Source: Acidimicrobiaceae bacterium
GTDB taxonomy: Bacteria; Actinomycetota; Acidimicrobiia; Acidimicrobiales; RAAP-2
NCBI GenBank assembly: GCA_003164275.1
Contig: PLSY01000270.1
Coordinates: 1-32,872 of the forward strand
Length of the DNA: 32,872 nt
Direction of reading: 5' to 3'
Part shown: piece after piece, positions 1 to 32,872 of the stretch
Layout: each line of letters begins with the position of its first letter
How positions within the stretch are numbered: position 1 is the stretch's first letter
Program-made: the position numbers and the translations under genes
The notes under the pieces: model-generated
Told to the model about the DNA's origin: nothing
Database searches by the model: none
Seen by the model: only the letters and a program-made list of their open reading frames with translations

Positions 1-2
1 TG

Positions 3-221
3 ACGCTCGAGCCCTGCGTCATGTGCGCCGGCGCACTCCTGAACGCCCGGGTGCGCCGCGTGGTCATCGGCGCCCTCGACGAGAAGGCCGGAGCCGTGGG
101 GTCTCGCTACAACGTTCTGAGCGACCCGCGACTGCTGCACGAGGCCCAGGTGGTCTACGACGTCCTGGCCGAGGAATCGGCTGCGCTACTCGGCGACTTC
201 TTCTCGACGCGCCGTTCGTAG
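3..221 (+). CDS. tadA: tRNA-specific adenosine deaminase, C-terminal part (truncated by window edge)
   Basis: This is the 3' end of a TadA-type zinc deaminase, which converts the wobble adenosine of tRNA-Arg(ACG) to inosine. The reading frame is open from base 3 and starts with T-L-E-P-C-V-M-C-A. That is the PCxxC zinc-binding motif of the cytidine/deoxycytidylate deaminase fold, and the following 'GAxxNARVRRVVIGALDEKAGA' stretch is typical of TadA. The C-terminus (RYNVLSDPRLLH then a short helix) matches the usual TadA end. The HAE catalytic motif lies upstream, outside the window. The first ATG inside the fragment (21) lies within the zinc motif and is not the true start. The gene converges on the ABC permease gene with a 64-bp gap. 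Confidence 0.9.
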   Translation, partial: TLEPCVMCAGALLNARVRRVVIGALDEKAGAVGSRYNVLSDPRLLHEAQVVYDVLAEESAALLGDFFSTRRS

Positions 222-285
222 GAAGTCACCACGTGGGGCGAGGGACGTGCCTCGGCGTAGTCGTCGCGGTGAGTCGCGAACGCTC

Positions 286-1107
286 CTACGAGTCGCGCCG
301 GATCATCAAGAGACACCCGCCCGAGAGCAGCACCAGTGCGTAGACCGCCAGGATGATGAGACCCACCAGGGGACTGAAGACGGGCGTGCCCTGCAGCCTC
401 GGAGGAGGACCGATCGAGAAGACGGTCGCACCGATGTTGAGCGGCAGGTAACGGCTGACCGCGTTGACGATGAACGTCGGCATCGCGGAGATGATGAGCG
501 TGAGGATGAGCAACGCCCCGGCGAACGTGGCGATCGAACCCGCGGAGTTGCGCAGGATCGACGCGATCCCCAGGCCGATGAGGCCGAGCAGCGCGATGTA
601 GATGCCGCTCTCCACCAGCACCCGAACGACGCCCGGATCACCGATCGAGACCTGGGAGGGTGATCCGGAAAGCATCGAGCTGCCGATGAAGAACGCGACG
701 AACGCGAGGATCTCGCCCACGACCAGACCCACGCCGCCCATGACGATGGCCTTCGCACCGACGACGACGGGCCGACGGGGCATGGCCGACAACGTCGAAC
801 GTATCTGGCCGGTACCGTACTCGGCACTGAGAAACAACACGCCAAGCACGCCGATGGCGAACTGACTGAGGTTAAAACCCACCAGGATCCTGCGAATGGG
901 GTCGGTGGTGAAGCCCGGTTGCGTGCGCAACGCGTGCGTCGAGAGCACGCCGAGTCCGATCGTCGCCACGACGAGCGCGAAGAGGCTCCAGGGTGTCGAG
1001 CGCACCGACCAGAATTTCGTCCACTCCGCCCGCACCGCGTGACGCAGACCGGCGCGTCCAGAGGGCGCGTCCACGCTGAAGACAGCCTCCGTCGGGGGAG
1101 TCGTCAC
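286..1107 (-). CDS. ABC-2 type transporter permease
   Basis: This is a 273-aa integral membrane protein with a cytoplasmic N-terminus (about residues 1-40, including the common RAEWTKFWSVRSTPW motif of ABC-2 permeases) and about six hydrophobic segments spread over residues 40-270. The region around 'SAEYGTGQIRSTLSAMPRR' is a conserved cytoplasmic loop in actinobacterial ABC-2 exporters. The start codon overlaps the stop of the upstream ATPase gene (ATGA at 1104-1107), so the two are translationally coupled and form one exporter. The substrate cannot be read from sequence; families of this type export drugs, lipids or peptides. No substrate-binding protein gene is nearby, which fits an exporter. 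Confidence 0.85.
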   Translation of the reverse strand: MTTPPTEAVFSVDAPSGRAGLRHAVRAEWTKFWSVRSTPWSLFALVVATIGLGVLSTHALRTQPGFTTDPIRRILVGFNLSQFAIGVLGVLFLSAEYGTGQIRSTLSAMPRRPVVVGAKAIVMGGVGLVVGEILAFVAFFIGSSMLSGSPSQVSIGDPGVVRVLVESGIYIALLGLIGLGIASILRNSAGSIATFAGALLILTLIISAMPTFIVNAVSRYLPLNIGATVFSIGPPPRLQGTPVFSPLVGLIILAVYALVLLSGGCLLMIRRDS

Positions 1108-2054
1108 TTCGCACCTCGGTACTCGACGGCGTCGCTGGTCATCTCCATGAAGGCGTCCTCCAGGGAAGCCTGCGCGGTCAACTCATAGACGGCGATTCTC
1201 TTGGAGAGCGCGAGGTCCCCGATGGCCTTGGCGTCCATGCCCGTGATGATCAACGTGCCGTCGTTGTTGGCGCTTGTCGCTCCGCCGGAACTCTCGACGG
1301 CCGTGATGAACGGCTCCGGCGACGCGACTCGCACGCGAAACGACTGGGTGGAACTGCGAGCCACGAAGTCCGCCACCGCCATCTCGGCGATCAGTCGGCC
1401 CTTGCCGATGACCACCAGCTGGTCGGCCGTCAGGGCCATCTCCGCCATCAGGTGACTCGAGATGAAGACGGTGCGGCCTTCGCTCGCGAGTGACTTGCAC
1501 AGCGTTCGCATCCATCGGATGCCCTCGGGGTCGAGACCGTTTACCGGCTCGTCCAAGAGGACGACCGCGGGATCGCCCAGCAACGCGGCGGCGATCCCCA
1601 GGCGCTGGCCCATACCGAGGGAGAACTTGCCGACCCGCTTGTTCGCCACGTCAGTGAGGCCGACCAAGTCGAGCACCTCGTCGACACGACCCTTCCTGAT
1701 GGCGTTGTACTGGGCGAGTGACCACAGGTGCAAGCGCGCGGAGCGGCCCGGGTGAATGGCATTGGCTTCGAGCAGTCCGCCCACCTCACGCAGCGGCCAG
1801 CGCAGATCGCGGTAGTTCTTGCCATCGATGGTGACCGAGCCCGCGTTGGGACGATCGAGCCCCATGATCATGGCCATGGTCGTTGACTTGCCCGAGCCGT
1901 TGGGCCCGAGGAATCCGGTCACCCGGCCCGAGACCACCTCGAAACTCAGGTCGTCGACAGCTCGGACTGGGCCGAACCGTTTGGACAGACCGTGGACTTC
2001 AATGGCCGAAGGCATATCAGACGGTAGCCCGGCCGATCCGACGACTTGAGTCAT
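1104..2054 (-). CDS. ABC transporter ATP-binding protein (exporter type)
   Basis: This 316-aa ATPase powers the permease encoded downstream. Visible motifs are Walker A GPNGSGKST (about 50-58), the signature SLGMGQR (about 144-150), Walker B VVLLDEP (about 163-169) and the H-loop histidine in ISSH (about 200). A C-terminal domain of about 90 residues follows, as is common in the DrrA/CcmA-like subfamily. Two starts are possible: ATG at 2054, and ATG at 2015, which gives MPSAIEVHGLSKRFG, the commoner N-terminus in this family. The second start has a TACCGT hexamer 5 nt before it and could be leaderless. Neither start has a convincing Shine-Dalgarno sequence. The gene lies 35 bp downstream of a TetR gene on the same strand, so that regulator may control it. 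Confidence 0.9.
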   Translation of the reverse strand: MTQVVGSAGLPSDMPSAIEVHGLSKRFGPVRAVDDLSFEVVSGRVTGFLGPNGSGKSTTMAMIMGLDRPNAGSVTIDGKNYRDLRWPLREVGGLLEANAIHPGRSARLHLWSLAQYNAIRKGRVDEVLDLVGLTDVANKRVGKFSLGMGQRLGIAAALLGDPAVVLLDEPVNGLDPEGIRWMRTLCKSLASEGRTVFISSHLMAEMALTADQLVVIGKGRLIAEMAVADFVARSSTQSFRVRVASPEPFITAVESSGGATSANNDGTLIITGMDAKAIGDLALSKRIAVYELTAQASLEDAFMEMTSDAVEYRGAK

Positions 2055-2089
2055 TCCGTCCGGATCCGGTGCCGAGAGGCCGCGTGGCG

Positions 2090-2692
2090 TCAGACCTCGG
2101 CGTAAATGTCACTCGGGAGCAGCAACCCGATGGCGACGACCAGCTCGTCGTGCACTCTGACCATGCTGGACCACCCATTCACCCAACCGGCCAGGGCCGA
2201 GTACCAGACATGGCCGAGAATGCGGGCCCGATCGCTCAGGTTCGGCGGGTGAGGCTCTCCGATGGCTCGGGTGATGATCCCCTCCATCAGGATCGTCACC
2301 TGTTGCTGGCATTCGATGGCCGCAGGATCCGGAGAGGCGAGTGCCGTGAACACCGCACCCACCAACTGGGGTTGGCGGCCCATCGCCCGCAGAGCCCGGT
2401 CGAGGGCCTCGATGACCCGGTCTGCCGCCGTTGTGCCTTGGGCCGGTCTCTGGCTGAGCCGTCCGTCCAGCTGCTCGACCCAGTAGACGAGGGCTGCAGC
2501 GAGGAGGTGGTCCTTGCTGTTGAAGTAGCGGTAGACGGTCCCCATGGCCACGTCGGCCCTGGCAGCCACGTCGCGCATCTGCACCGCTTCGTAGCCTCCG
2601 CCGAGCCCGAGGGACATGGCGGCATCGACCACCCGCTGTCGACGCGCCTGCTGAGCCCGAGTCATAGCACGGGGCCCCGGACCGTTCACCAT
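2090..2692 (-). CDS. TetR-family regulator, KstR-like
   Basis: This is a 200-aa one-component transcriptional repressor. The N-terminal helix-turn-helix contains GGYEAVQMRDVAARADVAMG and then TVYRYFNSKDHLL, which closely resembles the DNA-binding region of mycobacterial KstR (GGYEAVQMRAVADRADVAVG, TLYRYFPSKVHLL as recalled). KstR controls cholesterol catabolism and senses 3-oxo-cholestenoyl-CoA. The open frame extends upstream to 2956, but that extension overlaps the divergent gene and is unlike TetR proteins; I chose ATG 2692 (alternative ATG 2665). The C-terminal ligand domain is less like KstR, so the effector is uncertain. No copy of the published KstR-type operator (TnnAACnnGTTnnA) was seen in the 143-bp divergent intergenic region. 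Confidence 0.82.
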   Translation of the reverse strand: MVNGPGPRAMTRAQQARRQRVVDAAMSLGLGGGYEAVQMRDVAARADVAMGTVYRYFNSKDHLLAAALVYWVEQLDGRLSQRPAQGTTAADRVIEALDRALRAMGRQPQLVGAVFTALASPDPAAIECQQQVTILMEGIITRAIGEPHPPNLSDRARILGHVWYSALAGWVNGWSSMVRVHDELVVAIGLLLPSDIYAEV

Positions 2693-2820
2693 GGCCACGA
2701 ACCTTACTCGGCACCATTCCGAGCTCCCCGTCCTCCACGACCTGGCCAACGAAACCTGAGCCAAGGGGTTCTGTCCCAGGTCGGAGGAGTTGCCCGTACC
2801 GTTCCAACCGACAGGCGTAA

Positions 2821-2833
2821 CTACCATGGGTAG
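2821..2833. promoter_or_regulatory. 13-bp palindrome at the start of the second TetR gene (putative operator)
   Basis: CTACC-ATG-GGTAG is a perfect inverted repeat ending 2 bp before the ATG at 2836. It contains a TACCAT hexamer (TAnnnT, a -10-like element at 2822-2827) and there is no Shine-Dalgarno sequence, so transcription probably starts at or close to the start codon. A repressor bound here would block its own promoter. Autoregulation is inference from position. Confidence 0.4.
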
Positions 2834-2835
2834 CC

Positions 2836-3630
2836 ATGAGCGTCGCCGAGGAGCCCGAGCTGATCGCCACCACCGATGGGCGGGTCCCAGGGCGACGCGG
2901 CCGTGCCACTCGTCAGCGGCTGTTGGAGAGCACTGCCGAGCTGCTGGTCGCCACACCTTGGCGATCCATCAAGGTCATCGACATCGCTCGGGAGGCCGGC
3001 ACTTCGCCCGCCACCTTTTACCAGTACTTCGAGAACGTCGAGGCGGCCATCACCGTGCTGGCCGAGGAGCTGGTGGAAGGTGCTGGCCTCCTTGCCGGCC
3101 TGGTTGACGGTGACTGGTCAGAGCAAGCCAGCTGGTCGACGGCTGTCGCCGTGGTCGAGGGCTTCATGGACTACTGGGAAGGGAACCGAGCGGTGTTCCG
3201 GGTGGTCGAGCTCACCACCGTGGAAGGGGACCTTCGATTTCAAGGGCTTCGGGTCCGGGCCCTCAACGCCGTGACGGTCACCTTGGCCCAGGTGATCGCC
3301 AATCATGGCGGCGAGTCCGGTTCGCCGGCCGGCTCCGACCCGATGGCGACGGCTGGCACGCTGATCGCCATGCTCGCCCAGGTGGCAGGCCATCGTTACG
3401 GCTTCGAGTTCTGGGGCATCCGCACCGCTTCGTTGGTGGACAGCCAGGCGCGCCTCCTTCACTGGTCGGTGACCGGTCGGCCCGCTCCGGACGGGGCCAT
3501 GGTCGAAGGAGCGGAACCACAGCTGCCCAGAACCGGCCCCATGGTCGGCGGGGGAGCTGCGGCCGCCCGCACAGCCCAAGCGAAAGCGGCCTCGGCCAAG
3601 GCCAAGGCCAAGCTGCCGAGCACGACCTAG
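2836..3630 (+). CDS. TetR-family transcriptional regulator
   Basis: This is a 264-aa regulator, longer than usual for TetR. The N-terminal HTH is clear: RGRATRQRLLESTAELL, then DIAREAGTSPATFYQYFENVEAAI (residues about 21-72). The central region is all-helical and probably ligand-binding. The last ~30 residues are an Ala/Lys-rich tail (AKAASAKAKAK) that may give nonspecific DNA contacts or be disordered. The ATG start is fixed by the palindrome and -10-like element directly upstream. The gene is divergent from the KstR-like gene, with 143 bp between starts. Its targets are unknown. Confidence 0.88.
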   Translation: MSVAEEPELIATTDGRVPGRRGRATRQRLLESTAELLVATPWRSIKVIDIAREAGTSPATFYQYFENVEAAITVLAEELVEGAGLLAGLVDGDWSEQASWSTAVAVVEGFMDYWEGNRAVFRVVELTTVEGDLRFQGLRVRALNAVTVTLAQVIANHGGESGSPAGSDPMATAGTLIAMLAQVAGHRYGFEFWGIRTASLVDSQARLLHWSVTGRPAPDGAMVEGAEPQLPRTGPMVGGGAAAARTAQAKAASAKAKAKLPSTT

Positions 3631-3660
3631 TTTCGGTCGGCCCTCGGCTGATCGACGAGG
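3623..3660 (+). terminator. Two tandem short hairpins after the TetR gene
   Basis: CGACC (3623-3627) pairs with GGTCG (3635-3639), overlapping the stop codon. CCTCG (3642-3646) pairs with CGAGG (3656-3660). There is no U-tract, so intrinsic termination is uncertain; in high-GC actinobacteria hairpins of this kind can still terminate. The rest of the gap to 3817 shows a small palindrome TTTCG-A-CGAAA (3739-3749), a possible -35 TTGCCG (3754-3759), and nothing recognised as a riboswitch. Confidence 0.3.
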
Positions 3661-3817
3661 TGAGCGGCGGCGACATGCGGGCGTCCGCTTTGGCGAAAAC
3701 TCCCAGCTCAAAAGGGTGTTATGACCCGCGCTCGTCATTTTCGACGAAAGGTTTTGCCGATTCCGGCCGATAGCAGTAGCTGAGGGGCGCCATCGAGATC
3801 GGTAAGGGGTTCACCAG

Positions 3818-5500
3818 TTGACGCGCAAACAGCCGTTTGGAGTCGAGGGGTCATGCCTGCGAGACTGGGCCGGGCAGCCAGAGGGGCACAACGAATTGCA
3901 CGACGATCGAACCACGGTCGGCACCCGTCGATTTCTTCGGCGAGGCACGCTGACACTGGGTCCAAGAAACGACAAGGACGGGTCCCCTGGAGTGGGTCAC
4001 CATGGCTTGGCGCGCGCCGTCGGGGCGGCTCTTGCCGTCATCACCGTGATCGCCATGACCACAGCCGGCCTCACCGCCGCCCTGCAGATCGGCACGACCA
4101 GCCCTTCGGGGGCTGAAGTCTCGACCACGGTGGCCGATGTCCAGTCCCTCTATTCGGCGGACCTGGTGGCACGGATCAATGCCGAGCGAGCGGCCCGGAC
4201 CGACAGCTCGGTCCCCATTCCTCAGCTCAGCGTCGATCCGTCCCTCGAGGCCTACGCCCAGGTGTGGTCGGCCCATCTGGCCGCTATCCACACGATTGCC
4301 GACCCGGCTGTCGGGACCTGTAGTGGTCCAGCCGGCGCCCAGGTCTGCATGTTTGCCGCCAACTCCGGTGACACGGGCAACGGCTACTGGCCGGGCGACG
4401 GATCCGACGGAATGAACGCTGAGTACATGGCCTCCGCCGGCCACCGACAGAACGAGCTGTCAGCGGCCTACAGCGACGTCGGGGTCGGGGTCACCTGCAG
4501 TGGGGGCCAGGCCTGGACCGTCGAGGTCTTCGGTTACTCGGCCAGCGACATTCCTTCGGCCACCGCCCGCCAGGCCAGTCAGAACGCGCAGCAGGGCTCA
4601 CCCGTTCCGTCGAGTCCCACCGTGGCCGGCTCCCCGACCGGCAAGCCGGTCTACTGCCCTGGACAGACCATTGCCTCGAACGGCACGACGACGGCCACCG
4701 GTGGCCAGTACGCCTATCCCTTCGCCGTCACCTCGGTCCCGGGTGAGCCCGACGGGCTCACCTCGCCCGAGGCTGTTGGCATGGCCGCTACCTCGGATGC
4801 CAACGGATACTGGGTCGCCCGATCCGATGGCACGGTCACGACCCATGGCGACGCGGTGAACTACGGCTCGATGGCCGCGGCCACGCTGAACGCACCGATC
4901 ACCCACATCGTGGCCACGCCTGACGGAAAGGGCTATTGGCTCGTGGCTGCCGACGGCGGCATCTTCTCCTTCGGCGACGCCTCGTTCTACGGGTCAATGG
5001 GCGCCAGGCCGCTCAATGCTCCGGTCGTCGGCATGGCCCCCACCGCATCGGGCCATGGCTACTGGCTGGTGGCCTCGGACGGTGGGATCTTCGCCTTCGG
5101 TGATGCCGTGTACCAAGGGTCCATGGGTGGGCGAAGCCTGAACGCCCCGGTCGTCGGCATGGCCGCCGACACGGCGACCGGTGGCTACTGGCTGGTCGGC
5201 ACCGACGGCGGCATCTTCTCGTACGATGCGCCGTTCTACGGCTCGACCGGCAACCTCCATCTCAATCGCCCGGTGAACGCCATGATGGCGAGCAGCGACG
5301 GCCGCGGCTACTCGTTCGTGGCCTCCGACGGCGGTGTCTTCACCTACGGCGATGCCCCCTTCAAGGGCAGTACCGGGAGCACGCAGTTGAACGCCCCGGT
5401 GGTGGGCATGGCCGGCGACAACGCCACGGGCGGCTACTGGCTGGTCAGCGCCGACGGCGGGATCTTCTCCTTCGGCGCACCATTCTTCGGGGCGGGCTGA
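3818..5500 (+). CDS. Secreted or membrane-anchored CAP (SCP/PR-1) domain protein with six GYWLV repeats
   Basis: This 560-aa protein has a cytoplasmic-type N-terminus of about 63 residues and one hydrophobic segment (about 64-90, LARAVGAALAVITVIAMTTAG), either an anchor or an uncleaved signal. A CAP domain follows (about 105-242), recognisable from ADLVARINAERAAR at its start and from SAGHRQNELSAAYSDVGVGV and the W-T-V-E-V-F-G end motif. After a Ser/Pro linker come six ~42-residue repeats (about 310-560) of the form GYWLVASDGGIFAFGDAxFYGSMGxxxLNAPVVGMA; the last is shortened. The count suggests a closed propeller, but the fold is inference. The start is TTG at 3818 with an AAGGGG Shine-Dalgarno 8 nt upstream; GTG 3992 is an alternative that shortens the N-terminus. 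Codon use matches the neighbours. The function is probably cell-envelope related. Confidence 0.8.
   Translation: MTRKQPFGVEGSCLRDWAGQPEGHNELHDDRTTVGTRRFLRRGTLTLGPRNDKDGSPGVGHHGLARAVGAALAVITVIAMTTAGLTAALQIGTTSPSGAEVSTTVADVQSLYSADLVARINAERAARTDSSVPIPQLSVDPSLEAYAQVWSAHLAAIHTIADPAVGTCSGPAGAQVCMFAANSGDTGNGYWPGDGSDGMNAEYMASAGHRQNELSAAYSDVGVGVTCSGGQAWTVEVFGYSASDIPSATARQASQNAQQGSPVPSSPTVAGSPTGKPVYCPGQTIASNGTTTATGGQYAYPFAVTSVPGEPDGLTSPEAVGMAATSDANGYWVARSDGTVTTHGDAVNYGSMAAATLNAPITHIVATPDGKGYWLVAADGGIFSFGDASFYGSMGARPLNAPVVGMAPTASGHGYWLVASDGGIFAFGDAVYQGSMGGRSLNAPVVGMAADTATGGYWLVGTDGGIFSYDAPFYGSTGNLHLNRPVNAMMASSDGRGYSFVASDGGVFTYGDAPFKGSTGSTQLNAPVVGMAGDNATGGYWLVSADGGIFSFGAPFFGAG
4770..5497 (+). repeat. Tandem ~126-bp coding repeats (GYWLV family)
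   Basis: Six coding units with a 42-codon period (for example from 4936, 5062 and 5188) carry near-identical blocks such as ggctactggctggtggcc. They are homologous to the repeats at 12760-13440 in the CHAP protein gene. Confidence 0.8.
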
Positions 5501-5537
5501 GCGGGAACGGATCGGCTCATGGCCGGCGGCCGCTCGT

Positions 5538-5552
5538 CCGGGTGGCACCCGG
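5538..5552. terminator. Short GC hairpin between convergent genes
   Basis: CCGGGT-GGC-ACCCGG is a perfect 6-bp stem with a 3-nt loop. It lies 38 bp after the CAP gene stop and 105 bp from the end of the convergent deacylase gene. There is no T-tract. The rest of the 156-bp gap (5501-5656) shows nothing recognisable. Confidence 0.3.
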
Positions 5553-5656
5553 GCTTCGCCAGCTCCGTGGTGCCGTGACCGTCGCAGCCGGCCAGAGCGG
5601 TGAGGGTCCGACGGACGACTGGTCCGCTGTCTCAGCGCTCGAAGTCCAGTTGTGGC

Positions 5657-7390
5657 TCAGGCTGACGTCAGCGTCGGGTCGACCGTCGCCGTATCCCGCC
5701 CGGACTTCAACAGGGCACCGGGAAGGTGCCCGGTGGGCTTGCCGTCGACGATGGTCTCCACCCCGTTGACGAGGACCCGGACGACTCCGATGGCGTCGGC
5801 TACCAGCCGGGGGCTGCCTCCGGGGAGGTCGTTCACGAGGGTGGCGGGCTCGGAGCCAACCGTCTCGGGGTCGAAGATGAACAGGTCGGCGAAGTGCCCC
5901 TCGGCGACGTGTCCCCGCCCGGTGAGTCCGAACAGCGTTGCAGGTGCCTCAGTCATCAGTTGGATGGCCCGCTCCATGGAGACGAGCTTGCGATTGCGCA
6001 GGCAGTCCCCGAGGAACGTGGTCGGATAGTTGGCGCCGCACATGCGATCGAGGTGTGCTCCGGCGTCCGACCCACCGATCATGGCCCGGGGGTTGTTCCA
6101 AACGGCCACCCGAGCGGCCCACGATGCGTCGTCGCCGTCGGAGGCCTTCGGCCACAGGACGGTTCTCAAGTCATCGGCGATCACCAGGTCGAGGAGGGCG
6201 TCGAAGGGGGCCTTGTGCTGCTCTTCGGCGATGGAGCCGACATCCCGCCATCTCAGGCCATCGTTGGAAAGGTCGAAGGTGTCCCCGATGATGTAGTTCG
6301 ACCAGTTGGACAGCCTCCGAAAGACCCCCGCGCCTTCGGACCGGGCCAGCTCGTCCAAGTGGGCTCGGACGGCTGGGTCTCGGAGCTTGTGGATGCGCTC
6401 TTCGATCGGCAGACCCATCACATCACCCCAGCCGGGGATGAGGAACAGGGCGCAGTGGTTGCGGAAGCTCATGTTCATAGGCACGAGGGTGGGCATGGTG
6501 AGAGCGACGACCTGGCCGCCGACCTCGGCCGCCCGGGCCGAGGCCTCGAGCTGTCGGGCCGTCTTGTCGGGGGTGCGCGAGTCGACGGTCAGCACGTTCC
6601 AGTTGAGGGGTCTGTGGGCGGTCGCGCTCATATCGGCCATGAGGGCGATTTCCTCGTCGCTGAAGGTGTCGAGGCATCCGTTCGTGATGTACTCGAGCGT
6701 GGTCCCCGGATGGTCGCGTACCACTTGGCAGAAGGCCAGCATCTCCCGGCGATCGGCGTTCCTCGAGGGGATCGGGTTTCCGTCGCCGTCTGAGTGGGTG
6801 CGGGACTGGGATGACGAGAACCCGAGACCGCCGGCGGCCAGCGAGTCGGCCAGCAGGTCGACCATGGCGGAGAGCTCGTCGTCGGTAGCAACCTCGCCGC
6901 CGCGCTCTGGCCCCATGACCCATCGGCGCAGCGCGCAGTGACCGACCAGGAAGCCGGCGTTGACGCCGAGCCTGCCGTCCAGGCGGTCGAGGTACTCGCC
7001 GAAGCTCGTCCAGTCCCAGGCGAGCCCGTCCTCCAGCGCCACGAGAGGCATCCCCTCGACCTTGGCCATCATCCGTCGGATGTAGTCGTGGTCCTCGGGC
7101 TTGATCGGGGCGAGGGTGAACCCGCAGTTTCCGCCGATCACCGTGGTGACACCGTGGAGGTTGGAAGGCGAGGCGCTCGGGTCCCAGAACAGCTGGGCAT
7201 CGTAGTGGGTATGGGGATCGATGATGCCTGGGGCGACCACGAGGCCACCAGCATCGAACTCGGTGGCACCGGGCTCGTCCACCCGGCCGACAGCGACGAT
7301 CCGCCCATCGAGGATCCCGACGTCGGCCCTCAGGCCAGGAGATCCGGTCCCGTCGACGACCAGGCCATTTCGAATCACGTAGTCGAGCAT
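5657..7390 (-). CDS. N-acyl-D-amino-acid deacylase family amidohydrolase
   Basis: This is a 577-aa metal-dependent hydrolase of the amidohydrolase 3 / D-aminoacylase type, with a TIM barrel flanked by a split beta-sandwich domain. Visible features are the N-terminal sandwich strand (VIRNGLVVDGTGSPGLRADVGILDGRI), the metal site H60-T-H62-Y-D, the GGNCGF motif (Cys about 89) that provides a bridging ligand in D-aminoacylases, and the C-terminal GGSDAGAHLDRM motif with the conserved catalytic Asp. The length is usual for the large subgroup common in actinobacteria. The exact substrate cannot be told; homologues act on N-acyl-D-amino acids or are uncharacterised. A GGAGG Shine-Dalgarno lies 9 nt before the ATG. 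The start is 82 bp from the palindrome at 7472-7486, shared with the divergent MscS gene. Confidence 0.85.
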   Translation of the reverse strand: MLDYVIRNGLVVDGTGSPGLRADVGILDGRIVAVGRVDEPGATEFDAGGLVVAPGIIDPHTHYDAQLFWDPSASPSNLHGVTTVIGGNCGFTLAPIKPEDHDYIRRMMAKVEGMPLVALEDGLAWDWTSFGEYLDRLDGRLGVNAGFLVGHCALRRWVMGPERGGEVATDDELSAMVDLLADSLAAGGLGFSSSQSRTHSDGDGNPIPSRNADRREMLAFCQVVRDHPGTTLEYITNGCLDTFSDEEIALMADMSATAHRPLNWNVLTVDSRTPDKTARQLEASARAAEVGGQVVALTMPTLVPMNMSFRNHCALFLIPGWGDVMGLPIEERIHKLRDPAVRAHLDELARSEGAGVFRRLSNWSNYIIGDTFDLSNDGLRWRDVGSIAEEQHKAPFDALLDLVIADDLRTVLWPKASDGDDASWAARVAVWNNPRAMIGGSDAGAHLDRMCGANYPTTFLGDCLRNRKLVSMERAIQLMTEAPATLFGLTGRGHVAEGHFADLFIFDPETVGSEPATLVNDLPGGSPRLVADAIGVVRVLVNGVETIVDGKPTGHLPGALLKSGRDTATVDPTLTSA

Positions 7391-7471
7391 GGCGTGGAAC
7401 CTCCGTGACAGGTGCGGGCTGACCCACGGTCAAATCGAGCGAACGCCTTCCCCCAATGCCGGAGCCAAGTT

Positions 7472-7486
7472 CTGACTGACCGTCAG
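7472..7486. promoter_or_regulatory. CTGAC-N5-GTCAG operator, site A
   Basis: CTGACTGACCGTCAG lies between the divergent deacylase (minus) and MscS (plus) genes. It is one of four sites of this pattern in the window. On the minus strand a TAAACT hexamer overlaps its edge, with TCGGCA 18 bp upstream, a plausible promoter for the deacylase that the site would cover. Confidence 0.55.
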
Positions 7487-7599
7487 TTTACGGCACCCGG
7501 CCGGACGCTGCCGATCGCCGGTCCCGGGGGCGTCGATGGTAGTTTCCGGGGATCCACACCTCTTGGCTCCAGGACCACCTCCTCCCCGTCGTCGTCCTC

Positions 7600-8397
7600 T
7601 TGTTGGGCGCAGGGTTGCTCGTCCGCTTCGCCCACTGGGTGGGGGCGAGGCGACGCCGGTGGATCGACGTGCAGATCCGGCTCCAGATCGAGGCGGGGGC
7701 AGCGGCATCTGAGGGCATGAAGCGCTCACGGGCCATCAGCGAGGCGGTCGAGTGGGTTGCCGTGGCCCTTACCTACTTCATCGCCTTCATCCTGGCCTTC
7801 GACCGGCTAGGGGTGCCGCTCACCACCCTGGTCGCCCCGGCCACGGTCGTCGGCATCGGCCTCGGTTTCGGCGCCCAGCAGATGGTGGGCGACCTCCTGG
7901 CCGGGTTCTTCCTGTTCGCCGAGCACCAGTTCGCCTTCGGAGACGTGATCCGACTCTCGGTCCCCGGCCAGACGGCGGGCATCACCGGAACGGTCGAGGA
8001 GCTCACTCTCCGGGTCACCAAGCTGCGGACGGCCCAGGGCGAACTGGTCGTGGTGCCGAACAGTGCTCTGCGCCAGGTGACCAACCTGTCCAAGGACTGG
8101 TCGAGGGCAGTCATCGACATCCCCGTGCTCGTCACCGAGGACTTGGATCATGTGACCTCGATCCTCCGGGACGTGGTGGGCGCCATGGCGGCCGACAGCC
8201 ACTGGAGCGAGCTCCTCCTCGGCGATCCGGTCGTGGCAGGCGTGGAGGCCATCGACGTCGGCTACGTGCAGCTCCGCCTCATCGCCCGCACCCTGCCTGG
8301 ACGACAGTTCGAGGTGGCGAGGGAGATCCGCCTTCGGGCCACGAATGCCTTGCGATCAGCGGGGATCAGCTCGCCATCGGGTGGTGGGGACGGATGA
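7600..8397 (+). CDS. Mechanosensitive ion channel, MscS family (5' end uncertain)
   Basis: This is a small MscS-type channel that releases solutes on osmotic downshift. From the TTG at 7600 it has 265 aa: the rest of TM1, an Arg-rich loop, TM2 (VEWVAVALTYFIAFILAF), and the pore helix TM3 with LVAPATVVGIGLGFGAQQMVGDLLAGFFLFAEHQF. Then come the beta domain (GDVIRL, GTVEELTLRVTKLR, VVVPNS) and the alpha/beta vestibule domain. The TTG lies inside TM1 and has no Shine-Dalgarno; the frame stays open upstream to a TAG at 7540 and encodes the missing start of TM1 (SWLQDHLLPVVVLL). An ATG at 7535 with a GGGGGCG Shine-Dalgarno would join this frame if one G were removed from the run at 7548-7551. A sequencing error or a recent frameshift is likely. 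The stop overlaps the next gene's ATG. Confidence 0.85.
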   Translation: MLGAGLLVRFAHWVGARRRRWIDVQIRLQIEAGAAASEGMKRSRAISEAVEWVAVALTYFIAFILAFDRLGVPLTTLVAPATVVGIGLGFGAQQMVGDLLAGFFLFAEHQFAFGDVIRLSVPGQTAGITGTVEELTLRVTKLRTAQGELVVVPNSALRQVTNLSKDWSRAVIDIPVLVTEDLDHVTSILRDVVGAMAADSHWSELLLGDPVVAGVEAIDVGYVQLRLIARTLPGRQFEVAREIRLRATNALRSAGISSPSGGGDG

Positions 8398-8915
8398 GCA
8401 GCGGCATGGACGAAGAGCAGTCGCTCACCGGAGTCCCGATGAGCCCCGGAGGAACACCGGCGGCCGAGGAGAAGCGACAAAGCGGTCTGGCCGGCTTCAT
8501 GTCGGTGCCGGTCAACCCGAAGTTTCCCATCCGACGGTCGACGCTGTTGATGGCGGTGGCGTTCTTGGGCTTCGGCACAGTACTCTATTTCAACCCTCCG
8601 GCCAGCCAGGGCGTGGTGGTGACCACGAACAACGGCTCAGTGTTCATTCCCGGCCTGACCACGACCACCACTACGGCCACGACCACGACCACCACTACGA
8701 CCACGTCGACCACCACCACGACCCGTCCGACCACGACCACCACTACGACAACGGGACAGCAGGCGACCTCGACGACCCGTCCGACCACCACCACCACGAC
8801 GGGCCCGGGCGCCACCACCACTACGTCGGCGCCGTCATCGTCGACGTCGGGTCAGGGTGCCGGATCGGCTACGACGACAACGGGCGGCGGCTCCTCGTCG
8901 ACCACGAGGCCCTGA
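8394..8915 (+). CDS. Single-pass membrane protein with a Thr-rich extracellular tail
   Basis: This 173-aa protein has a short cytoplasmic N-terminus (about 1-45), one transmembrane helix (about 46-65, RRSTLLMAVAFLGFGTVLYF), a short stalk, then about 95 residues made almost only of Thr with some Ser, Pro, Arg, Gly and Ala. The tail resembles mucin-like, possibly O-mannosylated stalks of actinobacterial envelope proteins; no catalytic domain is present. The ATG overlaps the MscS stop (ATGA, 8394-8397) and has a GGTGGGGA Shine-Dalgarno, so it is translationally coupled to the channel. Low complexity means homology searches will mislead. The function is unknown; a partner or cell-wall tether for the channel is speculation from coupling alone. 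Confidence 0.7.
   Translation: MSSGMDEEQSLTGVPMSPGGTPAAEEKRQSGLAGFMSVPVNPKFPIRRSTLLMAVAFLGFGTVLYFNPPASQGVVVTTNNGSVFIPGLTTTTTTATTTTTTTTTSTTTTTRPTTTTTTTTGQQATSTTRPTTTTTTGPGATTTTSAPSSSTSGQGAGSATTTTGGGSSSTTRP
8658..8830 (+). repeat. ACC/ACG trinucleotide-rich microsatellite coding for poly-Thr
   Basis: Long runs of acc/acg/act Thr codons, with blocks such as acgaccaccactacg repeated. The region is inside the Thr-rich protein gene and likely to vary in length by slippage. Confidence 0.75.
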
Positions 8916-8961
8916 CGGGTTCGCCCCTCGCCCCCGCCTCGGCGACTGGGCCCCCGGACGA

Positions 8962-9963
8962 CTAGCCGGCGGTCATAGCGGAGAGGGACTGGGCCAGGGA
9001 CTCGGCGAGCTGGTCTCCGTCTCCGAACTGCGTGGCCAGCACCCGGGCCCGCTTGTAGGCCAGGTGGGCGGGGATCTCCCACGTGAAGCCCATGCCACCG
9101 TGGACCTGGATGCAGGCCCGTCCGTTGGTCATCGCCGCCTCGTCGGCCAAGAGCTTGGATCCGAACGCGGCCATCACCGGATCACCGACGTCGGGCTGGT
9201 CGATGGTCACCGCCGCCGCTTGGACGGCACATCGGGCCAGCTCCGTACGCACGGCCATGTCGGCGCAGATGTGCTTGATGGCCTGGAAGCTGCCAATGGG
9301 GCGGCCGAACTGTCGGCGTTGCTTGGCGTAGTCGACGGCCAGCTCGGTCGTCCATCCGGCCATACCCACCTGGAGGGCGGCGGTCAGCACGGCGCCGTCC
9401 CGCCTCCACCACTCGGAGATCTCCGGTCCGGCGATGGGCGTCCCGGTCGGTAGGGAGGTGAGAGCCCACACCGGGGTGAGCGGGTCCATCGGGCGATCGA
9501 GCTTGGTGGCCTCGAGCGACCGAGGATCGAGTGAGGCGATGCCCTCGTCCGACAGGACAAGCAGGACATCGAGGTCGTCCAGGTGCTCGATGATCACCGG
9601 CAGTGCCGTGGTGGCCGACGGCCCGCGGTCCTCCACCAGGCCGACAACGACGGAGCCATCGTCTGCTCCGTCGACGAGTCCTGCGGCCAGATGGGTGGCC
9701 ACCAGCGGACCGGGTACGAGCGCTCGGCCGAGCTCTTCGAAGACCAGGGCGGCCTCGGCGAGACCGAGGCCCACACCACCGGCCTCCTCTGCCAGGCACA
9801 AGTTGAACACGCCGGCCTCTCCGAGCTGCTGCCAGCCCTTTCGGTCGATCACCTTGTCGGCCATCTCGAGGGCACGCACCTGCTCGAGGCCGAACTGGCC
9901 CTCACAGAGCCGACGCACGCCTTCGGCCAGATCGGTCTGGAACTCGTTCAGCTCGAAATCCAT
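8962..9963 (-). CDS. Acyl-CoA dehydrogenase, beta-type subunit (FadE)
   Basis: This is a 333-aa acyl-CoA dehydrogenase fold protein, shorter than homomeric ACADs (about 380 aa) because its middle beta domain is reduced. It keeps the FAD/interface motifs RRQFGRPIGSFQAIKH (about 216-231) and IQVHGGMGFTWEIPAHLAYKRA near the C-terminus. It follows a longer ACAD gene with a 47-bp gap on the same strand. Paired long and short FadE genes of this kind encode the alpha2beta2 heterotetramers (for example FadE28-FadE29, ChsE1-ChsE2) that dehydrogenate steroid side-chain CoA thioesters in M. tuberculosis. That role here is inference. The start is ATG 9963 with a GAGGAG Shine-Dalgarno. Confidence 0.87.
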   Translation of the reverse strand: MDFELNEFQTDLAEGVRRLCEGQFGLEQVRALEMADKVIDRKGWQQLGEAGVFNLCLAEEAGGVGLGLAEAALVFEELGRALVPGPLVATHLAAGLVDGADDGSVVVGLVEDRGPSATTALPVIIEHLDDLDVLLVLSDEGIASLDPRSLEATKLDRPMDPLTPVWALTSLPTGTPIAGPEISEWWRRDGAVLTAALQVGMAGWTTELAVDYAKQRRQFGRPIGSFQAIKHICADMAVRTELARCAVQAAAVTIDQPDVGDPVMAAFGSKLLADEAAMTNGRACIQVHGGMGFTWEIPAHLAYKRARVLATQFGDGDQLAESLAQSLSAMTAG

Positions 9964-10010
9964 GGTCTACTTCCGCTCCTCGGGACTCAAACGGGGGGTG
10001 TGGTCTGCGC

Positions 10011-11231
10011 TCATGCGCCTGTCTTTGCCGGTGTGGCCGCCGCTGGCTCTTTCGGGAGGCCGAGGACCCGTTCTCCGACGATGTTGCGTTGGATCTGGGA
10101 GGTGCCGGCGGCGACCGTCATCGAGATGCCGCGGAACCAGTCTTCGATCATGATGTCGGCCTGCAGCGAGCCGAGACCGTCTGTCCCCTCGAGCGGGTCA
10201 GCGGCGAGACCCGAGCGTCCGAGCAGTGACAAGGTGAACTCACCCAGCTTCGTCCTCATTTCGGTATAGGCCAGCTTGAACAACGTGCCGCCGACGCCGG
10301 GGATGCCCGTGCGTGCTGCCTGGGAGACGATGCGTCTGATCAGTGCCCACAGGCCGTCTATCTCGGCCCGGAGGTGAGCTGCCTGCCTGCGGATTCCCTG
10401 GTCGGACCACACCCCTGTCCGCTTGGCCATGGCCACCGCGGCGTCCAGGATCTCGAAGGCCTCGAGGAGGTCGCCGACGAAGGCGGTGCCCCGTTCGAAG
10501 CTCAAGGTCACCATGGTCACCCGCCAGCCGTCGTTCTCCTCGCCGACCCGGTTGGCCACGGGCACCCGCACCTCGTCGAGGAAGAGCTCGGCAAAATCGC
10601 TCTGGGCGCTGATGGTGGTGAGGGGTCGAATCTCGACGCCCGGGCTGTCCATGGGCAGGATCAGCCAGGAGATCCCGCGGTGACGACTGTCCTCCCCGCC
10701 CGTCCTGACCAGGAGCTCGCAGTAGTCGGCCACCTCAGCGTGGCTCGTCCAGATTTTCGAGCCGGTGACCACATAGTCGTCGCCGTCCCGGACGGCTCGG
10801 GTCCGCAGCGACGCCAGGTCGCTGCCCGCGTCGGGCTCCGAGAAGCCCTGACACCAGACCTCCTCCCCCTTCAAGATGGGAGGGAGGAAGCGTTGGCGCT
10901 GCTCAGAGGTACCTTCAGCGATGATCGTCGGGCCGGCATGGAGCAGGCCCACGAAGTTGATCCCGACATACGGCGCATGGGCTCGTTCCAGCTCTTCTTT
11001 GAAGATGAGCTCCTCGACCGGGGTTGAGCCCCGACCCCCGCCTTCGACAGGCCACGCGATCCCGGCGTAGCCGGCGTCGAAGAGCAGACGCTGCCAGTGG
11101 GTGTCGTAAGCGCGCCGCTCCGGCCAGTCGTTGGCGGAGGGCTTGTCCGGAAGCCCGGGCAGCGTCTGGGCGAGCCAGTCCCGCAGTTCGCCGCGGAACG
11201 CCTGCTCGGCATCGGAGTATCGAAGATCCAT
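10011..11231 (-). CDS. Acyl-CoA dehydrogenase, alpha-type subunit (FadE)
   Basis: This is a 406-aa acyl-CoA dehydrogenase with the N-terminal helical domain (MDLRYSDAEQAFRGELRDWL), the signature WCQGFSEPDAGSDLASLRTRA (about 131-151), KIWTSHAEVADY, the mid beta domain, and the C-terminal AAGTSQIQRNIVGERVLGLPKE motif. It is the long partner of the ACAD gene downstream. The WCQG(F/Y)SEP form is typical of the FadE30/FadE17-like branch associated with steroid or branched-chain acyl-CoAs. It is preceded by a 46-aa ORF at 23 bp and by the operator/promoter at 11396-11431, so transcription probably starts there. The last ~12 residues (PAAATPAKTGA) are an extra tail. Confidence 0.88.
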   Translation of the reverse strand: MDLRYSDAEQAFRGELRDWLAQTLPGLPDKPSANDWPERRAYDTHWQRLLFDAGYAGIAWPVEGGGRGSTPVEELIFKEELERAHAPYVGINFVGLLHAGPTIIAEGTSEQRQRFLPPILKGEEVWCQGFSEPDAGSDLASLRTRAVRDGDDYVVTGSKIWTSHAEVADYCELLVRTGGEDSRHRGISWLILPMDSPGVEIRPLTTISAQSDFAELFLDEVRVPVANRVGEENDGWRVTMVTLSFERGTAFVGDLLEAFEILDAAVAMAKRTGVWSDQGIRRQAAHLRAEIDGLWALIRRIVSQAARTGIPGVGGTLFKLAYTEMRTKLGEFTLSLLGRSGLAADPLEGTDGLGSLQADIMIEDWFRGISMTVAAGTSQIQRNIVGERVLGLPKEPAAATPAKTGA

Positions 11232-11254
11232 GGTGGGGCCTTATGCCTTTTCGG

Positions 11255-11395
11255 TCACTTGAAGTCGAGATCGTAGAGCTTGATGGTGCTGGGCCGCACG
11301 ACCAGACTGTCCCGTGGGCCCAAGAAGATGGCCATCTCCCCAAGAGCCGACACGGCGACGCGCTGGTCGGTGGGGCTGACGGGCATACCGGCCAT
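11255..11395 (-). CDS. 46-aa small protein at the head of an ACAD operon (unrecognised)
   Basis: The ORF begins MAGMPVSPTDQRVAVSALGE and ends TIKLYDLDFK (46 aa). It lies 23 bp upstream of the alpha ACAD start on the same strand. A -10-like TACACT is placed exactly 6 nt before its ATG, with the CTGAC-N5-GTCAG palindrome in the -35 region, so it would be the first and leaderless gene of the ACAD operon. It has no signal peptide, membrane segment or known motif. I do not recognise a family. It may be a small protein, or a translated leader that only serves to load ribosomes ahead of the ACAD genes. Confidence 0.5.
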   Translation of the reverse strand: MAGMPVSPTDQRVAVSALGEMAIFLGPRDSLVVRPSTIKLYDLDFK

Positions 11396-11431
11396 CGGTC
11401 GAGTGTACCGGCAGTTCTGACGGTCCGTCAG
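11396..11431 (-). promoter_or_regulatory. Leaderless promoter with CTGAC-N5-GTCAG operator, site B
   Basis: Read on the minus strand: CTGACGGACCGTCAG (11431-11417, a palindrome perfect but for its central base), 9 nt, TACACT (-10, 11407-11402), 6 nt, ATG (11395). The TGAC of the palindrome falls where the -35 should be, so a bound repressor would exclude RNA polymerase. A second inverted repeat, GGTCTG-CCGGT-CAGACC (11431-11447), adjoins it and overlaps the SDR stop codon. Confidence 0.6.
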
Positions 11432-11440
11432 GTCTGCCGG

Positions 11441-12250
11441 TCAGACCATGGCCACACCGCCGTTGGGTCGGAGCACCTGGCCCGTGGTGAATCGCGAAGC
11501 ATCCGACGCCAGATACAAGAAGGCGGCGGCGATGTCCTCGGTCTCCCCAATGGATCGAAGCGGGGTGAACTTGCGCATGGGCCCGATCACCGCTTCTTGC
11601 ATCTCCTCGTCCACGGTGCCGTCAGGTCGTACGAAGTAGCGCCCGGTCATGCCGGTAAGGACGAACCCTGGAGCCACGGCATTGACCCGCACGTTCTTCT
11701 TGCCCACCTCGACGGCCAGGTTCTTCGTCATCTGGACCACGCCGGCCTTGCAGATGGAGTAGCTCACGATGTTGGGACTTGCGGTGTCGGCGGCGGCCGA
11801 CGAGGTGTTGATGATGCTCCCGCCCTCGGGCTGGGTGACCATGATGCGCCCGGCGGCCTGGCAGCCGAAGAACACACCTTTCAAGTTGACGGCGAGGATC
11901 CTGTCGAGGTCCTCTTCCGGGGCTTCGAGGAAGGGTCCTTCGACCATGATGCCGGCGATGTTGCACCAGATGTGGATACCGCCCCTCTCGGCCGCCACCC
12001 GCTCGGCCAGGGCGTCGACCTCGTGTCGCTTCGACACGTCGAGGGCGGCCCCTTCGCCCTTGCCCCCAGCCGAGGTGATCTCGTCCGCCGTGGCCTCCGC
12101 CTTCTCGCCCAAGATGTCCGCGCAGACGACGAGGGCGCCGGCCCCGGCCAGAGCGAGGGCCGTGGCCCTGCCGATTCCGCTGCCGGCTCCGGTGACCACG
12201 GCGACTTTGCCGTCTACGCGGAAGGACTCGATCAGTGTGGTGGCATCCAT
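11441..12250 (-). CDS. Short-chain dehydrogenase/reductase (SDR)
   Basis: This is a 269-aa classical SDR oxidoreductase using NAD(P). The Rossmann motif TGAGSGIG is at about residues 19-26, followed by CADI after beta-2, which favours NAD(H). The usual NNAG is NIAG, and the active site has the Ser of INTSS and Y-S-I-C-K. The C-terminal GQVLRPNGG is typical. The open frame runs upstream to 12499, but the extension is unlike SDRs; ATG 12250 has an AAGAAGGAAG Shine-Dalgarno. It lies upstream of the ACAD pair on the same strand, 45 bp before the small ORF, so it may belong to the same acyl-CoA or steroid alcohol oxidation route. The start codon lies in a repeat that can pair with the leader. Confidence 0.88.
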   Translation of the reverse strand: MDATTLIESFRVDGKVAVVTGAGSGIGRATALALAGAGALVVCADILGEKAEATADEITSAGGKGEGAALDVSKRHEVDALAERVAAERGGIHIWCNIAGIMVEGPFLEAPEEDLDRILAVNLKGVFFGCQAAGRIMVTQPEGGSIINTSSAAADTASPNIVSYSICKAGVVQMTKNLAVEVGKKNVRVNAVAPGFVLTGMTGRYFVRPDGTVDEEMQEAVIGPMRKFTPLRSIGETEDIAAAFLYLASDASRFTTGQVLRPNGGVAMV

Positions 12251-12325
12251 GGTCCAACTTCCTTCTTGAGCGGTAGGGCTTGGATGCCACCCCTGAGGGT
12301 TGGCATCCAGACCAGGGGAACAGTA
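12241..12325 (-). promoter_or_regulatory. SDR mRNA leader with alternative hairpins covering the start codon
   Basis: On the transcript, UGGAUGCCA (12309-12301) can pair with UGGCAUCCA (12289-12281). The stem extends by CCC/GGG around a UCAG tetraloop, with one bulged A. The same UGGCAUCCA can instead pair with a second exact UGGAUGCCA at 12249-12241, which contains the UG of the AUG start and codons 2-4. The Shine-Dalgarno would sit in the loop of that second structure. A -10-like TACTGT (12325-12320) would start the RNA just before the first arm. The pairing is seen in sequence; a switching role is inference. Confidence 0.5.
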
Positions 12326-12458
12326 GGGGTTCTGCACATGCTTCGCCCCGTCGAGGCCGACTCCCGCGACCCGAGCGGCGACCCGACCGCTCCGGTCCGC
12401 GTTCGCCGACCTGACACTCGACGTCGGCCGCGGGGGTGTGCCGAGTCGATAAAAGCGC

Positions 12459-12493
12459 TTCTCAAAGTGAGTGGTGACACGTAGGCTGTTCGG
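12459..12493 (+). promoter_or_regulatory. Leaderless promoter of the CHAP-repeat protein gene
   Basis: TTCTCA (12459-12464), 17 bp, TAGGCT (12482-12487), 6 nt, GTG (12494). The -10 fits TAnnnT and the 6-nt gap to the start codon equals that of the promoters at 11396 and 16371. There is no Shine-Dalgarno, which supports leaderless translation from this GTG. Confidence 0.45.
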
Positions 12494-13930
12494 GTGCACC
12501 GGGGATCAGTTGGGGCCTTGTCCTCGTTGTGGGCTCGCATCGCCGCAATTGCCCTGGCCCTGGCGTTTGTGGTCGTCCTCGTTCCCGCCGGCCCGGCCGG
12601 TGCGGCCTCGCAGAGCCTGGCTACGTCCCAGCCCCGCGTCTACGAGGGCGGGGGGGTGATCGGTTTCGGTGATGCCGCATCGATCAACGCGCCAATCGGC
12701 AACTCACTCAGTTCGGTCATGGTGGCCATGGCCGTCAACCCGGCATCCACCCCGGCCGATCAGGGCTATTGGCTGGTCTCGGCCGACGGCGGGGTGTTCG
12801 CCCAGGGCAATGCCACGTTCTACGGCTCTACCGGGGGTATTCACCTGGAGGGCCCCATCGTGACCATGGCTGCCACCCCTGACGGCAAGGGCTACTGGTT
12901 GGTGGGCCTCGATGGCGGCATCTTCGCCTTCGGGGACGCCGCCTTCTACGGGTCCATGGGGGCCGTGCCGCTCAATCAGCCCATCGTGGCCATGGCCGCC
13001 ACCCCTGACGGCGATGGCTACTGGATGGTGGCGGCCGACGGCGGGGTCTTCTCCTTCGGGGACGCCACGTTCTACGGCTCGATGGGCGGGACCCATCTGG
13101 AGTCGCCGGTCACCGGGATCGCCTCGACGGCCAGCGGTCACGGCTACACCATGGTGGCAGCCGACGGAGGCATCTTCGCCTTCGGGGACGCCCCCTTCTA
13201 CGGCTCGATGGGCGGAAAGCCCTTGAACGACTCGGTGGTGGGCCTGGCCGTCTCCCCTCACGATGCCGGCTACCTCCTGGTCTCGACTGACGGCGGTCTC
13301 TTCGGGTTCGGAAACGTCAGCTTCTATGGGTCACTCGGTGGCGGCTATGAGAACAATCCGGCCAATGTGCCGCCGGTGGCCGGCATCGTCCTCACCCCGG
13401 ACTCCCAGGGCTACTGGCTGCTCGAACCAGACGGATGGTCGTACGCCTTCTCCAATCCGCCGAGTCCGTCGCCCACCGTTACCCGCTCGGCCATCGTGGC
13501 CATCGCCAACAGCCAGGTGAACGCCGACCCGGATCGGGGAAAGTTCTGCAACCCCTACGGGCCGTGCGAGGAGTGGTGCGCCCTGTTCGCCACCTGGGTG
13601 TGGCAGCAGGCCGGCATCCCCATTCCGTCGTACCCGTTCACTGGAAGCATCTACAGCTGGGCGGCCCAGAACACCGGGGTCTTCTCGCCGATCATCTCGC
13701 CCCTTCCCGGTGATGCCGTGCTCTACGGGACAGGGCCATCGTCGACGTCCACCTCGGTCCATGTCGGCATCGTCGCCCAGGTCTGGCCCGATGGCGCCAT
13801 CGTGACCATCGAAGGCGACGCCGGTCCCGCTCCGAGCGGCTCGCTGGCCGTGGTCATCAACGGCCCGTACCTGCCCCTACAATCGCCGAACTACAACGGC
13901 GTCCCGATCTACGCCTTCGCCCGACCCTAG
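12494..13930 (+). CDS. Secreted CHAP/NlpC-like amidase or peptidase with N-terminal GYWLV repeats
   Basis: This 478-aa protein starts with a signal peptide (SLWARIAAIALALAFVVVLV core, likely cut near AGA-AS at 37/38). Then come a partial unit (VIGFGDAASINAP), five full ~42-residue GYWLVxxDGGxFxFGDAxFYGSMG repeats and a closing partial unit (GYWLLEPDGW), an arrangement that would let N- and C-terminal halves complete one ring. The C-terminal ~130 residues look like a papain-fold CHAP domain: Cys in EEWCALFATWVWQQAG (C362), His in HVGIVAQV (H423), and a polar third residue in IEGDAG (E440). Such domains cut peptidoglycan stem peptides or amides. The repeats match those of the CAP protein at 3818, so the two probably share an envelope ligand or location. 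Translation is probably leaderless from GTG. Confidence 0.8.
   Translation: MHRGSVGALSSLWARIAAIALALAFVVVLVPAGPAGAASQSLATSQPRVYEGGGVIGFGDAASINAPIGNSLSSVMVAMAVNPASTPADQGYWLVSADGGVFAQGNATFYGSTGGIHLEGPIVTMAATPDGKGYWLVGLDGGIFAFGDAAFYGSMGAVPLNQPIVAMAATPDGDGYWMVAADGGVFSFGDATFYGSMGGTHLESPVTGIASTASGHGYTMVAADGGIFAFGDAPFYGSMGGKPLNDSVVGLAVSPHDAGYLLVSTDGGLFGFGNVSFYGSLGGGYENNPANVPPVAGIVLTPDSQGYWLLEPDGWSYAFSNPPSPSPTVTRSAIVAIANSQVNADPDRGKFCNPYGPCEEWCALFATWVWQQAGIPIPSYPFTGSIYSWAAQNTGVFSPIISPLPGDAVLYGTGPSSTSTSVHVGIVAQVWPDGAIVTIEGDAGPAPSGSLAVVINGPYLPLQSPNYNGVPIYAFARP
12760..13440 (+). repeat. Tandem ~126-bp coding repeats (GYWLV family)
   Basis: Five full units and two partial units with a 42-codon period, homologous to the array at 4770-5497. 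Blocks such as gacgccaccttctacgg and ggcggggtcttctccttcgg recur. Confidence 0.8.
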
Positions 13931-14012
13931 GAAGGCCGTCCCCGAGCGCGTCGAGGTGCACGGCCGTGGCCTTTCCCTTCCACCGATGGATCAGCGCCCG
14001 TCGCCCGAGACG

Positions 14013-14044
14013 TGAGGTCCGGTCGCCCGAACGTCGGGACCTCA
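14013..14044. terminator. Hairpin between convergent CHAP and ACAD genes
   Basis: TGAGGTCC (14013-14020) pairs with GGACCTCA (14037-14044) around a 16-nt loop, overlapping the ACAD stop codon. There is no T-tract. It is a possible bidirectional terminator. The remaining ~80 bp of the gap shows nothing. Confidence 0.35.
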
Positions 14045-15079
14045 GGCGGTTGCCAACAGCGAGGCAAGCACGCGGGAACGGTGGTCGTCCGCCGATCCCC
14101 ACGCCTCGGACAGCGCCCAGGCCCTCTTCAAGAACAGGTGGAGGTCGCACTCCCAGGTGTAGCCGATAGCCCCGTGGACCTGGAGGGAGACCCGAGCGGC
14201 CTCGCTGGCCGCGTCCGATGCATAGGCCTTGGCCGCCGATGCCGAACGCGACGCCGTGGGCTCGTCCTCTTCCAGGGCCCAGGCGGCGCCGTAGACCATG
14301 GGCCGAGCGAACTCGAGTTTCACCTGGGCGCCGGCGAGCAGGTGCTTCACGGCCTGGAACGACCCGATGGGCTTGCCGAACTGCTGACGCTCCTTCGCGT
14401 AGTCAGCGGCGACACCGACCATCCGGGCTGACAGGCCGAGCAGCTCGGCTGCGGTGGCCACGGCGGCGCGGTCTTCGATGGCGGCGATGAGCGAGGCGGC
14501 CTCGGGACCGGTGGCGACCACGGTGGCCGATGACGGCGACCAGTCCGGAGTCCCGAGTCGCCGGGTCGGGTCGAGGGACGGTACCGACGTGACCGCCGCG
14601 TCCCGGCCGGGCACGACATGGAGCTCCCTGTCGAGGCCCTCTGTCCCTGTGGCGAGCACCAGGAGCTCGGCGCCGTCGGCGCCAGCCACCGGGGTACCAG
14701 GAGCCGACGAGGTGCCGACGGCCGCCGTGGCGGCGCCAGAGGCGATGGCCTCCAGCCAGCCGGTCGCATCAGACGTGCCGAGTGCGGCGAACAGGGGAGC
14801 GGCAAGGGCGGTCGTGGCCACCAGGGGTTCGGGGAGGGCGGCCCACCCTGCCTCCTCGACGAGAGGCACCAGGTCCACCAGCCCCAGCCCGAGGCCTCCT
14901 TGGGCTTCGGGCACGGTGAGCCCGACAACGCCAAGGTCAGCCAGGGTCATCCAGCGCTGGCTGTGTGATGCCGGGTCGACGAAGGCAGCCCGCAGGTGCT
15001 TAGGGGTGCACTCTTTGGCCAGGACCTGGCGCACCGCCTCTCGAAACTCGTCCTGCTGATCGGTGAATGCGAAGTGCAT
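14042..15079 (-). CDS. Acyl-CoA dehydrogenase, beta-type subunit (FadE)
   Basis: This is a 345-aa short-form ACAD, starting MHFAFTDQQDEFREAVRQVL. It has RQQFGKPIGSFQAVKH in the C-terminal helical domain and VSLQVHGAIGYTWECDLHLFLKRAW near the end; the middle domain is short. Its ATG lies 13 bp after the stop of the alpha-type gene, with a GAGGAG Shine-Dalgarno. The open frame reaches 15334 but the extra N-terminus overlaps the upstream gene and is not ACAD-like. Together with 15093-16259 it forms a second heteromeric ACAD pair in the window. The pairing fits steroid-type alpha2beta2 dehydrogenases; the substrate is unknown. Confidence 0.87.
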   Translation of the reverse strand: MHFAFTDQQDEFREAVRQVLAKECTPKHLRAAFVDPASHSQRWMTLADLGVVGLTVPEAQGGLGLGLVDLVPLVEEAGWAALPEPLVATTALAAPLFAALGTSDATGWLEAIASGAATAAVGTSSAPGTPVAGADGAELLVLATGTEGLDRELHVVPGRDAAVTSVPSLDPTRRLGTPDWSPSSATVVATGPEAASLIAAIEDRAAVATAAELLGLSARMVGVAADYAKERQQFGKPIGSFQAVKHLLAGAQVKLEFARPMVYGAAWALEEDEPTASRSASAAKAYASDAASEAARVSLQVHGAIGYTWECDLHLFLKRAWALSEAWGSADDHRSRVLASLLATA

Positions 15080-15092
15080 GCCCGTCTCCTCT

Positions 15093-16259
15093 TCAGCCTC
15101 GGGGCAGACCGAGCATGCGCTCGGCCACCACGTTCCGCTGGACCTCGTTGGTACCGGCGTAGATCGGGCCGGCCAAGGCGAACAGGTAGCCATCGAGCCA
15201 TGGCGCATTGACTCCGTCGCCGTGGATCTCTGCCTGTGACCCGAGCAGGGCGAGGGCCGTGCGGTGGATGGTGAGGTCGGTCTCAGACCAGTGGATCTTG
15301 TTGGCCGATGCCTCGGGGCCGACCGAGCCGCCATTCAGGACCCTCGTGGCCGTCCACAGGGTGTTGAGCCGGTAGGCCTCGGCGTCCATCCAGGCCTGGG
15401 CGACGTCGTCGGCGTGACGGGCGGCCCGGGCCGGCTGGTCGGCCAGGCGCTCGGCGTACAGGCGCACGAGCCGCCTGGCTGCCTCGGTGTAGCGAGCCGG
15501 GCTGCGGAGACTCAGCCCTCGCTCCGAGCCAGCTGTGGCCATGGCCACGTTCCACCCCCGCCCTACACCTCCGAGCACCTGGTCATCGGGCACGAAGACG
15601 TCCTCGAAGAAGATCTCCGCGAAGCCGGTCTCGCCGTCGATCTGGGGGATCGGCCGGACGGTCACCCCGGGCGAGTCCATCTGGAGGAGGAAGTAGGTGA
15701 GCCCCCGGTGCCGCTCGGCGTCGGGGTCGGTGCGAAACAGGCCGAAGCACCATTCGGCGAACGCGCCCCTGGATGCCCACGTCTTTTGACCGGAGAGCAG
15801 CCAGCCGTCGTCGGCATCCGACCGGACCGCCCGGCTGCGGATGCCGGCGAGGTCGCTGCCCGCATCAGGCTCTGACCACCCCTGGCACCAGATCTGCTCG
15901 GCTGAGGCCATGGCGGGCAGGAACCTCTGCTTTTGCTCCTCGGTCCCGAACTCGAAGATGGTCGGGGCCAGGAGGAACACGCCGTTCTGGCTCACCCTGA
16001 GTGGTGCTTGCGCCTTCCAGTACTCCTCTTCGAACACCAGCCACTCGAGGATGCCGACCCCCCGTCCCCCGAACTCCTCGGGCCATGACACGACGGACCA
16101 GCGGTCTTCGTACATGGTGTGCTCCCATGCCCGATGGGCCTCGAATCCCTCGGCCGTGTCGAGTGAGGGCAGGGAGCCCGGTGCCGGGGCATGGGCGGCC
16201 AGCCACGCCCCGGCCTCGGCCCGAAAGGCCTCTTGCTCCGGGGTGAACCGCAGATCCAT
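15093..16259 (-). CDS. Acyl-CoA dehydrogenase, alpha-type subunit (FadE)
   Basis: This is a 388-aa ACAD with N-terminal MDLRFTPEQEAFRAEAGAWL, the signature WCQGWSEPDAGSDLAGIRSRA (about 124-144), KTWASRGAFAEWCF, a full beta domain and the C-terminal GTNEVQRNVVAERMLGLPRG. I chose ATG 16259 by analogy with the other alpha subunit (MDLRY...). ATG 16271 and TTG 16277 are alternatives, and none has a strong Shine-Dalgarno. It is divergent from the thiolase gene, and the 123-bp gap holds operator site C. It shares the WCQG and AERxLGLP signatures with the alpha subunit at 10011, so the two pairs are probably distant duplicates. Confidence 0.87.
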   Translation of the reverse strand: MDLRFTPEQEAFRAEAGAWLAAHAPAPGSLPSLDTAEGFEAHRAWEHTMYEDRWSVVSWPEEFGGRGVGILEWLVFEEEYWKAQAPLRVSQNGVFLLAPTIFEFGTEEQKQRFLPAMASAEQIWCQGWSEPDAGSDLAGIRSRAVRSDADDGWLLSGQKTWASRGAFAEWCFGLFRTDPDAERHRGLTYFLLQMDSPGVTVRPIPQIDGETGFAEIFFEDVFVPDDQVLGGVGRGWNVAMATAGSERGLSLRSPARYTEAARRLVRLYAERLADQPARAARHADDVAQAWMDAEAYRLNTLWTATRVLNGGSVGPEASANKIHWSETDLTIHRTALALLGSQAEIHGDGVNAPWLDGYLFALAGPIYAGTNEVQRNVVAERMLGLPRG

Positions 16260-16346
16260 CGGTATGTCCATTGCCAAAGCCCATCATGTTCGGGTGTCGA
16301 TTGGGGGCCGTCGTTCGAAGTGCGTCGACGGACGAGTGGGTGAAAT

Positions 16347-16382
16347 CTGACACACCGCCAGATTTCCGGCAACAATGAAACC
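16347..16382 (+). promoter_or_regulatory. Leaderless promoter with CTGAC-N5-GCCAG operator, site C
   Basis: CTGACACACCGCCAG (16347-16361), 9 nt, AACAAT (-10-like, 16371-16376), 6 nt, ATG (16383). Every spacing equals that at site B on the other strand (11431-11395). The site is also the core of a longer inverted repeat, GAAATCTG...CAGATTTC (16342-16366). Confidence 0.6.
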
Positions 16383-17588
16383 ATGCCGAACGCCGTGATC
16401 GTCGATGTTGTCCGTACTCCCGTCGGGAAGAAGAACGGCCGGCTCTCGGGCTGGCACGCGGTCGACCTGGCCGCCCAGCCTCTGAAGGCGCTAATCGAGC
16501 GCAACGGGCTCGATCCGGCCCTCGTCGAAGACGTGGTCTATGGCTGCACCATGACCGTCGGAGAGCAGGCCATGAACATCGGCCGCAATGCCGCCCTGGC
16601 CGCCGGGTTCCCCGACACCGTGCCGGGAACGACGGTTGACCGCCAGTGTGGCTCGGCCCAGCAGGCCATCCACTTCGCCGCCCAGGCCGTCATGTCGGGA
16701 GCCATGGACATCGTCATCGGCGGCGGGGTCGAAGGGATGAGCCGCGTGCCCATCGGGTCGACCACCGACCACGGCCCCGGCGAGGCCTACGGGCCCGTCG
16801 TGCACGACCGCTTCGACTTCATCCATCAGGGGCTGAGTGCCGAGGAGATCGCCAGGCGGTGGGGGATCACCCGGGAGGAGATGGACCGATACGCCCTCCA
16901 GTCCCACGATCGGGCCGCCCGGGCCATCGCCGAGGGCCGGTTCGACAATGAGATCATCCCGCTGGCTACCCGACGTGCCCGGATCGAGGACAAGGTGGCC
17001 ATAGCCGGGACCGACGAAGGAGACCCGGCCGGAGAGGGCCTCCTCACCTTCGATGAGGGGGTGAGGGCCGGCTCCACCTACGAGAAGCTGGCCAGCCTGC
17101 CGCCCGCCTTCATCGAGGGCGGCCTCGTCACTGCGGCCAGCTCTTCCCAGATCTCAGACGGAGCGGCCGCCGCCCTCATCATGTCCGAGGAGCGCGCCGG
17201 CCAGCTCGGCCTCCGGCCACGGGCCAGGTTCCACACGTTCGCCGTGGCCGCCAACGACCCGGTGATCATGCTGACCGCCCCCATCCCCGCCACCACCCTG
17301 GTGCTCGAGAAGTCGAAGCTGTCGCTCGACGACATCGACCTGATCGAGATAAACGAAGCCTTCGCCTCGGTCGTCCTGGCCTGGGAGAAGGAGCACCACC
17401 CGGACATGGCCAAGGTCAACGTCAACGGTGGCGCCATCGCCATCGGCCACCCGACGGGAGGTGCTGGGGCGCGCCTGCTCGCCACGCTGGTCAATGAGAT
17501 GGAGCGCACCGGTGCCCGCTATGGGCTACAGACCATGTGCGAGGGCGGTGGCCAGGCCAACGCCACCATCATCGAACGCCTGGACTGA
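16383..17588 (+). CDS. Acetyl-CoA acetyltransferase / thiolase, FadA5-like
   Basis: This is a 401-aa thiolase that would cleave 3-ketoacyl-CoA with CoA in the last step of beta-oxidation. The catalytic residues are all present: C89 (VDRQCGSAQQA), H356 (GGAIAIGHPTGGAGARL) and C386 (TMCEGGGQANATII), plus NEAFASVVL. The N-terminus (VVRTPVGKKNGRLSGWHAVDL) and the VNVNGGAIAIGHP segment resemble M. tuberculosis FadA5, which shortens the cholesterol side chain; FadA6 is another candidate. The assignment is by recalled similarity only. The gene starts directly after a leaderless promoter with operator site C and is divergent from an ACAD pair, so it is probably co-regulated with it. Confidence 0.9.
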   Translation: MPNAVIVDVVRTPVGKKNGRLSGWHAVDLAAQPLKALIERNGLDPALVEDVVYGCTMTVGEQAMNIGRNAALAAGFPDTVPGTTVDRQCGSAQQAIHFAAQAVMSGAMDIVIGGGVEGMSRVPIGSTTDHGPGEAYGPVVHDRFDFIHQGLSAEEIARRWGITREEMDRYALQSHDRAARAIAEGRFDNEIIPLATRRARIEDKVAIAGTDEGDPAGEGLLTFDEGVRAGSTYEKLASLPPAFIEGGLVTAASSSQISDGAAAALIMSEERAGQLGLRPRARFHTFAVAANDPVIMLTAPIPATTLVLEKSKLSLDDIDLIEINEAFASVVLAWEKEHHPDMAKVNVNGGAIAIGHPTGGAGARLLATLVNEMERTGARYGLQTMCEGGGQANATIIERLD

Positions 17589-17630
17589 GCCGACCGGCGG
17601 CCGGGGCTCAGTCGGCGGCCGGGGCTTTTT
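17589..17630 (+). terminator. Putative terminator after the thiolase
   Basis: GCCGAC (17589-17594) pairs with GTCGGC (17611-17616), followed by GC-rich sequence and TTTTT (17626-17630). A 14-bp direct repeat, cggcggccggggct, occurs in the same stretch. It overlaps the 3' end of the convergent PAS-GGDEF-EAL gene. Confidence 0.35.
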
Positions 17631-20600
17631 CGGTCTCGGCCGGCTCGTCGGGTGCCTGGGCGGCGGGCAGGGCCCGGGAAACGGGCGGGGTGATCTGTTT
17701 GTTGAAGTTCACTCGGTCCGCCTGGGTCGGGCGGGACATCAGATAGCCCTGGTAGAGGTCGCAGCCCAGCTCGGTGATGCGCTGGAGCTGAATGGGCGTC
17801 TCCACCCCTTCGGCCAGGACGACCAGGTCGAGGGCCTTGGACAGCTGGACGATGGCGGCCACGATGGCCTCGTCGTTCTGGAACGTCCCGAGGCCGTCGA
17901 CGAATGACTTGTCGATCTTCAGGACCTTGACCGGGAAGCGCTTCAACTGGGCGAGCGACGAGTAGCCGGTGCCGAAGTCGTCGATGGCGAGGCCCACCCC
18001 CATCTCATGGATGCCGCCCAGCATGGCGATGGAGGCCGAGGTATCGCTCATCAGCATGGACTCGGTGACTTCCATGACCAACGCCTCGGGAGGAAGCCCG
18101 GAGTCGGCCAGAGCCGAGGCGATCGTCTCCAACAGCTCGTTATCGCTCAGCTGGTGGGCCGACAGGTTGACGGTGACATAGGCGTCCTCGGCCCCGGGCA
18201 GCTCCTTGCGCCACTTGGCCATGGTGTTGCAGGCCTCGCGCAGCACCCATCGGCCGAGGGCGAAGATCAGGTCAGTCTCCTCGGCGAAAGGGATGAACTC
18301 CATGGGTCCGAGCAGCCCACGGGTGGGGTGATGCCACCGGACCAACGCCTCCATGGCCACGATCCGATCGTCGCTGACATTGGCGATGGGCTGGTAGTGG
18401 ATGGTCAGTTCGTTGCGCTCGATCGAGTGGCGCAGGTCGTCGTAGATCTCGAGTCTGGCCACGGACTCGGCTCGGAGTGACTCGTCGAACACCTCGACCC
18501 GCGAACGTCCCTTGTTCTTGGCCTGGAACATGGCCACGTCCGCTTGTTGGAGAATGTCCTGGGCGGTCTGTCCGCCCTTTTGGACAAAGGAGATGCCGAC
18601 ACTGCAGGTGACCACCACACTGCGGCCCGACGAAAGCTGGACGGGCTCGGCCAGCAGTCTCGAGTACTCGGTGGCCAGGCTGATAGCGACACTGGAGTCG
18701 TGGACGTTGCGGCACAGCACGACGAACTCGTCCCCGGAGAACCGGCTGACCGCGTCCCCAGCCCGGACGGCTGACTTGAATCGCTGGGCCAGAGCCAACA
18801 GAACCTCGTCGCCGCTGGCGTGCCCGAACGAGTCGTTGACCATCTTGAACCGGTCGAGGTCGATGAACAGCACGGCGATGTTGGAGCCCCGCTGCATGGA
18901 GACCATGAGCTCACGCTCGAGCTCCTCGTTGAACAGTGATCGGTTCCCAAGCCCCGTCAGGGAGTCGTGGTAGGCCAGCCAGTGGAGCTGTGCCTCGGCC
19001 GCCTTTCTGTCGGTGACATCGGTGAACGAGCACACGACCATCGGAGCGTCCACCTGCCCGGCGCCCGACAGCAGGCGTGAGCTGAGGGACAGCCACTGGC
19101 GGCGCCCGCTCCCATCGGTGACACCGATGACCACGTCGTCCTCGGACTCGCCGGTCGCCAGTGTCTTGGCGTAGGGGAACATGTCGGCCGACATCGGATG
19201 GCCGGCCGCGTCGATGGCGATCGAGGTGCCAGTGAAGATCTGATGGCTGTACCCGTTGACCAGGCGGTCACCCAGGATGCGCTCTGACGCCTCGTTGTGG
19301 GCGGACACCATGCCCTGCTCGTCGAAGAGCACGATGCCCTCGCTGAGGGAGGCCACGACCGCCTCGTAGCGCTCCTCGGCCGCTCGGCGGCCGGCCTCGG
19401 CCTGGCGGGCGTCGGTGAGCTCGGTGCACACGACCACCCATCCCGAGGGCTGGGTGTCATCGTCGATGAGAGGGTCGATGGACAACAGGACGTCGACGCT
19501 CGAGCCGTCCTTGCGGCGGTGGGTCTGCTGCCCGCGCTCGAGGACGGCGGCGCTCTCGGTGCGGTTGGCCGAGACCACCGCGCTGATGGATAGGCCGGCG
19601 ACCTCGTGCTCGCTCCAGCCGTAGACGTCCTGGGCGGCCTCGTTCCAGCTCTCGATCTTGCCATTGGCATCGATTCCGATGATGGCGTCGGAGACGTGGG
19701 CGACGAGGCTCGCTCGGTACCTGCTGGCCGCCTCGGCCGCCCGGCGCTCCGAGATGTCACGGGCGATGACCTGGTAGGCCGGCTCGCCGGCCCAGGTGGT
19801 GCGGACGCTGGTCGTCTCCATGACCGTGACGGTTCCGTCGGTGGCCACCACTCGGACCTCACCATGCTCGAGGAACTGGCCGTTCTCGGTCAGCTGGGAG
19901 AGGCGGGCAACCACGTCTGGGATGTCGCTCGGGTCCATGAAGTCGGTCATGGGCTTTCCGTAGTACTGGGCGAGGGCCTGGGCGTAACCCTCCTCGTTCG
20001 TCGCACCTGTCAGGCGGGCAGCCGCCCGGTTGCCGTAGACGAGCAGGCCGTTCTGGTGGACGAACACCACGTCGGGAGAGACCTCGGTGAGCAGGCGGTA
20101 GCGATCGACCAGTTCGCCCAGCTCCCGCTCGAATCGCTGCTGGGACGTGACGTCGACCACCACACCGGCGTAGAACGTTCGAGTCCCTCCCTGGTCACCC
20201 TGGTCACCCTGGTCGGACCCGTCGGCGATAGTCATCTGCGACGCCCTCACGACCACCCGGTGGGCCACTCCGTCTGGGCACATCACGACGGTGTGCAGAT
20301 CGTAGTTAGCAACCGGGGTGCCGACCCGGATGGGGGCAAGGATCGGGGCCAGGAGAGCGGCGGCGGCCGTGGCCCCCGTGCCGTACTGGGCCTGGGCCGG
20401 CACGGTATCTGCCAGCGAGGTGGCGGCCGAGTAGGGGTCGGTGGAGTCGAGTGAGCCCGGGTCATTGTGAAGCACCGAGAATCCGAGGACGCCGACTTCA
20501 AATCCGAAGAACTCTTCGATCGGTGTAGACCAGATGACCGTGTCACGGGCCATGTCATAAACCCACGTCACCGATTGCAAGTCTTTGGCATCTAGGTCGA

Positions 20601-20778
20601 CACCCTGCGACAACACGAATGCACGGTCCCCGAGCGCCGAGTCCGGACGATCTACCCGGTCGAATGACACCCGTGAGCGCTGGTTGCCGTAGCTACTCGT
20701 CGTGGTCATAGAACTCAGGTATCGGCGCAATGCAGAGCGAGCTTTAGCCTTGAACGCCCCGAGTTGACCCCCCGACAT
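17608..20778 (-). CDS. PAS-GGDEF-EAL cyclic-di-GMP signalling protein
   Basis: This 1056-aa protein is probably cytoplasmic, with no transmembrane segment. The N-terminal ~215 residues look like a degenerate PAS-type sensor with a DQGDQGDQGG microrepeat at about 189-198. PAS domains follow at about 222-345, 352-460 and 468-595, each ending near a short coiled linker. The GGDEF domain (about 597-765) has S681-G-D-E-F in place of GGDEF, an alternative found in some active cyclases, and an I-site R672-A-G-D675 for product inhibition. The EAL domain (about 780-1025) has an intact EAL (810-812), NLSAHQL, EVTES, DDFGTG (933-938), KIDKSF and AEGVET, so phosphodiesterase activity is expected. Whether it makes or breaks c-di-GMP cannot be told. 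The 3' end is 19 bp from the convergent thiolase. Confidence 0.92.
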   Translation of the reverse strand: MSGGQLGAFKAKARSALRRYLSSMTTTSSYGNQRSRVSFDRVDRPDSALGDRAFVLSQGVDLDAKDLQSVTWVYDMARDTVIWSTPIEEFFGFEVGVLGFSVLHNDPGSLDSTDPYSAATSLADTVPAQAQYGTGATAAAALLAPILAPIRVGTPVANYDLHTVVMCPDGVAHRVVVRASQMTIADGSDQGDQGDQGGTRTFYAGVVVDVTSQQRFERELGELVDRYRLLTEVSPDVVFVHQNGLLVYGNRAAARLTGATNEEGYAQALAQYYGKPMTDFMDPSDIPDVVARLSQLTENGQFLEHGEVRVVATDGTVTVMETTSVRTTWAGEPAYQVIARDISERRAAEAASRYRASLVAHVSDAIIGIDANGKIESWNEAAQDVYGWSEHEVAGLSISAVVSANRTESAAVLERGQQTHRRKDGSSVDVLLSIDPLIDDDTQPSGWVVVCTELTDARQAEAGRRAAEERYEAVVASLSEGIVLFDEQGMVSAHNEASERILGDRLVNGYSHQIFTGTSIAIDAAGHPMSADMFPYAKTLATGESEDDVVIGVTDGSGRRQWLSLSSRLLSGAGQVDAPMVVCSFTDVTDRKAAEAQLHWLAYHDSLTGLGNRSLFNEELERELMVSMQRGSNIAVLFIDLDRFKMVNDSFGHASGDEVLLALAQRFKSAVRAGDAVSRFSGDEFVVLCRNVHDSSVAISLATEYSRLLAEPVQLSSGRSVVVTCSVGISFVQKGGQTAQDILQQADVAMFQAKNKGRSRVEVFDESLRAESVARLEIYDDLRHSIERNELTIHYQPIANVSDDRIVAMEALVRWHHPTRGLLGPMEFIPFAEETDLIFALGRWVLREACNTMAKWRKELPGAEDAYVTVNLSAHQLSDNELLETIASALADSGLPPEALVMEVTESMLMSDTSASIAMLGGIHEMGVGLAIDDFGTGYSSLAQLKRFPVKVLKIDKSFVDGLGTFQNDEAIVAAIVQLSKALDLVVLAEGVETPIQLQRITELGCDLYQGYLMSRPTQADRVNFNKQITPPVSRALPAAQAPDEPAETEKAPAAD

Positions 20779-20797
20779 GGAGGTATATCGGCTCAGT

Positions 20798-20812
20798 GTG
20801 ATGTCAGATCAC
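20798..20812. promoter_or_regulatory. Palindrome upstream of the PAS-GGDEF-EAL gene
   Basis: GTGAT-GTCAG-ATCAC, 5-bp arms with a 5-bp centre, about 20 bp before the ATG at 20778. An AT-rich GATATA sits 5 nt before that ATG on the minus strand with no Shine-Dalgarno, so a leaderless promoter with an operator in its -35 region is plausible. Confidence 0.3.
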
Positions 20813-20841
20813 CCATGGTGCCCAACTGATGACCATCGAGG

Positions 20842-22059
20842 TCAGTCAGAGGGTTCGGCGACCACCACCACGGTGTTAAATCCACCGAGCCCAAGGGAGG
20901 ACTTGAGGGTCACCCCCGGTACCGCCGGTGAGAGCCCGTCCACCAGCTTCGGGTGCCCGGGTGCGACCTGACGGGGGGCGGGCACGTAACCGGTCTGGTA
21001 GGCGTAGATGGTGGCCAGCATCTCCACGGCGGCCGCCGCCGACTGGCAGTGGCCGACCAGGGGCTTCACTGAGAAGATCCCATGGGCATCTGGCAGCAGC
21101 TGGTCGAGGACCGCCAGCTCGGCGGCGTCGCACAGAGCAGTTCCCGGCCCATGGGCATTGAGGTAGGCCACCTCGTCGGGGGTGATGCCGGCATTCTCCA
21201 TGGCCAGGCGGAAGCACCTGAACATCTCCACGTGGTCGGGGTTGACGGCCGTCGGGTGGTAGCCGTCCATGGTGATGGCACCACCCAGGATCGAGGCGTA
21301 GGACCCCCGGGATTGATTGGAGAGCACCATGGACACTGCCGCCTCGCCACCGACGAAGCCCCGGCTCCCCTCCTGGAAGGGCCGACAGCCCTCGAAGGGC
21401 GGCAGGCTGAGCACGGCCGCTCCGAGGTCGCTGAAGGCACGGAGGTGCTGAGGAATGCCCGACATGTCGGTGGCGATCAGGATCACGTCGGTGGCAATGC
21501 CAGAATCGAGCCAGGACTTGGCGGTGATCATGGCGGCATTGGCTGACGCGCACATGGCAGAGACCGACATGGCCGGCCCATGGAAGTCGAACTCCTTCAT
21601 GAGTCGGGAGATCGACGTGGAAGGCATCATGTTGATCCACGTCTTTGGCCGCACCCTGGCGTTGCCCGACTTATAGAACGCACTCCACATCTCGGCGTCG
21701 CCTTTTTCGAGGCTGTGGACCACGCCGACCACCGGGCCCGGCTTCCAGCCCCGCTCGACGGCGTCGGCGATAGCCTCACGGGCGGCGAAGAGCATCGATT
21801 TCATGAAGCGACTCGGGCCATCCCGGCGATCGCCCTCGTCGGCCACCAGTGACAGATAGGCCTGGCCACCGTCAACGTATCCTTCGAGGCCCGTGACCAG
21901 TTTGACTGCGCTTTCACCGAGCAAGAAGCCGTCCCACAGGTGCTTTTTCCCCCAGCCGTAGCCGGTCACGGCACCCACTCCGGTGATGTTGGTGGAGGAA
22001 TGGCGGCGGCTTTGCCTCGATGCTGGCTCGCTCGAGGATGACTGGACAGGCTCCGACAT
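20842..22059 (-). CDS. Beta-ketoacyl synthase (FabF/KAS II-like)
   Basis: This is a 405-aa thiolase-fold condensing enzyme. The Cys-His-His triad is complete: C170 (SVSAMCASANAA), H303 (LNAHGPGTALCDAAE) and H337 (KPLVGHCQSAAAAVE), with the supporting Lys at 332 and the C-terminal SLGLGGFNTVVVV. It would elongate acyl chains from malonyl-ACP. Motifs deviate from canonical FabF (GPGTALCD in place of GTSTPxGD), so it may belong to a specialised branch such as secondary lipid or polyketide synthesis. No ACP or ketoreductase gene is adjacent. A Ser-rich N-terminal 20 residues precede ITGVGAVTGYGWG. The start ATG has an AGGAG Shine-Dalgarno and an unusual hairpin leader. Confidence 0.88.
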   Translation of the reverse strand: MSEPVQSSSSEPASRQSRRHSSTNITGVGAVTGYGWGKKHLWDGFLLGESAVKLVTGLEGYVDGGQAYLSLVADEGDRRDGPSRFMKSMLFAAREAIADAVERGWKPGPVVGVVHSLEKGDAEMWSAFYKSGNARVRPKTWINMMPSTSISRLMKEFDFHGPAMSVSAMCASANAAMITAKSWLDSGIATDVILIATDMSGIPQHLRAFSDLGAAVLSLPPFEGCRPFQEGSRGFVGGEAAVSMVLSNQSRGSYASILGGAITMDGYHPTAVNPDHVEMFRCFRLAMENAGITPDEVAYLNAHGPGTALCDAAELAVLDQLLPDAHGIFSVKPLVGHCQSAAAAVEMLATIYAYQTGYVPAPRQVAPGHPKLVDGLSPAVPGVTLKSSLGLGGFNTVVVVAEPSD

Positions 22060-22124
22060 CAGAACTCCTCGGTTGCTTCAAGTTGTTCTGATGGACGAGT
22101 CAAGGGGCAGGAGACTCGTCCATC
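22060..22124 (-). promoter_or_regulatory. Ketosynthase mRNA leader with two adjoining hairpins
   Basis: A perfect 12-bp stem, GATGGACGAGTC (22090-22101) with GACTCGTCCATC (22113-22124), has an 11-nt loop. It abuts a second inverted repeat, GTTCTG (22085-22090) with CAGAAC (22060-22065), directly before the ATG, with most of the Shine-Dalgarno between its arms. No T-tract is present, so a leader structure is likelier than a terminator. Confidence 0.45.
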
Positions 22125-22400
22125 TGGGCAGGGTGAACGCAGCTACTTCGGTTTTTATGGCAGTGGCAGATTATTGCTCACTGCCTCACCGGGCACAATG
22201 GGCAATTCCTGTTTTGCTCCTTGCCGATCAATGGAGCCGAATGGATATTCGCTCCGTCCCAGGTAATAGGCCTGAGCCGACAGAATACGGCAGCTCAACT
22301 GACAGTCGTTTGTCGTCGACGATCGAAATCGTTGCCTCTTCATTGGTGAGATGAACTCCATCGATTATCATGAAAAGCACCAGAAGTCATCGGTGCCAAG
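22125..22400. other. Gene-free AT-richer intergenic stretch
   Basis: The 341-bp gap 22060-22400 lies between two minus-strand genes and is visibly less GC-rich than its surroundings. Beyond the hairpins at 22060-22124 it holds a TCGTCGACGA palindrome (22313-22322) and a GATAAT hexamer on the minus strand near 22366, a possible -10. Open frames crossing it lack Shine-Dalgarno sequences and family features. It probably carries the ketosynthase promoter. Confidence 0.4.
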
Positions 22401-23501
22401 TCAGCCGGTCGTTTGGCCTGCCAGCCGGTCGAGCACTGCTGTGGCCTCAGCGACGATGCGGGACACCAGTTCGGCCACGGTCGGCAACTCGCTGATCTCC
22501 CCGACCACCTGACCGGTGGGCAGGACGCCGACATCGGTCCGTCCGTCCACCAGGGCTGCTTTGGTCATCATGGGAGCGTTGGCGGCCATGACCACCTGGG
22601 TCCAGGAGAGCTCGCTGTTCTGCTTCATGGCGAATCCCTCTTTCATGAGGGCGAGGAGCGACGTGTTGGTCTCGGTCCGGAAGGCGTAGGCGTTTGTGAG
22701 GGCCCGCGGCATGTTCCGAGCCCAGCCGGCCTTCTCCAGGTGGTCCACCAGCTCAGTGCGAATCACCCGTTGCGGGGCTCCGTCGATGGCCGTCGACACG
22801 ACCGTGCCCGTGACCGGCGTGCCCAGGTAGACCTTTTTCACCTCGTCTGGGACACGGCTCTCTTGGGTGAGCAGGAACCGGGTGCCCATGGCGATGCCAG
22901 AGGCCCCATAGGCCAGGGCGGCGACGAGGCCCCGACCGTCGAAGAAGCCGCCGGCGGCAATGACGGCCACGTTGTCGCCCACCGCGTCGACCACGGCCGG
23001 AGTGAGGAGAGACGTCGGCACCGACCCGGTATGACCGCCACCCTCCCCGCCTTGGGCGATGACCGCGTCGACGCCCCAGCCGGCCACCTTTTCGGCATGG
23101 CGACGGGCTCCGATGGTCGGCATGACCACCAGGCCTGCGTCGCGACACCGAGTGACCAGGTCGGGATTGGGGGCCTGGGCAAAGCTGGCCACGCGCACCC
23201 CGTTCTCGATCATGAGAGCCACTCGGGCACCGACATCGGCTACGTCCGTGCGCATGTTCACGCCGAAGGGCCGGTCGGTGCGGGACCGCACGTCGGCTAT
23301 GGCCGTCACCAGCTCGGGAAAGGTCATGGTGGCGGAGGCCAGAATGCCCAGTCCACCCGCCTCGGCAGTGGCCGCCACCAAGCGGGGCCCGGCCACCCAC
23401 CCCATCCCGGTCTGGACGATCGGGTACTCGATCCCCACCAGGTCACAGAACGGCGTGCGCAGGGCCGGGTGCACACGCCGGTTCGTTCCGGACCCGCTCA
23501 T
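22401..23501 (-). CDS. ipdC: IpdC-like FMN-dependent nitronate monooxygenase-family enzyme
   Basis: This is a 366-aa TIM-barrel flavoprotein of the nitronate monooxygenase / enoyl reductase family. The N-terminus PFCDLVGIEYPIVQTGMGWVAG, the phosphate-binding QGGEGGGHTG (about 143-152) and AAGGFFDGRGL-AAL-GASGIAMGTRF are the family hallmarks. In M. tuberculosis the gene in this position (Rv3553, IpdC) acts on HIP-derived CoA thioesters before ring opening. The identification rests on gene order and family: it follows ipdB with a 4-bp ATGA overlap (23498-23501), as the last gene of echA20-ipdA-ipdB-ipdC. The length is close to the mycobacterial protein (about 355 aa). Confidence 0.85.
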   Translation of the reverse strand: MSGSGTNRRVHPALRTPFCDLVGIEYPIVQTGMGWVAGPRLVAATAEAGGLGILASATMTFPELVTAIADVRSRTDRPFGVNMRTDVADVGARVALMIENGVRVASFAQAPNPDLVTRCRDAGLVVMPTIGARRHAEKVAGWGVDAVIAQGGEGGGHTGSVPTSLLTPAVVDAVGDNVAVIAAGGFFDGRGLVAALAYGASGIAMGTRFLLTQESRVPDEVKKVYLGTPVTGTVVSTAIDGAPQRVIRTELVDHLEKAGWARNMPRALTNAYAFRTETNTSLLALMKEGFAMKQNSELSWTQVVMAANAPMMTKAALVDGRTDVGVLPTGQVVGEISELPTVAELVSRIVAEATAVLDRLAGQTTG

Positions 23502-24280
23502 GGCTTGACCTCTCGGTCCCGCAGCGAGCGGGGGTCGAGCACGGTGCGAATCAACTCGAGCTCCTCTGGGGTTGGCAGGCGGGTGTCGGGTACCTGATCA
23601 GACATGGCCAACTCGAAGCCGGTGGCGTCGATGACCTCGTCGATGGTGACTCCGGGATGGAGCGAGCGGATGCGCATGACCTTGTCCGGTGTCTCGAAGT
23701 CGAACACCCCCAGGTTGGAGATGACGTGGCGGATCTCGTGGAAGCGGGAGCCGGCAGGCCCGGCTGCTGCCGCCCGTTCGTACCCCACGCCGCACACCAC
23801 ATCGACGTGCTCGACAAAGGAGCGCTTCGAGTGGTTGGGCACCCAGTAGCTGGTCGAGTGGTTGACCGTGTTGCCGGGCGCACCACGGACCCCGACCAAC
23901 TGGGCCTTGGGGCGCGACCAATCGCCGATGGCGCTGATGTTCTGATTGCCGGTTCGGTCGATCTGGGAGGCCATCATGATGAGATTGCGCCGTCCCGACC
24001 AGACGACGTCGAACACCTTCCGGTAGGGCATGTGCGATTCGAGAACCAGGCTGTCCGGCGCGGCACCGATCGGCGGTGCCCCCTCCACCAGGGCGGCATC
24101 GCCGTCTGTGAGCACGAGGTCCGGGGAGAAGGTGAGCCGGGCAAGACGGGCGCCAATGGCGGGGGCCGTGCCGAAAGCACTGGCCATGATCTCGCCGTCG
24201 CCGCGGAAGACCTCGGCGCAGGCTATGGCGCAGTACTCGGGTCGGGTGATCTCGTCCGTTTGGGCGGGGGATACGCTCAC
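23498..24280 (-). CDS. ipdB: IpdB, beta subunit of the steroid ring-opening hydrolase (CoA-transferase fold)
   Basis: This 260-aa protein has the family I CoA-transferase beta fold and begins with GTG at 24280, which overlaps the ipdA stop (GTGA). The open frame extends upstream to 24484 but that part lies inside ipdA. Recognisable blocks are TRPEYCAIACAEVFRGDGEI, the nucleotide-side SPDLVLTDGDAALVEG, VVWSGRRNLIMMASQIDRTGNQNIS, GAPGNTVNHSTSYWVPNHSKRSFVE and LGVFDFETPDKVMRIRSLHPGV. IpdAB in M. tuberculosis and Rhodococcus hydrolyses the last steroid ring (COCHEA-CoA) instead of transferring CoA. The same role is expected here from partner and operon order. Confidence 0.9.
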   Translation of the reverse strand: MSVSPAQTDEITRPEYCAIACAEVFRGDGEIMASAFGTAPAIGARLARLTFSPDLVLTDGDAALVEGAPPIGAAPDSLVLESHMPYRKVFDVVWSGRRNLIMMASQIDRTGNQNISAIGDWSRPKAQLVGVRGAPGNTVNHSTSYWVPNHSKRSFVEHVDVVCGVGYERAAAAGPAGSRFHEIRHVISNLGVFDFETPDKVMRIRSLHPGVTIDEVIDATGFELAMSDQVPDTRLPTPEELELIRTVLDPRSLRDREVKP

Positions 24281-25188
24281 TTCACGATCTCCTTGCTCGG
24301 GGCATTGTCGCCGGCGACTCGCTGCTGTGCCCGCTCGGCGGCGAACTCCTTCACCGCCGACTGGTACCCCGGCTCTTCCACCGCCAAGTAGCGCTCGACG
24401 AACGAAGCCCACTGATCGGGATCGCCGGCCGCAGCCACGTACGCCTTTTGGAATGCCTCGTCCCGGGGGTAGTCCGGCACACACGCGGTGAAGTGGGCGC
24501 CGTTCGGGGTTTCCACCACGCCGTCGGTCAAGAGCCGACTGATGGACATGGTCTGGATCGGTCCCTCCGAGGAGAACCGGTCGGTGCCGATCAGCCGTTC
24601 GGTGGTCATGAAGCGACGGTCGGCGGCGCCGAGGAAGATCTCGTCGAAGAACGGATCTGGCCCGAGGATCTGACCCGTCCCTTTTGCATCGGCCCGGTTG
24701 ACATGGACGATGGCCGCGTCGAGTCGGAGCGCAGGCATGGCCACCAGCTCCTCGCCGTCGTCATAGGGGGAGATGACCGTCTTGATCGATGGGTTGAAAC
24801 GGAGCACGTCGGAGCCGAGCCCTGCTCTCGTCGGCAGGAAGGGGACACGCTGGGACGCCGCCAACAGCCCCACGTAGAACATGCCCTCATCGACCTCCAT
24901 GGCCTCGATGGCACCGTTCTGCCGTGCCGCTTTGAAGTGCGGGTCGGTCGGGATCGAATCGAGGGTGACAAACCCGTAGACGGCCTTTTTCACCTTGCCG
25001 GCTGCGCACAGGAGGCCGACATCGGGCCCTCCGTATGACACCACGGTCAGGTCGGTCAGGTCCGAGCGGAGTATGGCCCGGATGGCGGCCATGGGTTTGC
25101 GACGAGAGCCCCATCCCCCGATGCCGATGGTCATGCCCGAGCTGAGCTCACCGATTAGCTCGTCCAGTCCCAGTCGTTTGTCAGCCAT
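24277..25188 (-). CDS. ipdA: IpdA, alpha subunit of the steroid ring-opening hydrolase (CoA-transferase fold)
   Basis: This is a 303-aa alpha subunit of the CoA-transferase fold. It shows GMTIGIGGWGSRRKPMAAIRAI (residues about 19-40), the glycine-rich phosphate region, VVSYGGPDVGLLCAAGKVKK, IEAMEVDEGMFYVGLLAAS (about 94-112, with Glu98 and Glu101) and LPTRAGLGSDVL. These are characteristic of IpdA and not of 3-oxoacid CoA-transferases. It pairs with IpdB to open the remaining ring in HIP catabolism. A GAGGTGG Shine-Dalgarno lies just before the ATG. The gene follows echA20 on the same strand after a 90-bp gap that includes a small hairpin, so an internal promoter or processing site is possible. 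Confidence 0.9.
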   Translation of the reverse strand: MADKRLGLDELIGELSSGMTIGIGGWGSRRKPMAAIRAILRSDLTDLTVVSYGGPDVGLLCAAGKVKKAVYGFVTLDSIPTDPHFKAARQNGAIEAMEVDEGMFYVGLLAASQRVPFLPTRAGLGSDVLRFNPSIKTVISPYDDGEELVAMPALRLDAAIVHVNRADAKGTGQILGPDPFFDEIFLGAADRRFMTTERLIGTDRFSSEGPIQTMSISRLLTDGVVETPNGAHFTACVPDYPRDEAFQKAYVAAAGDPDQWASFVERYLAVEEPGYQSAVKEFAAERAQQRVAGDNAPSKEIVK

Positions 25189-25258
25189 GCCCCACCTCGT
25201 GCTGTCGGCGTGGTGCTGTGATGCCTCTGGTCAACTCCCTTTTCCTCCTCAATCGGCA

Positions 25259-25273
25259 GTGCCGGCTCGGCAC
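25259..25273 (-). terminator. Small hairpin between echA20 and ipdA
   Basis: GTGCC-GGCTC-GGCAC, 5 bp past the echA20 stop in the direction of transcription. There is no T-tract. It may attenuate or process the transcript between echA20 and ipdA. Confidence 0.3.
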
Positions 25274-25278
25274 CGGAT

Positions 25279-26037
25279 TCACTTCGTGGTGTCAGCGTCG
25301 CGTTTCTCGACGAATGCTGCCCGCTGCTCGTCGGCCACTCCGGCGACGTGGAGCTCGTAGGTGAAGCCCTGTTCCAGGCGGTAGCTCAGCTTCACATCCA
25401 CCGGGTCGATCCCGTTCAAGGATTCCTTTGCCCGTCGCAGGATGGTCGGGCTCTTGGCTGCGATGTCGGTGGCCACCTCGTAGGCCGTGTCCACCAGCTG
25501 ATCGGCGGGCACGACCTTCAGGACTGATCCGTAATGGTGCAGCTCGTCCGCCGTGGCCGGCTGGGCCGTGTAGACCATCGAGCGCATCCGGTGCTGTGGC
25601 ACCAACCGTGACAGGTGGGTGGCCGCTCCGAGTGCTCCCCGGTCCACTTCGGGAAGCCCGAAGGTGGCATCCTCGGAGGCAACGACGATGTCGGCATTCC
25701 CGGCAATGCCCACGCCTCCACCGAGGCAGAATCCGTGGACGGCGGCGATGACGGGGATCTCACAGTCGTAGACGGCGGCAAATGCGGCGAAGCAGCCCCG
25801 GTTGGCTCCGATGAGTGCCTCGTCCCCTTTGGCTTGGATCTCTTTGATGTCGACGCCGGCGCAGAAACCCCGGCCCTCGGCCCGCACGATCACCACTCGG
25901 TTCTCGGGGACCCGGCCGGCTTCCAGGATGGCCTCGGCCAGGCTGAACCACCCGGCGACATCGAGGGCGTTGACGGGGGGATGATCGATGACGACCTCGG
26001 CGATGCCGGGGACCTTCTGCAACGACAAGACGGGCAT
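25279..26037 (-). CDS. echA20: EchA20-like enoyl-CoA hydratase/crotonase (steroid D-ring opening)
   Basis: This is a 252-aa crotonase-fold protein beginning MPVLSLQKVPGIAEVVIDHPPVNALD. The oxyanion-hole elements are visible as EGRGFCAGVDIKEIQ and HGFCLGGGVGIAGNADIVVASEDATFGLPEVDRG. The start at 26037 has a GGAG Shine-Dalgarno and gives close to the 247 aa of M. tuberculosis EchA20; the open frame extends to 26118 without support. EchA20 hydrolyses the D ring of HIEC-CoA, giving the substrate of IpdAB, and the order echA20-ipdA-ipdB-ipdC matches Rv3550-Rv3553. It is divergent from an SDR gene, with operator site D between. Confidence 0.87.
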   Translation of the reverse strand: MPVLSLQKVPGIAEVVIDHPPVNALDVAGWFSLAEAILEAGRVPENRVVIVRAEGRGFCAGVDIKEIQAKGDEALIGANRGCFAAFAAVYDCEIPVIAAVHGFCLGGGVGIAGNADIVVASEDATFGLPEVDRGALGAATHLSRLVPQHRMRSMVYTAQPATADELHHYGSVLKVVPADQLVDTAYEVATDIAAKSPTILRRAKESLNGIDPVDVKLSYRLEQGFTYELHVAGVADEQRAAFVEKRDADTTK

Positions 26038-26128
26038 GTCGACTCCGGGTGGATCGGGCGCGCTCCCGAATGCAGCAGCTCCGACACCTCTTCGTCGGAC
26101 GTGACAACGGGCACGCACAGAGCGTGAT

Positions 26129-26143
26129 CTGATACAGCGTCAG
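26129..26143. promoter_or_regulatory. CTGAT-N5-GTCAG operator, site D
   Basis: CTGATACAGCGTCAG lies in the 137-bp divergent region between echA20 (minus) and the SDR (plus, GTG 26175). It is one mismatch from the CTGAC-N5-GTCAG pattern of sites A and B. A clear -10 at the spacing seen for sites B and C is not visible here; the SDR has its own AGGAG Shine-Dalgarno, so its transcript has a leader. Confidence 0.5.
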
Positions 26144-26174
26144 GACAGTACCAGTCGAAGACCAGGAGACAGCT

Positions 26175-27032
26175 GTGAGCGTGATCGACTTCACCCGCGA
26201 ATCGGGGATTCTCGACCTGACCGGCACGGTGGTGGTGGTGACCGGGGGGGCACGAGGGATTGGCCGGGGCATCACCGAGGCGTTCCTGGCCGTAGGCGCT
26301 GACGTGGTGGTCTGTGGCCGTACCCCGGTCGCCGATGCCGACCTTCCGTCGGTCCTCGACGCCGGTGGAGAGTCCCGCCGGGCGGTGTTCGTGAGCGCCG
26401 ACGTGCGCGACTCCGACCAGGCCTCGTCACTCATGTCGGCCACAGTGGAGCGCTTCGGCAGGATCGACACGCTCATAAACAACGCCGGCGGTGCCCCTTC
26501 GGTGGCGGCGGCCACTGCTTCACCTCGCCTGTCGGCCGGCATCATCAACTTGAACCTGCTGGCCCCGCTCTACTGCGCCCAGGCCGCCAATGCCGTCATG
26601 CAGACCCAGCAACGCGGTGGGTCGATCATCTCCATCACGTCGGTCAGCGGGCTGCGTCCGTCACCAGGCAGCGCCGCTTACGGCGCGGCCAAGGCCGGGT
26701 TGGTAAGCCTCACCGAGACCTTGGCCGTCGAATGGGCGCCGAAGGTCCGGGTCAACTGCGTGAGCGCAGGCCTCATCGCAACAGAGGCGGCCGACGATCA
26801 CTACGGAGGGGCGAAAGGAATCGAGGCCGTGGCTGCCACCATCCCGCTTGGGCGGATGGGCACGCCAACGGATATCGCCGCGCTCTGCCTGTTCATGGCC
26901 TCGCCGCTGGCTTCGTATGTCTCAGGGGCAAACCTGGTCGGCCACGGTGCGGGGGAGACGCCCGCCTATCTTGGCGCGGTTGAGCGCGCCCTGGCGGAGG
27001 TGGGTGAGCCAGAGGGCGACGCCGCCGGTTGA
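26175..27032 (+). CDS. Short-chain dehydrogenase/reductase of the Ipd locus
   Basis: This is a 285-aa SDR with Rossmann TGGARGIGRG (about 20-29), VCGRTP after beta-2 (Arg there favours NADP), NNAGG, the active-site Ser in ISITSVSG, Y-G-A-A-K, and a C-terminal SGANLVGHGAGETPAYLG that is unlike the common ITGxxLxVDGG. The start is GTG 26175 with AGGAG 6 nt before it. It is divergent from echA20, as SDR genes are beside Rv3550 in M. tuberculosis, so a role in oxidising a hydroxylated steroid-derived CoA ester is likely. Whether it is functionally IpdF cannot be told from sequence alone. Confidence 0.88.
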   Translation: MSVIDFTRESGILDLTGTVVVVTGGARGIGRGITEAFLAVGADVVVCGRTPVADADLPSVLDAGGESRRAVFVSADVRDSDQASSLMSATVERFGRIDTLINNAGGAPSVAAATASPRLSAGIINLNLLAPLYCAQAANAVMQTQQRGGSIISITSVSGLRPSPGSAAYGAAKAGLVSLTETLAVEWAPKVRVNCVSAGLIATEAADDHYGGAKGIEAVAATIPLGRMGTPTDIAALCLFMASPLASYVSGANLVGHGAGETPAYLGAVERALAEVGEPEGDAAG

Positions 27033-27135
27033 CTCCGCAGGAAAGTCCAGCCCAAGCTCCCCAACCTGCTCTGTGAAAGTGCTCAAGTGGGGCCTTTATG
27101 TGGTCGATGTTTTTCCTGTGAAACAACAGGTGGCT

Positions 27136-27150
27136 GGCGCTCTGAGCGCC
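27136..27150. promoter_or_regulatory. 15-bp palindrome upstream of the EAL gene
   Basis: GGCGCTC-T-GAGCGCC, perfect 7-bp arms. It directly precedes an ATG (27151) that opens a 16-codon frame starting MEDIAVGG and ending at a TGA (27199-27201) that overlaps the beginning of the EAL gene. It could be an operator or an RNA hairpin. A second small hairpin, CCTGT-N6-ACAGG, is at 27115-27130. Confidence 0.35.
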
Positions 27151-27194
27151 ATGGAGGACATTGCTGTCGGCGGGCACGACGGGGTGACGCTGCG

Positions 27195-28091
27195 GTGCTG
27201 ACTCAAGCCGAACCCACCTTCACCCTGGCCGGTGCGCCGTACCTCGAATACCTGCCAGTGGTCGATCTGTCCACCGGGCGACTTCTGGGCATGGAGGCCC
27301 TCGTGCGCTGGCAGCACCCGACCCAAGGCCTCATCTCTCCGAACCAGCTGATTCCAAGCGCCGAGGCCAGTGGAGACATCGGGCCGCTCACCCGGTGGAT
27401 CCTGATGGAAGCCTGTGATCAGGCCCGCAGCTGGTCGACCAGCATCCAACTCGGGGTGAACTGCACGATCCATCAGCTGCGTAGGGGTGAAGTCTCGGGC
27501 GCAGTCGAAGCCGCGCTCGAGCAGACGGGACTCGGCAGCTCCCAGCTGACACTCGAGATCACCGAGGACGCGGTGGTCGATCCGACAGCCTCTGCCGATC
27601 TAAAAACACTGTCGCAGATGGGCGTCCAGCTCTCCGTCGACGACGCCGGCACCAACTGGTCCTCGTTCGAGCCTTTCAAACGACACTCCATCTCCACGGT
27701 GAAGATCGACGGATCCTTCATCGCCGGACTCGAGTCGACCCAGAGCATCAATCGTCTCGTGGTGGAGACGGTCATCCATATGGCCCACTCCCTCGGCATG
27801 TCTGCCATCTGCGAGTGGGTGGAGACGGCGGCACAGGTGGAGATCGTCCGGTCATTCAACGCCGACGCCGCCCAGGGGTTCTTCTTCGCGCGGCCGATGT
27901 CAAGCACGGATGCCGCCCTACTGGCCTGCGGACCGGACATTCCACAGTTCTCCCGTACCCAGATCCGGACGCTCACCTGCTCGCTCGACGGCCGGGATGC
28001 CCCTGACGGCATTGACGGACCGCCTGCGCCAGAGGGCCAAAGCCCGAGCGCAGACGGCATGGCCACGGCCCCGACGGCCGAGCCTGCCTAG
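27195..28091 (+). CDS. Stand-alone EAL-domain protein (c-di-GMP phosphodiesterase-like)
   Basis: This is a 298-aa protein made of one EAL domain and an acidic/Pro-rich C-terminal tail of ~45 residues. EAL is at 34-36 (MEALVRWQHP), N89 replaces the usual NLS (VNCTIHQL), EITE is at 121-124, and VDDAGTNWSSF (148-158) stands for DDFGTGYSS. K170 (VKIDGSF), EWVET (207-211) and Q227-G-FFFARP are kept. Metal ligands are therefore present, but loop 6 (DDFGTG to DDAGTN) and loop 2 are altered, so activity may be weak or the protein may be a c-di-GMP receptor. The start is GTG 27195, the first one before the domain; the frame is open further upstream (27087) without support. It has no sensory domain, unlike the protein at 17608. 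Confidence 0.82.
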   Translation: MLTQAEPTFTLAGAPYLEYLPVVDLSTGRLLGMEALVRWQHPTQGLISPNQLIPSAEASGDIGPLTRWILMEACDQARSWSTSIQLGVNCTIHQLRRGEVSGAVEAALEQTGLGSSQLTLEITEDAVVDPTASADLKTLSQMGVQLSVDDAGTNWSSFEPFKRHSISTVKIDGSFIAGLESTQSINRLVVETVIHMAHSLGMSAICEWVETAAQVEIVRSFNADAAQGFFFARPMSSTDAALLACGPDIPQFSRTQIRTLTCSLDGRDAPDGIDGPPAPEGQSPSADGMATAPTAEPA

Positions 28092-28202
28092 ACACCGGAG
28101 ACAAACGCCAGCCTGGCTGCGAAAGGGGATGGCCTGAGGGCACCATCTTTGTTGACCAGCTCGCTCGAGTGTCCAGAATGGTCCGACCACCAGTTTTGCC
28201 TG

Positions 28203-28215
28203 TATACCTCTGCCC
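28203..28215 (+). promoter_or_regulatory. Possible leaderless promoter of the pnt operon
   Basis: TATACC (28203-28208) lies 7 nt before GTG 28216, with no Shine-Dalgarno between, and TGGTCC 18 bp upstream as a weak -35. The gap 28092-28215 otherwise shows nothing recognisable. Confidence 0.35.
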
Positions 28216-29457
28216 GTGAAACTCGCTGTGATCAAAGAGTCGCGCCCGGGGGAGCGACGGGTGGCTATCGTCCCCGACGTCGCCGCCAAGCTGATCAAGG
28301 GCGGAGTCGAAGTGGCCGTCCAGTCGGGCGCAGGGGAGGCCGCTCACTTCACCGACGAGGACTATCGGGCAGCCGGTGCGACGGTCAGCCCCGACGCCGC
28401 CTCTGCCTTGGCCGACGCCTCCATCGTGGTGCGGGTCCAACCGCCGAACGTCGATGAGGTCGACGCACTGCCCTCGGACGTGACAGTCGTCAGCTTCTTG
28501 CAGCCCGCATCGTCGGCCGATGCCGTCGCCGCGCTGGCCGAAAAGGGGGCGTCGGTCTACAGCCTCGACTTACTCCCACGCATCAGCCGGGCCCAGTCCA
28601 TGGACGCGCTCTCCTCCCAGGCCACGGTGGCCGGCTACCGGGCCGGCCTGTCGGCGGCCGAGCACCTGACCAAGTTCTTCCCGATGTTCATGACCGCAGC
28701 CGGCACCATCCCGCCGGCCAAGGTCCTCGTCATGGGGACCGGTGTCGCCGGACTCCAGGCCATCGCCACGGCCCGGCGGCTCGGAGCAGTCGTTCGTGCC
28801 TACGACGTACGGGCGGCAGCCAAAGAGGAGGTGGAGAGCCTCGGTGCGAAGTTCGTCGAGCTCGGCCTTGCCACTCAAGAAGGGTCGGGGGGCTATGCCA
28901 AAGAGCAGTCAGCCGACTCCCTGGCCCAGCAACAAGATCTCTTGGCTGCCGAGGTGGCGGCCTCCGATGTGGTCATCACGACCGCCCAGATCCCTGGACG
29001 GAAGGCCCCGGTGCTCGTGACCACGGCAATGGTGGAGGGCATGGCCGAAGGGGCGGTGATCATCGACATGGCCGCTGACACCGGGGGCAACTGCGAGCTC
29101 TCCGTCGCCGGCCGGGACGTCGAACACCATGGGGTCACCATCGTGGGCCTTGCCAACCCCCCGGCGTCGATGCCGACCCATGCCAGCTTCCTCTACGCCC
29201 GCAACATCGCCAACTTCTTGGGCCTCTTGGTCAAAGACGGCGCCATCGCCCCGGACTTCACCGACGAGATCATCGAGGGCACCTGCGTGGTGCGAGAAGG
29301 CACCGTGGTTCTCAGCCCGACGACCGAGCCGCTCGGTGTCCCAGCCCCGATGGTCAGTCCGCCCGAAGTAGCCGTGGACGCCGAAGTGGTGGTCCACCCC
29401 GCAGACTCGGTCCGCTTCGAGGATCAGTCCACGCCATCGAAGGAGACGCCCTCATGA
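28216..29457 (+). CDS. pntAA: NAD(P) transhydrogenase subunit alpha part 1 (NAD-binding dI)
   Basis: This is a 413-aa soluble dI domain of proton-translocating transhydrogenase, which moves hydride between NADH and NADP+ driven by the proton gradient. Motifs are the N-terminal KESRPGERRVAIVPD, RAQSMDALSSQATVAGYRA, the NAD-binding VLVMGTGVAGLQAIATARRLGA (dI Rossmann loop), KEQSADSLAQQ in the mobile loop region, and DMAADTGGNCELS. In this split form, also found in mycobacteria and Rhodospirillum, the alpha polypeptide is divided in two genes. The stop overlaps the next ATG (29454-29457). The operon supplies NADPH, which would suit a cell with active steroid and lipid metabolism. Confidence 0.93.
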   Translation: MKLAVIKESRPGERRVAIVPDVAAKLIKGGVEVAVQSGAGEAAHFTDEDYRAAGATVSPDAASALADASIVVRVQPPNVDEVDALPSDVTVVSFLQPASSADAVAALAEKGASVYSLDLLPRISRAQSMDALSSQATVAGYRAGLSAAEHLTKFFPMFMTAAGTIPPAKVLVMGTGVAGLQAIATARRLGAVVRAYDVRAAAKEEVESLGAKFVELGLATQEGSGGYAKEQSADSLAQQQDLLAAEVAASDVVITTAQIPGRKAPVLVTTAMVEGMAEGAVIIDMAADTGGNCELSVAGRDVEHHGVTIVGLANPPASMPTHASFLYARNIANFLGLLVKDGAIAPDFTDEIIEGTCVVREGTVVLSPTTEPLGVPAPMVSPPEVAVDAEVVVHPADSVRFEDQSTPSKETPS

Positions 29458-29795
29458 GCACCGGAATCCTCGAGTTCCTGACCATCTTCGTGCTGGCTGC
29501 ATTCGTCGGCATTGAGCTGATCAATGCTGTGCCGTCCATCCTGCACACGCCACTTATGTCGGGCAGCAATGCCATCCACGGCATCATCCTGGTCGGCACC
29601 ATCATCATCATGGGCAGTGCTGACGGACCGGCCCAAATCACCCTCGGCTTCCTCGCCGTGCTCCTCGCCACGTTGAACATCGTTGGGGGCTTCGTGGTGA
29701 CCGACAGGATGCTCGAGATGTTCAAGGCCAAGTCTCCCGAGCCGCCGACACACGCCGACGCCTCCGACGAGGACCACTCGGACGGTGGCAAGTGA
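29454..29795 (+). CDS. pntAB: NAD(P) transhydrogenase subunit alpha part 2 (membrane)
   Basis: This is a 113-aa membrane protein with three hydrophobic helices: about 6-24, 42-55 and 61-84. The first helix and following loop carry VGIELINAVPSILHTPLMSGSNAIHGII, the conserved PntAB sequence next to the proton channel. The C-terminus is acidic (ADASDEDHSDGGK), a common feature. Its ATG overlaps pntAA and its TGA overlaps the pntB GTG, so all three subunits are translationally coupled. Confidence 0.93.
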   Translation: MSTGILEFLTIFVLAAFVGIELINAVPSILHTPLMSGSNAIHGIILVGTIIIMGSADGPAQITLGFLAVLLATLNIVGGFVVTDRMLEMFKAKSPEPPTHADASDEDHSDGGK

Positions 29796-31189
29796 CCCTC
29801 GACACCTGGATCGACCTCGTCTACCTTCTGGCCGCCGTCTGCTTCATCCTGGCCTTAAAGGGGCTGAGCTCCCCGAAGCAGGCGAGGAACGGCAACCTGT
29901 TGGGCGCGGCGGCCGCTGCGGTCGCCGTTGGATTCACCTTCGCATACCCGGGTGTGCGGGCTCATACCTTGAACCTGGTCCTGACCCTGGTGGCCATGGC
30001 CATCGGCGCCGCCATCGCCGTGCCCGCCGCCCGGACGGTGAAGATGACAGCAATGCCACAGATGGTGGCGATCTTCAATGGCGTCGGCGGCGGAGCCGCC
30101 GCCCTCGTCTCCATCGTGGTCTTTTTGATCGAGTCGCCGGGCAAGCCCGCCGTCTACCGGATCGGCGAGGTCATCTTCGGCGTGCTGGTCGGCTGCGTGT
30201 CGTTTGCCGGCAGCGCCATCGCCTTCGCCAAGCTGCAAGAGATGATGACCGGCCGACCCATCACCTATCCGGCCCAACAGGTCATCAATGCGGTGGTCGC
30301 CGTGGCCATCGTGGCCCTGGCCGTTGCCACGCTGCTCACCGGCAGCGTCGCCCTGTTGGTCGTGACGGCCATCTTGTCCTTGGTGCTCGGCGTGATCTTC
30401 GTCCTGCCCATCGGCGGCGCCGATGTGCCCGTGCTCATCTCCCTGCTCAATTCGTTCACCGGCCTCGCCGTGGCCGCATCGGGATTCACCCTGAACAACA
30501 ACCTGCTGATCATCGCCGGGACCTTGGTCGGAGCGTCCGGCGTCCTGTTGACCCGCATGATGAGTAAGGCAATGGGCCGTTCGCTGACCAATGTGCTGTT
30601 CAGCGCGTTCGGCTCGGTGGTGACCGCCGGTGGCGGTGCGGATGGGGCGGGCGAGACCCGAACCGTCCGCACCGCCACGCCCGAGGACATCGGCGTGCTG
30701 ATGGCCTACGCCAGGAAGGTGGTGATCATCCCCGGCTATGGCCTGGCTGTCGCCCAGGCCCAACACACGGCCAGGGAGCTCGCCGACCTGCTCATGGAAC
30801 GCGGCGTCGACGTCTTCTATGCCATACACCCAGTGGCCGGTCGCATGCCCGGACATATGAACGTGCTGCTGGCCGAGGCGAACGTTCCGTATGACGAAGT
30901 GTTCGAGCTGGAAGAGATCAACAACGAGTTCGCCACCGCCGACGTCGCGTACGTGATCGGGGCGAACGACGTGACCAATCCGGCGGCGAAGACCGACCCG
31001 CATTCGGCGATCTACGGCATGCCAATTTTGGATGTCGAGAAGGCGGGGACGGTGTTGTTCGTGAAGCGATCGATGGCGTCGGGCTACGCGGGCGTGGACA
31101 ATGAGCTGTTCTTCCGGCCCAACACGATGATGCTGTTTGGCGACGCGAAGAAAATGACCGAGGAAATCGTGCAGGCTCTGGGTCACTGA
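29792..31189 (+). CDS. pntB: NAD(P) transhydrogenase subunit beta (possible mosaic 3' end)
   Basis: This is a 465-aa beta subunit, with about eight transmembrane helices (residues about 4-260) and the NADP-binding dIII domain (about 290-465) containing GYGLAVAQAQH, GRMPGHMNVLLAEANVPYD, GANDVTNPAA and the end MLFGDAKKMTEEIVQAL. The protein is complete and in frame from GTG 29792. Codon use changes sharply near base 30,878. In the 72 codons before it (30662-30877) alanine is GCC ten times, GCT once and GCG never; after it GCG is used ten times, GCC twice and GCT once, with more TTG, GGG and CCG. The encoded stretch is among the most conserved in PntB, so a join there would leave a normal protein. 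Confidence 0.93.
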   Translation: MTLDTWIDLVYLLAAVCFILALKGLSSPKQARNGNLLGAAAAAVAVGFTFAYPGVRAHTLNLVLTLVAMAIGAAIAVPAARTVKMTAMPQMVAIFNGVGGGAAALVSIVVFLIESPGKPAVYRIGEVIFGVLVGCVSFAGSAIAFAKLQEMMTGRPITYPAQQVINAVVAVAIVALAVATLLTGSVALLVVTAILSLVLGVIFVLPIGGADVPVLISLLNSFTGLAVAASGFTLNNNLLIIAGTLVGASGVLLTRMMSKAMGRSLTNVLFSAFGSVVTAGGGADGAGETRTVRTATPEDIGVLMAYARKVVIIPGYGLAVAQAQHTARELADLLMERGVDVFYAIHPVAGRMPGHMNVLLAEANVPYDEVFELEEINNEFATADVAYVIGANDVTNPAAKTDPHSAIYGMPILDVEKAGTVLFVKRSMASGYAGVDNELFFRPNTMMLFGDAKKMTEEIVQALGH

Positions 31190-31570
31190 TCAGAGCAGCC
31201 GGCGACGGATACCGTCGATCAGCCGCGTTTCGTTGAAGTTCAGAATTAAGCCAACGCGAAGACCGCTAATCTTCAGATAAGTCAGCAATTGCGCTTCATG
31301 AAGCGGATGGATTGCCTGGACTGATTTAATTTCCAAAATCAACGCCTCTTCCACGACGACGTCCGCGACCAGTTCGCAGTCAGTTGGTTCGCCTTTATAA
31401 ATGACAGGAAGTCGGCGTTGCCTGACAAACGCCAGTCCCCCATTGGACAGTTCTCGGCAGAGGCAAGCCTCATAAACCGATTCCAGCAAACCCGGTCCCA
31501 ACGTTCTATGCACCTCAATCGCGCAACCGATCACGCGGCGCGAATACGGATCGGCGTCGAGCAGTCCCAT
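31190..31570 (-). CDS. GxxExxY protein (PD-(D/E)XK-like fold)
   Basis: This is a 126-aa protein of the GxxExxY family, named for the motif seen here as GPGLLESVYEACL (about 25-37). The second half has VADVVVEEALILEIKSV, which fits the D...ExK pattern of the PD-(D/E)XK nuclease fold, then an NFN segment near the end. No biological role is established. The ATG directly follows a repeat unit (31571-31595) whose minus-strand reading, cacgaaggacacgaag, commonly sits before such genes. The stop codon abuts the pntB stop with no gap. Family members are scattered in Planctomycetes, Verrucomicrobia and Proteobacteria, and are unexpected in an actinobacterial context. Confidence 0.85.
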   Translation of the reverse strand: MGLLDADPYSRRVIGCAIEVHRTLGPGLLESVYEACLCRELSNGGLAFVRQRRLPVIYKGEPTDCELVADVVVEEALILEIKSVQAIHPLHEAQLLTYLKISGLRVGLILNFNETRLIDGIRRRLL

Positions 31571-31595
31571 CTTCGTGTCCTTCGTGCCTTCGTGG
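31571..31595 (-). repeat. GxxExxY-associated repeat, copy 1
   Basis: A 25-bp element with the internal cttcgtg period of three units, placed directly before the GxxExxY start codon. It is an inverted, 23/25 identical copy of 31690-31714. Confidence 0.65.
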
Positions 31596-31689
31596 TTTAA
31601 AAATAGCTGGCGCTGGTTAAGGATTCCTGAATCGAAATGGGGCCTCCCACGGCCAAGGTTCGCGCATGTTTAAGCGCCCGGTTCTTTCA

Positions 31690-31714
31690 CCACGAAGGCA
31701 CGAAGCTCACGAAG
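31690..31714 (+). repeat. GxxExxY-associated repeat, copy 2
   Basis: A 25-bp element (ccacgaaggcacgaag then ctcacgaag) in opposite orientation to copy 1, with two mismatches. It lies in the 296-bp stretch 31571-31866, which otherwise contains no supported gene; short frames ending in LRAFVV are read-throughs of the repeat. Confidence 0.6.
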
Positions 31715-31866
31715 AAACGCCGGATTGATCTTTTCCCCGGCGGCATCGCGGTAACTGACTCGATCGATGGCGGCGAAATCGGACCGTCGGCGATCACGCT
31801 CTTCGCCGGTTGAAGACTCTCGGATTCGGGCGCACTGTCGATAGCAGCACGGCACTGAGGAGCCAA

Positions 31867-32872
31867 ATGGCGGATTTCACCAGTTCAGGCACGTGCCACG
31901 TGTTGCTGATCTATCCGCGGTTCGGCGCGGCGACATTCTGGAACTACTCCTCCGCCTGCGAGATGGTCGGCGCGCGTTATCCCGCGGCCCCACTCGGTCT
32001 GATCACCCTTGCCGCCACGCTGCCGCGCCACTGGGAACTTCGCCTGGTCAATCGCAACACCGAGGAACTCTCCGACGCCGACCTCGATTGGGCGGACATG
32101 GTGATGACCGGCGGCATGATGGCGCAGCAGGTCGATACGCTGGAACTGATCGCGTTGGCCCAAAGGCATGGCAAACCGGTGGTCGTCGGCGGCCCCGATC
32201 CGACCTCCAGCCCCGAGGTTTACGCCGCCGCCGACTTCCGGGTCCTTGGCGAAGTTGAAGGGATCGTCGACACATTCGTCGCCGCCTGGGAGTCGGGGGA
32301 GCGGTCCGGTTGCTTTACCGCGCCGAAGTTCACCATCGATGTCACGCTGTCGCCCATTCCGCGCTTCGATCTGTTGAAGTTCGATCAGTACTTATATGTC
32401 GGCGTGCAGTATTCGCGCGGCTGCCCGTTTACCTGTGAGTTCTGCGACATCATCGAACTCTACGGCCGGGTGCCACGCGCCAAAACAACCTCCCAAATGC
32501 TCGCCGAACTCGAGACCCTCTATCAACTGGGCTATCGCGGGCACGTCGATTTCGTCGATGACAATCTGATCGGCAACAAAAAGGCGCTGCGGACGTTACT
32601 GCCGGAGCTCGCGCTTTGGCTCAAGGAACGGGACTATCCGTTCGAATTCTCGACCGAAGCCTCGATCAACATGTCGGACGATGACGAGTTGCTGCGGCTG
32701 ATGCGAGAGGCGAATTTCTTCGCCATCTTCGTCGGCATCGAAAGTCCGGATCCAAAAACCCTTGTCCACACCAAGAAAAAGCAAAACACCAGACGCAGCC
32801 TGGCGAACAGCGTGCACAAGATTTACCGCGCCGGGATGTTCGTTACCGCCGGCTTCATCGTCGGCTTCGACA
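31867..32872 (+). CDS. B12-binding radical SAM protein, N-terminal part (runs off the window)
   Basis: The first 335 residues are present and open to the window end. Residues about 9-145 form a cobalamin-binding Rossmann domain (HVLLIYPRFG, YPAAPLGLITLAA, DMVMTGGMMAQQ, VVVGGPDPTSSPE). The radical SAM core begins near 170 with the cluster motif C186-P-F-T-C190-E-F-C193 (CxxxCxxC), then FVDDNLIGNKKA and FVGIESP. The arrangement and CDIIELYGRVPR stretch match the DUF4070 group that includes the hopanoid methylase HpnP, but the substrate cannot be assigned from this part. The ATG has a GAGGAG Shine-Dalgarno 6 nt upstream. Codon use is mixed and unlike the actinobacterial part of the window. Confidence 0.88.
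   Translation, partial: MADFTSSGTCHVLLIYPRFGAATFWNYSSACEMVGARYPAAPLGLITLAATLPRHWELRLVNRNTEELSDADLDWADMVMTGGMMAQQVDTLELIALAQRHGKPVVVGGPDPTSSPEVYAAADFRVLGEVEGIVDTFVAAWESGERSGCFTAPKFTIDVTLSPIPRFDLLKFDQYLYVGVQYSRGCPFTCEFCDIIELYGRVPRAKTTSQMLAELETLYQLGYRGHVDFVDDNLIGNKKALRTLLPELALWLKERDYPFEFSTEASINMSDDDELLRLMREANFFAIFVGIESPDPKTLVHTKKKQNTRRSLANSVHKIYRAGMFVTAGFIVGFD

Follow-up and report, generated by a model that had tools for sequence, protein, structure and literature searches.

A probable shared palindromic operator and a candidate TetR-family repressor at a steroid-degradation locus of Acidimicrobiia

KstR (Rv3574) is a known steroid-gene repressor of Mycobacterium. The KstR2 regulon of Mycobacterium and Rhodococcus (Rv3548c-Rv3565) is likewise under a TetR-type regulator, with HIP-CoA as ligand. 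The KstR motif is given as TnnAACnnGTTnnA (PMC1995591) and the KstR2 motif as AnCAAGnnCTTGnT (PMC3068626). The Acidimicrobiia, represented here almost only by metagenome-assembled genomes, carry steroid ring-degrading genes, the control of which was not found described in the literature searched; among the matches listed, there was no paper on the regulation of steroid catabolism in this class, and a word search of the available portion of PMC4810484 returned no mention of Acidimicrobi or Ilumatobacter. The window analysed here, a stretch of 32,872 nt taken at its full length, contains four copies of the palindrome CTGAC-N5-GTCAG. Judged from sequence, a single TetR-family repressor very likely uses these copies as its operators in the place of KstR2, and the best candidate for it is TetR2 (2836-3630, plus strand).

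Palindromic sites in the window

The four sites, a near-copy and the genes around them are as follows.

5657..7390, minus strand, Amidohydro_3 family hydrolase (termed a deacylase in the original prediction), likely target of operator 1
7419..7433, near-copy of the site with one mismatch (CTGACCCACGGTCAA), beside operator 1
7472..7486, predicted operator 1 (CTGACTGACCGTCAG), in the divergent gap between the Amidohydro_3 gene (minus) and mscS (plus)
7669..8397, plus strand, MscS-type channel, divergent neighbour of operator 1, start uncertain
8962..11231, minus strand, acyl-CoA dehydrogenase pair acadA1 (10011-11231) and acadA2 (8962-9963)
11417..11431, predicted operator 2 (CTGACGGTCCGTCAG), co-directional, in the acadA operon leader behind an SDR stop
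14042..16271, minus strand, acyl-CoA dehydrogenase pair acadB1 (15093-16271) and acadB2 (14042-15079)
16347..16361, predicted operator 3 (CTGACACACCGCCAG), in the divergent promoter of the ACAD (minus) and thiolase (plus) genes
16383..17588, plus strand, FadA6-like thiolase, named by position and BLAST, orthology not proven
22401..26037, minus strand, steroid ring C/D genes echA20 (25279-26037), ipdA (24277-25188), ipdB (23498-24280) and ipdC (22401-23501)
26129..26143, predicted operator 4 (CTGATACAGCGTCAG), in the divergent promoter of echA20 (minus) and an SDR gene (plus)
26175..27032, plus strand, SDR NF005893 (356 bits against a cut-off of 255), likely target of operator 4

The original prediction had placed the four sequences at these positions, all of them intergenic and three in divergent regions; the coordinates are correct, the gene models agree that every site is intergenic, and only 11417-11431 is co-directional. 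At its edge in the amidohydrolase direction, operator 1 joins directly onto the -10-like hexamer TAAACT. The echA20 product is of the EchA20 type (NF005925, 406 bits against a cut-off of 260), while the ipd names are assigned from Pfam families, gene order and the pathway. In loci of Rhodococcus and Nocardioides, homologs of acadB1 are found close to kstR2. The KstR motif TnnAACnnGTTnnA has no match anywhere in the window, hence none at the four sites, and the full KstR2 motif AnCAAGnnCTTGnT is likewise absent from the window, in which a single core, CAAGNNCTTG, occurs inside acadA2 at 9148. An identity of the sites with either motif was thus rejected, neither full motif being present in the window, and the pattern does differ from both published motifs, as had been claimed.

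When both strands were searched, the exact pattern had four intergenic matches where shuffled sequence gave 0.038 on average, and none of 1000 dinucleotide shuffles reached four; the whole window has four against 0.41 expected (200 shuffles, maximum 3). It is extremely improbable that the sites are palindromes arisen by chance, or stems of terminators, and play no part in regulation. The count with one mismatch allowed would fit this explanation, as the 17 window matches against 10.5 expected are unremarkable; significance, however, rests on the exact pattern, and the one-mismatch count, too weak alone, was set aside. Speaking against it are the shuffles, on which a chance origin was rejected, the reversed-pattern controls (whole-genome counts of 10, 9 and 8 sites against 2, 1 and 2 for the reversed pattern), the conservation at orthologous promoters described below, and the intergenic position of 87 of 100 strict sites, in loci chosen for having sites or TetR2. 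The enrichment over shuffled sequence that the original prediction had proposed to look for is therefore present, against the reversed pattern as well. In one set of loci, 6 of 23 strict sites fall within called genes, one of them, in L096, only because the gene start was placed too far upstream. Some other strict sites adjoin genes not obviously connected with steroids.

Conservation at orthologous promoters

Drawn from 86 distinct intergenic sites of relatives, the wider consensus reads A-(T/C)-CTGACG-N3-CGTCAG-(A/G)-T. The site is kept at orthologous promoters, as had been anticipated: it precedes the first gene of the acadA operon in 18 of 19 relatives, echA20 in 14 of 16, and the amidohydrolase gene in all six other distinct loci inspected upstream of it (L009, L094, L102, L115, L229 and L236, the last duplicated by L220, which was not counted separately). 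In both echA20 misses a site is present 27-29 bp before the match, at 2760 in L020 and at 1441 in L024, and the misses are probably explained by a query start placed too early; the count was left at 14/16. Before acadB1 the site is found in 19 of 32 relatives, the other 13 promoters being without it by the pattern used, and on the thiolase side of the same promoter in 18 of 29. Genes internal to operons have no preceding site (ipdC 0/17, ipdA 0/15, acadB2 0/28, acadA2 0/14). The contrast with non-target genes is blurred, with a site within reach of pasEAL in 1 of 12 cases and of chap, which is divergent from the acadA operon, in 4 of 11. Elsewhere, sites precede fadD3, fadE30-like, ACAD, P450 and CoA-transferase genes, and the genes so preceded take in much of the KstR2-controlled set of Mycobacterium and Rhodococcus. 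The near-copy at 7419-7433 is absent from the six other amidohydrolase promoters; it was for this reason rejected as a second working operator and is probably non-functional.

TetR2 as candidate regulator

The original prediction proposed a TetR-type regulon for acyl-CoA or steroid catabolism whose regulator was not identified in the window. The shared operator and the type of regulon are upheld by the whole-genome counts, promoter conservation and gene content, but the absence of the regulator from the window is not supported: two divergent TetR genes are present within it:

2090..2692, minus strand, TetR1, with TetR_N and TetR_C_20 domains, KstR-like, divergent from TetR2
2836..3630, plus strand, TetR2, with TetR_N and TetR_C_38 domains (Pfam), proposed repressor of the regulon

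TetR2, the best candidate, is encoded inside the window, and about 3.8 kb separate it from the closest site. Its model has a TetR fold (pLDDT 93) with a TetR_N HTH and a helical ligand domain, and the recognition-helix stretch S-P-A-x-F-Y-Q-Y-F is kept in 53 of 53 aligned rows (51 genes). The presence of TetR2 tracks that of the motif: an excess of at least 5 sites is found in 45 of 47 genomes with TetR2 (E<=1e-50) versus 4 of 36 without it, with means of 11.8 sites (control 1.2) and 2.9 sites (control 1.5), respectively. These site counts took in the TetR2 genomes at E<=1e-50, beside which a further 46 have weaker TetR2 matches (1e-50 to 1e-25); strict sites per TetR2-bearing genome range from 4 to 26 in the 47 genomes, chance matches included. 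The two groups differ with a Mann-Whitney p of 1.5e-13, and among IpdA-positive genomes alone (47 with TetR2, 7 without, of which one has an excess of at least 5) with p 3.9e-5, values that are uncorrected for kinship and overstate independence because the genomes are related.

A TetR gene with the site in its own promoter, which the original prediction had suggested looking for, is found in part: tetR2 has one in 22 of 55 homologous loci (11/27, and 11/28 more distant, where L187 was counted only under a relaxed pattern and L207 and L208 belong to genomes with a weaker, ~40% identical TetR2), while the tetR2 promoter of the window, like those of the 33 remaining loci, has no intact site. In G139 and G219, tetR2 (50% and 48% identical) lies within a site cluster near fadD3.

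The adjacent TetR1 could itself bind the operator, its DNA preference having changed or widened in this lineage, and it is KstR-like, conserved in 27 of 29 relatives' genomes, and accompanied by a site in the intergenic region shared with tetR2 in 10 of 58 tetR1 loci (57 genes). All ten of these sites, however, fall in regions that also serve tetR2, and in G024 and G025, which have about 3.6 kb between tetR1 and tetR2, the tetR2 promoter carries the site whereas that of tetR1 does not. The TetR1 HTH is nearly identical to that of Mtb KstR, and the canonical KstR motif occurs in 4 of 58 tetR1 promoter loci. TetR1 scores below the NCBIfam KstR cut-off (152 against 280 bits). TetR1 and the motif also dissociate both ways: G022 and G076 have a close TetR1 without a motif excess of 5, and G112, G203, G216, G274 and G321 have the excess without TetR1 (E<=1e-20). 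There is no site at locus L026 of G022, a genome with TetR1 and IpdA but no TetR2. TetR1 was accordingly rejected as the binder, a role we regard as quite unlikely for it, and is probably a separate regulator.

It is also unlikely, if slightly less so, that the protein bound at the sites is a different, unrecognised transcription factor and that TetR2 only travels with it. This would account for the site-free majority of tetR2 promoters, that of the window among them, and for the excess sites in four genomes without a TetR2 match (G031, G048 and G059, also without IpdA, and G018, a MAG with IpdA). Against it, sites in the gene's own promoter are found again among tetR2 homologs with identity as low as about 40%. 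A comparison in G001 and G014, covering TetR genes only, set 34 and 24 TetR HTH hits beside the 34 and 21 TGACN5GTCA matches listed and by eye found none within 1.5 kb; there is therefore no better-placed TetR gene in these genomes, though tetR2 is no closer.

Proposed mechanism and comparison with known systems

The reading of TetR2 as repressor has its computed basis in site conservation, the target genes, co-occurrence with TetR2, own-promoter sites in some relatives, the lack of a KstR2 ortholog and the near-lack of its motif; TetR2 binding, the direction of its effect (repression) and the ligand are what we infer. A TetR2 dimer would bind the 15-bp palindrome CTGACG-N3-CGTCAG, which would overlap or abut core promoters, such as the TAAACT/TAATCT -10-like hexamer before the amidohydrolase gene, and bound TetR2 would block RNA polymerase. 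An intermediate of steroid breakdown, probably a ring C/D acyl-CoA, would release TetR2 and so turn on the ipdABC/echA20, fadD3, fadE30-like, ACAD-pair, thiolase and SDR operons. TetR2 would thus hold in this lineage the place of KstR2 and the AnCAAGnnCTTGnT motif of Mycobacterium and Rhodococcus, and TetR2 and the palindrome probably make up a pair of repressor and operator that substitutes here for KstR2. The broader proposal, on which we are evenly divided, is that Acidimicrobiia exchanged KstR2, out of the KstR/KstR2 scheme, for one widespread repressor, TetR2, which would sense a steroid CoA ester and, through CTGACG-N3-CGTCAG, control the genes for steroid rings C/D as well as those for the side chain (P450, ACADs, a thiolase with an OB_ChsH2_C protein); regulator and operator would have been replaced wholesale while the pathway was conserved.

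The motif was not found as a printed regulatory site in the literature searched under six spellings, which returned text matches on unrelated subjects only. A candidate regulator, operator and regulon can now be named and may be tested with one purified protein, and the operator may serve as a marker for further steroid genes, those lying behind it, in uncultured actinobacteria. The locus is also a candidate example of the joint exchange of repressor and operator over a pathway that is itself conserved.

Among solved structures, the fold nearest to the TetR2 model is that of EthR from Mycobacterium tuberculosis (Foldseek, TM by target ~0.83, ~20% identity). The targets of EthR differ from those behind the sites of the window. 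Its operator, according to the available portion of PMC4482099, is also not of the classical simple-palindrome form, in contrast to the palindrome here. KstR is matched in the window by the KstR-like TetR1. The KstR2 regulon shares a TetR-type regulator, operators in divergent promoters and many targets: fadD3, an ipdF-type SDR (NF005880), a fadE30-like ACAD, echA20, ipdABC, ACAD pairs and a thiolase. The fadD3, ipdF, fadE30, echA20 and ipdABC targets were all found, FadD3 at 728 bits against a cut-off of 657, with fadE30 and ipd named in this comparison by position and BLAST. TetR2, however, is not a KstR2 ortholog. With the KstR2 of L036 as query (a match to PDB KstR2 4w1u, E 3.5e-78), a search at 1e-15 of 37 genomes, a sample outside which the window's own genome lies, gave matches in seven: three of Rhodococcus/Nocardioides strongly, G031 at 38%, G139 at 36%, and G003 and G019 at 31%. 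No KstR2 ortholog was found in G001-G029, where those two 31% matches are the best and the other 27 genomes have none at 1e-15. Of 33 Acidimicrobiia loci, only L022 has the full KstR2 motif, which is present in 20 of 46 loci outside the class. The operators differ in form, CTGACG-N3-CGTCAG being odd in length (15 bp) and AnCAAGnnCTTGnT 14 bp, and in reach, since KstR2 acts at three promoters according to the available portion of PMC3068626, whereas each TetR2-bearing genome carries the larger set of strict sites given above.

Operators in the window and at orthologous promoters

The original prediction of a palindromic operator, CTGAC-N5-GTCAG, shared by four intergenic regions was borne out in the window sequence, where all four words lie exactly at the coordinates claimed, and the gene models place all four sites between genes and three of them in divergent regions. 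The sites and the features discussed with them are as follows.

2090-2692, minus strand, TetR1 gene, divergent from that of TetR2
2836-3630, plus strand, TetR2 gene
7472-7486, operator 1
11255-11395, minus strand, 46-codon ORF between operator 2 and acadA1
11417-11431, operator 2
16347-16361, operator 3
17608-20778, minus strand, PAS-GGDEF-EAL protein within the steroid locus
20842-22059, minus strand, beta-ketoacyl-synthase-like protein
26129-26143, operator 4
27087-28091, plus strand, EAL protein within the steroid locus

The exact pattern (either strand) occurs 4 times in intergenic sequence. After dinucleotide shuffling of the intergenic stretches the average was 0.038, and 0 of 1000 shuffles contained as many as 4; over the entire window the pattern occurs 4 times against 0.41 (200 shuffles). 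Allowing one mismatch gives 17 matches against 10.5 expected, an excess so small that, within the window, it is the exact pattern that carries the weight.

Relatives were collected by means of the acyl-CoA dehydrogenase (ACAD) at 15093-16277, yielding 80 loci, 33 of which were counted as Acidimicrobiia (titles Acidimicrobiales/Acidimicrobiaceae or Microthrix, plus some unspecific actinobacterial titles with high identity); a site was scored present if within 250-350 bp upstream of a gene. The pattern was found again at corresponding places in these loci, and the reversed-pattern control gave zero in 14/14 gene rows. Upstream sites were present for the first gene of the acadA operon, encoding an Amidohydro_2-like protein (18/19 loci, the exception being L026), echA20 (14/16), acadB1 (19/32), thiolase (18/29), amidohydrolase (2/2) and mscS (3/3). 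Over the same interval in the relatives' loci, no site was found upstream of ipdC (0/17), ipdA (0/15), acadB2 (0/28), acadA2 (0/14), kas (0/12) or pntA (0/5); among other genes, pasEAL has a site in 1/12 loci and chap, divergent from the acadA operon, in 4/11.

The termini of the 46-codon ORF (MAGMP at the start, IKLYDLDFK at the end) match an Amidohydro_2-like protein of ~400 aa at that place in L003, L009, L014 and L023, suggesting that the ORF is apparently an internally deleted remnant of this gene with the operator retained. The PAS-GGDEF-EAL and EAL proteins encoded within the locus may link c-di-GMP to the steroid genes. The PAS-GGDEF-EAL gene adjoins the thiolase gene in 13 relatives (L001-L003, L005-L009, L013-L015, L023 and L069), and the beta-ketoacyl-synthase-like protein, which scores under the NCBIfam cut-offs of its listed matches, adjoins ipdC in many relatives.

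Sites across genomes

Genomes G001, G002 and G003 contain 10, 9 and 8 copies of CTGACN5GTCAG, with 2, 1 and 2 of the reversed pattern. Site-adjacent genes include FadD3 (728 bits vs a cut-off of 657), which is accompanied by an NF005880 SDR and an ACAD. Also next to sites are a P450, an ACAD in divergent orientation to an OB_ChsH2_C-domain protein, amidohydrolases, a class III CoA-transferase, a nitronate-monooxygenase-like protein and a periplasmic binding protein. Some sites adjoin genes with no obvious connection to steroids (DNA polymerase III alpha, an AAA/acetyltransferase protein), and 6 of the 23 strict sites fall within called genes, one of them via a miscalled start. Across a wider set of loci, 87 of 100 strict sites fall between genes, and their 86 distinct 25-mers carry information beyond the searched letters (G flanking the core, 0.83; A at -9, 0.67; T/C at -8, 0.85 together).

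Locus L099 carries two identical operators, at 4001 and 4023, whose 22-bp spacing corresponds to about two turns of the helix. They are flanked by an ACAD and by an HMG-CoA-synthase-like protein carrying an OB_ChsH2_C domain; homologs of the latter protein, site included, also occur in G139 (L247) and G219 (L253). The 13-mer TGACTCTACGTCA, on one strand or the other, is common to three genomes (L106 4001, G001 C25:45163 and G014 C20:57393); in G002 it precedes the gene for a Peripla_BP_6 protein, so that a transporter is a possible target.

Candidate regulators

The original prediction read the sites as a TetR-type regulon for acyl-CoA or steroid catabolism whose regulator was not identified in the window; the first part is supported by the sequence comparisons, and the second gives way to a likely regulator encoded within the window. 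TetR1 is KstR-like (PDB KstR, E about 1e-30, HTH nearly identical), scores under the NCBIfam KstR cut-off and is present in 27/29 relatives (1e-15). Speaking against TetR1 as the explanation of the site excess, G022 and G076 have a close TetR1 but no excess of 5 sites, and G112, G203, G216, G274 and G321 lack a TetR1 match at 1e-20 yet show an excess of 5 to 14. Among 58 tetR1-like loci (57 genes, that of G022 being read twice), the operator occurs in 10, each time in the region common to tetR2, and the canonical KstR motif in 4. In G017 and G026 (L132, L137) this motif (TnnAACnnGTTnnA) lies 25-28 bp upstream of the KstR-like tetR1 and CTGAC sites occur elsewhere in the genome, giving two operator systems in parallel.

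TetR2 contains TetR_N and TetR_C_38 domains, has weak sequence similarity to EthR and matched no NCBIfam family at 1e-30; its AlphaFold model (pLDDT 93) predicts a TetR fold with EthR nearest. The protein is present in 26/29 relatives (1e-25), and the HTH stretch S-P-A-x-F-Y-Q-Y-F is kept in 53/53 aligned rows. TGACN5GTCA lies 33-60 bp upstream of tetR2 in 11/27 loci, and a site is found in 11/28 more distant ones (one as CTGAT only, one overlapping an extrapolated start, two from genomes with a weaker TetR2); an intact site is absent from the window's own tetR2 promoter, as from 33/55 homologous loci. Where tetR2 lies ~3.6 kb from tetR1 (G024, G025), the site is in the tetR2 promoter, not that of tetR1. 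In G139 and G219, tetR2 (50% and 48%) sits inside a cluster of sites close to fadD3, with sites 15-37 bp upstream of fadE30-like, acadB1 and thiolase homologs in G139, whose nearest site to fadD3 lies within a called gene, and 35 bp upstream of fadD3 in G219.

The genomes in which TetR2 is found at E ≤ 1e-50 (47) average 11.8 sites vs 1.2 for the control, with a difference of at least 5 in 45, and the 36 without a match (33 of 227 non-matching genomes plus G018, G022 and G028; ten <2 Mb) average 2.9 vs 1.5, with such a difference in four (G018, G031, G048, G059); 46 genomes with weaker TetR2 matches were excluded. IpdA is found in 47/47 TetR2-bearing genomes and in seven TetR2-less ones (33 of 36 searched), with sites/control of 8/2, 4/2, 2/2, 2/2, 3/1, 2/3 and 4/0. 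The contrast in site counts gives p = 6e-11 after dropping the ten <2-Mb genomes and p = 3.9e-5 among IpdA-positive genomes alone, values that are optimistic because the genomes are kin. The site excess tracks more than steroid genes. TetR2 was still missing at 1e-8 in 13 rechecked genomes, the identical query having matched in other genome searches; incomplete MAGs may conceal TetR2, and G018, with two ipdA matches, may be a mixed bin. G031, G048 and G059 show the excess with neither TetR2 nor IpdA, G031 having a KstR2-like protein (38%), and a different regulator may use a similar operator there.

Putative repression and comparison with the KstR2 regulon

A -10-like hexamer (TAAACT/TAATCT) is fused to the operator's left edge in 6/7 distinct amidohydrolase promoters (window, L009, L094, L102, L115 and L236, not L229), and in the window's acadA leader the operator ends 21 bp upstream of the remnant's ATG. 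Both fusion and spacing fit repression in which RNA polymerase would be blocked at operator-bearing promoters, the presumed ligand and regulatory direction being taken over from KstR2 biology.

The KstR2 motif and regulon are described in PMC3068626, and the gene functions in PMC5380842. Homologs of the acadB1-type ACAD in Rhodococcus, Nocardioides and Streptomyces loci accompany fadD3, a fadE30-like ACAD, an NF005880-type SDR and thiolase, and kstR2 adjoins thiolase in L029, L033, L036, L038 and L064. The full KstR2 motif occurs in 20/46 non-Acidimicrobiia loci vs 1/33 Acidimicrobiia loci (L022), and a scan of the window found none. A KstR2 query read from L036 (PDB KstR2 4w1u, E 3.5e-78) matched 7 of 37 genomes: three controls, G031 (38%), G139 (36%), and G003 and G019 (31%). 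Many enzymes are therefore common to the two systems, but operator and candidate regulator differ, and TetR2 with CTGAC-N5-GTCAG probably represents a new candidate repressor/operator pair governing much of a known regulon.
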